Source of the DNA: Candidatus Melainabacteria bacterium
Lineage (GTDB): Bacteria > Cyanobacteriota > Vampirovibrionia > 2-02-FULL-35-15
DNA length: 64,000 nt
Reading direction: 5' to 3'
Assembly: GCA_023250195.1 (NCBI GenBank)
Contig: JAHFBF010000002.1
Span: forward strand, 186,001 to 250,000
The stretch's first letter is position 1. Every line of letters starts with the position of its first letter. The notes beneath the pieces were generated by a model. It had not been told where the DNA came from, did no database searches, and saw only the letters and a program-made list of their open reading frames with translations. The translations under genes were made by a program, and so were the position numbers. Below are positions 1 to 64,000 of this stretch, one piece after another.

Positions 1-835
1 CGGCATCCAGATCTTTTGTCATATCGGCAATGTACCATTTTATTGCCTGATAATCTGAAATTGATTTCCCAAACTGATTCCTTTTTGTACTGTGCTTAAT
101 GGATTCTTCCAAAACCCCGCTTAACAAACCAACTGCCTGAGCTGCACAAAATATTCTTCCAAGCGTTATAGTACTGAGTGCGATTTTTATTCCATCTCCA
201 AGATTGCCTATTTGAGAGTTTTCATCGATAGTTAAGTTTTTAATAAAGACCTCATTTGATGGAGTGATTTCTACCCCTAACTTTGGAGTGTCTTTTAAAA
301 TTTCCACTTCTTTACACTTTGATGGGATGATAAGGCAGGTTATTCCTGATTTATCTTTATGAGATTTTGTCTGAACAAAGGTAATAATAATGTCAGATAT
401 AGAACCATTACTTGCCCAGATTTTATGACCATTTAATAACCAGCTGTTTCCTTTCTTTTCAGCAAAAGCTTCAATCATGCTTACATCAGAACCTGCATTT
501 GGTTCAGTGATTGAAAAGCAGGAAATATTCTCACCTGAAAACAACTTGTTTAAATACTTTTCTTTTAAAGAATCAGAAGCAAAGTTTTTAATAATTTCAA
601 TACAAGTGAACTGTGTAATTAAAAACAATCCTATTCCAGGTCTGAATTTGCAGAGGATTTCTGAAAGCAGGATATTTTGCAAAACCCCATTCTCTTTATT
701 TATTAATCCTTCTTTATATAAGTTTTGCCAAAGAGCTTTTAAATTAAGTTCTTTGGATTTGTTTAATCGAGTATCTATAAAAGCCTGAGTTCTTTGTTTG
801 AAATCTTCTTTCTCTTTTTCAAGCAAGACTTGCAT
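1..835 (-). CDS. acyl-CoA dehydrogenase family protein (3' end outside window)
   Basis: Minus-strand translation reads [24 protein letters not shown]...[44 protein letters not shown]...[47 protein letters not shown], typical acyl-CoA dehydrogenase motifs; open at window edge. Confidence 0.9.
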
Positions 836-860
836 AATGGTTTACATTATAGCGTTCAAC

Positions 861-955
861 GTCATTGCGAGGAAGGACAAAGTCCTGACGAAGCAATCTC
901 ATTTCGTTAAACGTTATGAGATTGCCACGCCTTACTTTGTTCGGCTCGCAATGAC
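861..955. repeat. REP-like palindromic repeat (GTCATTGCGAGG...GCAATCTC/GAGATTGCCACG...CTCGCAATGAC)
   Basis: Imperfect inverted repeat; related copies at 14737-14816 and 15851-15966. Confidence 0.8.
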
Positions 956-967
956 ATGAAAAAATTG

Positions 968-1165
968 TTATGCAAACAATAATCTTTTTTCCAGTTCTTC
1001 TGCAATTTCATATAAATCTATAAGCAAATTTCCAGTCAGTGCAAAGTCATCAGTTGCGGGATCGATTTGTGAAAATTTTTCTTTTGTTAAAATAAGCCCT
1101 TGCATAAGTGTTTCAGTGTCAATCTCCTGCCAGCTCTCATATGTTCTTTTTTGATAGTTAGCCAT
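968..1165 (-). CDS. hypothetical protein (start reassigned to MANYQKRTYESW)
   Basis: ORF track gives 968..1273, but codons upstream of aa 37 overlap a structured leader repeat; ATG at 1165 preferred. Confidence 0.55.
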   Translation of the reverse strand: MANYQKRTYESWQEIDTETLMQGLILTKEKFSQIDPATDDFALTGNLLIDLYEIAEELEKRLLFA

Positions 1166-1222
1166 TTTTTTTATGTTCCAGACAAGGTGGAGCTTCCTTC
1201 GGTCAATTTCTTTCGCTTGCTC

Positions 1223-1250
1223 GGATTTGCCGGGTGAACCGGACAAATCC
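1223..1250 (-). repeat. leader hairpin family, copy 1
   Basis: Minus strand GGATTTG(T)CCGG-TTCAC-CCGGCAAATCC followed by GAGCAAGCGAAAGAAATTGACCGAAGGAAGCTC; 58 nt before the 1165 start. Confidence 0.75.
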
Positions 1251-1435
1251 TTATAACTGTTAGAGCGTTTCATCTCTCCTTCTTATTAATCCCTTAACAA
1301 TGTCATCGTCCAATATATATTTGAGTGGTTCTAATGCTTTTTTGCTTTGTTTTATATACATTCCCAAAAATTGTTAAAAAGTGGTATATATAAAATAAAA
1401 TAGACTTTAAGGATGAGAAATTAGGGGTAGCACTT

Positions 1436-2509
1436 ATGCCAAGCTCAGTATATTTATCAGGGCCATCAATTACACTAAATGATCCATTGTTGCCAATTGC
1501 GGCTGACTGGAAAACTTATGCTGCAAGTACATTTATAAGATCGGGCATTACTGTAGCTAATCCTCTGGATTTGGATTTAACTGGTTTTGTATCAAGTGTA
1601 GATGGAGCTACAAGTACAGTAAAACATTCGCTTTCACTGATAGACCGAGCAGATTCACTTTTAGCAAATCTTACACAGGTTACAGAATCTGCAACTATGG
1701 AAATGTTTTATGCTCATGGACAGGGAAAGCAGGTAGTGGTGGTAGGCAACGAACCATTTAGTCCATGGGTATTATTTCATTCTGAAGCACGTTTTAATAA
1801 ATTAAAAGAAGCTCTTTATTACCTAGTGAATCATCCTACAAATTTTGACACAATTGCCTGGTCTACACAGTTTGAAGCACAGTTAAAAAGACGCTCTGAA
1901 CAATATCCTCCGGAAGGAGAATTTGATTATGAATATTATGGCGGTGAAATCCCTATTTTAGTTTTAGCGCCGCACTCAACTGCATTTTTTACGGAAGGAA
2001 ACTGGCATGCTTCTGAATCTTATACGGGTTCGCTTGCAGTATTACTTCATAAATTAACCGGCTGTCATTCTCTTATTAGTTCTTACTGCGCAGTGGCAGA
2101 TCCTGTTTGTTATTTAACTTCTCCTTATGTAAATTTTTTAAAGCAATTAATCAAGAAAATAGATGTAAAACTTGTTTTAATTCTTCATGGCACTGAAGAC
2201 TGGAATAGTCCTCATGAGTTAGTTCTAAATAGTTGGGATAAAAGATCCTTAATAGATAGAACGGAATATCTGCATTTATTAACCAGTATGCTTAAGGTAA
2301 AGGATTTTAAAGAAATCGGCTATGATTCAAAAGATGTTGTTTCCAAAGAAATTAAAACAATGAATCATTTACTTTTTGAAGATTTTTCAATTCCCACGAT
2401 ACGACTTGAAATCCATAAGAGATATAGACAGCCTAAATTACATCCACATCAATATTCAAGTCTTCATACAGCTCTTGCACAGTTTTTAATGCTTGTAGGG
2501 GCGAGGTAA
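1436..2509 (+). CDS. nucleoside 2-deoxyribosyltransferase-like domain fused to N-formylglutamate amidohydrolase-like domain
   Basis: N-term VYLSGPS...IDRADSLLANLTQVTESATMEMFYAHGQGKQVVVVG; C-term ILVLAPHSTAFFTEGNWHASESYTGSLAVLLHKLTG...KLVLILHGTEDW. Confidence 0.65.
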   Translation: MPSSVYLSGPSITLNDPLLPIAADWKTYAASTFIRSGITVANPLDLDLTGFVSSVDGATSTVKHSLSLIDRADSLLANLTQVTESATMEMFYAHGQGKQVVVVGNEPFSPWVLFHSEARFNKLKEALYYLVNHPTNFDTIAWSTQFEAQLKRRSEQYPPEGEFDYEYYGGEIPILVLAPHSTAFFTEGNWHASESYTGSLAVLLHKLTGCHSLISSYCAVADPVCYLTSPYVNFLKQLIKKIDVKLVLILHGTEDWNSPHELVLNSWDKRSLIDRTEYLHLLTSMLKVKDFKEIGYDSKDVVSKEIKTMNHLLFEDFSIPTIRLEIHKRYRQPKLHPHQYSSLHTALAQFLMLVGAR

Positions 2510-3006
2510 TCAGAATAAAGCTCCCCCACGCTCTTCTTTAAAACCGGATGTATGAGTTCTTCATTTATATCCATAAGTGGAATTAAAACGAAATTTCTCT
2601 TTTCAATCATTAAATGTGGGATTGTAAGTTCTTTAGTATCGATAACCTCATTTCCATAAAATAAAATATCGAGATCTATAACTCTGGATCTTTTTTTGCC
2701 TCTATAGCCAATTTTTCTGCCAAGCTTTCTTTCTATACTTTTACAGGTTTTCAATAATTCAAGTGGAGTTAATGATGTAAGAAGCTTTATAGCGCCATTT
2801 AAAAAATATCCGCTTTTAATTCCTTCCTGAGGAGGGTTCTTAAACATCTTTGAAACTTTTAAAAGCTTTATTCCTTTTATATGGCTGAGTAGCTTAAGTG
2901 CATTTGAAATATTTTTTTCTCTATCACCTTTATTAGTGCCGATGCCAAGGTAAGTTGTTTTAAGTGTTAAGAGGTTAAGATTTTTAGACTTTCTTATTTT
3001 TGACAT
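2464..3006 (-). CDS. folK: 2-amino-4-hydroxy-6-hydroxymethyldihydropteridine diphosphokinase
   Basis: YLGIGTNKGDREKNI...LKTCKSIERKLGRKIGYRGKKRSRVIDLDILFYGNEVIDTKELTIPHLMIEKRNFVLIPL (HPPK motifs). Confidence 0.93.
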   Translation of the reverse strand: MSKIRKSKNLNLLTLKTTYLGIGTNKGDREKNISNALKLLSHIKGIKLLKVSKMFKNPPQEGIKSGYFLNGAIKLLTSLTPLELLKTCKSIERKLGRKIGYRGKKRSRVIDLDILFYGNEVIDTKELTIPHLMIEKRNFVLIPLMDINEELIHPVLKKSVGELYSDYLAPTSIKNCARAV

Positions 3007-3092
3007 ATTGGTTAAGAGATTTCTTCTTAACTATTTTAACCTGCTCTGTTCTCATTCCGGATTTGATGCAGAATTTAGATAGAGCTAGAAAT

Positions 3093-3172
3093 GTCATTCC
3101 GGGCTTGACCCGGAATCCAGATGACTTTAACTTAGCTTGCTTATCTGGATTCCCGCTTTCGCGGGAATGACA
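3093..3172. repeat. dispersed palindromic repeat (TCATTCCGGGCTTGACCCGGAATCCAG...CTGGATTCCCGCTTTCGCGGGAATGACA)
   Basis: Inverted repeat; related copies at 6056-6134, 15716-15790, 33040-33120 and half copy at 22195-22221. Confidence 0.85.
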
Positions 3173-3489
3173 TGCTCTCTGTCTTGAACACTTATCAAGA
3201 AATCCTCTTAATCTAAGTTATGAATTTTGATTAAGAAAATAAATCTAAATTTTTATGTAATAAATCTTTGAAAAAATAATTAAAACAAAACTTAAGAATT
3301 ATTTTAACTTTCAAATTGAATTTGGCCTTGACTTTAAAAGTTAAAATTTAGTAAAGTGTATGTATATAGCATTTTGGCTTGTTCTCAAAATTCAAGAATC
3401 ATATAAGAAAAATATATTGAAGAGTAATAGGAAAGCCAAAAGTTATAGATACAAGAGATAGTATCTAACTAAGGAGATAAATAAAAAAA

Positions 3490-4464
3490 ATGGCACTAAC
3501 AATAGTACAAATTGCTGAGAAATTATTACCCCAATTATTACCAACTTTAACCAAAGAAGCAGATATACTTACGCCATTACTTGCTACAGAACTGGCTAAA
3601 CCTGCAAACGCTGCACTTAAGGCGGATTATGATGCCGATCCTAGTGGTAGTAAGGAAGCTGACTTACTTGCTGCTGCAAAAACAAGATTTGGTGTTGTTA
3701 CTGATGACCATATTAATACCAAAATTAAGGCTCCAATAAATAGTAAACCTCATGAATATAATTTAGCTACAGGTGAAGTTGAAATAACACTTAATGGACT
3801 TACGAATGTAACGGCAGTAGGAGCACAACCCGGAGTAACAATAGTGTCACAAACTGGTGACAAGCTTAAAATTAAAATTGATCCAGCTACTTATACAGAT
3901 GGGACTAATCTTAAGTTTAAAGGTGAATATAAAGGGAAGTCAGTTGATTTAGATACGGTACAGTTTAAAGCAAAAGATATAGCAGCTCCAACAGGAACTC
4001 TACTTGCAGATGGAAGTGTTGTTATAACTTACCCAGCAGATCTTACAGATGCTCAAGTTACAGCTTTAGGTGCTGGAACTGTTTTTGCTGCTGAAAGAGT
4101 AGCTGGTAAACCCAGGGAAGTTAAGATTTCACTTAAATCAGGACAAACAATCAGTGCAGATACACAGTTACCAGAAATAGATCTTGCTGTTAATGGTAGA
4201 ACTATAAAACAAAAAGCAACTATTTCTAAATTTGCCGGAGCAGCAGAAGAAAGCAAAGGATTTTTGGGATGGTGTGGTAAACACTGGAAAGTATTAACCG
4301 GTGGACTTGCAGCTGTAATTGGATTAATTGCAACAGCAAAAAATGCTTCTGAAGATGGAATGTCATGGTTAGGACCTATCCTGGGTATTGTAGGAGGCGT
4401 TTTAGCTGGATGGGGTTTCTTTGGCGGTAAGGCTGATGCAACACCTGCTAAAACTACGCCATAA
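3490..4464 (+). CDS. hypothetical protein with C-terminal Gly-rich transmembrane region
   Basis: 324 aa ORF; C-term VLTGGLAAVIGLIATAKNASEDGMSWLGPILGIVGGVLAGWGFFGG. Confidence 0.7.
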   Translation: MALTIVQIAEKLLPQLLPTLTKEADILTPLLATELAKPANAALKADYDADPSGSKEADLLAAAKTRFGVVTDDHINTKIKAPINSKPHEYNLATGEVEITLNGLTNVTAVGAQPGVTIVSQTGDKLKIKIDPATYTDGTNLKFKGEYKGKSVDLDTVQFKAKDIAAPTGTLLADGSVVITYPADLTDAQVTALGAGTVFAAERVAGKPREVKISLKSGQTISADTQLPEIDLAVNGRTIKQKATISKFAGAAEESKGFLGWCGKHWKVLTGGLAAVIGLIATAKNASEDGMSWLGPILGIVGGVLAGWGFFGGKADATPAKTTP

Positions 4465-4574
4465 GCCTGAATAATTCCTCTTAGTTTTTATAAGGAGGTC
4501 AGTAAAAAATAAGTTCTAATTTTAATAATAAAATCATTTTATAAATTTTTATTTTACTTTTATATGACTTTTAT

Positions 4575-5948
4575 ATGACTACAGTTACACCAATTATTGC
4601 AAGATCATACGCTCGTCCTACCAGTACAAACACGCTTCAATCAACGCTTGCAGAGCATGGAGCTTATGCTGGTGGTTTTATTAAAAATTTAGCTTTAACA
4701 CTTACCGGTACTACTGTTGTTGGAATTATGGGTATTGGGAAATCTATTGCTCCTGATCATACTTTTTTTGACAGGTTCTCGCTGGTAGGTATAATTCTGG
4801 GTGCTATAACTGCTTTATTTGGTGCAATAGGTTTGTACAGAGGAAAGAAAAGTGCAGCAGCAGCTGCTGATGCTGCCAAGCCAACTCAAATTACGATAAC
4901 AGATCCACTTCCAGAGCAAATCTCCGATTATTTGTATAAAGTAAGTAGGGACACTCATGATAAATTCAAGGTTTCAAAGGATGTTGTAAGTGGTAATGCT
5001 GCCTCTACTATTACTAATCTTAGGGATAATTGTTGTCAGCTTCTGACAAGATGGACAGATAAGCAGTTTGGAGATGTTCTTCGAGCTAATGAAGGCAGGA
5101 ATGAATTCCTTTATGAAAATGGCAATGGTACAGGTAGTAATATCACTTCAACTGAGTTAAAAGATAGAATAGCAATTTTAATTGGTTATGTTGTTGGATC
5201 AAGAACAGGTACAATAGCTCCTGCTCTAGTTACTCCTCCAACTGCTTATCCTACTGGTACTGATGTTCCAAGTACGGCTATCCTACAGGGAAATCTTAAT
5301 CTTGAATGTATTGAATCAGGTAATAGTCGCTGGGAAAGATTGCTTCCTGACGAATTTACCCTTCTATATTCAGCAGCAAGGCACTATAAGATAAATCATA
5401 TGGATCATACTGACTCAATTACGACAGATGAAGTTAAAGTAAGAATATATCCAGCTACAACTGCAACAACAATAGATTTAACTACTACGACAACTGATCT
5501 TGCTACAGGGACAGCTCCTGCAGCTCTTAAAGAGAATGTTGAAAGTGTTGCGAAGTCAAGAAACTATTTAAGAATATTGCAAAAAGGAATAGAGTTTGTT
5601 CGTCAGGTTGAAAAGAAAAAGAAAGATGGTGAAAAAGTAAGTGATTCAGAGCAAAGAGATTCAGATATTTTAAGAAGTGCACTGGTAGCTGGCTTACAGC
5701 TCAAAGTAGCTAATCTGGATGACACGCTTGAACAACTAAGGAAAATTAAAGATGGGGACACTAACAATCCAGTAGCTGGTCTGGGAACCCAGGAAGGTTT
5801 GGATATAAAAACTACCAAGATGGATACTTATTGGGCTAGAGTTGAAGCTGCAGTCAGAGGAAATAATGCTTCCGGTATAACAGTAAGACCCACAGAACCA
5901 CTTAAGCTTCCATTGTTTAATCTGGCTGGTTTGATTACAGTATTATAG
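4575..5948 (+). CDS. hypothetical protein with N-terminal transmembrane segments
   Basis: 457 aa ORF; hydrophobic NLALTLTGTTVVGIMGIG and FSLVGIILGAITALFGAIGLY near N-terminus. Confidence 0.7.
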   Translation: MTTVTPIIARSYARPTSTNTLQSTLAEHGAYAGGFIKNLALTLTGTTVVGIMGIGKSIAPDHTFFDRFSLVGIILGAITALFGAIGLYRGKKSAAAAADAAKPTQITITDPLPEQISDYLYKVSRDTHDKFKVSKDVVSGNAASTITNLRDNCCQLLTRWTDKQFGDVLRANEGRNEFLYENGNGTGSNITSTELKDRIAILIGYVVGSRTGTIAPALVTPPTAYPTGTDVPSTAILQGNLNLECIESGNSRWERLLPDEFTLLYSAARHYKINHMDHTDSITTDEVKVRIYPATTATTIDLTTTTTDLATGTAPAALKENVESVAKSRNYLRILQKGIEFVRQVEKKKKDGEKVSDSEQRDSDILRSALVAGLQLKVANLDDTLEQLRKIKDGDTNNPVAGLGTQEGLDIKTTKMDTYWARVEAAVRGNNASGITVRPTEPLKLPLFNLAGLITVL

Positions 5949-5984
5949 AGATTGCCATGCCTCATGGAATTTACCCTGAGCGTA

Positions 5985-6192
5985 GGAGCTCATCTCAAAA
6001 CTCTTATAGGGTAAGTTTGCATTTTGTCGCATAAACATTGATTGAAAAACAAGATGTCATTCCGGGCTTGACCCGGAATCCAGGCGGTTACACAATAGCG
6101 TACTTATCTGGATTCCCATTTTCATGGGAATGACAATTGACCTTATGTTGAAAAAATCAGTTAAGCTCATAGTAGGACTTTTGAGATAGCCT
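5985..6192. repeat. composite MITE-like repeat with GGAGCTCATCTCAAAA...TTTTGAGATAGCC ends and nested palindrome
   Basis: Second copy with same end organisation at 15644-15848; inner palindrome at 6056-6134. Confidence 0.7.
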
Positions 6193-6233
6193 TCAGCGAA
6201 TGGGTTTAGCTCCCATGACGTGAGTAGTTATTA

Positions 6234-6596
6234 TTACTTTGTGATTTTTTTTGAATACTCTGCTACTACTGAAGTGCTGATTCCACCCCTTGCAGTAAAG
6301 TCTCCTGTAACAGTTATTTTTTTTGGCTTTAAAATTTTCACCAGATCATCAAGAATTTTATTTACAACAGACTCATAAAAAATACCTTCATTTCTATATT
6401 TCAAGAGATAATATTTAAATGATTTCAATTCAATACAGAACTTATCAGGTATATATTCAATAATTATTGTTCCAAAGTCCGGTAAGCCTGTTTTAGGACA
6501 TATGGAAGTAAACTCAGGACAATTGATAGTAATGGTATAGTTCCGTTTTGGATAGCGGTTAGGGAAAATGTCGAGTTTCAAATTATTCTTTTTCAT
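6234..6596 (-). CDS. queF: NADPH-dependent 7-cyano-7-deazaguanine reductase
   Basis: EFTSICPKTGLPDFGTIIIEYIPDKFCIELKSFKYYLLKYRNEGIFYESVVNKILDDLV...TGDFTARGGI (QueF signature). Confidence 0.95.
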   Translation of the reverse strand: MKKNNLKLDIFPNRYPKRNYTITINCPEFTSICPKTGLPDFGTIIIEYIPDKFCIELKSFKYYLLKYRNEGIFYESVVNKILDDLVKILKPKKITVTGDFTARGGISTSVVAEYSKKITK

Positions 6597-6599
6597 CAG

Positions 6600-6765
6600 G
6601 TTTTTCTACCTACCGCCTTCCTCGCTCATTCTTCGCTTGTCAGGCTTTGCAAAGTGCATCTGAGCTGCTTCTTATTAATGTTATTTAGATTTTACCGAAT
6701 AAATCGGATAAAATCTTAGAGTATGAATAGCTTACTTTGAAATGTTACTTAGCTAGGCAGTAATG
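6600..6765 (-). promoter_or_regulatory. structured leader element upstream of queF
   Basis: Minus strand shares about 160 nt organisation with 9615-9790: TTACTGCCTRGCTAA...GTAAC, then AGATTTTA(T)CCGA-TTTAT-TCGGTAAAATCT (6687-6716), then CACTTTGCAAAGCCTGACAAGCGAAGAATGAGCGAGGAAGGCGGTAGGTAGAAA. Confidence 0.65.
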
Positions 6766-6864
6766 GGTTTATTATTATAATCAAAAGCTACATACAAATA
6801 AAGTGTTGTACAAGATGGTTTAAGTGGGTAAAACTATATTAAGTGCATTCAGTAAGTTAATAAA

Positions 6865-6956
6865 TGAAGGTTTGCCAAAAAGCGCAAACCTTCATGCCGT
6901 AGAAGGTTAGCCGATAAATAGCGACATAATCTGCGTTAGCAGTTATGTCGCGTTAT
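6865..6956 (+). promoter_or_regulatory. structured leader element upstream of HTH gene
   Basis: TGAAGGTTTGC-caaaaagc-GCAAACCTTCA hairpin (6865-6894), then GCGACATAA-TCTGCGTTAGCAG-TTATGTCGC hairpin (6921-6951), about 10 nt before ATG 6966. Confidence 0.65.
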
Positions 6957-6965
6957 AATAGATCA

Positions 6966-7634
6966 ATGGCAAAACAAGCAGAAACAAAAACGAAAGAACC
7001 AACTGTAAAAGAAGTTGCAAATGAATTAGATATTTCAGAATCTACTGTTAGAAAATATTTAAAAGATTTTGATTTGCCATCTTCAGGAAATGGCGGTAAA
7101 GCAACAATTTCACAGGAAACATTTCAGGCTCTTCAGGAAATAGCAAAACTTAGAGCAAATGGACTTACAATTCAGGAAATTAAGGAATTAAAGAGTCAGG
7201 AACCTTTAAAAACAGTACTGGATGAAATCGAAGAAACTGTAAGCTCAAAAGAACAAACAAAAGAAAAAGAAGAAGAGAAGGAAGAAAAAGAAAAGATTGA
7301 AGATATTGAATCTGAGTCAGATTTGAAAGATGAGATTGAAAGTGATTCTGACGTAAATGGAGCAGCTTCTGAAGAAGAAACAAGCGAAGGAACACCATTA
7401 ACTATAGGCATTCGTGGAGAGCAGCGTAGTGAGGCTCCAAGAAGAAGAGGATTTAATTATAGATATGTGGAAAGACAAATATCAGTTGATTCAAAAAAGG
7501 TTTCTTCTTTAAGACAGCGATTAAAAAATCTAAATCTTCCAGTCCAGGATCGATTGTTCTTTGAAGAGTCGCTTGAAAGAAGAATTTTATTCTTGAATGG
7601 ATGGAAACATATTTTAAGGTGGATCGCTAAATAA
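6966..7634 (+). CDS. MerR-like helix-turn-helix protein with acidic linker
   Basis: TVKEVANELDISESTVRKYLKDFDLPSSGNGGKATISQETFQALQEIAKLRANGLTIQEIKEL; ORF track start 6945 lies inside the leader motif, so ATG 6966 preferred. Confidence 0.7.
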   Translation: MAKQAETKTKEPTVKEVANELDISESTVRKYLKDFDLPSSGNGGKATISQETFQALQEIAKLRANGLTIQEIKELKSQEPLKTVLDEIEETVSSKEQTKEKEEEKEEKEKIEDIESESDLKDEIESDSDVNGAASEEETSEGTPLTIGIRGEQRSEAPRRRGFNYRYVERQISVDSKKVSSLRQRLKNLNLPVQDRLFFEESLERRILFLNGWKHILRWIAK

Positions 7635-7640
7635 TCCCAC

Positions 7641-8849
7641 ATGCCAATAAGATTTCTTACTGCAGGTGAATCGCATGGACCCGAGTTAAATATAATCCTG
7701 GAAGGTGTTCCGGCAGGATTAGAACTTATACCGGAAGACATAAATATTGACCTGTCTCGAAGACAGGGTGGTTATGGTCGTGGCGGAAGGATGAAGATTG
7801 AAAAGGATCAGGTTCATTTTACCGGTGGGGTTAGGCATGGAAAGACGCTTGGTGGACCAGTTTCAGTAAAAATATTTAATAATGACTTTAAAAACTGGGA
7901 CATTGCTATGTCACCAATTTTTCAGGACTTAAATAATCCTGAGATAAAAGAAAAAATTGATTCAAAGTATATTTCTCGTGTAAGACCCGGTCATGCTGAT
8001 TTACCCGGAGCTATAAAATACGGACATGAAGATATAAGAAATGTACTTGAAAGATCAAGTGCCAGAGAAACTACAGGTAGAGTTGTTGCCGGAGCTATTT
8101 GTAAAAGATTACTAAAACATTTTGATATTAAAGTTTTAAGTTATGTTCTACGAATAGGATCTGTTTCTATAGATATTAAAACACTTGGAAATGACTATGG
8201 AAATTTATTTTCAAAGGCTGAAATGTCACCTGTCAGATGTCCTGATGTGGAAATTTCTGAACAAATGAAAAAAGCAATTGATGCTGCAAGATCTCAGGGA
8301 GATACTTTAGGTGGGCTTATTCAGGTAGTAGCTGTTGGAATACCTGTAGGACTTGGTTCATACTCACAATGGGACAAGCGCTTAAACGGTAGAATTGCAG
8401 GATCACTGGTGTCTGTGCATACTGTAAAATCAGTTGAAATAGGTCTTGGTAAACTGGTTTCAGAGCTTTATGGTTCTCATGTTCATGATCAGATTTACGT
8501 AGATGAAAACTGGAGCAATGATAGACTGCGTTATAAAAGAAAGACTAACAATTCGGGTGGTATTGAAGGGGGCATGTCAAACGGTCAGCCAATTGTTTGT
8601 ACTGTTGCTACAAAACCAATTCCCACCCTTATAAAACCACTGGACTCAGTAGATATTAAATCAAAATCCAATACTCAGGCACATTTTGAAAGATCTGATA
8701 TTTGTGTTGTACCGGCAGCAGGTGTAGTACTTGAATCAATGCTTGCTTATGTTTTAGCAGATGCATTTCTGGAAAAATTTGGAACCGATAATATTAATGA
8801 TGTCTCGGATAATTATAAAAATTATTTAAAGAAATGCTACCAACGATGA
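7641..8849 (+). CDS. aroC: chorismate synthase
   Basis: MPIRFLTAGESHGPELNIILEGVPAGL...DINIDLSRRQGGYGRGGRMKIEKD...RPGHADLPGAIKYGHEDIRNVLERSSARETTGRVVAGA. Confidence 0.98.
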   Translation: MPIRFLTAGESHGPELNIILEGVPAGLELIPEDINIDLSRRQGGYGRGGRMKIEKDQVHFTGGVRHGKTLGGPVSVKIFNNDFKNWDIAMSPIFQDLNNPEIKEKIDSKYISRVRPGHADLPGAIKYGHEDIRNVLERSSARETTGRVVAGAICKRLLKHFDIKVLSYVLRIGSVSIDIKTLGNDYGNLFSKAEMSPVRCPDVEISEQMKKAIDAARSQGDTLGGLIQVVAVGIPVGLGSYSQWDKRLNGRIAGSLVSVHTVKSVEIGLGKLVSELYGSHVHDQIYVDENWSNDRLRYKRKTNNSGGIEGGMSNGQPIVCTVATKPIPTLIKPLDSVDIKSKSNTQAHFERSDICVVPAAGVVLESMLAYVLADAFLEKFGTDNINDVSDNYKNYLKKCYQR

Positions 8850-8854
8850 TTTCT

Positions 8855-8882
8855 GTAGAAGCGTAGCATGCTACGCTTCTAC
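8855..8882. repeat. 28-bp perfect palindrome
   Basis: GTAGAAGCGTAGCA|TGCTACGCTTCTAC between convergent aroC and ubiE. Confidence 0.85.
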
Positions 8883-9607
8883 TTGATTGCTATATGAATA
8901 GCTACCGCACCACCAAGAAGATTCTTAAAATAACAGTTCTTAAATCCGGTTTTTAAAATCAAATTTTTTAATTCTTCCTGCTTGTACCAGGTCTTAAGAG
9001 AGAGTGGAAGATAAGTATAAGCTTCTTTATTTTTTGCAAATACTTCGCCTAATTTAGGAATTAAATTATCAAAATAAGAAAAATAGACCTTTTGCCATAA
9101 ATTATTGACAGGATAACCAAGATCAATACAGGCAAATACTCCACCGGGTTTTAAAAGCCCAAATATACTGCTCAGGCATTGCTCTTTATTTATAAGGTTT
9201 CTAAGACCAAATCCCATAGTAACAATGTCAAATGACCAGGAATAGAACGGTAAGTTTTCAGAGTCTGCTGATAGAAAATCAATATTTTCAATTTTTAACT
9301 TTTTAATTTTATCTTTTGCAAGATTAAGCATTTCAGGACAATTGTCGACACAGGTTATTTTTATTTCAGGAACCATAGTGCTTAAAATTATTGCCAGATC
9401 GCCTGTTCCAGAACATAAATCCAGCGCTGATTTAGGAGTATCTAACGCAGATAATGCCAGAGCAATGGTTTTTTTCTTCCAATTATTATGTAACCCAAAG
9501 GTCATCAAGTTATTTAAAAGATCATATCTTTCAGCAATTGCAGCAAACATTTGGTTTACATATAATGCTTTGTCATTAGTTGTTGATTTTTCTATTGCTT
9601 CTGTCAT
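8879..9607 (-). CDS. ubiE: demethylmenaquinone/ubiquinone methyltransferase
   Basis: KALYVNQMFAAIAERYDLLNNLMTFGLHNNWKKKTI...ALDLCSGTGDLAI...DNCPEMLNLAKDK...MGFGLRNL. Confidence 0.93.
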   Translation of the reverse strand: MTEAIEKSTTNDKALYVNQMFAAIAERYDLLNNLMTFGLHNNWKKKTIALALSALDTPKSALDLCSGTGDLAIILSTMVPEIKITCVDNCPEMLNLAKDKIKKLKIENIDFLSADSENLPFYSWSFDIVTMGFGLRNLINKEQCLSSIFGLLKPGGVFACIDLGYPVNNLWQKVYFSYFDNLIPKLGEVFAKNKEAYTYLPLSLKTWYKQEELKNLILKTGFKNCYFKNLLGGAVAIHIAIK

Positions 9608-9614
9608 ATTTTGT

Positions 9615-9790
9615 AGAAGTTATGCAGTTACTGCCTGGCTAATGTAACACATCCAAGCAAACAACTTATAAGGTAAGATTTTATACGATTTACTCGGTAA
9701 AATCTGTACAATGTTATAAAAGGCAGACTAGGAGCACTTTGCAAAGCCCGACAAGCGAAGAATGAGCAAGGAGGGCGGTAGATAGAAACA
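9615..9790 (+). promoter_or_regulatory. structured leader element upstream of TPR gene
   Basis: GTTACTGCCTGGCTAATGTAAC, then AGATTTTA(T)ACGATTTACTCGGTAAAATCT (9676-9705), then CACTTTGCAAAGCCCGACAAGCGAAGAATGAGCAAGGAGGGCGGTAGATAGAAA; homologous to the queF leader. Confidence 0.65.
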
Positions 9791-9916
9791 TTATCTACTA
9801 GAACCAGACAGATATTACATGGCAATTTATAATGTAAACGATTTGTTTCGTCTTAGTTGGGCAAATTCGATCCTGGGAATATATATAATAGACGAAAATT
9901 GCAGCCATATAAAAAA

Positions 9917-10657
9917 ATGCATGAACCTGACTTTATAGATAAAAAAATTTCCAAAGCCTTTAACTTTATTAATGAAGATAAATTTAATAAAGCTGAACAA
10001 ATTATTGAAGATTTATTAAATGCCTCTAAACTAAAAGAAAATTTGAAAACCAGGCATTTTCAAAATATTGCTGATATCTGTTTGACACTTGGGAAATTTG
10101 ATTTAGCAAGAGATATATATGTTAAAGCGGATAATCCCTCTGGAGCAGCCTTTGCACTAATAATATTAAAAGAAATTCAAGAAGCGAAAAAAATACTGCT
10201 TAGTAGTCCGGATTCAGCAGCAAAGTTCTGGTGCGAATTTTTAATAGAGTTGTTTTCGGGAAATAAAGACATTCACGAGTCTCCATCTTTTTTTACGATT
10301 AGAAATTTTCTGGAATTAACAGTCTATTCACTGCTTAGAGCCGGGAATCAAGATTATATTAAGCTGCTTATTGAACACTTGAATAAATTACTTGATATAA
10401 ATCAGGATAGTGAGAAATTTATTGGTTATGCGTATTTTCACTTTGGTGATCTTGACAGGGCTGTATCCTTTTTAAATAGTGCAATTAAAAGAAATTCTTA
10501 TGATGGTGAAATATACTTTACGTTAGGGCAATTATATCTGCAGAAAGGTTCTGTGTATGGTGCATTAGCAATGCTTGAAAATGCTCATTTATTATTGCCG
10601 GATCATGCCCCGACTAAAGAACTGCTGGACAAAACAAAATCAGTCAGTGAAGCATAG
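9917..10657 (+). CDS. TPR-repeat protein
   Basis: FIGYAYFHFGDLDRAVSFLNSAIKRNSYDGEIYFTLGQLYLQKGSVYGALAMLENAHLLLPDHAP; ATG 9917 preferred over TTG 9857. Confidence 0.7.
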   Translation: MHEPDFIDKKISKAFNFINEDKFNKAEQIIEDLLNASKLKENLKTRHFQNIADICLTLGKFDLARDIYVKADNPSGAAFALIILKEIQEAKKILLSSPDSAAKFWCEFLIELFSGNKDIHESPSFFTIRNFLELTVYSLLRAGNQDYIKLLIEHLNKLLDINQDSEKFIGYAYFHFGDLDRAVSFLNSAIKRNSYDGEIYFTLGQLYLQKGSVYGALAMLENAHLLLPDHAPTKELLDKTKSVSEA

Positions 10658-11559
10658 TCACAGATGTTGTAACAGTTAATAGCAGGATTAATTTTTTTTA
10701 CAAGCCCGGTTAAAATTTTGCCGGATCCAATTTCAATTACAGTATCAATTCCACTATCTGCAAGATTATTGATTGTCTGAGTCCATAAAACTGATGAGGT
10801 CATTTGTTTCTTGATTTTTTCTTTTATCTGTATTGTATCTGTACAGGGTTTACCATCTACATTTTGAAAAATTGGAATACTGGCATTGGAAGTACTTTGT
10901 AATTTATCAAGCTCTTTTGTGAATTCTTTTGATGGTATATCCATAAGAGGTGAATGAAATGCTCCGCTTACAGGCAAAATAATTATTTTGCCACCTGATG
11001 ATTTGACTGTTGGTACCATTTCTTCAATGGCTGCTTTTTCGCCGGAAATTACCAGTTGTGTTGGAGTATTATAGTTTGCAATTACAATCTTATTTTTAAG
11101 ATTATTAGTACTTAATAGACTTTCAACCTGTTCTTTTGTAAGGTTTAACACAGCGGCCATAGAACCTGGAGGAGCATTTTGCATAAGGCTTCCGCGTACT
11201 GCAACTATTTTTATTAAATCATCAAGTGATAGTAGTCCGCAGAACCAGAGTGCTGTAAATTCTCCCAGACTATGCCCACAGCATGCACTTGGAATAAAGT
11301 CCAGATTTTTCTTTTTCAATTCGTCTTTTAATAAAAGTGTTAGTAAAGCCGAAACAATAACAAGAGATGGCTGAGTATTTTTAGTCTGATTTAATTCAGT
11401 TTCTGGTCCACGTAAAAATACTTCACTGATTTTTCTTCCTGTTATGCTGTCAACCTTATCAAATAATTCTCTGGCAAGTGGACTTTTTTCAAGCAAATCC
11501 AGCCCCATACCAACTTTTTGTGAGCCCTGTCCGGGAAATAAAACAGCAAATTTCTTCAT
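10603..11559 (-). CDS. fabD: malonyl CoA-acyl carrier protein transacylase
   Basis: FAVLFPGQGSQKVGMGLDLLEKS...CCGHSLGEFTALWFCGLLSLDDL...GAFHSPLM. Confidence 0.96.
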   Translation of the reverse strand: MKKFAVLFPGQGSQKVGMGLDLLEKSPLARELFDKVDSITGRKISEVFLRGPETELNQTKNTQPSLVIVSALLTLLLKDELKKKNLDFIPSACCGHSLGEFTALWFCGLLSLDDLIKIVAVRGSLMQNAPPGSMAAVLNLTKEQVESLLSTNNLKNKIVIANYNTPTQLVISGEKAAIEEMVPTVKSSGGKIIILPVSGAFHSPLMDIPSKEFTKELDKLQSTSNASIPIFQNVDGKPCTDTIQIKEKIKKQMTSSVLWTQTINNLADSGIDTVIEIGSGKILTGLVKKINPAINCYNICDYASLTDFVLSSSSLVGA

Positions 11560-11565
11560 TATTTA

Positions 11566-13419
11566 TTAGCCATTAATTTTATTGGAATCCTTTACTACTT
11601 TTATCATTTCTAAAAGAATATTTGACTCCTCATCAGTATCCTTACAGTCTTTTAACATCTCGGCAAGAGATGTTAGTTTTTGTTTATTTGTAACCCACCA
11701 TTTTATCCATTCCTTTGCTTCAGATAAAATTTTTATTTTGTTCCTGGAATAATTTAAAGTAAGATCAGATTCGATTCGCCAGGCAAGATCGGAAACAGTA
11801 GTCATTATATGCCTGTACTCGTTAAACTCCTGAACTAATTTATTTATAACTTCATCAGCAGTAATTTCTTCCTGTGAAATATTATCTAAGAAATCCTTAA
11901 CTAATTGATGTTTTTCATCAATAAACTGAATTTCATTCAGCTCATTTTTGATTTGTTTACTGCTGTATGGAAATGAACTTACATATAAAGTAAGAAGCTC
12001 AATCTCAGCATGTTTAAACCTTTCTGTTGAATGCATGGTATACAGCTCTTCGTTATTATTTAAAGCAGGAGTTGATTTTTGACCTCTGATAAATTTTTTC
12101 TTTACAATGCGTGATTTGTCTTTTACTTTAAGATTTAATAACTCTTCTTCAATACCTAATTTATGAGAGATGTACTTAATGCAGTCATTTTGTTCCAGTG
12201 GATCTTTCCAGTCAAGAATGATCTGCAAAATTTCATCCAGAACAGATTTTTTTTCAAAATCACTTTGAATAGAAGTATATTGTTTTATTGCATTATCAAA
12301 TATAAAATAAATTAATTTTTGAGCACTTTCAATTTTGGTTTTTACTGCAGGCAGGTTATTTGCTTTTAAAGCTTCATCCAGATCCTTTGCACCTAAATCA
12401 GACACAACTCTTATATCAAGTGAAACGTAATTTTCAGGACTGTTTATCAGTCTAAAAATACTCTCAACTGCTTTTTTACCCGCATTGTCAGAATCCATAC
12501 AAAGACAGACTTTCTTAGTCTCTGTATATTTTCCAAGTAATCTTGCCTGATGAGGAGTCAGTGCAGTACCAAGAGTAGCAACTGTATTTAACAGCCCATG
12601 ATTATGTGCTGAAATTACATCAAAATACCCTTCAGTTAAAATCACATAACCGGATTTTTTAATTTCATCTTTTGCACAATTTAAACCATATAAAATACTT
12701 CCTTTGTTAAAAACAAGTGTTTCAGGCGAATTGAGATATTTTGGTTCTTCATTTGTTATTGTTCTGCCACCAAAACCAATTACTTTATTGTTTTCATTAA
12801 ATATAGGAATTATAATTCTGTTTCTGAACCTGTCGTAATAACCGCTTGAATTTTCTCTTGGTACAAATAAGCCTGAAGCAATAATTAATTCCTGAGTGTA
12901 TTGTTTGTCTTTCGAAAGATGTAATAATAATGAATCCCAGCGATCAAGCGCAAAACCAATCTCATATTTTTCAATAAGTTCCTGGGAAAACCCTCTTATA
13001 TTTGTAAGATAATTTAAGGCTGGTCCACTCTCTGAGAACAAATTCTTTTTAAAAAAATCTAAAGCAACTCTGTTGACTTCATGTAACTGATTTTTAATCT
13101 GGGTTTCCGGCTTATTTTCATCCCCATACTCAACTTTAAAACCATATTTTGCAGCAATGTCTACTATAGCTTCTGACCATTTTTTCTTTGTTATCTGGGA
13201 ATAAAAATAAATCACATCGCCGCCGGTTCCACATGAAAAACATTTAAAGATACCCTTGTCAGGGTTTATATGCATTGAGGGATTGTGATCATTGTGAAAA
13301 GGACATAAAGCTACATACCCGCGTCCTGATTTTTTTATAGATATATGTTCTGAAATAAGTTCATGTATTGGTATTTGAGATTTAATTTGAGAGATAAGTT
13401 CTTGAAAATTTTTTATCAT
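11566..13419 (-). CDS. dnaG: DNA primase
   Basis: YVALCPFHNDHNPSMHINPDKGIFKCFSCGTGGDVIYFY...VILTEGYFDVISAHNHG...MDSDNAGKKA. Confidence 0.98.
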   Translation of the reverse strand: MIKNFQELISQIKSQIPIHELISEHISIKKSGRGYVALCPFHNDHNPSMHINPDKGIFKCFSCGTGGDVIYFYSQITKKKWSEAIVDIAAKYGFKVEYGDENKPETQIKNQLHEVNRVALDFFKKNLFSESGPALNYLTNIRGFSQELIEKYEIGFALDRWDSLLLHLSKDKQYTQELIIASGLFVPRENSSGYYDRFRNRIIIPIFNENNKVIGFGGRTITNEEPKYLNSPETLVFNKGSILYGLNCAKDEIKKSGYVILTEGYFDVISAHNHGLLNTVATLGTALTPHQARLLGKYTETKKVCLCMDSDNAGKKAVESIFRLINSPENYVSLDIRVVSDLGAKDLDEALKANNLPAVKTKIESAQKLIYFIFDNAIKQYTSIQSDFEKKSVLDEILQIILDWKDPLEQNDCIKYISHKLGIEEELLNLKVKDKSRIVKKKFIRGQKSTPALNNNEELYTMHSTERFKHAEIELLTLYVSSFPYSSKQIKNELNEIQFIDEKHQLVKDFLDNISQEEITADEVINKLVQEFNEYRHIMTTVSDLAWRIESDLTLNYSRNKIKILSEAKEWIKWWVTNKQKLTSLAEMLKDCKDTDEESNILLEMIKVVKDSNKING

Positions 13420-13581
13420 GATTTCTAATGTATAAAATGTTTTAATATTATGAAAGCGCGATTAATGCGACTCTTTAGCTATCTTATGGTATTTCACCGA
13501 CACTATCAAGACCCGTCTCTTCTTTTTTTAATAGCGCAAAACAAGTTTGCGCTTCCTTCTGTTGCTCCTTCACACAGGATC

Positions 13582-13609
13582 GGCTTTGCCGGATGAACCG
13601 GACAAAGCC
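13582..13609 (-). repeat. leader hairpin family, copy upstream of dnaG
   Basis: Minus strand GGCTTTG(T)CCGG-TTCAT-CCGGCAAAGCC, followed by a second hairpin AGCGCAAA-CTTG-TTTTGCGCT. Confidence 0.75.
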
Positions 13610-13628
13610 TTAAAGTCATGAATTCGTG

Positions 13629-14672
13629 TTAAGGGATTTCTCCTATACTGCTAAGCCCTGTTTCTTCTTTTAGTGATAGCATTATATTCATATTTTGGAC
13701 TGCCTGACCGGATGCACCTTTAACCATATTGTCGATTGCACTAATTAAGATTAACCTGTTAGTTCTTTCGTCTTTTATTGGAGTTATATGACAAAAGTTT
13801 GTATATTTTACATTCTTTGTATTAGCATAGGTGGTTCCAGGTAAGACCTTAACGAATTTTTCATTTTTATAATAATCTGTGTAAAGTTTGTAAATTTCTT
13901 CCTGGGTTAAACTTTTTTTCCACTTACCAGCTAAATTAACATAAATAGTGCTTAGTATCCCCCTGCTTATTGGCAATAAATGTGGAGAAAAAATTACATT
14001 AAATTTTTCAGCAAAACCTGAAAGAGCACGTAACTCATTTTCAATTTCAGGGATGTGTCTGTGTTTTCCGGCAAGATTATACGGCACAAATGATTCATTT
14101 ATTTCACAGAATTGTAATTCCTGCTTTAGCTGTTTTCCCGCGCCGCTAACACCTGATTTTGAATCAATGATTATTGAATTTAAATCAATAATTTTATTTT
14201 TAATAGCAGGTGCAAGTGCAAGAATTGCAGATGTAGGATAACAGCCTGGATTTGCAATCACTCTTGAAGTTTTTATTTCTGCTCTGCGAATTTCGGGAAG
14301 CCCATATGCAATTTTTAAATCCTGTTTTTTGCCTAATGGGATATTTTTCTTTAATCTGAAATCGGTACTTAAATCTATAACTTTTATATTATTATTTTTG
14401 CTTAAAAGTTTTGGCACAAACTCACAGGCAAAACCATTTGGAGTAGCACAAAAAACAATGTCACAGCTTGCTGAGATATCTTTCAAATCAACAGGTTTAA
14501 GTCTCTCCTCAAGTCTTCCTAAGAAGTTTGGGTAAACCTCATAGAAATATTTTCCTGCATGCTGTTCGGAAGATAAATAATTAATTTCTACCTCTGGATG
14601 ATCTAAAAGAAGTTTGGTAAGGATTACACCTGTATAACCTGTTGCACCTAATACTCCAACTCTTGCTTTCAT
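13629..14672 (-). CDS. argC: N-acetyl-gamma-glutamyl-phosphate reductase
   Basis: RVGVLGATGYTGVILTKLLLDHPEVEI...VIANPGCYPTSAILALAP...SGVSGAGK. Confidence 0.97.
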   Translation of the reverse strand: MKARVGVLGATGYTGVILTKLLLDHPEVEINYLSSEQHAGKYFYEVYPNFLGRLEERLKPVDLKDISASCDIVFCATPNGFACEFVPKLLSKNNNIKVIDLSTDFRLKKNIPLGKKQDLKIAYGLPEIRRAEIKTSRVIANPGCYPTSAILALAPAIKNKIIDLNSIIIDSKSGVSGAGKQLKQELQFCEINESFVPYNLAGKHRHIPEIENELRALSGFAEKFNVIFSPHLLPISRGILSTIYVNLAGKWKKSLTQEEIYKLYTDYYKNEKFVKVLPGTTYANTKNVKYTNFCHITPIKDERTNRLILISAIDNMVKGASGQAVQNMNIMLSLKEETGLSSIGEIP

Positions 14673-14736
14673 GAGAAATATTTTAGCAAATAAAGAAGAC
14701 AGGGAGTGTTAAGCAAAACTGGGTAGAACAAGTTAC

Positions 14737-14816
14737 GTCGTTCCGAGGAGCAAAGCGACGTGGGAATCTCCTAACGTTATGAGATTGCCACGCCTTCTTC
14801 AAAGGCTCGCAATGAC
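14737..14816. repeat. REP-like palindromic repeat
   Basis: GTCGTTCCGAGGAGCAAAGCGACGTGGGAATCTC...GAGATTGCCACGCC...GGCTCGCAATGACG; same family as 861-955. Confidence 0.8.
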
Positions 14817-14856
14817 GTTACCCGGAATATTGAAGACATAAGTTAAAATAAAAGCC

Positions 14857-15630
14857 ATGACTGAACACAATAACTGCTATCTAAATGAAATATATTCAGC
14901 AATTCAGGGTGAAGGTCCCTTTGTCGGGATTCGTCAGATATTTGTAAGGTTCAGCGCTTGTGATTTACGCTGCACATGGTGTGATACGCCGGATAGTCTG
15001 GTAAGAACTGAGTTGTGTTCAATGGAAGATGGTGCCGGTACAAGGAAATTTCACAAAGTCAAAAATCCTCTAAATGATAATACCCTTTTATCACATATTA
15101 AACTATTACTACCAGAATTACATCACAGTATTTCCTTAACAGGGGGAGAGCCTCTTTTGCAATGTGATTTTTTAAATAATTTTCTTCCTCTTTTAAAAAA
15201 AAGAATTCGACTTCCTGTTTATCTGGAGACAGGCGGTCATAGACCGAAAGAATTAAGCAAAATAGTTAATCTTTTGGATTTTATTTCAATGGATTTTAAG
15301 CTGCCTTCTTCAGCGAATACCGGAATCCTGTGGGATAAACATAAAGAGTTTTTAGAAATATCTTTAAAAGCAAAAAATCTTCAAAGCGTCTGGGTGAAAA
15401 TTGTGATTACAGAAGATACTCTATCGGATGAGTTGATTCATTCGATTAATATAATAAAATCTGTTTATCCGAAAAATAATTTGGAAATATTCCTTCAACC
15501 AGTCACTGAAATAAATAATACAGGTCCACCGGACGAATTAAAACTATTAAATATTCAAAGAGATCTCTTGAAAATCTATCCAAAAATTCGGGTAACTCCA
15601 CAGGTGCATAAACTTATTGGGCAGAGATAG
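14857..15630 (+). CDS. queE: 7-carboxy-7-deazaguanine synthase (radical SAM)
   Basis: YLNEIYSAIQGEGPFVGIRQIFVRFSACDLRCTWCDTPDS...ISLTGGEPLLQ. Confidence 0.95.
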   Translation: MTEHNNCYLNEIYSAIQGEGPFVGIRQIFVRFSACDLRCTWCDTPDSLVRTELCSMEDGAGTRKFHKVKNPLNDNTLLSHIKLLLPELHHSISLTGGEPLLQCDFLNNFLPLLKKRIRLPVYLETGGHRPKELSKIVNLLDFISMDFKLPSSANTGILWDKHKEFLEISLKAKNLQSVWVKIVITEDTLSDELIHSINIIKSVYPKNNLEIFLQPVTEINNTGPPDELKLLNIQRDLLKIYPKIRVTPQVHKLIGQR

Positions 15631-15643
15631 CTTTCACGTCATT

Positions 15644-15848
15644 GGAGCTCATCTCAAAACTCTGTCTATGGGATTAGCTATTTTTCTGACAAAATAGAAA
15701 GAGTGAAAGTAACTTGTCATTCCCGCGAAAGCGGGAATCCAGTATCGGTACCAGTCTTGTCTGGATTCCCTGGTCGAGCCAGGGAATGACATTGTTGACT
15801 TTATGCTGAAAAATGTTGCATTTCCATAGTGGTAGTTTTGAGATAGCC
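15644..15848. repeat. composite MITE-like repeat, second copy
   Basis: GGAGCTCATCTCAAAAC ... TTTTGAGATAGCC ends with inner palindrome 15716-15790; compare 5985-6192. Confidence 0.7.
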
Positions 15849-15850
15849 TC

Positions 15851-15966
15851 TTGCGAGGAGACTCGAAGAGTCGACCCGCTCCGACTTGTCTGAGACGAGG
15901 CGAGCGCGGCAATCTGATAACGTTAAGTGATTGCCACGTCGCTGCTTTGCAGCTTCTCGCAATGAC
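15851..15966. repeat. REP-like palindromic repeat abutting the composite repeat
   Basis: TTGCGAGGAGACTCGAAG...GGCAATCTGATAACG...TGATTGCCACGTCGCTGC...TTCTCGCAATGAC. Confidence 0.75.
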
Positions 15967-15982
15967 ACGGGGTCGTTATACT

Positions 15983-16915
15983 TTAATTCCTTGGAGTAAC
16001 CTTAATTTCAAAATCAGACTTTACCGCCATTATTCCAAAATATAAAGGTGGTTCTTCAATAGACACTTTAATTTTTACTATTTGATCATTTTTGTAATCC
16101 TGCCCAAAAAGAAAACTTGCCTGTTCACTTGTAAAGGGGTCAGTCAGTGCATTTGTAGTAAAGTTACCACTTATAGGCAGGGTTCTGCTTGCTGATTTTA
16201 ACTGTGAAAAATGATCTAGAAATAAGTTGTTTGATGGACTTCCTGCACTGCTTGATGAAGAGGATCCAAGAGATGAGGAGCCAGGAGTAGTACTACTGTT
16301 TGTTTCAGGTAATGAAGCAGTAAAGTTTTGACCTAAGGATTTAATAAATTCATCATCTTCTGGAAGTGTAGATTTGGATATTTCTAAAACAGGAGGCAGG
16401 AATGGCCAGTTTTTTTCTCTATCTTCCGTATAGACTTTACTTTGACTCTTGAATTTTATGGATTTTAAAATCAAATATTCAGAGGCTTTCCGGATTTTTC
16501 TTGAATATACTTCCTCAAAAGTTTGCTTGGGCTTTGCATAATAATATAAAATGTAGTCATATCCGATAACATCACCAGTTGATTCATAAAATACCGGTTT
16601 TGTAAAATAAATAAAGGGTGAGCTGTCTTTTACATCATCTGGAAATGGAATACCAAATGATGTTCCTCTGCCTATATTTATTCTGCTTTTATTTGCATCT
16701 ATTAAATCATCGGATAATATCCTAACCGCTAATCTGGCTTTCACCTGTGATAAGCCTCTTGAATAACTCTGATAAAAGAATTTCCAGCCATTGTTTGAAT
16801 ATGCGTATAAAAGTCCCATGACTATACCAAGAACAGCTAGAACAGCCATAGTTTCTATTAAGCTGTAACCATTTGGTTTTCTTTTATAGCTCAAGGTAAG
16901 AAATTTCTTTAGCAT
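15983..16915 (-). CDS. prepilin-type N-terminal methylation domain protein (pseudopilin-like)
   Basis: N-term RKPNGYSLIETMAVLAVLGIVMGLLYAYS (type IV prepilin-like); Ser/Gly-rich linker SSTTPGSSSLGSSSSSSAGS. Confidence 0.8.
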   Translation of the reverse strand: MLKKFLTLSYKRKPNGYSLIETMAVLAVLGIVMGLLYAYSNNGWKFFYQSYSRGLSQVKARLAVRILSDDLIDANKSRINIGRGTSFGIPFPDDVKDSSPFIYFTKPVFYESTGDVIGYDYILYYYAKPKQTFEEVYSRKIRKASEYLILKSIKFKSQSKVYTEDREKNWPFLPPVLEISKSTLPEDDEFIKSLGQNFTASLPETNSSTTPGSSSLGSSSSSSAGSPSNNLFLDHFSQLKSASRTLPISGNFTTNALTDPFTSEQASFLFGQDYKNDQIVKIKVSIEEPPLYFGIMAVKSDFEIKVTPRN

Positions 16916-16990
16916 TTAATATATTTATGTTTACTACTCTTCAGACAAGCTGGAACTTACATCAATTGATTCATTTTATAATATAAGCTT

Positions 16991-17209
16991 ATGAAAAACA
17001 TTTTACTAACAAGTATTCTAACAATAGTTTTAATGCAATTTATTTCTTCGTATGTAGCACCTCCAGAAATACCTAAAAGGCCTACAATTGATGAATTAAA
17101 GAGCTCATTGAGTAATAATTTACAATCAGAAGAGAAAAACACCATAAAAAATAACAAATTAAAAATTAATCAAATAAAAAAACCGATCAAATCAAGTGGA
17201 AAAGAATAA
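16991..17209 (+). CDS. small hypothetical protein with N-terminal hydrophobic segment
   Basis: 72 aa, MKNILLTSILTIVLMQFISSYVAPPE; overlaps coaE start by 14 bp. Confidence 0.45.
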   Translation: MKNILLTSILTIVLMQFISSYVAPPEIPKRPTIDELKSSLSNNLQSEEKNTIKNNKLKINQIKKPIKSSGKE

Positions 17210-17858
17210 TAAAAATACAACCAATACTCCTTATTTAATCGGAGTTACCGGAGGTTTTGGCACAGGAAAAAGTCTGGTGGGAAATATTTTGGAAGAACTG
17301 GGGCTTGTTGTTATTGATACTGATGAAATAGTAAGAAATATTTTAAAAACAAAAAATCAAGTTACTCAAAAAATTCAAAACGAATTTGATGGCAGCATTA
17401 TCAGTAATAAAACTGACGAATACATAAACAGAAAAGCTTTAGCCCACCTGATTTTTAATGATGATTTAAAAAGAAAAAAGCTTGAATCAATTGTGCATCC
17501 TGAAGTTGACAGAGTTCTGAATTGTTTTATTTTGCAGAACAAGAGTGAAGATGTGACTGCAGTTGTAGTTTTAATTCCTTTATTGTTTGAATGTGGGCTG
17601 GAAAATTTCTACAATGAAATCTGGTGCATAACCTGTAACAGTACAACTCAGTCGGAGAGACTGTTGAAAAAAGGATTTACACCAGAAGAAATAAAGCTAA
17701 GAATAGATTCTCAGCTTCCAATAGATATAAAAGCCAAAAAATCTAATTTTATTATTGATAATTCAGGAACCATTAATGAAACAAAACAACAGGTGATCTC
17801 AAGACTTAAAGAACTGGTTCAATTAAACCGTAATCTCCATCTTTCCTTCGATAAATAG
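17196..17858 (+). CDS. coaE: dephospho-CoA kinase
   Basis: YLIGVTGGFGTGKSLVGNILEELGLVVIDTDEIVR...HPEVDRVLN...VVLIPLLFECGLENFYNEIWCITC. Confidence 0.94.
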   Translation: MEKNNKNTTNTPYLIGVTGGFGTGKSLVGNILEELGLVVIDTDEIVRNILKTKNQVTQKIQNEFDGSIISNKTDEYINRKALAHLIFNDDLKRKKLESIVHPEVDRVLNCFILQNKSEDVTAVVVLIPLLFECGLENFYNEIWCITCNSTTQSERLLKKGFTPEEIKLRIDSQLPIDIKAKKSNFIIDNSGTINETKQQVISRLKELVQLNRNLHLSFDK

Positions 17859-18393
17859 TGTTTATCTGATTTGTTTTTGAATTTATAAAAACATAGAAAT
17901 CATGGCTTATAAGATCTAATTGATCGGTGGCTTGTTCAGGGGTTAATGGATGCAAATGGAATTTTTTTGATTTGATTATTTTCCCTTCATAATCATGGTT
18001 ATTGTTGCTGTTTTCAAGCAATACTCCTGTCAATTCAGGATTTGGAAGTGGTCTTTCTTTATGCTGCAGACTTCTATATACCTTATCTTTATATTTATGA
18101 AGCTGTCTTTCTAATTTGTCAGATACAAGATCTATGCTGGCATACATATCTTCACTGGCATGTTCTGAACGAATTATTTTCCCATCAAGAAATATTGTGA
18201 CTTCAGTAATGCTGTCATTTGTAATTCTTGGGTTCTTAGCTGTGCTTAGTTTTACCCTGATATCATGCTCTTTAATAATATGTTCATAGTGCTTCTGTAG
18301 TCTGCTGAACTTTTCATTAACATAATCTTTTAGAGCAGCAGTTAATTCAATATTTTTCCCTTCGATTAAGATTTTCATTTTTATGTAGTGCAA
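17806..18393 (-). CDS. hpf: ribosome hibernation promoting factor (long form)
   Basis: MKILIEGKNIELTAALKDYVNEKFSRLQKHYEHI...KDKVYRSLQHKERP...KKFHLHPLTPEQATDQLDLISHDFYVFINSKTNQINTIYRRKDGDYGLIEP; true start probably the second Met (MKILIEG). Confidence 0.92.
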   Translation of the reverse strand: MHYIKMKILIEGKNIELTAALKDYVNEKFSRLQKHYEHIIKEHDIRVKLSTAKNPRITNDSITEVTIFLDGKIIRSEHASEDMYASIDLVSDKLERQLHKYKDKVYRSLQHKERPLPNPELTGVLLENSNNNHDYEGKIIKSKKFHLHPLTPEQATDQLDLISHDFYVFINSKTNQINTIYRRKDGDYGLIEPVL

Positions 18394-18479
18394 ACTTATT
18401 TTGCACTTCCTCTCTTGTCGTTAATTTCCCCTCAACAGATTAAATTATATCTTATGCTTATCCATGATAAATTATAACT

Positions 18480-19382
18480 ATGAAAAAGAACCTTAAAATA
18501 GGCATGACTTATGGTGATCCTGCAGGGATTGGTCCTGAAATTTTGAGAAAAATTTTAAGAAACTGGAGATATAGTTCCACTCCACATGTGATTGGAATAA
18601 AAGACCATTTAAATTTTAAACCGGGTTGTCCATCAAAAATGACAGGGAAACATTCATATGAATGTTTAAAATTATCGGCAAAGCTTGCAAACAATAAAAC
18701 AATAGATGCATTAATCACAGGCCCTGTCTCCAAAGAAATGATAAATAAAGCAAATATTCGTTTTTCCGGTCAAACGGATGAGCTTGCAAGATTTTGTGAA
18801 GTAAGCTCAGAGAAAGTAATTATGCTTTTTGTGGCAAATGATTTGCGCCTGGCACTATTCACAAGACACCTGCCATTGAAAGATGTAGCATCAAAAATTA
18901 CAAAAAAAAGTCTTTCGGAATTTTTAATTGGATTAAATAAAGAATTTAAAAAATGGTTTAAAATTAAAAATCCAAAAATTGCAGTTTTAGGATTTAACCC
19001 GCATGCAGGTGAAAAAGGCTTATTTGGCAGAGAAGAGCAAAAGATTATTATTCCAATAATTAGTAAATTAAAAAAAACAGGGCTGAAGCTTTTTGGACCA
19101 CTATCTCCTGATGCCACTTTAGCCAGAGCTGGTCAGGACTTTCTCTCAGGGAAGAAACAAAAGTATGATGTCTATGTTTCTTTTTATCATGATCAGGGAT
19201 TGCCAATGTTTAAAGCAGTTGCTGATTTACGTGGAGTAAATGTTACGTTAGGATTGCCGTTTTTACGTGTTAGCGTAGATCATGGAACTGCTTTTGACAT
19301 TGCAGGTAAAAATACTGCTTCAACACAGAGCCTTAAAAGTGCAGTTGAATTTGTCGAAGATGTTTTATATAACGCAATATAA
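18480..19382 (+). CDS. pdxA: 4-hydroxythreonine-4-phosphate dehydrogenase
   Basis: IGMTYGDPAGIGPEILRKIL...ALITGPVSKEMIN...GQTDELARF...YHDQGLPMFKAV...VSVDHGTAFDIAGK. Confidence 0.96.
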   Translation: MKKNLKIGMTYGDPAGIGPEILRKILRNWRYSSTPHVIGIKDHLNFKPGCPSKMTGKHSYECLKLSAKLANNKTIDALITGPVSKEMINKANIRFSGQTDELARFCEVSSEKVIMLFVANDLRLALFTRHLPLKDVASKITKKSLSEFLIGLNKEFKKWFKIKNPKIAVLGFNPHAGEKGLFGREEQKIIIPIISKLKKTGLKLFGPLSPDATLARAGQDFLSGKKQKYDVYVSFYHDQGLPMFKAVADLRGVNVTLGLPFLRVSVDHGTAFDIAGKNTASTQSLKSAVEFVEDVLYNAI

Positions 19383-19511
19383 TGGCTACGAGTGCATCAT
19401 CTTTTAAATATCAGCCCATAGAACTTTCACTTTTTTATGCTCACCGTATTGCCATTGCTCTGTGTTTGCTTCCAAACTACGCTCCGTTCAAATAATTTTA
19501 TGGATTAAGTA

Positions 19512-20123
19512 CTAGTAATTCCCCATTATCAGTGATAAAACTTCTGCTCTTGATGCCTGATTTGTTTGGAATACTCCTTTTAAAACAGAAGTAATGGTTT
19601 TGCTCCCGGCTTTTCTAATGCCTCTCATTGACATGCACAGATGTTCAGCTTCAAGAACTACAGCTACACCAAGTGGATCTAATTTATCTATAATTGCCCT
19701 GGCTATCTGAGTAGTCATTCTCTCCTGAATCTGCGGACGTTTTGAAGCAACTTCAACTACTCTTGCAAGTTTACTTAATCCTGTAATAAGACCGTCTTTA
19801 GGTAAATATGCTACATGGGCTTTTCCAAAAAAGGGGATTAAGTGGTGCTCGCAGACACTGTAAAAAGATATGTCTCTTACCAGAATTACTTCATCATGAT
19901 CTTCTCTGTAAGTAATGGTTATTTCATCTTTTGGATCCTTGTCAACACCATAAAAAAGTTCTTGATACATTCTTGCTACACGGTTTGGTGTAAGTAAAAG
20001 ACCTGTCCTATCTGGATTTTCACCAATTGCTTTAAGAATGTCACGTACAGCATTTTCAATGACACTGTTTTGTCCAATTTCCTGATTTTCTGTTTTATTA
20101 AATTCTTCAATTACTTTTGGCAT
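19512..20123 (-). CDS. folE: GTP cyclohydrolase I
   Basis: [24 protein letters not shown]...[23 protein letters not shown]...[19 protein letters not shown]. Confidence 0.97.
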
Positions 20124-20222
20124 TTTTATTCTCAGCTATATAGCAATATTATCATATTATTAAAAGTAGATGGTTGTCGCAACAAGCTCCTACTGACTTT
20201 CAGCATTGTATAATGATACAAA

Positions 20223-20756
20223 ATGCAAAGAGTTTTATCGATATTAGTAGAAAATGAATCAGGAGTTTTAACCAGAATAGCAGGGCTCTTTTCAAGGCGT
20301 GGTTTTAACATAGAATCTCTTACTGTAGGCCCAACAGAAAATCCTGCTTATGCAAGAATCACTATAACGGTAAATGCAAACAATGTAGCTGTTGAACAGA
20401 TTACAAAGCAGCTTCATAAACTGATTAATGTAATTAAAATCACTGATCTTACAGAATCGAGTTTTGTAGATCGGGAACTTGCACTAATAAAAGTTTCTTC
20501 AAATACAACTACAAGGTCTGAAATTATTCAGATTGCAGATTTGTTTAGAGGAAGAATAGTAGATGTAGCTGAAGATATTTTAATTGTTGAGGTTACAGGG
20601 GATGAAGGGAAAATTAATGCAATTGTTCATTTGCTGGGTAAATTTGGAATAAAAGAAATTGCAAGAACCGGTAGGGTAGCCCTATCTCGTGGTGTAAGGC
20701 TTGACGAACATCAAGCAGCTCAGAGGATACCCCTTAGAATGGTTACCTCAAATTAA
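20223..20756 (+). CDS. ilvH: acetolactate synthase small subunit
   Basis: MQRVLSILVENESGVLTRIAGLFSRRGFNIESLTVGPTENPAYARITITV...QLHKLINVIKI. Confidence 0.95.
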   Translation: MQRVLSILVENESGVLTRIAGLFSRRGFNIESLTVGPTENPAYARITITVNANNVAVEQITKQLHKLINVIKITDLTESSFVDRELALIKVSSNTTTRSEIIQIADLFRGRIVDVAEDILIVEVTGDEGKINAIVHLLGKFGIKEIARTGRVALSRGVRLDEHQAAQRIPLRMVTSN

Positions 20757-20784
20757 TTTTTAATCAGATTTTAAGTAATCATAA

Positions 20785-20810
20785 AACTTTAACTTTAACT
20801 TTAACTTTAA
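20785..20810. repeat. short tandem repeat (AACTTT)x4
   Basis: AACTTTAACTTTAACTTTAACTTTAA, about 50 bp upstream of ORF 20844. Confidence 0.85.
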
Positions 20811-20843
20811 ATTTTAGACTTAAACTTTAACCTGTTTGTAACT

Positions 20844-21560
20844 ATGATCTGGTTTAATACCCCAGTTACAGAAACTGTACTGGGGAAGCCCTATTTATTT
20901 AGAGGGAAAACTGTCATGGTAGATGCAATAAACATATCAAATGACCTGAAAGAGCCAAATTCTATTTCTGCAGTGAGCGGTCCTGAGGATCTGTTAAATG
21001 AAAATAAATCAAGTAGAAACCTTTCTCAGGTACTTTTGCGAGAAAGTAACAGCTATTTGAATGAGTCCCAGGAAAAGGCGGAAAAAGCCCGTGAATACAT
21101 GGAAGTCAGCGAAGACTTAATAAAGAAAGCTGCTGCGGTGAGAGCAAAGGCAAGCAGTCTGAGACAGGGAAAACTAAGTAAAGAAGAAAGAATAGGTGCT
21201 GTTAAAGAAATTATAGAGATGCTTCCGGATAATTTAAAAGTTCTTGTTCCGGTAAATGCAGACCCTGAAGTTTTAGACAGAATTGCAGATGAGCTGGAAT
21301 CAAGAGCAAAAGAATTTAGAACGAAGGCAGATGACCTTTTAAAAGATTCTGAAAGATCTGATAAACTTGCAAAACAATTAATAGAGCAAGCTAATATGGT
21401 CAGTAAAAAAGAATTGAAAATCTCTGACTTGTATTTAAAGTCAGCATCGGCGCATAACGAAGGATTATTACTGGTTTTAAAGAAACTGGGAGTAGCCAAG
21501 CTGGATGCTGAGTACAAAGAGCAGATTGCATATAGTCAAAGTAAGGCACAACAAGGATAA
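20844..21560 (+). CDS. hypothetical coiled-coil protein
   Basis: 238 aa, Lys/Glu/Ala-rich heptad-like sequence; start may be ATG 20916 (MVDAINISND). Confidence 0.6.
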   Translation: MIWFNTPVTETVLGKPYLFRGKTVMVDAINISNDLKEPNSISAVSGPEDLLNENKSSRNLSQVLLRESNSYLNESQEKAEKAREYMEVSEDLIKKAAAVRAKASSLRQGKLSKEERIGAVKEIIEMLPDNLKVLVPVNADPEVLDRIADELESRAKEFRTKADDLLKDSERSDKLAKQLIEQANMVSKKELKISDLYLKSASAHNEGLLLVLKKLGVAKLDAEYKEQIAYSQSKAQQG

Positions 21561-21565
21561 AAACT

Positions 21566-22144
21566 ATGTCATTTATTACTATAAACGATATAACAAATCA
21601 AATAACTCGAATTACAAGGGGATTATCAGAGTTAAATCCATCTGATCCAAATTTTGCCCAGCAGCAACGGGAATTTCTAGAGCAGTTGAATTTCTTACAA
21701 ATAAGAAGAGATGCGCTTACCAGTTTTCCAAATTCGCAGACTGAAGGACCACAAAATGGAATTGCTGGGAATGGTGATGCAGTTGTTCAGTCCTTATATA
21801 GTAGATTAGTTAGTATAGCTTCCAATGCTTTTTCCGGTGCTTTTTCTTTTTCTACTCCTGGTTCTAGTCCTAGTTCTAGTCCAGCTTCTAATTCTGATGC
21901 TAGTAAAATAAAATGTTCAGCAAATGATGCAGCTAATTATGAGCAGGCTGCAGGTGCGTCAGGAGAGGTTGCTTCAGAGGCAGAGTCGCTGGGAGCTATT
22001 TTTGATGGAGCTACTGATGTTGCAGTTGTGGCTTTGGACTTATCAGGACAATTCCATTCAATGGCTGCAGATTCAAATACAGAACAAGTAGCTGATAACA
22101 AATGGGAGAAGGCAAGTCGCGGAGTTGCACAGCCAGCTAAATAG
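21566..22144 (+). CDS. hypothetical protein with Ser/Pro-rich linker
   Basis: 192 aa; linker FSTPGSSPSSSPASNSDAS; 6 nt after the preceding ORF. Confidence 0.6.
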   Translation: MSFITINDITNQITRITRGLSELNPSDPNFAQQQREFLEQLNFLQIRRDALTSFPNSQTEGPQNGIAGNGDAVVQSLYSRLVSIASNAFSGAFSFSTPGSSPSSSPASNSDASKIKCSANDAANYEQAAGASGEVASEAESLGAIFDGATDVAVVALDLSGQFHSMAADSNTEQVADNKWEKASRGVAQPAK

Positions 22145-22194
22145 TCAATCGTGTAAAAATCTTTCTTTAATGTTATGGGTATTCTTTTTTAATT

Positions 22195-22221
22195 GTCATT
22201 CTCGCACAAGCGGGAATCCAG
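22195..22221. repeat. half copy of the dispersed palindromic repeat
   Basis: GTCATTCTCGCACAAGCGGGAATCCAG. Confidence 0.7.
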
Positions 22222-22535
22222 GAGAAGAGCAATATCAGTAAGTTTGCTGGAGTTAACCCTGAATAAAGTGAAGGAGCTCAGAATGGCAGGTATTGTTTGG
22301 AGATCTCATGTTCCAGGGTTAACCCTGAGCGCAGCAAATGTGTGTCTCCTCGTAATAGTGTTGCCAGATTATATTGTACATGATTCCTGTTTTCCTAACC
22401 CGACCCACTAGGTAAGGCTTGCTAGAGGTGGCAAGTGAAAAATAAGTGAGCAAGGTGGTATAAAAATTAAAATTAATGTAATAAACGGCGAGCTTGTTCT
22501 AGATCCTTTGAAATCTTTTAAGGAGAGATTAAGTA

Positions 22536-22805
22536 CTATGCAATACCTGCACGAAGAAGCCCAACATAATTCTTAAACTTATCAAAGTTAGCTTTTATTG
22601 CCTCTGCAATGATTCCAAAAGATGCATTAACAGATCGTGCTGCTATGTTATAGTACATTAGCCATGCTTGATAGTCTGCGTCAGAAATTTCTCCTTGTAT
22701 ATGAATCTCGTTTAAATCTCGTATATTTCGATGAACCTCATTATTTCTCTGAGTAAGACCCGTATGTGACTGCATTACTAGTTGTGAAAAAGGTACATCG
22801 GGCAT
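22536..22805 (-). CDS. hypothetical protein
   Basis: 89 aa ORF MPDVPFSQLVMQSHTGLTQRNNEVHRNIRDLNEIHIQGEISDADYQAWL... Confidence 0.5.
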   Translation of the reverse strand: MPDVPFSQLVMQSHTGLTQRNNEVHRNIRDLNEIHIQGEISDADYQAWLMYYNIAARSVNASFGIIAEAIKANFDKFKNYVGLLRAGIA

Positions 22806-23004
22806 AGTTCAATCCTCAATTATTCTTATTTGATCAACACAAATATATAAAGCAAAGTTGGTTGATTTATTGACAAGGAATAGTAAATTTGTTTTTTTAT
22901 AGATGCTTAAATAAAGCTTACTAACTATATAAAAATACTCAAATTGACTTAGAATTCCGGGATTTTACTCTTTTAGACAATAAATTGAGAATAAAATGTC
23001 AAGT

Positions 23005-23050
23005 TAAAAAAACAAAAACACACCTTTAAGAGATTATTAAAGGTGTGTTT
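23005..23050 (-). terminator. rho-independent terminator of the 23071..23271 gene
   Basis: Minus strand AAACACACCTTTAA-TAATCTC-TTAAAGGTGTGTTT followed by TTGTTTTTTT. Confidence 0.8.
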
Positions 23051-23070
23051 AGTATAAAACAGGCAGGCTA

Positions 23071-23271
23071 TTATATACCTGCGTCGATTAATCCTCTAAA
23101 TAGTTTAACTAATTCTAATCGTGCTCTTTGTCTTTGAGCTTCAATTGCATCGGCTGCATTGTTATTACCTGCTTGTTCCAGCAATATTTCAGCTGTAGCA
23201 GTGTCCCCTGCTGCCATAAAAGCAGCGGCAGTTATACCTAACTGGTTTCCTATTTGGCCGTAGATACTCAT
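23071..23271 (-). CDS. small hypothetical protein
   Basis: 66 aa ORF with clear downstream terminator: MSIYGQIGNQLGITAAAFMAAGDTATAEILLEQAGNNNAADAIEAQRQRARLELVKLFRGLIDAGI. Confidence 0.6.
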   Translation of the reverse strand: MSIYGQIGNQLGITAAAFMAAGDTATAEILLEQAGNNNAADAIEAQRQRARLELVKLFRGLIDAGI

Positions 23272-23381
23272 AAAATAATCTCCTTTTTCCCTCTAACGTT
23301 TCAACCCCCAGCATTTCTAATCTTGCAGACAGTGTACCCATTAATGGTTAAGTGAAAGTTATTAAAAAATAAAGAATTTCA

Positions 23382-23409
23382 GTAGGGGCGTTTTGCAAAA
23401 CGCCCCTAC
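23382..23409. repeat. 28-bp perfect palindrome
   Basis: GTAGGGGCGTTTTG|CAAAACGCCCCTAC. Confidence 0.9.
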
Positions 23410-23427
23410 AATCTCTTGTAACTATTC

Positions 23428-23457
23428 GGATTTTATCGAGTGAATCGGATAAAATCT
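23428..23457 (-). repeat. leader hairpin family, copy divergent from mlaE
   Basis: Minus strand AGATTTTA(T)CCGA-TTCAC-TCGATAAAATCC. Confidence 0.7.
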
Positions 23458-23521
23458 TATAAGGGTATACAGATATGCAATAAGATAGATTAAGGATCAG
23501 CAACAAAATAGTGACATAACC

Positions 23522-23547
23522 TGTGTTAGTAATTATGCTGTGTTGTA
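23522..23547 (+). promoter_or_regulatory. start-proximal leader motif upstream of mlaE
   Basis: TGTGTTAGTAATTATGCTGTGTTGTA, compare GCGTTAGCAGTTATGTCGCGTTATA at 6933; about 10 nt before ATG. Confidence 0.55.
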
Positions 23548-23557
23548 AAAATAAAAG

Positions 23558-24361
23558 ATGTCTTCATTGACTAAATTTGGAAATCAACCATTTATCTGGC
23601 TTATAGAGCTAGGGCAATCATTTAAAATTTTTTTATTGGCTCTTTATGTTATTTTTATAGGCAAGTTTGCAAAAAAAGAGTTTATTGAACAGGCAAGCAA
23701 ATTTGGATTTGACACCTTACCAGTTGTTGGTATTGTAAGCTTTTTTATTGGCTTGGCATTAACCTTACAAATCTCCAAACAACTCATGGGAGTTGGAAAT
23801 ACAAGTGCACTTGGTACGACAGTAGCTGTGTCAATCGTAAGAGAAATTGGTCCTGTCGTAGCTGGTGTAATGATTGCAGCAAGAATTGGCGGAGCAATGG
23901 CTGCTGAAATAGCCACAATGAGTGTAACTGAACAAATTGATGCGCTGATTGTAATGAAGCAAAACCCAATTAGATTTTTAGTAGCGCCCAGACTTTTGGC
24001 TTCAATGATAATGACCCCGCTATTAACAGTTTTTGCTATTTATATTGGCAGTATTGGAGGACTGTTAATTGCAATTACTTATGTTCATCTGGATCCATAC
24101 ATGTTTTTTGATTCTTTTAGATTAGTTGTAGGAAATAAAGATATAATAATTGCTCTTACAAAAGCACTTGTCAATGGTGCTCTAGTAGCCACTCTAAGCT
24201 GCACATTCGGAATGGAAACAGGTGGTGGAGCAGCTGGTGTAGGACAGACCACTACTAAATCAGTAGTCTGGGCAATGGTTGGAATATTTTTGTTTAATTT
24301 TTTAATTACAAACAGTGTTTATTCAGTAGCAAAGGTTTTAGACCCGGCATTTGTGAGGTAG
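23558..24361 (+). CDS. mlaE: MlaE-family ABC transporter permease
   Basis: FDTLPVVGIVSFFIGLALTLQISKQL...VSIVREIGPVVAGVMIAARIGGAMAAEIATMSVTEQIDAL. Confidence 0.95.
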   Translation: MSSLTKFGNQPFIWLIELGQSFKIFLLALYVIFIGKFAKKEFIEQASKFGFDTLPVVGIVSFFIGLALTLQISKQLMGVGNTSALGTTVAVSIVREIGPVVAGVMIAARIGGAMAAEIATMSVTEQIDALIVMKQNPIRFLVAPRLLASMIMTPLLTVFAIYIGSIGGLLIAITYVHLDPYMFFDSFRLVVGNKDIIIALTKALVNGALVATLSCTFGMETGGGAAGVGQTTTKSVVWAMVGIFLFNFLITNSVYSVAKVLDPAFVR

Positions 24362-24404
24362 GGGCGTATTGCAATACATCCTAATTAGAAAAGGTGTTAT
24401 ATAA

Positions 24405-25118
24405 ATGAATTTGATCGAGGTGAAAGATGTAAGTAAATCATTTGACGACTTATTGGTCCTTGATGATATTTCTTTAAACGTCCAGAGGGGAGAATGTATA
24501 GTGGTTGTGGGTCCTTCAGGAGTTGGGAAATCTACTTTACTTAGAATTATTGCGGGTTTGGATAATCCTGACAGTGGTACCGTTAAAGTTTTAACAGAAA
24601 GAATAAGTATGGTATTTCAAGGAAGTGCATTATTAAATTCTTACACTGTAGGGGAAAATATTGAACTTGCTTTAGATAACCACAAATTTACAAAAGAAGA
24701 AAAAGAAAAAAAAATACTTGAAAACTTAAAACTTATAGGTCTAGAAAAATATATAAATTATTTCCCCGATCAATTATCTGGTGGACAAAGAAAAAGAGTA
24801 GGATTTGCAAGAGCAATTGCAAGTAAACCAGAGATAATACTTTATGATGAACCAACCACAGGACTTGATCCGATTTTATCTACTTTGATTGAAGATTACA
24901 TGAACAAACTTTCAAGGGAATTTCACGTAGCAAGCATTATTGTTACTCACCAGCTCTCCACAATAAAAAGAACAGCTCAGAGAGTTGCTTTGTTATATAA
25001 AGGAAAAATTGTATGGGAAGGTAGTCCTCAGGAGTTTTTTGATTCTAATAATCCTTATGTAAAACAATTTGTTAATGCTGAAGTAACCGGTCCTATATTT
25101 TCAGGGTTGCTGGAATGA
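24405..25118 (+). CDS. mlaF: MlaF-family ABC transporter ATP-binding protein
   Basis: Walker A VVVGPSGVGKSTLLRIIAGL; LSGGQRKRVGFARAIASKPEIILYDEPTTGLDP. Confidence 0.95.
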   Translation: MNLIEVKDVSKSFDDLLVLDDISLNVQRGECIVVVGPSGVGKSTLLRIIAGLDNPDSGTVKVLTERISMVFQGSALLNSYTVGENIELALDNHKFTKEEKEKKILENLKLIGLEKYINYFPDQLSGGQRKRVGFARAIASKPEIILYDEPTTGLDPILSTLIEDYMNKLSREFHVASIIVTHQLSTIKRTAQRVALLYKGKIVWEGSPQEFFDSNNPYVKQFVNAEVTGPIFSGLLE

Positions 25119-25144
25119 GGTAAGATTAGTATTTTGATAACAAC

Positions 25145-26137
25145 ATGAAAAATATAAATGAAGTTAAAATAGGAATCTTTGTTATTACAGGCTTAGTGCT
25201 ACTTGTGGTAGGCTGGGCTTTTTTAAGAGAATTTACTATTCAGCAACAAGGGTATTTTACGGTTGTTTATGATGATGTAGGCGGATTAACTAAAGGTTCA
25301 TTTGTAAGAATAAACGGATTAAGAGTAGGCCGCGTAGACAGCCTTACACTGGATACAAAAGAAAATAAAGTTCTGGTGCAAACTAGAATCCAATTACCAA
25401 AAGTCACCATTCCTGTTGATTCAAAATTCTTTATAAGAACAAGTGGATATGTAGGTGATAAGTATCTGGATATTATATTAGGAATGTCAAAGGTCATCTT
25501 AAAAGATGGAGAGACTATAGCAGGAGAACCCACCATTGATGCATTTCAGTCACTTGAGAAAATAAGCCAGATTTTAAATCAGCTTGATCCGAAAATTGTC
25601 GGTATGAGCATTCAGGATGTAACATCTGGAGCGGTAAACCTTGTAGAAAACACAAATAATGTTATTAAAGGTCTTCCACAAGGACATGAACTGAAACAAT
25701 TAATTGGACAGGCACATAGTACTGTAGAGCAGCTAAATACTGCTATTGATAAGACGCAACATCTTGCAACCGATTCAAATTCTCAAAACAATTTAAACAA
25801 ACTGCTTATACAGGCAAATGTTATTTCAAAGGATTTAAATCAAACTGTAAGTAATGCAAACAATTTAGCAAACAATAAAACAGCTTTTGAAAACGTAAAC
25901 AATCTTTTAATTCGTGCAGGAAAAATAATTGAACAGTTGGATGAAATAAGAGCAGATCCCTTGATTCAAAATGATTTAAAGGAAATAATAAATAATACAA
26001 ACCTGGCTGCTAAAAAGGTCGCATTTACAAGTGATGAGGTTTCTATGGCTCTAAATCAGAGATTTCTTTTACCTAAGTTACTTTTTTGGAAAATTTCTAA
26101 ACCTGAAAAGAAAAAAGAAGAGCAGACAAAACGTTAA
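25145..26137 (+). CDS. mlaD: MlaD/MCE-domain substrate-binding protein
   Basis: NEVKIGIFVITGLVLLVVGWAFLREF...YTVVYDDVGGLTKGSFVRINGLRVGRVDSL-type MCE domain; adjacent to mlaE/mlaF. Confidence 0.92.
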   Translation: MKNINEVKIGIFVITGLVLLVVGWAFLREFTIQQQGYFTVVYDDVGGLTKGSFVRINGLRVGRVDSLTLDTKENKVLVQTRIQLPKVTIPVDSKFFIRTSGYVGDKYLDIILGMSKVILKDGETIAGEPTIDAFQSLEKISQILNQLDPKIVGMSIQDVTSGAVNLVENTNNVIKGLPQGHELKQLIGQAHSTVEQLNTAIDKTQHLATDSNSQNNLNKLLIQANVISKDLNQTVSNANNLANNKTAFENVNNLLIRAGKIIEQLDEIRADPLIQNDLKEIINNTNLAAKKVAFTSDEVSMALNQRFLLPKLLFWKISKPEKKKEEQTKR

Positions 26138-26264
26138 TAAAGCCTTAATAAACTTTAAACCAATAGATAATCTTTTTACGAATTATTGTATTTACCCATA
26201 AATATTTTGAATTTTTATTCTTTGTATTTTTTGAAGACTAATTTATTTAAGAACAATATAAAAT

Positions 26265-27290
26265 ATGAATGCAATTGCACCAGCTTTAGAAGTTAGGCAA
26301 AACCTGACAACACCCGGCCAGTTTATACCGGTCGCAGTAAGTTCATCTGGAGGTTCTGCTGTTTCAACGGGTGGCAGGGATAGTTTTAGATCGCATTCTG
26401 AGGTTCCTGCAGAAAGACCTTCATTTTTTACAAGGTTTATTCAAGGAGTAGTAAGCATTGCAAGAAATATCTGGAGTGTAATAAGAGAATTTAATCCGTT
26501 TACTCAGGCTTTTAATTTGTCTGAAAGAATGAGAATAAGAGGACCTGTTCAAGAAGTGCAGAATAGAAATGGGCTCAGTATGGAAGATTACCAGAAGTCT
26601 ATTCAATATATTCCTGGACAAAACAATGAGAGAGCAGTATTTAGATATTTTCCTCCACCTTCAGATTCAAACAAAGATTTAATTATTTTAGTTTTAGGAA
26701 ATACTCAAACTTTTGATACTGACTGTGGGATAAATACACTTGCAGAAAGGTTTCATCAAGCCGGGCATCCGGTTCTGGTTTTAAGGACAGGTGATGCTGA
26801 ACAGTCATTAAGATATAGGTTTGGTTCTAGTGATCCTTCTTTACATACAGAAGTTGTCTATGCTCATGGAAGAAATATTATAAATGCTGCCAGGAATAGA
26901 GAAGGACTTTTTAGTGGAATGAATAGTGAACATGCTCATGTTATAGGACACAGTTTTGGTGGTGGTACAGCTATAAGGTATACAAATGAATCCGGCAATG
27001 AAAATGGACTGCCAATAAGCAGTGTGACTTGTGTAGATCCAGTCAGGCTTGGGCATTATCATTTAGGAAGAGCTGAAATAGGAATTCCTCAACAAAGTGG
27101 AACCCCACTTCCGTATCTGCATGTGTATCAGGATAATTCATATTTCCTCAATGGAGAATCTCTTGGTACTCATAATCCAAATGTTACTTCTGTGCATATA
27201 CCAGGTAGTACACATACTACAGTTACTGAAAATCAAAGGGTTCAAGATATGATTGTTGATTTTATAAACAGGACTTCTGTAAGAGACTGA
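26265..27290 (+). CDS. alpha/beta-hydrolase-like hypothetical protein
   Basis: GHSFGGGTAIRYTNES (GxSxG nucleophile-elbow-like motif), unusual Ser/Gly-rich N-terminus, late HIPGSTHTTVTE. Confidence 0.6.
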   Translation: MNAIAPALEVRQNLTTPGQFIPVAVSSSGGSAVSTGGRDSFRSHSEVPAERPSFFTRFIQGVVSIARNIWSVIREFNPFTQAFNLSERMRIRGPVQEVQNRNGLSMEDYQKSIQYIPGQNNERAVFRYFPPPSDSNKDLIILVLGNTQTFDTDCGINTLAERFHQAGHPVLVLRTGDAEQSLRYRFGSSDPSLHTEVVYAHGRNIINAARNREGLFSGMNSEHAHVIGHSFGGGTAIRYTNESGNENGLPISSVTCVDPVRLGHYHLGRAEIGIPQQSGTPLPYLHVYQDNSYFLNGESLGTHNPNVTSVHIPGSTHTTVTENQRVQDMIVDFINRTSVRD

Positions 27291-27344
27291 TTGCGATTTT
27301 TCGTTTTGTGTTTCTATAAATTAAAAAAATATTGAAGAAAATAT

Positions 27345-27770
27345 CTATTCAATGTTAATAAGGGTAATCGTAAAATTGAGATCTTTTCCTGCCAAAGGAT
27401 GATTTAAATCGATGATAATGTTTTGTTCAGCTATACCTACAATAGTAGCCGGAATTGTTCTGCCCTCTGGATCATTTAATGTAATAACCATGCCGTTTTT
27501 AGGTGTAAAATCTTCTGGAAGGGAAGAACGTGGAAAATCGCCTATTAATTTTTCGTTTTTTGGGCCATATGCATTTTCAGCTTTAATAGTAATTTTTTTT
27601 TCTTCATTAAGTTCCATTCCAAGAACGGCCTGCTCAAAGCCGGGTATTATTTGTCCATTTCCTACAACAAATTCCAGGGGTTGTTCATTGCTTGATTTAT
27701 CAAAGATTGTTCCGTCATCAAGTGTTCCAATATAGTGAACTTTAATTTTATCGTTTTTCTTTACTGTCAT
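27345..27770 (-). CDS. FKBP-type (SlyD-like) peptidyl-prolyl cis-trans isomerase
   Basis: VKKNDKIKVHYIGTLDDGTIFDKS...FVVGNGQIIPGFEQAVLGMELNEEKKITI...NHPLAGKDLNF. Confidence 0.94.
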   Translation of the reverse strand: MTVKKNDKIKVHYIGTLDDGTIFDKSSNEQPLEFVVGNGQIIPGFEQAVLGMELNEEKKITIKAENAYGPKNEKLIGDFPRSSLPEDFTPKNGMVITLNDPEGRTIPATIVGIAEQNIIIDLNHPLAGKDLNFTITLINIE

Positions 27771-27850
27771 TTATATCTGCCTTCAGTTTGATAAATATTT
27801 TACCGTATAAATAGTCTACTCGAAAATATTGCATAAACCAGGTGGTAATA

Positions 27851-27886
27851 ATAAAGAGCTAATAAGTATATTTATTAGCTCTTTAT
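27851..27886 (-). terminator. terminator downstream of the RRM gene (symmetrical)
   Basis: ATAAAGAGCTAATAA-gtatat-TTATTAGCTCTTTAT. Confidence 0.65.
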
Positions 27887-27942
27887 TGTTTTTAACTAGC
27901 AGTATTTATTGATAAAAAACTATCAGAAAAAGATATTAAAAT

Positions 27943-28257
27943 TTAATATCTTTTCTTTTTAAAACCACCGCCGCCACCACCGGAATTACGGAAACCACCT
28001 CTATCTTCTGTTCTTTCTTTTGCAATGCTGACATTAATAGCTCTTCCTTTTACTTCGGTTCCATTTAAGGCATCAATAGAGCTTTGTGCGCTACTGTCAG
28101 AACTCATCTCAACAAAACCAAATCCTCTTGAACGATTAGTGTCTCTATCAAGAATTACTTTAGCTGATATAACTTCTCCATGCTGCTTAAAAAGATCTTC
28201 AAGATCAAAATCTGTAACTTCAAACGATAAATTGCCTACGAATAATTTTTTTGACAT
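27943..28257 (-). CDS. RRM-type RNA-binding protein with Gly-rich C-terminus
   Basis: KLFVGNLSFEVTDFDLEDLFKQHGEVISAKVILDRDTNRSRGFGFVEM (RNP1/RNP2), tail GGFRNSGGGGGGFKKKRY. Confidence 0.95.
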   Translation of the reverse strand: MSKKLFVGNLSFEVTDFDLEDLFKQHGEVISAKVILDRDTNRSRGFGFVEMSSDSSAQSSIDALNGTEVKGRAINVSIAKERTEDRGGFRNSGGGGGGFKKKRY

Positions 28258-28467
28258 ATTTCCTCTTTCTTTCAGGTACTTGACAACTTTCGAAAGAGAA
28301 TAAAGAAAACTATCTTCAAATAACTACTTAATACTCTTCTCAAGATCACAAACACCAATTTTTCCTACTAGCCTGACAATCAGGCTCAATTACTATACCA
28401 CAAGGACCTATAGAACTTAAAATTTGTGCGATCTAAGCTTAGATTCTTTAATTTAGGCGGAGTCAGG

Positions 28468-28522
28468 AGGTTGTAATAAGGTTACTGCTTGGCTAATGTA
28501 ACCCTTCCAAGCAAACAACTTA
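28468..28522 (+). repeat. orphan copy of the upstream half of the 9615/6765 leader element
   Basis: GGTTGTAATAAGGTTACTGCTTGGCTAATGTAACCCTTCCAAGCAAACAACTT versus AAGTTATGCAGTTACTGCCTGGCTAATGTAACACATCCAAGCAAACAACTT at 9616. Confidence 0.75.
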
Positions 28523-29188
28523 ACCATTATGATGAAGTCTTTTTAAATTATTGCAAAGAGAATCTTCGATGTTGCGGTAATAAACATATGTCCTTTCACT
28601 TGATTTGTGAATTTTAAATTCACCAAAAGAAACCAATCTTTTATAAAAATCACTATCTTCAAAAGGCACATCCTTAAAACCGCGCATTTGTATAAATACC
28701 TCTTTCTTGGCAAAAAAGGTGCCCGGGTATACACAGTCATTTGCGTGAATTAATCTAGTCGGATCATCTGAGTCTGGCAACCACATATCTTTTTCATCGC
28801 CGATGATTTCAGGGAATGAATGAATAAAATCTATGTCAGAATTACTTTTCATAAAATCAACTATTTTTTTAAGATGATCAACTTTATATTCATCATCAGA
28901 ATCTATAAATGTAATATAAGCCCCTCGAGAAATTAAAATACCTGTGTTGCGGGAAAGCGGTAAGTTTAGATTTGGATGACGAATATATTTAAAATTTATA
29001 TATTTTTTTAAATAAGGGAAAATGACTTCTTCAATTTTGTCTGTACTGCCGCCATCTACGATAATTAATTCATAGTTCTTAAATGTTTGTTGAATAACAG
29101 AATTTAAAGCACGCTCTAAAATATATTTTCTGTTATACACAGGTAAAACTATTGATATTAAAGGAGGATTTTGGTTTTCGATTTCCAT
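28520..29188 (-). CDS. family 2 glycosyltransferase
   Basis: PLISIVLPVYNRKYILERALNSVIQQTFKNYELIIVDGGSTDKIEE...SRNTGILISRGAYITFIDSDDEY. Confidence 0.93.
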   Translation of the reverse strand: MEIENQNPPLISIVLPVYNRKYILERALNSVIQQTFKNYELIIVDGGSTDKIEEVIFPYLKKYINFKYIRHPNLNLPLSRNTGILISRGAYITFIDSDDEYKVDHLKKIVDFMKSNSDIDFIHSFPEIIGDEKDMWLPDSDDPTRLIHANDCVYPGTFFAKKEVFIQMRGFKDVPFEDSDFYKRLVSFGEFKIHKSSERTYVYYRNIEDSLCNNLKRLHHNG

Positions 29189-29299
29189 ATTTATGCTAAG
29201 AATATTGTATCTAACAATAGGTTTTAGTCTTTTCCCATGCTAGAATTAAAAGCTTAATTTTATACAGGGTCAGATTAACTGACAAATACAGATTTAAAT

Positions 29300-29878
29300 A
29301 TGCAAAATATTAAAACCAAGGAACAAGAAGAAATAGTCCTGTCTGCTAAATCTGTTGCTGATATTGAAAAACCAAATCTTGGCTTTTTAAAAAAAGTAGA
29401 AACATTTATTGGCAAACTCTCTACGAAAAATAATTTTTGGAATAAAGTTTGTTCGCTAATATGGCTACCATTTGCTTTTTCAAGCGGGCTAATAATGACT
29501 AAAGAAGATGATGTGGCAATACTTCCATTTAGAAGATTTAATAAAAATTGGTACAATGCAATGGCCGGGGCTATTTTGTTGGGTAACAGTGAAATTGCTG
29601 GCGGCACGTATGTATTTAAAAAAACAAAGGGTTTGTATAGAGTTGTCTGCAAGAAACTTGAATACAGGTTTTTGTTGCCTTGTATTGGTCCTGCAATTTA
29701 CAAAATGACTCCGCGTGAAGATATTGAAAAACTTATTTCTGTCGGGAACGAATTTAATATTGATTTAGATATGACCATTCACCAATTAATGTATGCTCCT
29801 AATGAAAAGCAGCGTAGGGTCGGAAAGTGTACTATTACTTTTCATGCAACACCAATAGCTTTAAAAAAAAGGAAATAA
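29300..29878 (+). CDS. hypothetical protein, possible hotdog-fold/DUF4442-like thioesterase
   Basis: VAILPFRRFNKNWYNAMAGAILLGNSEIAGGTYVFK...VCKKLEYRFLLPCIGPAIYK; family assignment from memory only. Confidence 0.5.
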   Translation: MQNIKTKEQEEIVLSAKSVADIEKPNLGFLKKVETFIGKLSTKNNFWNKVCSLIWLPFAFSSGLIMTKEDDVAILPFRRFNKNWYNAMAGAILLGNSEIAGGTYVFKKTKGLYRVVCKKLEYRFLLPCIGPAIYKMTPREDIEKLISVGNEFNIDLDMTIHQLMYAPNEKQRRVGKCTITFHATPIALKKRK

Positions 29879-29920
29879 CCTTTATATGAGAATGAAGTTT
29901 CAATCACTTTCACGATTAAA

Positions 29921-29948
29921 GGTTCTGTCCAATTCAATTGGCAGAACC
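29921..29948 (+). repeat. leader hairpin family, copy upstream of membrane protein
   Basis: GGTTCTG(T)CCAAT-TCA-ATTGGCAGAACC, followed by GGCTTCAG-CTTGT-CTGAAGCC just before ATG 30003. Confidence 0.75.
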
Positions 29949-30002
29949 GATCCATCTTATAGCTTGACTTATGGAGGCTTCAGCTTGTCTGAAGCCATAT
30001 AA

Positions 30003-31190
30003 ATGAATAATTTCTTTCAGACGTTAGGATGGGCTTTTTATTTAGCTTGTTCATGGACATGGTGTATTGGAATGTTTTTGCCTGTAATTTTGATCCGTGA
30101 TTATGGTGTATGGGGATGGGTAATATTTGCTGTTCCTAATGTTTTAGGTGCTACAGCAATGGCATATGTTCTGGCAAAACCTGAAATGAGTAAGGAGATG
30201 GTTGAAAGGCATAAAATTGCCTGCAGTGTATTTTCAATAATTACAATTCTGTTTCAAATTTATTTCATTGGGTGGATTGGCACAATTGTTCCAAATATTT
30301 TTACACTAGCTGTATGTGTTGTGCTTGTTTTAATATATGTGTCAGGCTCACGGATTGATGATAATCAAAGGTTTAGTGCTTTTATTGTATGGATATTGTC
30401 TTTGATTTGCCTGATTTTAACTTTTCATTTTGTGCCTGTGGAAAAAATCGATCTTTTTAAGAGTGGAAATTTAATTCATAATACTAATGCTCTTTTACAT
30501 CTAACACCGGTATTTATTTTTGGATTTTTACTATGTCCTTATCTTGACTTAACTTTTCATAAGGTAAGACAATCCAATACCCTGTTAAATTCAAAAATTG
30601 CTTTTACGGTTGGATTCTGTTTTATGTTTCTTCTAATGATAGTTTTTACTTTTTTTTATGCAAGACCTGTGGCAAGCATAATTGAAGGTGTTTCTTGTCT
30701 CCTTAAAGATCAAAGTCAGTTGCCGTTAATATATATTTATGTTCTAACTTTTCATATGTTAATTCAGGCAGGGCTTACGGTGTTTTTTCATCTTAGATTG
30801 CTTCTTCCAATAATTAGGAAAAACAATAGAAATAGTTTTTTGTTGGTGATATTAGGTGTTGTAATTTATCTGCTGCCTGTAATATTTAATGCAAATCATC
30901 TGCCATTAGGAATGACAATAAATGAATTTATTTATCGAGTATTTATGGCTTTTTATAGTTTGATTGCACCATCGTATGTGTTTTTATTTGTGATTCCAAA
31001 GAATAAGAAAAATATTTCTTTAAATAACTACAATTTACTTGTCTGGATTACAGCTGTATTATTTGCGCTGCCATTTTATGCTATTGCTTTTTTAGGAGTG
31101 AAATGGAATCTGGAGATTTGTGTACTTGCAGGTTTAGCGATTGTTTTATTCTCTAGAGTATTAGTTAAGCCTGAAGGTGTTAACTTATAA
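30003..31190 (+). CDS. polytopic membrane protein
   Basis: 395 aa with many hydrophobic segments; no recognised family. Confidence 0.75.
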   Translation: MNNFFQTLGWAFYLACSWTWCIGMFLPVILIRDYGVWGWVIFAVPNVLGATAMAYVLAKPEMSKEMVERHKIACSVFSIITILFQIYFIGWIGTIVPNIFTLAVCVVLVLIYVSGSRIDDNQRFSAFIVWILSLICLILTFHFVPVEKIDLFKSGNLIHNTNALLHLTPVFIFGFLLCPYLDLTFHKVRQSNTLLNSKIAFTVGFCFMFLLMIVFTFFYARPVASIIEGVSCLLKDQSQLPLIYIYVLTFHMLIQAGLTVFFHLRLLLPIIRKNNRNSFLLVILGVVIYLLPVIFNANHLPLGMTINEFIYRVFMAFYSLIAPSYVFLFVIPKNKKNISLNNYNLLVWITAVLFALPFYAIAFLGVKWNLEICVLAGLAIVLFSRVLVKPEGVNL

Positions 31191-31194
31191 AAAA

Positions 31195-31284
31195 CGGAGG
31201 TGGTGAGATTCGAACTCACGTGACAGGTTACCCCGTCAAACTGATTTCGAGTCAGTCCCGTTACGACCACTTCGGTACACCTCC
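31195..31284 (-). tRNA. tRNA-Ser(CGA)
   Basis: Minus strand GGAGGTGTACCGAAGTGGTCGTAACGGGACTGACTCGAAATCAGTTTGACGGGGTAACCTGTCACGTGAGTTCGAATCTCACCACCTCCG; long variable arm; anticodon CGA. Confidence 0.95.
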
Positions 31285-31317
31285 GTATTTCATACTATTT
31301 CATTGTAAACTATATTT

Positions 31318-31827
31318 ATGTCTGCAAGTGAATTAAAGCAAATTATCAAAAATATTAAGTTTCTTATTCTGGATGTAGATGGTGTTTTAACAGATGGATC
31401 CCTCTTTTATTCAAAAGATGGTGAACATATAAAAAGATTTAATGTTCGTGATGGTCAGGGAATTAAACTTGCTCAGTCTTATAGTATAGAAATTGCACTT
31501 GTTAGTGCACGAAACTGTCCTATTGTATTAAACAGATTTAATGAACTTGGAGTTAAGCATATTTATCAGCACTGTTATGATAAAGCAAAAAAAATCAAAG
31601 AGTTATGTGCTGAATTAAATATTCTGATTGAACAGGCTGCTTATATTGGGGATGATATTTTAGATGTTCCTGTCTTGGAAATTATTGGTTTGCCTGTTTG
31701 TCCAAAAGATGCACACCCATCTGCAAGATCAAAAGCAAAGCTGATTACCGAAGCTAAAGGTGGCTCTGGATGTGTCCGTGAAGTAATTGATTTGATTTTA
31801 AAAGAACAAGGGAAAATACAAATCTAA
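31318..31827 (+). CDS. kdsC: 3-deoxy-D-manno-octulosonate 8-phosphate phosphatase (HAD)
   Basis: IKFLILDVDGVLTDGSLFYSKDGEHIKRFNVRDGQGIKLAQ...YIGDDILDVPVLEIIGLPVCPKDAHP. Confidence 0.92.
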   Translation: MSASELKQIIKNIKFLILDVDGVLTDGSLFYSKDGEHIKRFNVRDGQGIKLAQSYSIEIALVSARNCPIVLNRFNELGVKHIYQHCYDKAKKIKELCAELNILIEQAAYIGDDILDVPVLEIIGLPVCPKDAHPSARSKAKLITEAKGGSGCVREVIDLILKEQGKIQI

Positions 31828-31881
31828 TTGAGAATTAAGAATTGAAAATCATGGAATCTTTTATTAATTCTCCGTTGTCAA

Positions 31882-32994
31882 TTAGTCCCTTGTGTAAACC
31901 CTTGGCAGTCTCATTTTGAGCCTGCAGATTAGTTCATAAGAAAGCGTATTTAGGATTTCTGCCCATGATGAAATCGTAAGTTCGTTATTTAGAAGAGTTA
32001 TTACATCCCCAACTTTTGGATCTTTAATTTCTGAAACGTCAAACATCATTTGATCCATTGTAATTGTTCCAACCTGCTGTACTTTCTTAGTATTGTAAAT
32101 AGCGAAAATCTTATTTGAGAGTCTTCTATCTATTCCATCTGCATATCCTATGGGAATTGTTGCAATTACACTGTCTTTTTTTGCTGTCCAGATTCTTTCA
32201 TAACTTACTGATTCACCTTTTAATATTTTTTGTATTCTTGTTATTCTTCCTTTAAGTGAAATCAGAGGTTCAAGAAAATTAAATTCCTGACCATACAGCC
32301 CAATTCCTACTCTGACCAGATCATATCTAAATTCAGGATAGTTAATTCCTGCATAGCTGTTTGCAATGTGTTTCTGTACAGGCAGATCATGGCATGCTTC
32401 TATAGCATGATCAAATCTCTCTTTTTGAAGTTTTGAAAAATTGTAATCATTTGCATCTGAAAGATGAGTGAAAATACCTTTAAGTTCTAAGTAGTTTGAA
32501 TTTGTTAAATCTTTAAGAACTTCTAAACTTTCCTTGTAATCAATTCCAAGTCTGTTCATCCCTGTATCAATTTTTAACTGGATAGGTATTTTGACTGAAA
32601 TTTTTGATACAACTTCTTTTGCAGCATCTTTAAGTTGATTGATTTGATCTGGTGAATAAATCGTTATTGTTAAATCGTTTAAAAAACAACTTTCATAAGC
32701 CCAAAATGGTGTAGCTCCAAGTATTACAATTGGTGTTTTTATTCCTGCTTGACGAAGTGAAACGCCTTCATCTACAGTTGCTACCCCAAAAGAATTAACT
32801 CCAAGGCTTTGTAATATTGGGCATAAAGTTGCAGCTCCATGACCATAGGCATCTGCCTTTACAATTGCCATTATTTTTGTCTTTATCGCATCATGTAATT
32901 TTCTAAAATTTTTTTCAAGGGCTGATAGATTAATTTCAACCCAGGCATCTCTTTGAGTTGATGTAAAAGATTGGGTTCTATGGGTAATGGTCAT
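31882..32994 (-). CDS. alr: alanine racemase
   Basis: RDAWVEINLSALEKNFRKL...MAIVKADAYGHGAATLC...LKIDTGMNRLGI...VRVGIGLYG...GYADGIDRRLSN. Confidence 0.97.
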   Translation of the reverse strand: MTITHRTQSFTSTQRDAWVEINLSALEKNFRKLHDAIKTKIMAIVKADAYGHGAATLCPILQSLGVNSFGVATVDEGVSLRQAGIKTPIVILGATPFWAYESCFLNDLTITIYSPDQINQLKDAAKEVVSKISVKIPIQLKIDTGMNRLGIDYKESLEVLKDLTNSNYLELKGIFTHLSDANDYNFSKLQKERFDHAIEACHDLPVQKHIANSYAGINYPEFRYDLVRVGIGLYGQEFNFLEPLISLKGRITRIQKILKGESVSYERIWTAKKDSVIATIPIGYADGIDRRLSNKIFAIYNTKKVQQVGTITMDQMMFDVSEIKDPKVGDVITLLNNELTISSWAEILNTLSYELICRLKMRLPRVYTRD

Positions 32995-33039
32995 TTATAT
33001 ATACTATCAGAATTTATGTAGACAGTTGCTACGGATGAT

Positions 33040-33120
33040 GTCATTCCCGCGAAAGCGGGAATCCAGAAATACGTTAATTTTGTTTTTATCGTCTGGATTT
33101 CCAGTTAAGCTGGGAATGAC
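33040..33120. repeat. dispersed palindromic repeat (TCATTCCCGCGAAAGCGGGAATCCAG...)
   Basis: Same family as 3093-3172. Confidence 0.85.
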
Positions 33121-33177
33121 ATTTCTCTAGATTTTATTTGTAATTTCATTATCCTTTTCGGATATAATTAACCTGTT

Positions 33178-34752
33178 ATGAAAAAACGAGCATTAATCAG
33201 TGTTTATAAAAAAGACGGAATTATTGAGTTTGCTAAGGAGCTTACAGAAAAATATAACTATGAAATTATTTCTACCGGCGGCACTGCTGAACTTTTAAAG
33301 AAAAATAATATTTCTGTTATAGAAGTAAGTGAACTGACTAAATACCCTGAAATGCTTGAAGGACGAATAAAGACTTTGCATCCTGTTGTTCATGCCGGGT
33401 TGCTTGCAAGACGTGATAAACCGGACCATATGAGTAAAATCCAGAGTCTTGATATCAAGCCGATTGATATGGTGGTTATTAATCTTTATCCGTTTCAGGA
33501 AGTAGCAACTAGTCTTGAAGTGCCTTTGGAAAGAGTTATTGAAAATATTGATATTGGTGGACCGTCAATGATTAGAAGTGCTGCAAAAAATTATTCTGCA
33601 GTTACTGTAATTTGTGATTTTGATGACTATAAAACCGTTTTGCAAAATCTTGCTGAAAATAATGGGAATATTATGCTCTCTTTAAGGGAGAAATTAATGA
33701 TTAAAGCTTTTCAGACCACAGGTTTATATGATGCTGCAATATCAGACTTCTTTTCAAGATATTTTTCGAAAGATAAATCTTCTCCGAATGGAAGTCACAA
33801 TACTTTTGAGAAAAATTTAAATTTAGACTTAACCTTAAAGCAGAATTTACGTTATGGTGAAAATCCTCATCAACAGGCTGCATTGTATCTTTCATCAAAG
33901 ACAAATTTAGGTCTGGCAAATGCTAAGGTCTTGCAGGGAAAAGAACTTTCTTTTAATAACTATCTTGATTTAGACTCTGCCTGGAATATTGCCAGTGAAT
34001 TTGATATTAAAACTCCTGTTGCAGTAATTGTTAAGCATAATAATTCCTGCGGTGTTGCGATTGCACCGACTCTTTTACATGCTTATGTTGAAGCTTTGAA
34101 TACTGATCCAGTCAGTGCTTTTGGTGGGATAGTTGCTTTTAATAATTCTGTGGATGTAGAGCTTGCTTCTGAGTTAGTAAAGATATTTTTGGAAGCTATT
34201 ATTGCTCCGGACTATTCGGACGTTGCTCTTGAACTATTTAAGAAAAAACCCAATTTAAGGATTTTAAAAATTCAACCGGGAATGAGTCAGGAAAAACAGT
34301 TTGATATTAAAAAAATTGGTGAAGGGTATCTAGTTCAGGATTTTAATAATGAGATTCTGGATGTGAACAGTCTGAAAGTGGTTACAAAAAGAAAACCAAC
34401 TGAAGGAGAGATGATTGATCTTATTTTTGCATGGAAAGTCTGCAAGCATGTAAAATCAAATGCAATTGTAGTTGCAAAAGACGGTAAAACACTTGGTATT
34501 GGCGGAGGACAGACAAGCAGAGTTGCTTCTGTGGAAATTGCACTTAATCAGGCAAATTTCAATTCAAAAAATGCTGTTATGGCATCAGATGCCTTTTTCC
34601 CTTTTAAAGATAGTATTGAAGTTGCAGCAAAGGCAAACATTTCAGCGATTATTCAGCCTGGTGGAAGCATAAAAGATCCTGAAGTTATAGAAGCTTGCGA
34701 TAAATATAATATTGCTATGGTTTTTACAGGGATAAGGCATTTTAGACATTAA
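33178..34752 (+). CDS. purH: bifunctional AICAR transformylase/IMP cyclohydrolase
   Basis: [20 protein letters not shown]...[11 protein letters not shown]...[22 protein letters not shown]...[14 protein letters not shown]. Confidence 0.98.
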
Positions 34753-34768
34753 TGATATTATTTTATTT

Positions 34769-35635
34769 ATGTCTCTAACTTTTCAAGAGCTATATTTAAC
34801 GCTGAATCAATATTGGTCAGAGCAAGGCTGTGTAATTATGCAGCCATATGATATTGAAAAAGGGGCCAGTACAATGAACCCGGCTACTTTTCTTTATGTG
34901 CTTGGGGAAAAACCTTGGAATATGGCTTGTATAGAGCCATGCAGAAGGCCTACTGATGGAAGATATGGAGATAATCCAAATAGACTGCAGCATTATTTCC
35001 AATATCAGGTAATTATGAAACCATCACCGGATAATATCCAGGATATTTATTTAAACAGTCTGGAAAAAATTGGGGTAAAAACAAAAGAGCATGATATTAG
35101 ATTTGTGGAAGATAATTGGGAGTCTCCTACGCTTGGTGCATGGGGAGTAGGTTGGGAAGTCTGGCTTGATGGAATGGAAATTACCCAGTTTACATACTTC
35201 CAACAGGCAGGAGGGATAGATTTGAAACCTATTTCAGTTGAAATTACATATGGTCTAGAGAGGCTTGCTATGTATCTGCAGGATGTAGACAATGTCTTTG
35301 ATCTTAAATGGACTAAAGATATTAAATACTCAGATATCTATAAAAGAAATGAATATGAACAGAGCAAATATAATTTTGAAATTGCCAATGTGGATTCTCT
35401 ACAGAAACGTTTTGACATTTACTATGAAGAGAGTAAATTGTGTCTTGAAAATAAACTACTAATGCCTGCATATGACTATATTTTAAAGTGTTCTCATTGT
35501 TTTAATCTGCTTGATTCAAGAGGTGCTGTTAGTCGTGATGAAAGAATGGCATATATTTTACGAATAAGAAAGCTTTCAGAAGCCGCAGCTAGGTTGTATT
35601 TGGGCATAGAAGATAAAGTAAGTATTAGACAATAG
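34769..35635 (+). CDS. glyQ: glycyl-tRNA synthetase alpha subunit
   Basis: [39 protein letters not shown]...[29 protein letters not shown]. Confidence 0.98.
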
Positions 35636-35644
35636 TAAGTTGTC

Positions 35645-35953
35645 TTATACGATGGCCAGTAGTCTTAATGTAAACAATACTCCGTCAACCATTACAGTTC
35701 TATAAACAGGTTCTTCTTGTAAATCCTCATCATCTGCTAGGACAAAAAGAGATGAGTCTTTCTTCTTTGTTCTGTCAGCTCTTCTGGTTCTTGTTAATCT
35801 TGTTCTTTCACTAACAGCTGATTCTAAGGTACCCTTGTCGTACCCATCTGATTTCGCCATATTATGAAAAGCTTCTTCCCCGCTTTTATTTTGTGCACCG
35901 CTAACTTGCTTGGGAAGGTTGCTTTGTCCGGGGGTAATTCGATTTGCATCCAT
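35645..35953 (-). CDS. hypothetical protein
   Basis: 102 aa ORF, MDANRITPGQSNLPKQVSGAQNKSGEEAFHNMAKSDGYDKG... Confidence 0.5.
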   Translation of the reverse strand: MDANRITPGQSNLPKQVSGAQNKSGEEAFHNMAKSDGYDKGTLESAVSERTRLTRTRRADRTKKKDSSLFVLADDEDLQEEPVYRTVMVDGVLFTLRLLAIV

Positions 35954-36077
35954 TAGTTATCTCTATCCTTTTAAGTTTTTAATAATGTATAATTAGTTAT
36001 CGGTCGCTTATCCAGACTCTGTAGATAATGCTTGAGAATGGTTAATATTAAGTAAAAAGTACATTAAAAATTCATTA

Positions 36078-36803
36078 ATGATAAATAGATTAGAATTAAA
36101 ACTAGTTAAAATATCTCAATCATTCTTTTATTTTTGTCTCTGGATGTTGCAATTTATTGTATTGTCATTCTTTTGTAATATAAAACTTGAAGGACAAAGG
36201 TCTATCCCTAAGAATGGGAGATTTATACTAGCTGCAAATCATCAGAATTTTTATGATGGCTTTTTTACGGCTTATGCTCTTGGACCTTTTAAAAAAGTAA
36301 GTTTTATAATTGCTAAGAGAGCATTAAAGTCCAAATTTACACAGCTTTTAGCAAGACTTATAGGTTCTGTACTGTTAGGGAGCAGTGTTGAAGAGTATCA
36401 AAGGGTACTAAAAAATTTAAATAAGGTTTTATCACATGGGGGAAGGGTAGGGATATTTCCTGAGGGGGATATTTCACCAGGGCCAATTCCAAGAAAATTC
36501 AAAGGTGGGGTTGCTAAACTTTCAATTGATTCTAAAACAAAAGTTATTCCAATATTTTTAAGTGGGACTTATAACCTGCGATACTTTAAATACTTGCTGA
36601 GTAGGCCAACAATAACAATAAAAATTGGCAAACCAATTGAGCTTTATAATTATGTAAGTGAAAATGGGAATAATTTAGATCAAGTTGCATCTGTTCTAAG
36701 AGAACAAATTATAGATTTAGCAGCTTTGCAGGAAGCTAAGGATTTTGGTGATTCAGGAAACTTTGATTCTACCCCGTTTTTAAACACTTATACTTCAACT
36801 TAA
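36078..36803 (+). CDS. plsC: 1-acyl-sn-glycerol-3-phosphate acyltransferase (PlsC-like)
   Basis: RFILAANHQNFYDGFFTAYALG (NHxxxxD-type), GRVGIFPEGDISPGPIPRKFKGGVAKLS. Confidence 0.88.
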   Translation: MINRLELKLVKISQSFFYFCLWMLQFIVLSFFCNIKLEGQRSIPKNGRFILAANHQNFYDGFFTAYALGPFKKVSFIIAKRALKSKFTQLLARLIGSVLLGSSVEEYQRVLKNLNKVLSHGGRVGIFPEGDISPGPIPRKFKGGVAKLSIDSKTKVIPIFLSGTYNLRYFKYLLSRPTITIKIGKPIELYNYVSENGNNLDQVASVLREQIIDLAALQEAKDFGDSGNFDSTPFLNTYTST

Positions 36804-36816
36804 AATAAGTGTTTTT
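36782..36816 (+). terminator. rho-independent terminator after plsC
   Basis: AAACACTTAT...ATAAGTGTTTTTA. Confidence 0.7.
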
Positions 36817-36882
36817 AACTGTTTGCTGATTTGGGAATAATGGAATTGTTAGAAGGTTTGCATTATTTAAATACAAGAAATT

Positions 36883-37638
36883 ATGATTCTATCTTTTTAC
36901 GACAATAAAAAAAACGGATCAATTATTTTATTTATTCATGGTACTGCCAGTGCAAATGATATTTGGGAAAAACAGTATAAATTATTAAGTAAATCTGATT
37001 ATAGAATTATTGGAATTGATCTTAGAGGACATGGCAAGTCAGTTAATCCAGGAGGCTTTTGTACTTTGGAAGGACATCTAAATGATTTAAAAGAAACATT
37101 TGATTATATAGGGATTGATAATTGCCCAATGACTATAATTGGACATTCATTTGGTGCTGTGCTTGCTGCACGATTTGCTGAAAAATATCCTGAAAAAGTT
37201 TGTAGGCTTTTGCTTGTTTCATTACCCGCAAGAATACCAAAGATTTTGTTTAAATATTATAATTGGCTTTTAGGGAAACCAGTTGAATATCTAAAGAAAA
37301 AAATAAACCTGATATTAAAATTGCCTATAAAAAAACATTATAAGCTTGCAATATCAAGTGATCTGGATGTTGTAAGGGCCATAGTAAGAAACTCTCTTCA
37401 GCGGGATTTCTTGGCTCAGGTGCCAAAAATAAATTGTCCTGTTTATCTTTCAGTTGGACGGTTTGATTATGTGGCTTTAAAAAGTATGGTAAAAAGACTC
37501 CATAATGAGTTACCAAACTCTAACTATAAAGTATTTAACTGGGCAAGCCATAATTGTATGGAAGAGGTGCCTTCTGAATTTAACCAATGGATATTGTCAG
37601 CGCTTGCATTGCCTTTAATTCAGCATAGTATCAGATAA
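36883..37638 (+). CDS. alpha/beta hydrolase
   Basis: SIILFIHGTASANDIWEKQ...IGIDLRGHGKS...TIIGHSFGAVLAARFAEKYPEKV. Confidence 0.9.
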   Translation: MILSFYDNKKNGSIILFIHGTASANDIWEKQYKLLSKSDYRIIGIDLRGHGKSVNPGGFCTLEGHLNDLKETFDYIGIDNCPMTIIGHSFGAVLAARFAEKYPEKVCRLLLVSLPARIPKILFKYYNWLLGKPVEYLKKKINLILKLPIKKHYKLAISSDLDVVRAIVRNSLQRDFLAQVPKINCPVYLSVGRFDYVALKSMVKRLHNELPNSNYKVFNWASHNCMEEVPSEFNQWILSALALPLIQHSIR

Positions 37639-37716
37639 AGTTCCGTAAAACCCTTATGAAAGCTGCTTTTACATGAGTTTTGTGGTATTATTTTCATACG
37701 GAATTTAGAAAAATAT

Positions 37717-38289
37717 ATGACTAAGCAAGAGATTGTAAAATATGGTGATCCTACTCTAAGAAAAGTAACCAGCAGAGTTATAAAGTTTGATAAATCGTTG
37801 AGGAAGCTTGTTGAGGATCTGTTTGAAACAATGTATGCCTCTGATGGTGTTGGTCTTGCAGCTCCTCAGATTGGTGTCAGTAAAAGAATTTTAGTTCTTG
37901 ATGTTGATTATCCTTCAAAGAGGTATATTGATGAACAAACAAAGAAAGAAACAGTTGCATATACCCCGCTGCTGTTGATAAACCCTGTACTTATTCACAA
38001 AGAAGGTCAGATTATTTCAAAAGAAGGCTGTCTTAGTTTTCCGAATGTTGTTATTGATGTAATCAGGTTTAAGAAAATCATTGTCAGGTATCAGGATTTA
38101 TTAGGAAAAGAAAGAAAACTGGCTGCTGAAGATGATTTGCTTTGTAGATGTATTCAGCATGAAATTGATCATCTTGATGGAAAGTTATTTGTAGATAAGA
38201 CAGCTGATGAAACTCAAATGAAACGAATTCTTCAAGAAGCAGGGCTTGGAGATATAGTTTCACCTCCTTCTCCAGTAATGATTGGATAA
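37717..38289 (+). CDS. def: peptide deformylase
   Basis: GVGLAAPQIGVSKRI...KEGCLSFPNV...CIQHEIDHLDGKLFVDK. Confidence 0.97.
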   Translation: MTKQEIVKYGDPTLRKVTSRVIKFDKSLRKLVEDLFETMYASDGVGLAAPQIGVSKRILVLDVDYPSKRYIDEQTKKETVAYTPLLLINPVLIHKEGQIISKEGCLSFPNVVIDVIRFKKIIVRYQDLLGKERKLAAEDDLLCRCIQHEIDHLDGKLFVDKTADETQMKRILQEAGLGDIVSPPSPVMIG

Positions 38290-38532
38290 ATCATCTTGTT
38301 CTTACACTAATAAATTAGTTCCAGGTATTTTGCCTCTATTAAGTTTTATAAATAGCATGTATTAGGAGTATAGCTAAAGTATATTTAAGCAATAATAAAT
38401 AATAGTTTTCTTATTACCTATTTGTAAAGATTTTAGATAAAGAAAATAAAAATAATATTAAATATCTAATGGAAGCTTAATTTTTGCTGTACGATAGGGA
38501 CTTAAAAGTAAAAGAAATAAAGGATTAAATTA

Positions 38533-38745
38533 ATGAGTACCGCTCTTAAGACCAGACATTCAAACCACATTAAGCCTGTTGATATTGTTGAAATAACATT
38601 AGCTGTACCCCAAGATCAGGTAAACATGCTCAGGCAAATGGCTATTAGATATATTCTTGACAATAACGATGAAAGTACTGCATTTAAACTTATAGATTTA
38701 ACCCATACAAAGCTTAGAAATGATATTAAGCTCTGGAAGTCTTAA
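38533..38745 (+). CDS. small hypothetical protein
   Basis: 70 aa ORF in otherwise empty intergenic region, MSTALKTRHSNHIKPVDIVEITLAVPQDQVNMLRQMAIRYIL... Confidence 0.5.
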   Translation: MSTALKTRHSNHIKPVDIVEITLAVPQDQVNMLRQMAIRYILDNNDESTAFKLIDLTHTKLRNDIKLWKS

Positions 38746-38841
38746 TAAAGAGACAGGATTCGAACTTTTTTACCTGCTTTGACCGTTGGATAAGTTTGTT
38801 ATTAAACACTAAAACATTGCTCTAGCAATTGGTAATTAAAG

Positions 38842-38869
38842 GATTTGTCCCATTTATTGGGCAAATCCG
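38842..38869 (+). repeat. leader hairpin family, orphan copy
   Basis: GGATTTG(T)CCCA-TTTAT-TGGGCAAATCC; no + strand gene directly downstream. Confidence 0.75.
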
Positions 38870-38963
38870 ATTAAGTGTTAGGTTTGATTGAGAAAAAGCG
38901 AAATAATTTTTTAAAGTTCAAAATTTAATAAATAATAGTTGAAAAATTATGGAGCGTTATAAA

Positions 38964-39035
38964 TGGATCGGATAGGATTCGAACCTATAACCAAAGGATT
39001 ATGAGTCCTCTGCTCTACCGTTGAGCTACCGATCC
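38964..39035 (-). tRNA. tRNA with CAU anticodon (Met or Ile2)
   Basis: Minus strand GGATCGGTAGCTCAACGGTAGAGCAGAGGACTCATAATCCTTTGGTTATAGGTTCGAATCCTATCCGATCCA. Confidence 0.93.
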
Positions 39036-39073
39036 GGCTACCGTTAACTTAATTATTATACTGCAAAAATACT

Positions 39074-41029
39074 TTAGGCACTCTTAGCTATTTGTGATTC
39101 CTTTTTAAAATCTTTTATTTTTGAAATACCTGTATTTTGCTCCGGAATTGGAAGTGTAAATTCAAATATACTGCCTTCTCCCAGTTTGCTTCGAACTGAG
39201 ATTTTACCTCCGTGCTGCTCAATAGATTTTTTAACAATAGTAAGACCTAAGCCTGTTCCTTTAATGGTGTGAACTTTGTTTTCAATTCTATAAAATCTCT
39301 CAAATATTAAAGGGATGTGCTCTTCCTGAATGCCGATACCATTGTCAATAACCTGGAATAAAACAGAATCTTCCTCTTTCTTTACTACAAGTTTTACTAT
39401 TCCATTTCCCGGTGTGTATTTGATGGCATTTGAAATTAAATTAATTAATATTCTTTCAATGTATTCTTGATGGATGTCTAGTGCTGGAAGATTTTCACTA
39501 ATGTCGGTAAGGAGTTTAATGGATTTTTTATTCGCAAGAACCATTATAGATTTAAGAGCATAGTCTATTGGTGGATAAACTTCCTGGGTTGAGAGCTGGA
39601 TTTTAGTGGAAGGTGATTCTAATCTTGATAACTCAAGTACATCATTTACCAGATTACTTAATCTGTCTGTTTCTTCATTTACAATAGATAAAAATTCAGT
39701 TCTTGTTTTTTCGTCAATTTGATCATTATGAGAACATAAAGTGTCTACATAACACTTAATACTTGTAATAGGAGTTCTTAGTTCATGGCTGACATTACTT
39801 ATGAATTCTTGTTTGATTAATTCAATTTCTGCTTCTTTTGTTCTGTCCTGAATTACGATTACTGCTCCAAGCTTTTCGTTGCTTATGTCATATAAAGGAG
39901 TTATTATTAATCTTAAATTTTTGTTTTCTCTTACAAGTTCAAAATTTAAGTATTCGTGAGAGCTTCCTTCTATATCAATAATCCTTATGTTGTTTAAGTA
40001 ATTTAGCATTTGTTCGTTTGCTTTTACATCCCAGATGTTGTTTGCTTTTTGTCCGATTAATTCATCTCCTGATCTATTTAAGAGTCTTGCTGCTGTTGGG
40101 TTTATAATCTGGATAGTGTTTTCTTTGTCCAGGACTATAACACCATCTGCAATTGACATAACTACTGACTCAAACTTGTTTCTTTCTGAGCTTAATGTTG
40201 CGATATTTGATTCTTCGTATTGTTGCAGACGCTTTGACATTTTATTAAATGCTTTTACCAGCAGTGATAGTTCTTTCCCTAAAAAACCTTTTAATGGAAG
40301 CTGAAAACCAAAACGTCCTTCACTGATTGCTTTTGCACCTTTTTCAAGCTTTCTAAGAGGTCTAGTAATTATTAATGAGTTTACAATTGCACCAATTACC
40401 GACAAAATCCAGACAAGTAGAAATATTTCAAATAAAAATGCAAGTAATTCTTTCTTTGATCCTACAATTGTAAATCCTGCATCAGCAAAACCTACCCAGG
40501 CCCAGCCTAAAAAATTGGAATTAAATTGAAGTGGCTCGGCAATGGTTAACAGCTTGCCGTTTTTTGAATATGCAATTCTTATAAAGGGTACATGATTTGG
40601 AGGAGTAACTTTGTTTGAATGATTTTTAAAGATGTCATATAAATGTGCAAATTTGCTTTTTGCTAAAACATTTCCAGCATTATCAGTAAAAACCACAAAA
40701 TACATCTCTGGATCTTTTTTACTTGTACTATTAATCAATTCTTCTAATCGTGAATTTCTTATATTATTGTTTTTGTAATCAGGAAGCAGTATTTGAGCAC
40801 CAAGCTGAGCCAGGGTTTGTGTAACCTTTAAATTATGGTTTAGCTTTAGAACCTGATTGTCTATATTTGATTGAATATCCTGAACAATTAAAAATGTACA
40901 CAACGTAATAAAAATAGAGATGCTTAAAATCAGTGAAAATATAAGCTTTACCTGGAAGCTTAAGCTGTAAAAAAAATGCTTTACGTAACCAAAATAGCGT
41001 TTTATACTGTCAATAAGGAAATTCCCCAT
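39074..41029 (-). CDS. HAMP-PAS sensor histidine kinase
   Basis: [24 protein letters not shown] (HAMP); [29 protein letters not shown] (PAS); [23 protein letters not shown] (H box); ATPase [12 protein letters not shown]...[21 protein letters not shown]...[11 protein letters not shown]. Confidence 0.95.
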
Positions 41030-41047
41030 AGCTAAAATTATACTTCC

Positions 41048-42028
41048 TTATCCTTTCTTGAATATTAATGTTTTTGGTCTGACATTTGTTATGGTATTGC
41101 TGGTCAGCTTTTTATCGTTAAAGTTAAAAACAACCTCTTCAGAAGACAGCTCTTTGTCTGCCTGACTTACTTTTGCATTACCTTTAAATATTATTTTTTC
41201 AGGTTTTTCGTTCTGGTCATCTCTTAGTAGTAATGCTTCATTACTATCCCCTTTTGTGTCTTCATAAGTAATTTTGACCCTGTTTGTTTCGCTCTTTGCA
41301 GTTACTTCGCCACTACTGTGATCTATGAAAAGCTCATCGGCATTTAATGATATTGGATTTTGTTCGTTTTTTGGTTTTGCTTTATATGGCCAAATTATAC
41401 TTTTAACTTCTCTTTTTGCATAAATATCATCTGTGTTTATATCAAATATAAATTCTTTTGCATAGGTTTCATGATTCTGTTGTTCTAGATAAGCCGGCTT
41501 TGTGTTTCCTGTAAATATTGCTTGATATGGTTTCTTGTTTTTATAGATAATTTTTGCTTCATCAGATGTTACTTTTGTATCCTGATAAACTGTCTTTATG
41601 TTTCCTTTTGCGCTTGCGTTCTCTCCATTCCAATGGAGTTCCTGGTAGTCAGAAGCAATAGTAATAGAATTGTTGTTTTTGTCTTTCAGTTCTGAAGTGG
41701 TGTTACCTTCTGCGTAAATAGTTTGATCATGAATTGAAACTGTAATTTTGTCTGCTTCAATATTTCTGTCTTTAAGTTTTATTTTTGCACGATTGTAAAA
41801 AAGAGCTTTGTCCGGCTTTCCTTCCGAATCGGTCTTAATTTTTCCATCAGGGGCTTCAATGATTGCATCTTTATATTTGATTGAGATATTTCCCTGAATA
41901 TTTATTTGTGCTTCATCTGTTTCAAGTGAATCTGCATGTTTTATTTCAAACTCTTCTGAAGCTGTTTCGCTTGCCAGTACAGTAAGCGGGAATAATAGTA
42001 TTAAAGAAAATAAAATATATTTTTTCAT
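41048..42028 (-). CDS. lptA: LptA/OstA-like LPS transport periplasmic protein
   Basis: Signal-like N-term; repeated OstA-like strands such as DEAQINIQGNISIKYKDAIIEAPDGKIKTD...KITVSIHDQTIYAEGNTTSEL. Confidence 0.8.
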   Translation of the reverse strand: MKKYILFSLILLFPLTVLASETASEEFEIKHADSLETDEAQINIQGNISIKYKDAIIEAPDGKIKTDSEGKPDKALFYNRAKIKLKDRNIEADKITVSIHDQTIYAEGNTTSELKDKNNNSITIASDYQELHWNGENASAKGNIKTVYQDTKVTSDEAKIIYKNKKPYQAIFTGNTKPAYLEQQNHETYAKEFIFDINTDDIYAKREVKSIIWPYKAKPKNEQNPISLNADELFIDHSSGEVTAKSETNRVKITYEDTKGDSNEALLLRDDQNEKPEKIIFKGNAKVSQADKELSSEEVVFNFNDKKLTSNTITNVRPKTLIFKKG

Positions 42029-42041
42029 TAATTAATTATGA

Positions 42042-43061
42042 CTATGCTTTATGATTGATGATTGTTCTTACATTACCAACAGCCTGAACCTTCTTTGAAT
42101 TAACATCATAAACAATTTTATCTGCAAGTATTTTTTTATCGCCTTGAATAGCTCCAGGGTTGCCTGTTATTACAATAAAAGAGTTATTTCCATAGCTAAG
42201 AGTATTGCCATAGCATTCAGTTTTGCCATGGACAATACTTACGTTATTTTTTGCAAGAACTTTTTTATCTGGAGTAATTTTTAAATAACCGGCTTTAACA
42301 AGCTTTTCTTCAGAATTGTAAACCACATTACTGCTTGCTTCAATATTACCGGAATTATCCCATTTTATCGTGTCGGCTGAAAGAGTATCATTGTTTTTTA
42401 AAATGATTTTACCTCCATTGTTGATTAGGGCACTTGAAATTTCACCCTTGCTGTTTTTTTCAATATAAACATTTTCACCGGAAAGCTGGATGTCTTTAAA
42501 AACAGCTTCTTCTAATTTTGTGACAGTAATTTTACTTTGATCATCGTTTACCAAAGCACTTTCTCCTTTTACCGTTCCATTGTTTTTTAAGGACAGATTG
42601 AATCCTTTTTGTGCTTCAATTGATGTCCCCATCCCGAGAGATAATTGGTTGCTTTCTAAAAGAAAATCACCGGCTCTATTTTTTGTGGTTACTTTACCAA
42701 ACAGACAAATTTCTTTTGTCAGTGAGTTGGCTTTAGCATGTGGAGCTGAAAGTTCAAAAACCACTTCCTTCTCTTTGTAAACGTGTGCTTTTATGTCATT
42801 TATAGTTGCTGATTGTAAGTTACTTTCGGTATTACCTTCCTTTGCACTCAAGTCCCATCTTATTAGCCCTGTTTTTGGGTCCATTTCCCTTAACACATAT
42901 TTTTTTGCTTCAGATTCAACGAGCTGGAGAGCTGGATTTATTTCCTTTTCTGATTTTTGAACTATTGATTTACCTCTGGAGAATGAAATGACGAAGAATA
43001 TAATCATGCTAATTGTTAAAATTAGAGGAATAAATTTTGATATATTTGTTCGTTTTGGCAT
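42042..43061 (-). CDS. lptC: LptC-like LPS export protein
   Basis: N-terminal TM anchor; MDPKTGLIRWDLSAKEGNTESNLQSATINDIKAHVYKEKEVVFELSAPHAKANSLTKEICLFGKV; adjacent to lptA. Confidence 0.8.
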   Translation of the reverse strand: MPKRTNISKFIPLILTISMIIFFVISFSRGKSIVQKSEKEINPALQLVESEAKKYVLREMDPKTGLIRWDLSAKEGNTESNLQSATINDIKAHVYKEKEVVFELSAPHAKANSLTKEICLFGKVTTKNRAGDFLLESNQLSLGMGTSIEAQKGFNLSLKNNGTVKGESALVNDDQSKITVTKLEEAVFKDIQLSGENVYIEKNSKGEISSALINNGGKIILKNNDTLSADTIKWDNSGNIEASSNVVYNSEEKLVKAGYLKITPDKKVLAKNNVSIVHGKTECYGNTLSYGNNSFIVITGNPGAIQGDKKILADKIVYDVNSKKVQAVGNVRTIINHKA

Positions 43062-43096
43062 GAAATATGATTAGAGAGTAAATTCTACCAGAATTG

Positions 43097-43128
43097 TAGT
43101 AGGGACTTACCATAGCAAGTCCCTACTA
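43097..43128. repeat. interrupted palindrome TAGTAGGGACTT...AAGTCCCTACTA
   Basis: 12-bp perfect arms, 8-nt loop. Confidence 0.85.
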
Positions 43129-43141
43129 TAGTGCGTCTCTA

Positions 43142-43948
43142 CTAGTTTCCCAATGATCTTAATAATAATGCCTGTGAAATTTCCAGAATACCTTCTTTAA
43201 GATTACCCTCTTTAATTTTTAACTCACCAAGAAAGAAGTGTGGTGCAGGATTATTTGGATCCTGTCTGGCTGCTTCAGTCCATAATCTTTTTGCTTTGTG
43301 CAAATCATTATATTGTTCAGTCAGAATAAAACCATAATAAACTTTTGTCCAGATGTCATTTGGATTTACTTTTAGCTGTTCGTCGAAATAATAAATACTT
43401 TCTTCGAGATTTTTTTTAATTTCTGGATTTGAATCGTTAAGTGCGAATGATTTTGAAGTAAGCAGGTTGAGAGATTTGGATTTAGTTTTTTGTTCTTTGT
43501 TTGTTGAGGCAGGTTTCAAACCTGCCTTTACGGACTTTTGAATGTCTTTTGAAATCAAATATGCTTTTAAATAATGACTGAATGCTAAGCGATATCTTAT
43601 GTTGTTTGCGTAAGCTTCATTTGTCTTATCTTTTAACATCTCCCTGTATTCGATTATTTTTTTATCGATGATTCCTATATTCTCAGGTTTTCTTATTAGA
43701 AGCTTTGTCTTTCTTAGTTCTTTAATTGCCTCTTCTACAAGACTTGTACGGCTGAGTGCAATTGCCAGATTAAAGTGTGCTTCTGGGTTGTCGGGGTATT
43801 TTAAGGCTTGAGCTTTTGCAATATTCAAATCGTCAGTCAGGGAGATATCTTCTGTTTCTGTACCTATCTGTAGGGGTTCTTCTGCTTTTATGGGAGTAAA
43901 ATTTGCGACAGTGAAAAGTATAAAATATAAAATAATCAAAAATTTCAT
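43142..43948 (-). CDS. TPR-repeat protein
   Basis: ALKYPDNPEAHFNLAIALSRTSLVEEAIKELRKTK... and NPNDIWTKVYYGFILTEQYNDLHKAKRLWTEAARQDPNNPAPHFFLGELK; overlaps proC by 4 bp. Confidence 0.8.
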   Translation of the reverse strand: MKFLIILYFILFTVANFTPIKAEEPLQIGTETEDISLTDDLNIAKAQALKYPDNPEAHFNLAIALSRTSLVEEAIKELRKTKLLIRKPENIGIIDKKIIEYREMLKDKTNEAYANNIRYRLAFSHYLKAYLISKDIQKSVKAGLKPASTNKEQKTKSKSLNLLTSKSFALNDSNPEIKKNLEESIYYFDEQLKVNPNDIWTKVYYGFILTEQYNDLHKAKRLWTEAARQDPNNPAPHFFLGELKIKEGNLKEGILEISQALLLRSLGN

Positions 43949-44772
43949 TTATTTAATCTTCCTAATTCTATTGATCTTTCCTTTGCAGCATTAATCCCTG
44001 AAAAAATTATTTTAGCTAAGCCTTTCTTTTGAAATGTTTTTAAAGCAGCTTCAGTAGTGCCGTTTGGAGAGGTGACGCTTTTTCTGAGCTCATTCGGAGA
44101 TAAATTATTTTTATCAAGCAAGAGTAATGTTCCTTTTGCTGTTTGTAAAATTAGTTTATTTGAAAGCTTTTGATTTAAACCAAGCTTTTTACCGCTGTCA
44201 ATCATTGATTCTATGAAGTAGCAGAAGTAAGCCGGTCCGGAACCTGAAATGGCAGTAATTAAGTCAAAGCTATTTTCATTTATCTCAATAGTTTTTCCAA
44301 TTGAAGCAAAGATTTTTCTGACTTTATCTTTCCTTTTTCCTGTGACATTTCGATTGAAAGCCAAAGCACTGATTCCTTCCCCGATTTGACAGGGAGTATT
44401 AGGCATGATTCTTGCAATTGGTTGTTTTTTGCCAAGGTGAAATTCTAGGCTTTTTATTTTTACTCCTGCTAGTATTGAAATCACTAAAGTGTTTTTTTGA
44501 ACTGATTTCTTTAGCAGGGTTATTGAGTCGTTAAAATCACCTGGCTTGACGGCTAGAATAACTACTTCTACAAGTTTTCTCTCTTTAACAATTGTTTTAA
44601 TTAAATCATTGCTGGCAAAATATCCCATCCTCTTTAAATAATTAACTCTTTCAGATTTCTTTTCTATAAACAGAATACTTCTATTTGAAAAAAGACCTTT
44701 TTTTGATATTCCGGAGGCAATGGCAAATCCCATATTTCCACCGCCAATTATTATTAGTTTTTTCATGATCAC
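43945..44772 (-). CDS. proC: pyrroline-5-carboxylate reductase
   Basis: KLIIIGGGNMGFAIASGI...ISILAGVKIKSLEF...ARIMPNTPCQIGEGISA...ITAISGSGPAYFCYFIESMID...TSPNGTTEAALK. Confidence 0.96.
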   Translation of the reverse strand: MIMKKLIIIGGGNMGFAIASGISKKGLFSNRSILFIEKKSERVNYLKRMGYFASNDLIKTIVKERKLVEVVILAVKPGDFNDSITLLKKSVQKNTLVISILAGVKIKSLEFHLGKKQPIARIMPNTPCQIGEGISALAFNRNVTGKRKDKVRKIFASIGKTIEINENSFDLITAISGSGPAYFCYFIESMIDSGKKLGLNQKLSNKLILQTAKGTLLLLDKNNLSPNELRKSVTSPNGTTEAALKTFQKKGLAKIIFSGINAAKERSIELGRLNK

Positions 44773-44984
44773 TTAAATATTTTACACTGTTAGGACTTAT
44801 GCAAAGTTAGCATCTTTGAAAACTGGCTGTCACTAAGCTCCTGCGTCGCAAAAATAATACTTGTGCTGACGTGCCAGTTTAGTTGATATGATATGGACAA
44901 GTCCTGACTATTAAAAATTGTGCAATATCTAGCCTAAATCTGTCTATTTTGTTACAATAAAACTCTTATAATTTGTACAAGTGA

Positions 44985-45083
44985 AGGTTTGCTTTAGACG
45001 CAAACCTGAACGTCAAAGGGAATCTGCATAGAAATAGCAAAGTTTTTTTTATTCAATTTGGGCGTAGTAGTTATTTTGCGTTT
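44985..45083 (+). promoter_or_regulatory. structured leader element upstream of aminotransferase
   Basis: AGGTTTGC-tttagac-GCAAACCT-GAACGTCAAAGGG...GAAATAGCAAAG...GGCGTAGTAGTTATTTTGCGTTTA, ending 13 nt before ATG. Confidence 0.65.
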
Positions 45084-45096
45084 AAAGTAAAAGGAA

Positions 45097-46323
45097 ATGA
45101 CAATAAAGTCTGAAAAAGAAGCAAATGAAACAGGAAACGTAAAAAGTTTTTTAAAGCTTGCTGACAGGTTGAGTTATGTTCCATCATATATTTTTGCAAA
45201 GCTGGATAAAGAAAAACAAGCACTGCAAAATAAAGGTATAGATGTTATTGATTTAAGCTTGGGAAGTCCTGATTTGCCTTCTCCAAAAGTTGTTGTTGAT
45301 GAATGTGTTAGAGCAGTTCAGGATCCAACGAATTATCGATACCCTCCATTCTGGGGACAAAAACAGTTTAAAGAAGCTGCTGCTGCCTGGATGAATAAAA
45401 GGTTTTCAATTCAAATAGATGCAGAACATGAAATCCTCCCACTGTCAGGGTCTAAGGAAGGGATTACTCATCTGGCATTTGCAATAATTAATCCTGGTGA
45501 CTTATCAATAGTTCCAAGTCCTTACTATCCAGTTCATGCAAGAGGTACTTTACTTGCCGGAGGTACTGTATATGAACTCCCGCTGTTGGAAAAAAATAAA
45601 TTTATTCCTGACCTTGATTCAATTCCTCAATCAGTTCTAGATAAGGCAAAATTGTTTTTTATCAGTTTTCCAAATAATCCTACCGGTGCAATTTGTGATT
45701 TTGAATTTTTGGAAAAGCTTACAAATCTATGCATTAAAAATCAAATTCTTTTGATAAGTGATCTGGCATATTCGGAGATTACTTTTGATGGTTTTACAGC
45801 ATCAAGTATTTTCCAGGTTAAAGGTGCAAAGGATATTGCAATTGAGTTTCACACTTTATCAAAAACTTATAGTATGGCTGGCTGGAGAATTGCTTTTGTT
45901 GCTGGAAATAGAAAAATTATTGAAGCACTGTATGAAATTAAGACAAATACTGATTATGGTGTGTGTAACATTGTTCAGGCATCAAGTATAAAAGCTTTTT
46001 CGATTCCTTCCAGCGAGCATAAGAAAAATTCAATGATTTATCAAGAGCGCAGGGATGTAATCTTAGAAGAGCTTAAAGGTCTTGGCTGGAACATACTTAA
46101 GCCCGGTGGTGCTATGTACATCTGGTTGCCAGTGCCTAAAAAATACAAATCAAGTCTTGAGTTTTCATACGATCTCCTGCATACAGCACATGTAGCAACA
46201 ATCCCCGGTTCTTCTTTTGGTACATATGGTGAGGGCTATGTAAGGATAGCTTTGGTTGATAAAAAAGAAAGATTGCGCGAAGCAGCTCTTCGAATGAAAA
46301 CAGCAGGATTGGTCTATCAATAG
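45097..46323 (+). CDS. class I/II pyridoxal-phosphate aminotransferase (LL-DAP/aspartate aminotransferase-like)
   Basis: IDVIDLSLGSPDLPSPKVV...NYRYPPFWGQKQFKEAAAAWM...SFPNNPTGAICDF...SDLAYSEITFDG...HTLSKTYSMAGWRIAFVAGN. Confidence 0.93.
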   Translation: MTIKSEKEANETGNVKSFLKLADRLSYVPSYIFAKLDKEKQALQNKGIDVIDLSLGSPDLPSPKVVVDECVRAVQDPTNYRYPPFWGQKQFKEAAAAWMNKRFSIQIDAEHEILPLSGSKEGITHLAFAIINPGDLSIVPSPYYPVHARGTLLAGGTVYELPLLEKNKFIPDLDSIPQSVLDKAKLFFISFPNNPTGAICDFEFLEKLTNLCIKNQILLISDLAYSEITFDGFTASSIFQVKGAKDIAIEFHTLSKTYSMAGWRIAFVAGNRKIIEALYEIKTNTDYGVCNIVQASSIKAFSIPSSEHKKNSMIYQERRDVILEELKGLGWNILKPGGAMYIWLPVPKKYKSSLEFSYDLLHTAHVATIPGSSFGTYGEGYVRIALVDKKERLREAALRMKTAGLVYQ

Positions 46324-46353
46324 AAACACGTCATTGATATATAATTAAACTAT

Positions 46354-48393
46354 ATGTTTAACAGGAAAAATTATCAAAGTTTTCTCAGGCTTTCTTTTGT
46401 TTTTATAATTTGTTTTGTTTCTACTTTTACTCCTTCATGTGCAAAAAAACAGGAGGTTTTGTTTTCACCGATTTTTTTTAATGAGGGGATTAGATATCAC
46501 AAAAACGGTGATTTGCAAAATGCAATTTCATCTTTCAATAGATCTCTTTCTTTAAGCTCAAGTGATATTTCAACTTTATTAGTACTTGGTCAAACATATC
46601 TTGAAGATGGGAAGCTGGCTCTTGCACTTAAAACTTTTCAAAACGCTGTGAAATTATATCCCAACGATGCTTTGGTTCATTTCTTTCTTGGTCTGACATA
46701 TGAACGAAACAAACAGCCTGAAGAAGCTCTTTCAGAATATAAATTAGCCATTGTTATAGAACCTGAAAATCTTTTAATGAAATCTGCTCTTGGCAATGTT
46801 TGCTTTTTAAGCGGTGATTATAAATGTGCAGTGGATAGCCTTGGTAAGGTAATACTTGCTTATCCTTTACATCTTCGTTCTAGATTGGTTCTGGCTTCTT
46901 CTTACCACTATTTAAAAAACTATGCTCTTGCAAAGGAACAGTACAAAAGTGTTTTAGATCATCTGCCCAATAATGCTGTTTTATGGTATAACCTGGCTAA
47001 GGCTGAGATAGCACTTGGAGAATATGACAATGCAGAGCTAAGTATTAATCAGGCTGTTCTCTTAGATAATTCAGTAGTTGAATTCTACCTTGACAGGGCG
47101 CAGCTTCATTACAAATTAAGTCGTCTTGAAGGAGCAGATAATGATTATTTGATTGCTTTAAAATTAGAGCCAAATAATCCTGCTATTCCTATTGAGTATG
47201 CTAATTTTCTTTGGAAAACAGGTGCTTATTTAAAAGCTGCTGATCAGTATGAAAAAGCAGTTGAACTGCAACCTGATGATATAGAACTTCTGATAAACAG
47301 AGCATATTTATTACAGCTTGCAGAGCAGTACCCTGAAGCAAAATCTATATGGAATGAAGTTCTAGAAAAAGCTGCTGAAAACCAGTATGCACTTTTTAAC
47401 CTGGCAAGACTTTACCATGAAGAAAAGAATTATCCGAGTGCTATTGAGCATTATAAAAAATTAATCTCTTTTCAGAATGTTTCAAAGGAAACTAAACTGG
47501 ATGCAAAGCGAGGACTTGCTCTTTGTTTTCAAAGGAGTCAGAATTTTGCTGAAGCTAAAATAGTATACAGTGAACTTATAGAAGAAGAACCTGAAAATTC
47601 AAAAGTTCTTTATGAGTTTGGAAATATTTTAACTGAAGAAAAACAATACAAAGAAGCTGTAGATTATTTTAAAAAGGCGATTGAGCGTAGATATGAACCT
47701 TTGAAAATGGTTTATCAGGCTTTGGTCAAAGCTTATGAAAATTTAAATGATTCAACTAATTTGAAAGTTGCATATAAAGAATGGTTGAATATAGACAAAG
47801 ACAATGTAGATGCAAGAATTTCTTATGCAAAGTTTTTAGCTAAAAGTGGTGCTACTCAGGAGGCTATAGAGCAATATAGGGTTGCGGCAACTCTGGATAA
47901 TACAACTGCGAGCAGGTTTAAATTAGCTCAGTTTTTAATAGAGCAAAACGATTTTTATGGTGCGATTGGACAGCTTCATGGATATTTGGAGTCAACTCCA
48001 AATGACTTAAATGCCTTGATCCTTCTTGCAAATGCTTTTAAAGAACTTGGAATAACTGAACAGGCAATAAACACTTATAAAAAAATAATTTCAGCGCAAC
48101 CTGATAACCACCTTGCTTATTTTAATCTTGGCTTGCTGTATCAGCAGGAAAAAAAATCTGAGGAAGCTCAAAATTATTTATTAAAATCAATTGAGCTGAA
48201 TGAAAATTATGCACCGGCATACTATGCGCTGGGACTTTCATACATGTCTTTAGGGGATTCAAAAAATACAAAAGCTAAAGAATTGTTTGAAAGATATCTT
48301 CAGTTAGAGCCAGGTGGTGAATATAAAGATAAGGTAGAATCATTTTTAAAAGAAATACTTTCTAAGTCAATGCCAAGTCAGGCAAAGGTATAA
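46354..48393 (+). CDS. large TPR-repeat (lipo)protein
   Basis: N-term signal FIICFVSTFTPSCAKKQ; many TPR units over 679 aa. Confidence 0.9.
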   Translation: MFNRKNYQSFLRLSFVFIICFVSTFTPSCAKKQEVLFSPIFFNEGIRYHKNGDLQNAISSFNRSLSLSSSDISTLLVLGQTYLEDGKLALALKTFQNAVKLYPNDALVHFFLGLTYERNKQPEEALSEYKLAIVIEPENLLMKSALGNVCFLSGDYKCAVDSLGKVILAYPLHLRSRLVLASSYHYLKNYALAKEQYKSVLDHLPNNAVLWYNLAKAEIALGEYDNAELSINQAVLLDNSVVEFYLDRAQLHYKLSRLEGADNDYLIALKLEPNNPAIPIEYANFLWKTGAYLKAADQYEKAVELQPDDIELLINRAYLLQLAEQYPEAKSIWNEVLEKAAENQYALFNLARLYHEEKNYPSAIEHYKKLISFQNVSKETKLDAKRGLALCFQRSQNFAEAKIVYSELIEEEPENSKVLYEFGNILTEEKQYKEAVDYFKKAIERRYEPLKMVYQALVKAYENLNDSTNLKVAYKEWLNIDKDNVDARISYAKFLAKSGATQEAIEQYRVAATLDNTTASRFKLAQFLIEQNDFYGAIGQLHGYLESTPNDLNALILLANAFKELGITEQAINTYKKIISAQPDNHLAYFNLGLLYQQEKKSEEAQNYLLKSIELNENYAPAYYALGLSYMSLGDSKNTKAKELFERYLQLEPGGEYKDKVESFLKEILSKSMPSQAKV

Positions 48394-48395
48394 AA

Positions 48396-49625
48396 ATGGC
48401 GGATATCCCGGCAAAGTTTATAAAACAGGTTTCAGAGTTGGTTATGCCTCTTGCGGGTGATGATAAACAGCTCTTTTTGCCTGGAGGACCATCTGAACTT
48501 CAGAAACTATACGATAAAGCTTCTACTGAAAAAAGACAGCTTAGAGTAAAACTTGGAATAGATCCTACCAGTACCGATCTTCATTTGGGGCACACGGTTT
48601 GTCTGCATTTGCTGAGAAGATTTCAAAATCATGGTCATAGACCGGTGTTAATCATTGGTGGGTTTACTGCTATGGTTGGAGATCCCAGTGGTAGGAATGA
48701 AGCTCGTCCTCCATTGGCTTATGAGCAGGTTCAGGAAAATGCAAAAACATACCTGGAGCAGGTAGGGAAAATATTAGATTTGAAAAATGTAGAAGTGATT
48801 AATAATTATGACTGGTTAAGTAAAATCAGTTCAACTGAGTTTATAAAACTTGCTCACCTTGTGACAGTTAATCAGTTGATTGGTAAGGAGGCTTTTGGTT
48901 TAAGAATTGAAAATAGTGAGCCATTATATCTTCATGAAGTTTTATATCCAATTTTACAGGGTTATGATTCTTATAAAGTGGAAGCTGATATTGAAATTGG
49001 CGGGATTGATCAGACTTTTAATGTGTTGTTTGGCAGACATATACAAAAACATTTTAATCAAAAAGAACAGCTTGTAATCTTATTGCCATTATTGATTGGT
49101 CTGGATGGTAAAAAGAAAATGTCAAAGTCTTTTAATAATTATATTGCTCTGAAAGATCCTCCAAATGAAGTTTTTGGAAAAGCTATGAGTATTCCGGATG
49201 AATTAATTCTTGGTTATTTTAATGTTACTCACACTTCAACTGCTGAAATAGCAAATTTTAGTAAAGAACTGAAAAACGGCAAAAATCCTCGTGATATAAA
49301 AATGGAACTGGCATACAGGCTGGTTGGACTTTTGCATGACGCTATTAGTGCTGAAAATGCAAAAGCTAATTTTATAAAACAATTCCAAAAAAATGAGATT
49401 CCGGAAGATTTGGATGAATATAAATTAAATGAATCCTTGAAAATTACTGATTTAATATTTCAAACCAATCTGGCTTCTTCAAAAGGAGAAGCTAAGCGGC
49501 TTATAGAAGGTGGTGGGGTGAAACTAAAATCAGAAAGAATAGATGATCCCAACTTTTTAGTAACAGCTGATTACAGGAATTCTGTTTTGCAAATCGGGAA
49601 GAGGAAATTTGTTCGTATAATATAA
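48396..49625 (+). CDS. tyrS: tyrosyl-tRNA synthetase
   Basis: LRVKLGIDPTSTDLHLGHTVCLHLLRRFQNHGHRPVLIIGGFTAMVGDPSGR...KKKMSKSFNNYIAL. Confidence 0.97.
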   Translation: MADIPAKFIKQVSELVMPLAGDDKQLFLPGGPSELQKLYDKASTEKRQLRVKLGIDPTSTDLHLGHTVCLHLLRRFQNHGHRPVLIIGGFTAMVGDPSGRNEARPPLAYEQVQENAKTYLEQVGKILDLKNVEVINNYDWLSKISSTEFIKLAHLVTVNQLIGKEAFGLRIENSEPLYLHEVLYPILQGYDSYKVEADIEIGGIDQTFNVLFGRHIQKHFNQKEQLVILLPLLIGLDGKKKMSKSFNNYIALKDPPNEVFGKAMSIPDELILGYFNVTHTSTAEIANFSKELKNGKNPRDIKMELAYRLVGLLHDAISAENAKANFIKQFQKNEIPEDLDEYKLNESLKITDLIFQTNLASSKGEAKRLIEGGGVKLKSERIDDPNFLVTADYRNSVLQIGKRKFVRII

Positions 49626-49671
49626 ATTGTTTATCATGTCTACAATAACTAACATAGCAATTTATGAAGAA

Positions 49672-49775
49672 AGGTTTTGTCCGACTTGTTCGGCAAAACC
49701 TGATAAATGTATGGGGAGGCTTACCGGAAGCAGTATGCAAAGCCGGCGAAGCGAATTATGAGCGAGCCGGTGGTG
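49672..49775 (+). promoter_or_regulatory. structured leader element overlapping start of the PdtaS-like gene
   Basis: AGGTTTTG(T)CCGA-CTTGT-TCGGCAAAACCT (49672-49701), then TATGCAAAGCCGGCGAAGCGAATTATGAGCGAGCCGGTGG, matching the queF/TPR leader second domain. Confidence 0.65.
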
Positions 49776-51236
49776 AATAATAAAAAAAAGTCTAAAGTGA
49801 GAGAACTTTGTTTGTTGAGTTCTTCTTTGAGTGAGGAGGAAATCGGACGACTTGAAAGTATAATGGATAACTTTCAGTTTATATCAGATCTTTTAGCGAC
49901 AGATTTAATGGTTTATGTGGGAGCTAAGAAAAAAGATGACTATGTTCTTGTGGATATTAAAAGACCTCATGGACATCCTACTTTGTTTTTGGAGAGTTCA
50001 GTGGGGCGTATCCTGACTTCAAAAGCAGAACCATTTGTAAAAAAAGCTTTTGATAGTGGTAAAAAGACTGTGGGGGTCTATGGTGTAATCATTTCTGGTA
50101 GACCAACTCAGCAGGTAGTCTGCCCTATTTATCATTATGAGAAAATTATAGCTACTTTATCTTTTGAGAAGGATTTGTATCTTACTGAAAGTTTGCTTGG
50201 TAAAAACTGGAATAAAGTTGCTGATGATTTAGTCGGTGCATTAAATCAAAAACGTCATAAATTGAAACATTGGCCAAGCCTGGTTGGGCAGGAAGGCTTT
50301 ATTTTAACAGACAACTTTGATCAACTTTTATACATCAGTTACATGGCGCAAAATCTTATTGTTTCAGTATTAGGAATAAGAGATGTTTCAGTGGGTGGAA
50401 AGCTCTCCCTTTTGTTCAAAGATTTTCATCCGGAAGTTATACAAAGTGAACCGGTAATTAATCTAATTAAAAAAAGGTATTCAGGTATTGGTGGTACCTT
50501 GCAACTCACAAGTTTTGATCTGTCGGAAAAAAACAAGATTCATGTTCTTCGGGATGTTTCAGAGTTGACTTTGAAGGAAAAAGAAATCAAAGTAAAAGGT
50601 GCTTTAATTAAAGAAATACATCATCGTGTTAAGAATAATCTTAATGCAGTAGCGGCGCTTCTTAGAATGCAGCTTAGAAGATCCAGTGATGTTGCGGTGA
50701 AAGAAGCTTTTAAGCAGGCAATTTTAAGGCTTGACAGTATTACGCTTGTACATGAATTCTTGGCTCATGCTGATAATGTCCAAATAGTTGATATTGGTCA
50801 GATGATAAAAGATATTGTTCGGAATTTGCAGCATACCCTTGGTTATGAAGAAAAACGGATTACTGTTTCTATTAATTGTTTAGGAAGTTTTTATTTAGAC
50901 AGTGAACAGGCAACAAGTGTGGCTTTAATAGTTAATGAATTGGTGTCAAACTGTTATGAGCATGCTTTTCAGGATATGCTAATTGGTGAAGTTGTAATTG
51001 ATTTGTTCTGGAATGATGATAGTAAAACCGGCTTTACTCTTGTTGTTATGGATAATGGTGTTGGTGTTCCAGCGTCTTTTAATAAGGAGAATCCTGAAAG
51101 TCTGGGCTGGCATATTATTAATACTCTTGTTACGGAAGATTTAAATGGTAAGATCTTTATCAGAGATTTAAAATCTGAGAATAAAAAGGGAACTGAAGTA
51201 AGGATAGAAGCAGAGGCAGATGCAAAGCAAAAGTAA
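49758..51236 (+). CDS. PdtaS-like sensor histidine kinase (HisKA_2 type)
   Basis: LIKEIHHRVKNNLNAVAALLRMQLRRSSDVAVKEAFKQAILRLDSITLVHEFL...ALIVNELVSNCYEHAF...DNGVGVP; ATG 49758 (MSEPVV) preferred over 49707. Confidence 0.85.
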   Translation: MSEPVVNNKKKSKVRELCLLSSSLSEEEIGRLESIMDNFQFISDLLATDLMVYVGAKKKDDYVLVDIKRPHGHPTLFLESSVGRILTSKAEPFVKKAFDSGKKTVGVYGVIISGRPTQQVVCPIYHYEKIIATLSFEKDLYLTESLLGKNWNKVADDLVGALNQKRHKLKHWPSLVGQEGFILTDNFDQLLYISYMAQNLIVSVLGIRDVSVGGKLSLLFKDFHPEVIQSEPVINLIKKRYSGIGGTLQLTSFDLSEKNKIHVLRDVSELTLKEKEIKVKGALIKEIHHRVKNNLNAVAALLRMQLRRSSDVAVKEAFKQAILRLDSITLVHEFLAHADNVQIVDIGQMIKDIVRNLQHTLGYEEKRITVSINCLGSFYLDSEQATSVALIVNELVSNCYEHAFQDMLIGEVVIDLFWNDDSKTGFTLVVMDNGVGVPASFNKENPESLGWHIINTLVTEDLNGKIFIRDLKSENKKGTEVRIEAEADAKQK

Positions 51237-51813
51237 TAAAACACGAATTTTAATTGCTGATGATGAGGCATTAATCAGGCAGGATTTAAAAGAAATCTTA
51301 AATGAGGCTGGTTATGAAGTGGTGGCAGAAGCAAAAGATGGTCATCATGCCCTGGAACTGGCTAAGCTTACAATCCCGGATCTAATGATCCTGGATATTA
51401 AAATGCCTAATATTAACGGACTTGAAGCTGCTGAAGAAATTCAAGTAGCTTTAAATAAAAGAATTCCTGCAATTATTCTTACAGCTTATAACCAGCCTGA
51501 ACTTATACAAAAAGCTGGAACTATAGGTGCATTTTCTTATTTAACTAAACCGGTTAAGCCTCAAGATTTAATTGCTTCTATTGAAACAGTTAAAAGCAGG
51601 GCAAAAGAAATTGAAACTCTTTATAGCGATATTTCAGACTTAAAAGAAAAACTTGAAATCAGAAAACTGGTTGAGAAAGCTAAAGGTATTATAATGAAAA
51701 AACTTTCTCTGGACGAATCTGAAGCCATGCATCACTTACAAAAGAAATCCATGAATGATCGGGTTTCTATTAAAGAAGTTGCACAGCAGGTTATAAACAA
51801 TGGCAATGCTTGA
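51220..51813 (+). CDS. response regulator with C-terminal ANTAR RNA-binding domain (PdtaR-like)
   Basis: RILIADDEALIRQDLKEILNEAGYEVVAEAKDG...DLMILDIKMPNINGLEAAEEI; ANTAR RKLVEKAKGIIMKKLSLDESEAMHHLQKKSMNDRVSIKEVAQQVI. Confidence 0.93.
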   Translation: MQSKSNKTRILIADDEALIRQDLKEILNEAGYEVVAEAKDGHHALELAKLTIPDLMILDIKMPNINGLEAAEEIQVALNKRIPAIILTAYNQPELIQKAGTIGAFSYLTKPVKPQDLIASIETVKSRAKEIETLYSDISDLKEKLEIRKLVEKAKGIIMKKLSLDESEAMHHLQKKSMNDRVSIKEVAQQVINNGNA

Positions 51814-51814
51814 A

Positions 51815-52240
51815 TTATCTTTTCTTTCTTGAATTCCTTCTGGAAGTTTTTCTGCTTTTAGTTCCTGCTTTGTTGGTTCTAAATTTCCTTGATATCCCAA
51901 TTCTTCCCTGGATTAATTTCATTGGGGTTAAAAGTACCTCCTGAGCAGCCTTTATAAAGGGTTTTGTGTTTTTTCTAAGCTCTTTATAAATTTTAAGTTT
52001 TTCCATCTCGGATTTTTTTTGAAGTTCAAGAACAAGCTTTTTTGTTTCTTTTGCTTTTAATTCGCCCTGTTCTTCCAGACTATCAAGTAATTTGTGAACC
52101 TCTTTTTGAATATCATTGTATAAAGTAGCTGCAGCCTTTCTAATAGTATCTTTTGATATAGCTGCTCCAACTCCCGTCAAAATGGCCTTTTGGATTAATT
52201 TAATTTTATTTTTATGTTTAACGAAACCGTTACTTGTCAT
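51815..52240 (-). CDS. basic hypothetical protein
   Basis: 141 aa, Lys/Arg-rich C-terminus TNKAGTKSRKTSRRNSRKKR; overlaps mazG start. Confidence 0.6.
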   Translation of the reverse strand: MTSNGFVKHKNKIKLIQKAILTGVGAAISKDTIRKAAATLYNDIQKEVHKLLDSLEEQGELKAKETKKLVLELQKKSEMEKLKIYKELRKNTKPFIKAAQEVLLTPMKLIQGRIGISRKFRTNKAGTKSRKTSRRNSRKKR

Positions 52241-53015
52241 CTTTTTTCCTTTCTTGTTTTTTTGCTAATCTCCATAAATTGTTTAACTCACTATATGATA
52301 GTTCTTTTATTCCCTTTTTTGAACTTTTAAGCTTAGTTTTAACCCTTGTATATCTTGAAATAAACTTTTTTGTTGCCATGCTTAATGAATCTTCGGGGTC
52401 TAATTTGCACCATCTGGCAATGTTTACAATTGTAAATAAGATATCCCCCATTTCATCTGCTTTTTTTTGTTTGTTTTGTCCCCTGCAGGCAGCTTTAAAT
52501 TCCTTTATTTCACTGTTTAATGTTTTCCAGATATCAATTTCTTTTTTCCATTCAAAACCATCTCTTGCTGCTTTTTTTGAAACTTTTAGTGCTTTTAGTA
52601 ATGCTGGTAATGCAATTGGAATTCCATCAAATATATCTTTTCTGTGTGGTTTCTCCGTTTTTTTAATTATTTCCCAGTTCGTCATAACTTCCTCACTGGT
52701 TTTTACAAGTGTGTTTGAAAAAACATGAGGGTGTCTTGAGATCATTTTTTTATTTACATAATCCGCAACTTGGCTAAAAGAGAATTCTTTATTTTCACAT
52801 GCTATCTGGGCATGTAAAACCACCTGTAGTAAAACATCTCCGAGTTCTTCCATTAATGCTTGTGGGTCATTGCGGTCGATGGCCTCTAAAGTTTCATAGG
52901 TTTCTTCAATTAAGTACCTTTTTAGTGTTTTATGAGTTTGCTCTTTATCCCAAGGGCATCCTTTAGGTGAGCGTAGTTTTGCTATGGTTTTAACTAATTG
53001 TTCTATTGATTTCAT
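52230..53015 (-). CDS. mazG: MazG-family nucleoside triphosphate pyrophosphohydrolase
   Basis: LRSPKGCPWDKEQTHKTLKRYLIEETYETLEAIDRNDPQALMEELGDVLLQVVLHAQIA. Confidence 0.97.
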   Translation of the reverse strand: MKSIEQLVKTIAKLRSPKGCPWDKEQTHKTLKRYLIEETYETLEAIDRNDPQALMEELGDVLLQVVLHAQIACENKEFSFSQVADYVNKKMISRHPHVFSNTLVKTSEEVMTNWEIIKKTEKPHRKDIFDGIPIALPALLKALKVSKKAARDGFEWKKEIDIWKTLNSEIKEFKAACRGQNKQKKADEMGDILFTIVNIARWCKLDPEDSLSMATKKFISRYTRVKTKLKSSKKGIKELSYSELNNLWRLAKKQERKKDDK

Positions 53016-53194
53016 TAGGGTTAGCTTTAAGGGGTAGCTATGATTAACATTAAACTATAAAACAGGCTTATAAAGTAGTCTTTATTTTGCAATTATTATG
53101 TTATTTTCACTAAAGACTTTAATTATTAGGTTATTCCTTTTAACGTATCATAACCATATGCATTTATTCTTCTTTCTATATTTGGAGAGAACCA

Positions 53195-54004
53195 ATGAAT
53201 GTACAAAATATGCAAAAATTAAACACACGCACTTTTCTTATGAAAACAGCTTTTATCCTGATTTGTAATTTATCTCTTATGACGGCCTTTTGTCTGCCAA
53301 ATTTTTCCTATGAATCTTCTTCGCCTCAGGTTATTCAACGTGTTAAAACACAGCCATCCGATATCCCTATATTTAATGCACCTGTATGCTTATTAGTGGG
53401 ATTAAACGGTGCTGAACTTTCTTATAGAGAGATTTCTTCTTTATCAGGTTTTGAATTATTTAGTGTTCCTTATAGATCAGATATTAAAACTTTGGTTGAA
53501 CAGATAAAACCAACACAGATAATAATAAGCCATCCAAGTGGTTTTGTTGGGTTGTATTCTATTGATGGGCAATTAGTAAGAGGAGTGCAGACGGTGAGAG
53601 ATGGTGCAATTGCCGGTGTTCAAGGAACGCCTCCAAGTATTATTCAACCAACAGAAGCTAATCCGGTATATGAAAATGTATTTTATCCTGGTTCTAATAC
53701 TGGTGCTATTCCACATGGTGGATTGGGTTATACTGCACCACCTAAAGGTAGGGGTACAGCCAGACACCTCTTAAAACTTACTGCTTTACTTAGTCTAAAA
53801 CCTTTTCAGTATCCAGGATATTTTATGGCATTTCAAACTTATGATAATGAGAAATTGTTCCCTGTATTGCTTTTACCGCAGGTTCCAGCTTTAATTGGTG
53901 CAGCTTCAACTTATGCTGATGCAAAGCTTGATGGTAATGAATATGAAACAGCTAGAAGTCAGCCAAGAGATTATATGTTTCAGCCAGTCATAGAGGGATA
54001 TTAA
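53195..54004 (+). CDS. hypothetical secreted protein
   Basis: N-term hydrophobic TAFILICNLSLMTAFCLPNFS; no recognised family. Confidence 0.65.
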   Translation: MNVQNMQKLNTRTFLMKTAFILICNLSLMTAFCLPNFSYESSSPQVIQRVKTQPSDIPIFNAPVCLLVGLNGAELSYREISSLSGFELFSVPYRSDIKTLVEQIKPTQIIISHPSGFVGLYSIDGQLVRGVQTVRDGAIAGVQGTPPSIIQPTEANPVYENVFYPGSNTGAIPHGGLGYTAPPKGRGTARHLLKLTALLSLKPFQYPGYFMAFQTYDNEKLFPVLLLPQVPALIGAASTYADAKLDGNEYETARSQPRDYMFQPVIEGY

Positions 54005-54027
54005 ATTTATTCTGCAGAGTGTTTCTA

Positions 54028-54969
54028 TCAACTCTGTCTTTTTATTAGAAGTTCAAGCTGTTCTTTTGACACCATGTAAACACTGCTGCAAAAATGGCAT
54101 CTTCCTTCTGCATAGCCTACTTCTTTTATAATTTCTTTTATTTCTTTTTTATCAAGAGATGTTATTGCACTTTCAAATCTTTCCTGACTGCATCCGCAGT
54201 GAAAACATAGACCTTCAAATTCTGAAACAATTTCAATTTCAAAATTTGCTAAAGTTTTTTTAATAATTTGTTCAAGAGTAAATCCAGATCTAAGCAAGAT
54301 TGAAAATGGATCAATCTTTGAAACAGCTTCTTCAAGCACATTTAGATCTTTGTCTTTTGTCCCTGGCATAGTTTGAATCAGAATACCACCAGCTTGAAGA
54401 ACCTTCCCTAAATCCGGATCCAGATATACTCCACAGGAAATATATGAGGGGATCTGTTCTGAGATTGCCAGATAATGAACTATATCCTTTGCGATTTCTC
54501 CTGATACTAATTCTGATGAGCTGTGATGAGGACTCCCTTTTTCAGCATCGTAACTTACATGTATATAGCCCGTTTTTCCAACAGCTTTGTCAATATCTAC
54601 GTATCCCTTTTTATCAAAACATTCAACTTGTGGATGGTTTACATAACCTCTAACGGTTCCCTCATTACTTGCATCTACAATGATCCCTCCAAGCGGGCCA
54701 TTACCTTTTATTTTTAAAGTAAGATGTCCTTTTGTTTTTTTTAGTGTATAGCACAGTAATATACCGCAGGCAAAAGTCCTTCCTAATGCAACGGTTGCTG
54801 TATGAGATAAATTATGTTTTTGCCTTGCTTCTTCAGATAAATTATTGATTGAAACTGCTATTGCTCTGAATGCACCGTTTTTGGAAATTGCTTTTACTAA
54901 ATAATCGCTCTCTGGCATGGTGTAGAAGAATATGTTAAATTTAGCATTGAATTTGAAAACTGAGGACAA
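54028..54969 (-). CDS. hslO: Hsp33 redox-regulated chaperone
   Basis: GRTFACGILLCYTLKKTKGHLTLKIKGNGPLGGIIVDASNEGTVRGYVNHPQVE...CHFCSSVYMVS; CxC and CxxC motifs. Confidence 0.95.
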   Translation of the reverse strand: MSSVFKFNAKFNIFFYTMPESDYLVKAISKNGAFRAIAVSINNLSEEARQKHNLSHTATVALGRTFACGILLCYTLKKTKGHLTLKIKGNGPLGGIIVDASNEGTVRGYVNHPQVECFDKKGYVDIDKAVGKTGYIHVSYDAEKGSPHHSSSELVSGEIAKDIVHYLAISEQIPSYISCGVYLDPDLGKVLQAGGILIQTMPGTKDKDLNVLEEAVSKIDPFSILLRSGFTLEQIIKKTLANFEIEIVSEFEGLCFHCGCSQERFESAITSLDKKEIKEIIKEVGYAEGRCHFCSSVYMVSKEQLELLIKRQS

Positions 54970-55027
54970 AAATTGAGAATTAAATATGAATTATCAATTT
55001 TCAATTCTCAATTGTCAATTGTATTTT

Positions 55028-55099
55028 GCGGAAGTAGTTCAGTGGTAGAATGTCTCCTTGCCAAGGAGAAGGTCGCGGGTTCGAGCCCCGTCTTCCGCT
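55028..55099 (+). tRNA. tRNA-Gly(GCC)
   Basis: GCGGAAGTAGTTCAGTGGTAGAATGTCTCCTTGCCAAGGAGAAGGTCGCGGGTTCGAGCCCCGTCTTCCGCT. Confidence 0.97.
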
Positions 55100-55305
55100 T
55101 TTTATAAGCGCTCCGTAATTTATTTCGGCTTATGCCTACACAAATTACTTCGCTTTTTGCGGTCAAGATTTATGACGCTTCGGGTTTTCGCATGTGGAAA
55201 ACCCTCCGCTTGAAGCCTTGCTTGACAATCTCTAAAGCAGTATGTCCTAAGCGTAATTTGGAAGCGGAGCGGACATGGATCGTGGGTATATGGTGAGCAT
55301 AAAAA

Positions 55306-56532
55306 ATGAAAACGACAACAGAAGCACAAAAGATAATTTTTAAAGACGGCAAAATGGTTGTCCCAAATAAAGTCTTAATTCCATTTATAGAAGGTGATGG
55401 TACTGGTCCTGATATATGGAAAGCTACAAAAAAAGTTCTAGATGCTGCTATTAAAATAGCTTTTAAGGGTGAAAGAGAAATTTCATGGGTAGAAGTTTTG
55501 GCAGGGCAAAAAGCATTTGATTCTACAAAAGACTGGCTGCCAAAAGAAACTATTGAAAAAGTTAAAGACCTAAAGGTATCTATTAAAGGTCCGCTTACTA
55601 CTCCTACTGGTGGTGGAATTAGAAGTCTGAACGTTGCCTTAAGACAGATCTTTGATCTTTATGCATGTGTTAGGCCAGTCAGATACTTTGAAGGTGTTTC
55701 AAGCCCTGTTAAAAAACCTGAGCTTGTTGATCTCATTATTTTTAGAGAAAATATTGAAGATGTTTATAGTGGAATAGAATTTAAAAAAGATACGAAAGAA
55801 GTTAAATCGTTAATAGATTTTTTAAAATCACTTGGGCATACTGTAAGGGCTGATTCAGGTATAGGAATAAAACCTATTTCAGAGTTTGGCAGTAAAAGGT
55901 TGGTAAGAAAAGCTATTCAATATGCTATTCAGAATAAAAAGCCTTCTGTTACATTAGTCCACAAAGGAAATATTCAGAAATTTACTGAAGGAGCTTTCTG
56001 TGAGTGGGGTTATGAGGTCGCAAGTGATGAGTTTTGTGATGAGACTGTTTCAGAGAAAGAGCTTTATGAAGAGCATAATGGTACTGCACCTTCTGGAAAA
56101 ATAATTATAAAAGATAGAATTGCTGACAATATGTTTCAGCAGTTGTTAATCAGACCCAATGAGTACTCAGTTATAGCTACTACAAATTTAAACGGTGATT
56201 ATTTGTCTGATGCATGTGCAGCACAGGTTGGTGGGCTTGGTATAGCTCCTGGTGCAAATATTGGGGATGAGATTGCCATTTTTGAAGCTACACATGGAAC
56301 TGCACCAAAGTATGCTAACCAGGATAAAGTAAATCCCGGTTCAATGATTTTGTCGGGGGTGATGATGCTTGAACATCTGGGCTGGAATGAAGCAGGGGAA
56401 CTGATAAATAAGGCTTTTGCAAAAACTATTAAACAAAAACGAGTTACCTATGATCTTGAACGTCAAATGACAGGTGCAACTCTTCTGAAGACCAGTCAGT
56501 TTGCTGATGCAATAATTGAAAATATGCTTTAA
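55306..56532 (+). CDS. icd: isocitrate dehydrogenase (NADP-type)
   Basis: [26 protein letters not shown]...[45 protein letters not shown]...[14 protein letters not shown]. Confidence 0.97.
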
Positions 56533-56536
56533 CATC

Positions 56537-56833
56537 CTATGCGATGGCTATCTCATCTGCTGGCAGGGCTTGATCTTCTGTATTAGAATCAGCCTTTTTT
56601 CTTGCTTCTCTTAGAGAATTAATTGCTGCTCTTTGGAGTTCCAAGGCTCTGGTTATCATTGATCTTTCTAAGGACTCTGTTGTTGTTTTTGTTGTTGGGT
56701 TTCCGTCGGCATCTTTTTCTCCATCTGAATCTGACCATGGGTTAATAGCTTTAATACTCTTAATACTTGGAGCTTGCCTATTTACAATACTCCCGTTTCT
56801 AAATCCACCAGTTTGTGCATTGTACATATACAT
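56537..56833 (-). CDS. hypothetical protein
   Basis: 98 aa ORF, MYMYNAQTGGFRNGSIVNRQAPSIKSIKAINPWSDSDGEK... Confidence 0.5.
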   Translation of the reverse strand: MYMYNAQTGGFRNGSIVNRQAPSIKSIKAINPWSDSDGEKDADGNPTTKTTTESLERSMITRALELQRAAINSLREARKKADSNTEDQALPADEIAIA

Positions 56834-56996
56834 GACTTCCCCCTATTTGATTTCCCTTTTCCTTGCAACATCTAAAATCCTAAATTTTTAAGGTTAGGGT
56901 TTTATAAAGATAAAATGTATGTCAAATTTATTTTCTTTTTAAATCTTTACTAAGTTAAATTCAGGTTAATTTTTTTTTAAGGACTTATGCTATTTC

Positions 56997-58517
56997 CTAC
57001 TTTATTCTGTAAGAAACTATCTGTTTGGTGTAAATAATAGTTTTACTCAATGTGTCTGTGCGTTGAAGTATTGGGTTGCTAGTTACACTAAGTATGAATA
57101 TTGCAAGGACAGAAATTAAAACAGCTGTATTTAATTCCATAGAAGGTCCAAGAGATTCTTTGTTTGAATCCATGTTTAGAACAATTTGTGAAGGCTTGTC
57201 TACAACCATAAGCTTCACAATATATGAATAATAAAAAACTGAGAGAATAGTAGTTATTAAAGCAATGGAACCTAAAAGTATTCCTATATTGCCGGTACTA
57301 AAAGCAGAATTAAATAAGATAAATTTTGCAATAAATCCGGCAGGTGGGATTGGTAGACCAGCAAGATTAAACAAACAAATACAAAAAGCAAATGCTAAAA
57401 GAGGTCTTTTCTTTGCTAGTCCGCTGTAATCAGGGATTGCATCGGAGTTAGCCTCATTTCCAAATGCAATTATGCATAAGAATGCGCCAAGATTCATGAT
57501 GGAATAAATAATAAGGTAAAAAACACTTGCTGAAACTGTTTCATGGGTGTTAAGTGCAATGCCAATTAAGATATATCCAGCTTGTGCAATTGAAGAATAT
57601 GCCATTAGCCTTTTAATTGAAGCTTTGTTTACTACTTCGCCAAGGGCAACAAAGTTTCCGATTAACATTGATAGTATTGAAATTATGATTATAATTGGCT
57701 GCCATACTGTAAATGAAAAACCAAATACTATTAGCAGCAGTCTAATGGTAATTGCAAAACCTCCTGCTTTTGAGGCAACGGATAAAAAAGCTGTAGCTGG
57801 TGTTGGCGCACCTTCATAAACATCCGGTGACCACATATGAAATGGAGCACTTGCTAATTTAAAAGCCAGCCCCCCAATAATTAAAATTAATGCAATTACA
57901 ATGATGTTTTGATTTAAACTGCCTGAGCTGTTTAACTGGATTAATTTTTGCCTGATGTCATCAAGCTGTGTTGAGCCTGATAAGCCATATAAAATTGATA
58001 GGCCAAATAAAAATATTGCAGAAGCACCGGCACTGTTAAGTAAGTATTTTAGTGAAGCTTCATTACTTCTAAGATCATATTTTGCGTAGCCAGCCAGCAT
58101 AATGGAACCTAAACTCAATGTTTCAAGTGCTACAAAGATTGTTACTAAATCATTTGCACTTACTAGAAACATAATTCCAATTACTGATGAGAGGATTAAA
58201 ATCATAAATTCACCTTTATGGATAAACCCTTCAGTGTATTTATTTGCACCAAGCGTAATTAAAATAGCAACAATTAAGGTAAGAAGTCTGAATACGTAAC
58301 TTAAATCATCTGATATAAACATACCGTTTAAAATCTGAATTGGCTTAATTATAGGGTTATTAAGTAGGTAAACAGTTCCTGCAAGCATTAAAATTGTGGT
58401 TGTAAACCAGATAAAATTTTTGAACTTTGTAGTGCTGAGTAAGATGGCTATTAAAAGTGCAATTAAAAGAAGTATCTCTGGACAAATTATTGAAATAATA
58501 TCTTTTATTAACATCAT
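56997..58517 (-). CDS. nuoN: NADH-quinone oxidoreductase subunit N
   Basis: Polytopic; FVALETLSLGSIMLAGYAKYDLRSNEASLKYLLNSAGASAIFLFGLSILYGLSGS...FKLASAPFHMWSPDVYEGAPTPATAFLSVASKAGGFA. Confidence 0.97.
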   Translation of the reverse strand: MMLIKDIISIICPEILLLIALLIAILLSTTKFKNFIWFTTTILMLAGTVYLLNNPIIKPIQILNGMFISDDLSYVFRLLTLIVAILITLGANKYTEGFIHKGEFMILILSSVIGIMFLVSANDLVTIFVALETLSLGSIMLAGYAKYDLRSNEASLKYLLNSAGASAIFLFGLSILYGLSGSTQLDDIRQKLIQLNSSGSLNQNIIVIALILIIGGLAFKLASAPFHMWSPDVYEGAPTPATAFLSVASKAGGFAITIRLLLIVFGFSFTVWQPIIIIISILSMLIGNFVALGEVVNKASIKRLMAYSSIAQAGYILIGIALNTHETVSASVFYLIIYSIMNLGAFLCIIAFGNEANSDAIPDYSGLAKKRPLLAFAFCICLFNLAGLPIPPAGFIAKFILFNSAFSTGNIGILLGSIALITTILSVFYYSYIVKLMVVDKPSQIVLNMDSNKESLGPSMELNTAVLISVLAIFILSVTSNPILQRTDTLSKTIIYTKQIVSYRIK

Positions 58518-58593
58518 AATATAGAAAATTATAGAGCTTTTTTGAATTATTGTTTATTAATATACCTCAATGCAATAAGTTATATATAAGCGA

Positions 58594-58691
58594 AGGTTTG
58601 TTGTAAGTACAAACCTGAGTGTCGAAAGGGGTTGGAGAGAAATAGTGAAGTCTTTTATTAAATTTGGGCGTTAGCAGTTATTTCGCGTTAT
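58594..58691 (+). promoter_or_regulatory. structured leader element upstream of the 58745 gene
   Basis: AGGTTTGT-tgtaagt-ACAAACCT-GAGTGTCGAAAGGGGTTGGAGAGAAATAGTGAAG...GGGCGTTAGCAGTTATTTCGCGTTAT. Confidence 0.65.
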
Positions 58692-58744
58692 GAAAATAAA
58701 AAGTTATAATTAGTGTATTCTAATTGAATAAAGTAGGGAATAGT

Positions 58745-59674
58745 ATGTATATGGTTAAACAAAACTTTTATATTTTAAGTATTGTTGTTTTATTTTTCCT
58801 AATAGCTTTAAATTCTTGGGCAAGAGACAGTGCATCTAAAGTTTTACCAGAGACTAAAAATACAATGTCACATGATAAAAAATCTCTCACCGATTCTGCT
58901 GATGAAAAAAGTGACTTAGAGGACAATGAAAGTGAAGAAGAAGAGGCAGTTGAACCTCCTGATGAGAATTTTAAATTACTTGCAATATATTTGGTTGGAA
59001 ACAAGCCTCGTGCTTTAATAAAAAATCTTGATAAACCTGAGGAGCCTGCAAGGGAATATCAAGTTGGTGATTATGTAGATGATTCACAGATTTTCTCTGT
59101 TTCAAAAATATTACTTAACCCTACTCTAAGAATAGAATTAGTTGATTCAAATGGCTTGAGTTATATAGTAAAACCAAAAAATACTGATAATATGAATAAT
59201 CCTGCGCCTTTAAAATCTTCACCCAGTTATTCTGGTGGATATAAAACTAAAATAAAAAAAGCTGCAACGTCTACTGCAAGATCTGCCGGTGAAACAACTT
59301 CATCTGGCGCTCCATCAGCACAGGTAAAGTCATCAGAAAAGAAAGAAGATGCTGCTTCGCTTGAATCAGCCATAAAAAATGATGCTGCTCCAGCCGCAAG
59401 CACAATAACTACACCTCCTCCTTCAGCACCTGCACCAACACAACTCCCTCCTGGAACAACAACGCCTCCTCCTGGGCTAACACAGCCTTCTTCGGCACCA
59501 GCACCATCTGAGCAGATACAAAATACAAATTCACCAGCACCAAGTCAAGCAGGCGGAGCAGCTCAACCTCAAACAAATGTACCTCCTATGGGAACAACTG
59601 ATTATGCAATGTCTGGTAGCGGTGCCTCAGATTCTCTAAATACAAGCAGACCATCAAACCCTTTTGGAGAATAG
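58745..59674 (+). CDS. secreted/anchored protein with PilP/GspC-like region and Pro/Ala-rich tail
   Basis: N-term hydrophobic FYILSIVVLFFLIALNSWA; FKLLAIYLVGNKPRALIKNLDKPEEPAREYQVGDYVDDSQIFSVSKILLNPTLRIELVDSNGLSYIV. Confidence 0.6.
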   Translation: MYMVKQNFYILSIVVLFFLIALNSWARDSASKVLPETKNTMSHDKKSLTDSADEKSDLEDNESEEEEAVEPPDENFKLLAIYLVGNKPRALIKNLDKPEEPAREYQVGDYVDDSQIFSVSKILLNPTLRIELVDSNGLSYIVKPKNTDNMNNPAPLKSSPSYSGGYKTKIKKAATSTARSAGETTSSGAPSAQVKSSEKKEDAASLESAIKNDAAPAASTITTPPPSAPAPTQLPPGTTTPPPGLTQPSSAPAPSEQIQNTNSPAPSQAGGAAQPQTNVPPMGTTDYAMSGSGASDSLNTSRPSNPFGE

Positions 59675-59696
59675 AGAACCAAGTTAAAAGTTTTAA

Positions 59697-59727
59697 CCTT
59701 TGAGCTTTAAGTTTTAAGCTTCAAAGG
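59697..59727. terminator. candidate terminator-like hairpin between convergent genes
   Basis: CCTTTGAGCTTTAAGTTTTAAGCTTCAAAGG. Confidence 0.5.
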
Positions 59728-61030
59728 CTTCAATTTCATCAATAGTTTTAGGTGTTCCGTCTGTAAGAACTTTATTTCCGGTTTTTGTTATGAGGACATC
59801 ATCTTCAATTCTCACTCCTATTCCGCGGAATCTTTTTGGTATATCTTGAGTGTCTGGAATATAAATACCGGGTTCAACGGTCATAACCATGCCGGGAATT
59901 AATTTTATTGATTTCCCCTTTGCATCCAGATATGGTCCGGCATCGTGTACATCCAACCCAAGCCAGTGACTAAGTTTGTGCATAAAAAATTTCTTATACT
60001 CACCTTTTTTAATTATTTTTTCTGTAGAACCTTTTAAAAGTCCCAGATCTTTTAATCCTTCTACCAGAATGTAAACAGCTTTATTATAGGAGTTAATAAA
60101 TCTTCGTCCTGGTTTTATCTGTTCAATAGATTTGAGCTGTGCTTCCAGAACAATTTTATAGATTGCTTTTTGGGCAGGATTGAATCTTTTGTTTGCAGGA
60201 AATGTTCTGGTTAGATCAGAAGCATAATAATTGTATTCACAGCCAGCGTCAATTAAAATTAAATCGTTTTTCTGAATTATTTTATTATTTATTGTGTAAT
60301 GTAAGATTGTTGAATTTTTGCCTGAACCTACAATCGATGGATAGGCAGGACCGCTTGCACCAAGTGTTCTAAACCTGCACTCAATTATTGCTTCTATCTC
60401 GTATTCGTACATTTTTGGTTTTACGCAGGTCATTGCAAGTATATGTGCATCTTTTGCAATGCTTGCTGCAGTTTCTAAACATTCAATTTCATAATTATCT
60501 TTTATTAATCTCATTCTGTGAATTAGATCCCTTGGGTCTGAAATATTTTTAGGTGATTTTGTGCTTGTACGATTGCTTCTTTTTAACTCGTCAATGATGC
60601 TTGTGATTTTCAGTTCAAGATTTTTATTTTGCCCAAGAGGGAAGTAAACATGTTCTGTGTCGGATAAAAAATACTTTAATTTACTTTCAAATTCGGAAAA
60701 TAAATATGACTCATCGGCTCTGTAGATTTGCTTTGCTCCCTCTTTGCCGGCTCTTTTTCCTGTCCAGATTTCTTTTTCTTTATCCTTTGGTTCTACAAAT
60801 AAAATGTAAGTAAAATGTTTCCTCTCTTTTTTTAAAACACAAATTGAATTTGGCTCTTCAAAACCGGTTAGATAATAAAAATTACTTTCAGGTCTGAATT
60901 TGTACTCTACATCGTTTGATCGTATTGAAAGAGGTTTATTTGGAATAATGACAATTGAATTTTCTGGCAACTCGTTTATGAGTCTTTTTTTTCGCTTTTC
61001 AAAAATCGAATGGTTAAAATTATTTTTCAC
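59714..61030 (-). CDS. pepP: Xaa-Pro aminopeptidase (M24B)
   Basis: SNFYYLTGFEEPNSICVLKKE...LILIDAGCEYNYYASDLTRTFPANKRF...HKLSHWLGLDVHDAG...MVMTVEPGIYIPD. Confidence 0.95.
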   Translation of the reverse strand: MKNNFNHSIFEKRKKRLINELPENSIVIIPNKPLSIRSNDVEYKFRPESNFYYLTGFEEPNSICVLKKERKHFTYILFVEPKDKEKEIWTGKRAGKEGAKQIYRADESYLFSEFESKLKYFLSDTEHVYFPLGQNKNLELKITSIIDELKRSNRTSTKSPKNISDPRDLIHRMRLIKDNYEIECLETAASIAKDAHILAMTCVKPKMYEYEIEAIIECRFRTLGASGPAYPSIVGSGKNSTILHYTINNKIIQKNDLILIDAGCEYNYYASDLTRTFPANKRFNPAQKAIYKIVLEAQLKSIEQIKPGRRFINSYNKAVYILVEGLKDLGLLKGSTEKIIKKGEYKKFFMHKLSHWLGLDVHDAGPYLDAKGKSIKLIPGMVMTVEPGIYIPDTQDIPKRFRGIGVRIEDDVLITKTGNKVLTDGTPKTIDEIEAFEA

Positions 61031-61474
61031 AGTTTATCTCATGATGGATTTGAAAGTAGAGACGTTCCATTTGTGTTAGCAGTTAAGTTCCTTATATTTG
61101 ACAGATTACAGAGTTAGGATAATAGTTTAATTGTTAAGAGTATATTAATAAGCTTTAATCAATTTATAGGTATAATAAATATCTAAAGCATATAAAAAGA
61201 TTGAAATTCTTATATAACAAGCATTCTAATTGGTACTTTTTCTAAGTTAAATGTAGGAGCTTTAACATTTAACCTTACTGGAGTCCCGAATAAAATGTTA
61301 TTTTTAGCTTAAAAATGTAAATAATAAAATTGATATGGGGTTTTATGAATCATTTTAAAAACTTCTACTTAGCCAGAAAAGTTATTTATATTTTTGTAGA
61401 AGAAGCATTTGTCTGATTTACTGGAAATTTATCTAACCTGGTAAGTCTAATCAAATGAAAGAAATGCAAGTGGA

Positions 61475-61569
61475 GGTTTTTCTGTAAACGAAAAATCAGA
61501 GTGTCGAAAGGAGTCGGACGCTAAGAGCGGAGTGTTTTCTTGAAAACACAGAGCGATATATAAAAAATG
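61475..61569 (+). promoter_or_regulatory. structured leader element upstream of pilB/gspE-like gene
   Basis: GGTTTTTC-tgtaaac-GAAAAATC-AGAGTGTCGAAAGGAGTCGGACGC...GTGTTTTCTTGAAAACAC. Confidence 0.6.
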
Positions 61570-63267
61570 GCAACTGCAAATCCAACGAAGTCTTCGTTGA
61601 CACAATTATTAAAAAACGGAAAAGTAAACTTAAATGATGCTTTGAATCTGCTTGTTGATTCTGCAGGCACTTTAAATTTTGAATACTTGGATAAACAATT
61701 ACTATCTGCAATGCCTTCTAACTGGCCTGCAGAGCAGGCTATACCATTGCTTTTTTGGAACAATAAACTTTATGTTGGTGTTCCTGAGAATCATGAACCA
61801 TCTTTAAAAAATACTGTTTCTGAATTCTTGAATGGTTGTCAGATTGAATTTAGAAATATAAAGATAGAAAGCTGGGATAAGTGGTTTTCATTAATTGGTA
61901 AAACTTCTGCTAATATACCGTCCCAGGCTTCAACAGCATATTCTCCTAAACCACAGTTACCACAGGGAGCACAACAAAAAGCTCTGTCTGAACAGCAGGA
62001 AACCGTTTTAGCCAAGACACCGGCAGCACCTGCAACAAGGCTTGGAGCTGAACTGGAAGCTACAATTGAAAAAATCCCAGTACGTAAAATTATGGCAACT
62101 GATGAAGGTGCAATTGCAAATGACGTCAGAGCGTTGATGGCAGAAGCTTTAAATCATAGAGCAAGTGATATTCACTTTGAACCAACTACAAAAGGATTAA
62201 TTGTAAGATTTCGTGTTGATGGAATCTTAAGAGATCTGTGCAGATATTTTTCAACTGTGCAGGATTTAAGAAAAGTTGTTATTGCTCGGATAAAAATCAT
62301 TGCTGACTTAAATATTGCAGAACAAAGACAGCCGCAGGATGGACGTGTTACGGAAATTTTAGGCGGACAGAGAGTAGATCTTCGTGTATCCACACTTCCA
62401 ACTCTTCATGGAGAAAAGTGTGTTATTAGAATGCTGCCTCATGAAAACAATTACTCAAACCTCCTTGATCTTGGTATGCCAAAAGGAAGACTTTCAATTT
62501 ATGAAGAGTGGCTTAGTCGAAGCCAGGGGATGATTCTTATTACTGGGCCCACAGGTTCAGGAAAAACGAGTACTTTGTATACAAGTCTGGCAAAACTGGT
62601 TGATACTACAAAAAACGTTGTGACTGTAGAGGATCCGGTTGAATATCAGCTGGCAAGAGTTAATCAAGTTCAGGTTAATGTAAAAGCAGGCTTAACCTTT
62701 TCTGCGGGATTAAGAAGCATACTTCGTCAGGACCCTGATATTGTAATGATTGGTGAAATTAGAGATCTGGAAACTGCTGAAATTGCTATTCAGGCAGCAC
62801 TTACCGGGCATTTAGTCTTAAGTACTTTACATACTAACGATGCGTCAAGCACTGTTGTTAGATTAATGGATATGGGTGTAGAGCCATTTTTAATAGCAAG
62901 TGCACTAATTGGAGTTGTAGCCCAGAGACTTGTTCGTAAGGTTTGTACATGTCATAAAGAATATAAACCTTCAGTTGAGGAACTTGAATTATTACATTTA
63001 ACGTCATCAAAAGATGAGATCTTTGCAAAAGCTCAAGGTTGTGAAAAATGTAATGGATCGGGTTATTCTGGTAGAGAAGGTGTATTTGAAATTATGCCTG
63101 TAGGTGAAAAAATTCAGCAAATGATTCAGGAAAAAGCTACCTTAAATGAAATTAAAGCTGAATTAGCTCGTCTGGGTGTTCCAACACTTTCTCATGCAGG
63201 TATACAGAAAGTAAGAAAAAGACGTACTACTCTTGAAGAATTGCTCAGAGTTATTCCGATTCCATAA
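61567..63267 (+). CDS. GspE/PilB-family secretion/pilus assembly ATPase
   Basis: AEALNHRASDIHFEPTTKGLIVRFRVDG...ILITGPTGSGKTSTLYTSLAKL...VTVEDPVEYQL...LRQDPDIVMIGEIRDLETAEIAIQAALTGHLVLSTLHTND; tetracysteine CTC...CEKC. Confidence 0.97.
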   Translation: MATANPTKSSLTQLLKNGKVNLNDALNLLVDSAGTLNFEYLDKQLLSAMPSNWPAEQAIPLLFWNNKLYVGVPENHEPSLKNTVSEFLNGCQIEFRNIKIESWDKWFSLIGKTSANIPSQASTAYSPKPQLPQGAQQKALSEQQETVLAKTPAAPATRLGAELEATIEKIPVRKIMATDEGAIANDVRALMAEALNHRASDIHFEPTTKGLIVRFRVDGILRDLCRYFSTVQDLRKVVIARIKIIADLNIAEQRQPQDGRVTEILGGQRVDLRVSTLPTLHGEKCVIRMLPHENNYSNLLDLGMPKGRLSIYEEWLSRSQGMILITGPTGSGKTSTLYTSLAKLVDTTKNVVTVEDPVEYQLARVNQVQVNVKAGLTFSAGLRSILRQDPDIVMIGEIRDLETAEIAIQAALTGHLVLSTLHTNDASSTVVRLMDMGVEPFLIASALIGVVAQRLVRKVCTCHKEYKPSVEELELLHLTSSKDEIFAKAQGCEKCNGSGYSGREGVFEIMPVGEKIQQMIQEKATLNEIKAELARLGVPTLSHAGIQKVRKRRTTLEELLRVIPIP

Positions 63268-63302
63268 CATTTCATATATCTAATAAGTAAGGAAACTTTT
63301 TT

Positions 63303-63330
63303 CTGGAAACATGGTTAATTGTGTTTCCAG
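63303..63330 (+). other. intergenic hairpin CTGGAAACA...TGTTTCCAG
   Basis: 9-bp perfect stem between pilB-like gene and next ORF; no U-tract. Confidence 0.6.
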
Positions 63331-63350
63331 AGTTTATCTGAAGCATAAAA

Positions 63351-64000
63351 ATGATGGTTGATCTTAAACACAGATCTGAAAACGAATTTTATCAATCAAT
63401 AGAAGATGTTGACAAATATATAACTTCTATTTCGGTTTCTAATTTTAAAACAAATATTCCACGGGTAAATTTCAGGAAAATAAAGCTAAATAAATTTCAG
63501 AATCTTTATAGTACTTTTCAATCAGGTAATATTACCCGGTTTTATCTTGATGATAAGCTCTTAGAGCTAAACTTGCCTGTCAGGAAGACTGAATCAGAAA
63601 TAATCCTTGATAAAGTGAATACAAATCCGCTTAGAAAGAAAAAGATTGAAGATGAGAAGCCTCCTTTAATTGTTGAAGTAGAGGAAAATATCCAGGAGTC
63701 CCGACTTCCTGAACAGAGTTTAACTACTGAAAATCCATTTACTGATTTAAGTAATATTTTAGAAGAGTCTGAAGATTTAACCTTAGAAGAAAGTGTTATT
63801 GCTAAGGAGTCTGTTCTTAAACCAAAAAATACAGAAATTAAGAAAGATATTACTTTTGATTTGGAAGCTCAAGTAGTGCAGAAAGATGAAAATGTATTAT
63901 TGTCACCGAGTTTTCCATCTACTCCAAGGACTGAAGATGATTTAATTAGTTCTTCTGGAGAGCAGGCTGAATTTATATGGCCACCACTCCCTCAAAAAAA
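63351..64000 (+). CDS. hypothetical protein, open at window end (absent from ORF track)
   Basis: ATG ATG GTT GAT CTT AAA CAC AGA TCT GAA AAC GAA TTT ... appears uninterrupted to 64000 where I translated it; acidic, Ser/Glu-rich. Confidence 0.6.
   Translation, partial: MMVDLKHRSENEFYQSIEDVDKYITSISVSNFKTNIPRVNFRKIKLNKFQNLYSTFQSGNITRFYLDDKLLELNLPVRKTESEIILDKVNTNPLRKKKIEDEKPPLIVEVEENIQESRLPEQSLTTENPFTDLSNILEESEDLTLEESVIAKESVLKPKNTEIKKDITFDLEAQVVQKDENVLLSPSFPSTPRTEDDLISSSGEQAEFIWPPLPQK

Follow-up and report, generated by a model that had tools for sequence, protein, structure and literature searches.

Two related families of small repeats behind the dispersed bulged hairpins of a melainabacterial genome

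The bulged hairpins that recur in the intergenic DNA of the window (the whole stretch of 64,000 nucleotides analysed from Candidatus Melainabacteria bacterium) belong to two related families of small repeats that have inserted throughout the genome. In the initial annotation they had been described as structured 5' leader elements present at 13 or more loci. The observation of recurring bulged hairpins was confirmed, and its interpretation was partly supported. They are indeed dispersed, but the family is far larger than first estimated. In the 2.2-Mb genome holding the window (G000), the covariance model gave 96 matches at E ≤ 0.01 and 106 when the threshold was relaxed to E ≤ 1. In addition, they do not constitute one class of leader, since the copies of family B are miniature transposons that duplicate 8 bp of their target and many family A copies are lineage-specific insertions; the leader reading was retained for family A.

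Together with 10 relatives from the same taxonomic family, 11 genomes were compared. The bulged-hairpin family was found in all 11, with 16 to 144 copies per relative according to the covariance model, and the same model gave no match in 278 genomes from other families of the class. No Rfam match to the hairpins was obtained at gathering or relaxed thresholds, which agrees with the earlier statement that no described riboswitch class could be recognized, and a riboswitch or other Rfam class was rejected for this reason. A search for relatives in GTDB contigs with the DnaG protein returned distant phyla only, and literature searches for bacterial elements of SINE-like type, or for structured leaders that recur across a genome, found nothing matching. 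The element group, confined to one taxonomic family, shares one bulged-stem module, in which a stem of 7–8 bp and one of 4 bp are separated by an unpaired T in the 5' arm and topped by a five-base TTYAY loop.

Structure and covariation of the hairpins

All eight long-tip hairpins were present at the positions first assigned to them, except that at 38842, which was off by one base (38841–38868). The alignment showed the extra T on the 5' arm in 8 of 8, and the 12-pair structure was formed in 96.7% of cells, with one tip-stem mismatch each in the copies at 9676 and 23428. Compensatory changes were also verified, as both sides were altered at 6 of the 12 pairs (14 cells). The covariation score of this alignment (0.47) was reached by none of 500 shuffles, and it fell to at most 0.14 when the pairing partner was slid by 1–3 columns. 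Strong covariation, both here and among the 81 copies described below, upholds the proposal that selection acts on the fold and not on primary sequence. The short-tip hairpins (6865, 44985, 58594, and 61475), which had been counted as members, are likewise present, but have other flanks and lack the bulge; they belong to a separate repeat family with its own copies in relatives. In the window, these include the repeats at 6865–6960 (plus strand) and 58563–58698 (plus strand), the latter corresponding to an empty site of 6 nt at the orthologous position of the congener G002.

Family A elements are about 100 nt long and contain, in this order, hairpin 1, GATC, a fixed linker, a second hairpin (hairpin 2) whose CTTGT loop is near-invariant, and TATAAAA. 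An A-rich tail follows hairpin 2, usually with a start codon 5–15 nt further on. The family-A filter was passed by 81 copies, a few of them B-type, in which the pairs of hairpin 1 were standard in 78–81 rows (~99%), with at least two pair types at nearly all positions, and those of hairpin 2 in 72–78 rows (~92%), with several pair types. In the same set, the bulge T was present in 77 copies, the CTTGT loop in 75 and a linker of 28–29 nt in 70. Covariation is seen in both hairpins and extends to comparisons of orthologous sites (murJ and fabF). Copies conserved at orthologous loci but differing in their stem bases were those at murJ, fabF, C4:7646/L216/L235, C6:507051/L208, and tRNA-Gln; at such sites the stems stay paired though the linker is hardly alignable. 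The alignments display compensatory change in the stems, by which the fold would be kept after insertion.

Family A at gene starts and its mobility

The members of family A in the window were those at 1223, 13582, and 29921. The first (1164–1262, minus strand) comprises hairpin 1 (1223–1250), the linker, a decayed hairpin 2 and the A-rich end, followed by the ATG of a short ORF (968–1165, minus strand). The second (13526–13628, minus strand) lies between asd and dnaG, with hairpin 1 at 13582–13609 and a hairpin 2 bearing the CTTGT loop. The third (29899–30001, plus strand, left end approximate) separates two genes, with hairpin 1 at 29921–29948, a CTTGT hairpin 2 and an ATG at 30003. Additionally, a family-A type hairpin 1 (38841–38868) with a long variant second hairpin was found at 38820–38963 (plus strand, left end approximate), adjoining the 3' end of tRNA-Met in antisense; the orthologous gap is 69 nt in G002 vs. 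222.

Counting an ATG only if it opened an ORF of at least 40 codons, hairpin 2 ended 0–15 nt before ATG in 40 of 78 family A copies, in comparison with 6.8% for random intergenic points. The sense bias noted initially was found again (67 sense vs. 19 antisense to the downstream gene), although it is mainly a property of family A, which in tandem gaps gave 18 sense to 1 antisense (P = 8 × 10−5), and not of families B and C (9 to 6, no clear bias). The genes downstream of family A include rplN, rplA, fusA, gmk, plsX, murJ, murG, fabF, and accB. Roughly half of the copies are away from any start codon, and several adjoin tRNA genes or lie antisense. Family A is probably a mobile 5'-UTR module with a defined structure, which would act as RNA on translation or on the stability of the message. 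The end of the 5' UTR would be made up by a copy in sense position, and the two stable hairpins and the open A-rich spacer there would determine how translation starts and how stable the mRNA is, in a host genome that apparently makes hardly any use of Shine-Dalgarno sites.

Regarding mobility, clean empty orthologous sites were identified in G002 for two copies. The asd 3' end is duplicated around the 13526–13628 element, over about 42 nt, the downstream copy (KEETGLDSVGEIP stop) being located at 13484–13525 (minus strand) and the upstream copy, which is the present asd 3' end (KEETGLSSIGEIP stop), at 13629–13670 (minus strand); in G002 this sequence is single (42-nt overlap). At the 29899–30001 locus, only 10 nt lie between the same two genes in G002. 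Many family A copies are lineage-specific insertions, and of the approximately 20 A copies in G001 and in G002, only 3–4 per genome have an ortholog among the copies of G000; even these could go back to separate insertions at a favored site and not to a single old one. Direct repeats of 14–77 nt (e.g., 41, 36, 22, 18, and 77) abut the ends of around 11 copies, a minority, and the best of them outscored all 1508 controls; at L089 the copy is flanked by an exact 18-nt duplication. The downstream duplicate starts at the A-rich end, and the upstream duplicate stops 2–56 nt before hairpin 1. Neither inverted ends nor, by inspection, a fixed 8-bp duplication was seen in family A. Between the two copies of duplicated gene ends, 17 codons show synonymous and 4 non-synonymous differences, as if one copy had come from another strain; the ends remain conserved at the protein level. 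Family A would spread to gene starts and gene ends by a route able to duplicate 14–77 nt of its target. A stronger version, namely a self-copying mobile 5' UTR inserted mostly in sense at start codons and gene ends, which leaves long variable duplications without a known reverse transcriptase and is then kept as a housekeeping-gene leader, is rather unlikely; under it, the protein-level conservation of the duplicated gene ends might even point to excision of the element from certain transcripts or genomes.

Families B and C

Family B is a conventional miniature inverted-repeat transposon (MITE). Its members are about 163 nt long, with ends GTTxCTxCCTAxC and an 8-bp target duplication. The terminal inverted repeats GTTACTGCCTAGC and GTTTCTACCTACC are alike at 10 of 13 positions, and the paired ends are ~160 nt apart. 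The 8-mers immediately flanking GTTACT...AAAC matched at 8/8 positions in 12 of 43 candidate copies and at 7/8 in 7 more, the mispaired control giving 0 and 0.8%, respectively. The hairpin module sits in the middle of the element. Among the family B and C members in the window (6687, 9676, 49672, and the truncated 23428), a MITE at 6602–6764 (minus strand) lies upstream of queF (6234–6596, minus strand), with hairpin 1 at 6687–6716 and inverted ends at 6752–6764 and 6602–6614. Another one (9627–9789, plus strand) has hairpin 1 at 9676–9705 and inverted ends GTTACTGCCTGGC and GTTTCTATCTACC, and its orthologous gap is 61 nt in G002 vs. 322. At 23382–23457 (minus strand), the right half following a family-B type hairpin 1 (23428–23457) is replaced by a GTAG-type REP hairpin (23382–23409). 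Family C is represented at 49672–49757 (plus strand), 5' of a PdtaS-like kinase gene, by hairpin 1 (49672–49701) and a second hairpin; it would be placed with family B by resemblance, the inverted ends and the 8-bp duplication being established for B.

When the draft genomes G000 and G004 were searched by pattern for family B ends, the pairs obtained were of MITE size, apart from one of 2.1 kb (G000:C1:115178–117300), which surrounds a membrane-protein gene; among the called genes, judged by eye, no transposase was found around matching ends. Mobilization of family B is thus deduced from its ends, and a DDE-type transposase may act on them in trans.

Alternative explanations and relation to known systems

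That all these elements are selfish DNA is possible but doubtful. Family A would then be, like B, non-autonomous and without a host role, covariation would reflect a transposase needing a folded single strand, and position at start codons would result from insertion preference plus tolerance. The empty sites and target duplications, the range of copy number among close relatives and the near-identical copies in G004 and G007 are in line with it; moreover, IS200/IS605-type transposases also recognize a bulged T in a hairpin stem. However, a dead insertion would not keep the paired stems seen at orthologous sites, and the strong sense bias and exact ATG spacing of family A are unlike B. The position and sense bias of family A, with the fixed linker length, the invariant loops and the many downstream housekeeping genes, would also suit a fixed cis-regulatory leader, which might, for instance, be recognized by a single global RNA-binding protein in the manner of the bulged IRE hairpins of animals. 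Its mobile appearance would come from inter-strain recombination, to which the codon differences of the duplicated gene ends lend some weight. Nevertheless, most A loci are not common to the three congeneric genomes, and the clean empty sites and exact duplications, such as the 18 nt at L089, make a fixed leader improbable.

Two known routes of copying were considered for these elements and rejected. A SINE-like family A, copied by target-primed reverse transcription, would account for the constant A-rich 3' end, the variable 5' end and the duplications of variable length, but RVT_1 reverse transcriptases were found in none of the 11 genomes of the taxonomic family vs. 8 of 20 others, so this is very improbable. 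A REP-like reading was rightly left open in the initial annotation. In its favor, the hairpins are dispersed extragenic palindromes with a bulge, and G000 has two divergent Y1_Tnp genes. Yet hairpin 1 lacks the GTAG foot (its feet read TAAAGG, TATAGG, GTAAG, and AGAAAGG), the elements reach 100–163 nt with target duplications, and true GTAG-type REP hairpins form a separate set, some of them within and beside the Y1 genes. Given, in addition, the patchy occurrence of RAYT (at E ≤ 0.001, a threshold at which divergent genes could be missed, no Y1_Tnp in 5 of the 11 genomes, these having up to 144 copies), service by the RAYT transposases of the genome is very improbable as well. Integron attC sites were considered owing to folded-strand selection and an element-gene-element case (G000:C6:507051–507442), and were set aside solely on account of where the copies lie, scattered as they are beside housekeeping genes.

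A mobile leader in family A would be a bacterial case in which a small mobile family appears to equip dozens of unrelated genes with a ready-made 5' leader selected for its structure. Since young, old and empty sites are available for comparison in congeneric genomes, the transition from selfish repeat to gene-control element is directly testable, and the long variable duplications raise the question of how such an element moves.

Among known systems, the bacterial MITEs NEMIS/Correia, ERIC, and RUP are non-coding dispersed elements of <200 bp whose transcripts fold, and NEMIS and ERIC affect mRNA processing or stability (PMC2229807). Family B resembles them in its inverted ends and target duplication, but it differs in its end sequences, its 8-bp duplication without TA ends and its separate bulged-hairpin module with compensatory evolution. 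The CIR repeats of Caulobacter and Brucella resemble family A in having a pair of stem-loop arms with a linker between them, and they expose a GANTC loop motif (PMC2229807); in family A, the loops are instead TTYAY and CTTGT, GATC follows hairpin 1, and the element sits next to start codons. REP sequences served by RAYT are GTAG-tagged extragenic palindromes of high copy number (PMC3733652), similar to our hairpins in location and abundance, although the latter carry no GTAG tag and form longer composite elements with target duplications. Finally, riboswitches and ribosomal-protein leaders are likewise structured, directly 5' of genes and provided with covarying stems; the elements reported here are distinguished from them by the lack of a single downstream pathway and of any Rfam match, and by their demonstrable insertions.

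Extent and covariation of the repeat family

A covariance model built from the eight window copies of the bulged hairpin matched 106 times at E≤1 in G000, the 2.21-Mb genome whose stretch C1:186001-250000 is the window, and 16–144 times per genome in 11/11 genomes of the same taxonomic family. It gave zero matches in 20 genomes of other taxonomic families, and in a wider sample 11 of 289 genomes were positive, every one from the same taxonomic family. The eight long-tip hairpins of the initial annotation were all found, with places and strands correct. As it had described, the extra T on the 5′ arm was present in every row of the eight-copy alignment, in which the 12-pair stem was formed in 96.7% of cells (the copies at 9676 and 23428 have one mismatch each in the tip). 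Its compensatory stem changes were also recovered, with double-sided changes at six of the 12 pairs, a level that shuffling and sliding controls both fell short of. It had recognized no known riboswitch class, and the window copies had no matching family in Rfam. The four short-tip hairpins (6865, 44985, 58594, and 61475) do exist, but their proposed membership of the long-tip family was not upheld, as their flanks differ and they belong to another repeat. This separate family bears GAGTGTCGAAAGG and GCGTTAGCAGTTATTTCGCG segments, and several of its copies in the congeneric genome G001 are 91–95% alike.

Families B and C and neighboring repeats

The bulged hairpin (hairpin 1) sits inside longer elements, described here in sense orientation. 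Families B and C are found in the window at 6687, 9676, and 49672, with a truncated copy at 23428. The family B hairpin is AGATTTTATCCGATTYAYTCGGTAAAATCT, with a left end GTTACTGCCTAGCTA... and a right end ...CGGTAGGYARAAAC. An 8-bp duplication flanks the element, matching at 8/8 in 12 of 43 candidate copies and at 7/8 in 7 of 43, as against 0 and 0.8%, respectively, for mispaired flanks. Given these defined ends and the flanking duplication, family B is a miniature transposon, which a DDE transposase may move in trans. Family C (AGGTTTTG..., second hairpin GCACTTTGCAAAGC) is its relative and, by resemblance, probably a miniature transposon too. The stem of the second hairpin of family B (e.g., L024, L049, L058, L142) bears ATGAGCGAGGAGGGCGG, which at several loci gives a frame start (MSEEGG...) running into the downstream gene. 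At L296:3679-5801 (G000:C1:115178-117300), two left-type B ends face each other 2.1 kb apart with a 658-codon membrane protein gene between them, possibly a captured gene or chance.

Other repeats were also observed. Divergent Y1 (RAYT-like) transposase genes lie in G000 at L174:2526-3050 (−) and L173 ~2734-2904 (+), with REP hairpins of the GTAGGGGC...GCCCCTAC type in or beside them. More dispersed repeats, of the types GAGATTGCCACG..CTCGCAATGAC and CATTCCCGCGAAAGCGGGAATCC, occupy window positions 14702-14839, 15636-15975, and 33023-33177; the block 15626-15983 is missing in the congener G002, which has 7 nt at the site.

Fold and gene context of family A

Family A (window copies at 1223, 13582, and 29921) is ~100 nt long and reads roughly ACGYTTTNACAATTTAAAGG, hairpin 1 (stems GGATTTG/GGCTTTG/GCATTTG), GATC, linker, GGAAGC-stem-CTTGT-stem-GC (hairpin 2), and TATAAAA. 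Among 81 copies picked by a CTTGT-like loop, a handful of them B-type, hairpin 1 had standard pairs in 78–81 rows at every position and a T bulge in 77, hairpin 2 had standard pairs in 72–78 rows and a CTTGT loop in 75, and the linker measured 28–29 nt in 70. Single-strand RNA folding formed both hairpins in two of the three window copies; hairpin 1 alone was predicted at 1223, where hairpin 2 has decayed. At L229-L231 (G001:C13:40671-40940), at least three A copies form a tandem array with a unit of ~117 nt and a tRNA gene at its end.

Genes were called with our simple codon-usage caller. Taking all elements together, 67 were sense and 19 antisense to the next gene, in agreement with the mostly sense orientation initially annotated, and 5/92 lay inside called genes. 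In tandem gaps, sense copies of family A outnumbered antisense ones 18:1 (P = 8e-5), and 30/34 A copies were sense overall, whereas the figures for families B/C were 9:6 and 25/35. In family A, the spacing between hairpin 1 and the start codon clusters at 50–56 nt. In 40 of 78 A copies from several genomes, an ATG opening an ORF of ≥40 codons lay ≤15 nt from the end of hairpin 2 (mode 6–10 nt), compared with 6.8% of random intergenic points. Window genes have few upstream Shine-Dalgarno motifs, and A residues are enriched immediately before the ATG. Family A would be transcribed as the end of a 5′ UTR and might set translation or stability. Genes downstream of A copies include rplN, rplA, fusA, gmk, plsX, murJ, murG, fabF, accB, and an Rne/Rng ribonuclease; apparent housekeeping genes likewise follow B/C copies, so no pathway conclusion was drawn. 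The ribonuclease (L068:1603-3033) best matches the cyanobacterial RNase E model, below that model's cut-off, which hints at kinship of the organism with Cyanobacteriota.

Insertion, duplication and retention

The congener G002 (~75% identity across coding DNA) shares synteny over most of the window and presents empty sites. The two genes flanking 29921 are 123 nt apart in the window vs. 10 nt in G002; at 13582 the G002 alignments overlap by 42 nt, a single copy of the sequence flanking the window element on both sides. Gaps in G002 are likewise short at 9676, 38842, 58594, and 61475. Direct repeats abut further A copies at C6:507407 (41 nt), C1:7918 (36 nt), L089 (18 nt), L095 (77 nt), C2:267533 (22 nt, a tRNA 3′ end), L203 (~23 nt), and L213 (24 nt), and most exceed the best of 1508 mispaired controls. 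The starting point of these duplications is the element's A-rich end, and they often reproduce the final codons of the upstream gene, including its stop. The arrangement at G000:C6:507051-507442 is cassette-like: two A copies enclose a gene of 68 codons, the 3′ end of which recurs after the second copy.

At four A loci (G000 C1:199578 and C1:7918; G002 L095 and L228), comparing both copies of the duplicated gene end gave 17 synonymous and 4 non-synonymous codon differences, while random single changes would give a synonymous share of 20%. Changes in the upstream copy are expected to be mostly synonymous because it is a living gene end, but free drift is expected of the downstream copy. The excess would be explained if alleles from other strains had replaced the upstream gene, and also if some molecules used the downstream copy. 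At 13582, the single copy of G002 is closer to the downstream copy than to the upstream one.

Orthologous A copies were sought via flanking genes in three congeneric genomes. Both flanks were homologous at murJ, fabF, C6:507051/L208, and tRNA-Gln L236/L211, and one flank at C4:7646/L216/L235, C1:7918/L228, and C6:143777/L253. At these loci the linkers are hardly recognizable, and both hairpins are still paired with changed bases (e.g., CCGG/CCGG vs. CTAA/TTAG). This covariation fits a prediction of post-insertion selection on the fold, and the retained folds may reflect a host role; alternatively, the shared loci would be independent insertions into a preferred site. The main rival overall is that the repeats are purely selfish.

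With regard to known systems, the A duplications recall target-primed reverse transcription, a likeness with no enzyme to support it, since RVT_1 reverse transcriptase was not found in the 11 genomes of the taxonomic family carrying the repeats. We favor, with moderate confidence, mobile repeats in which family B is a miniature transposon and family A a mobile structured 5′-UTR module.
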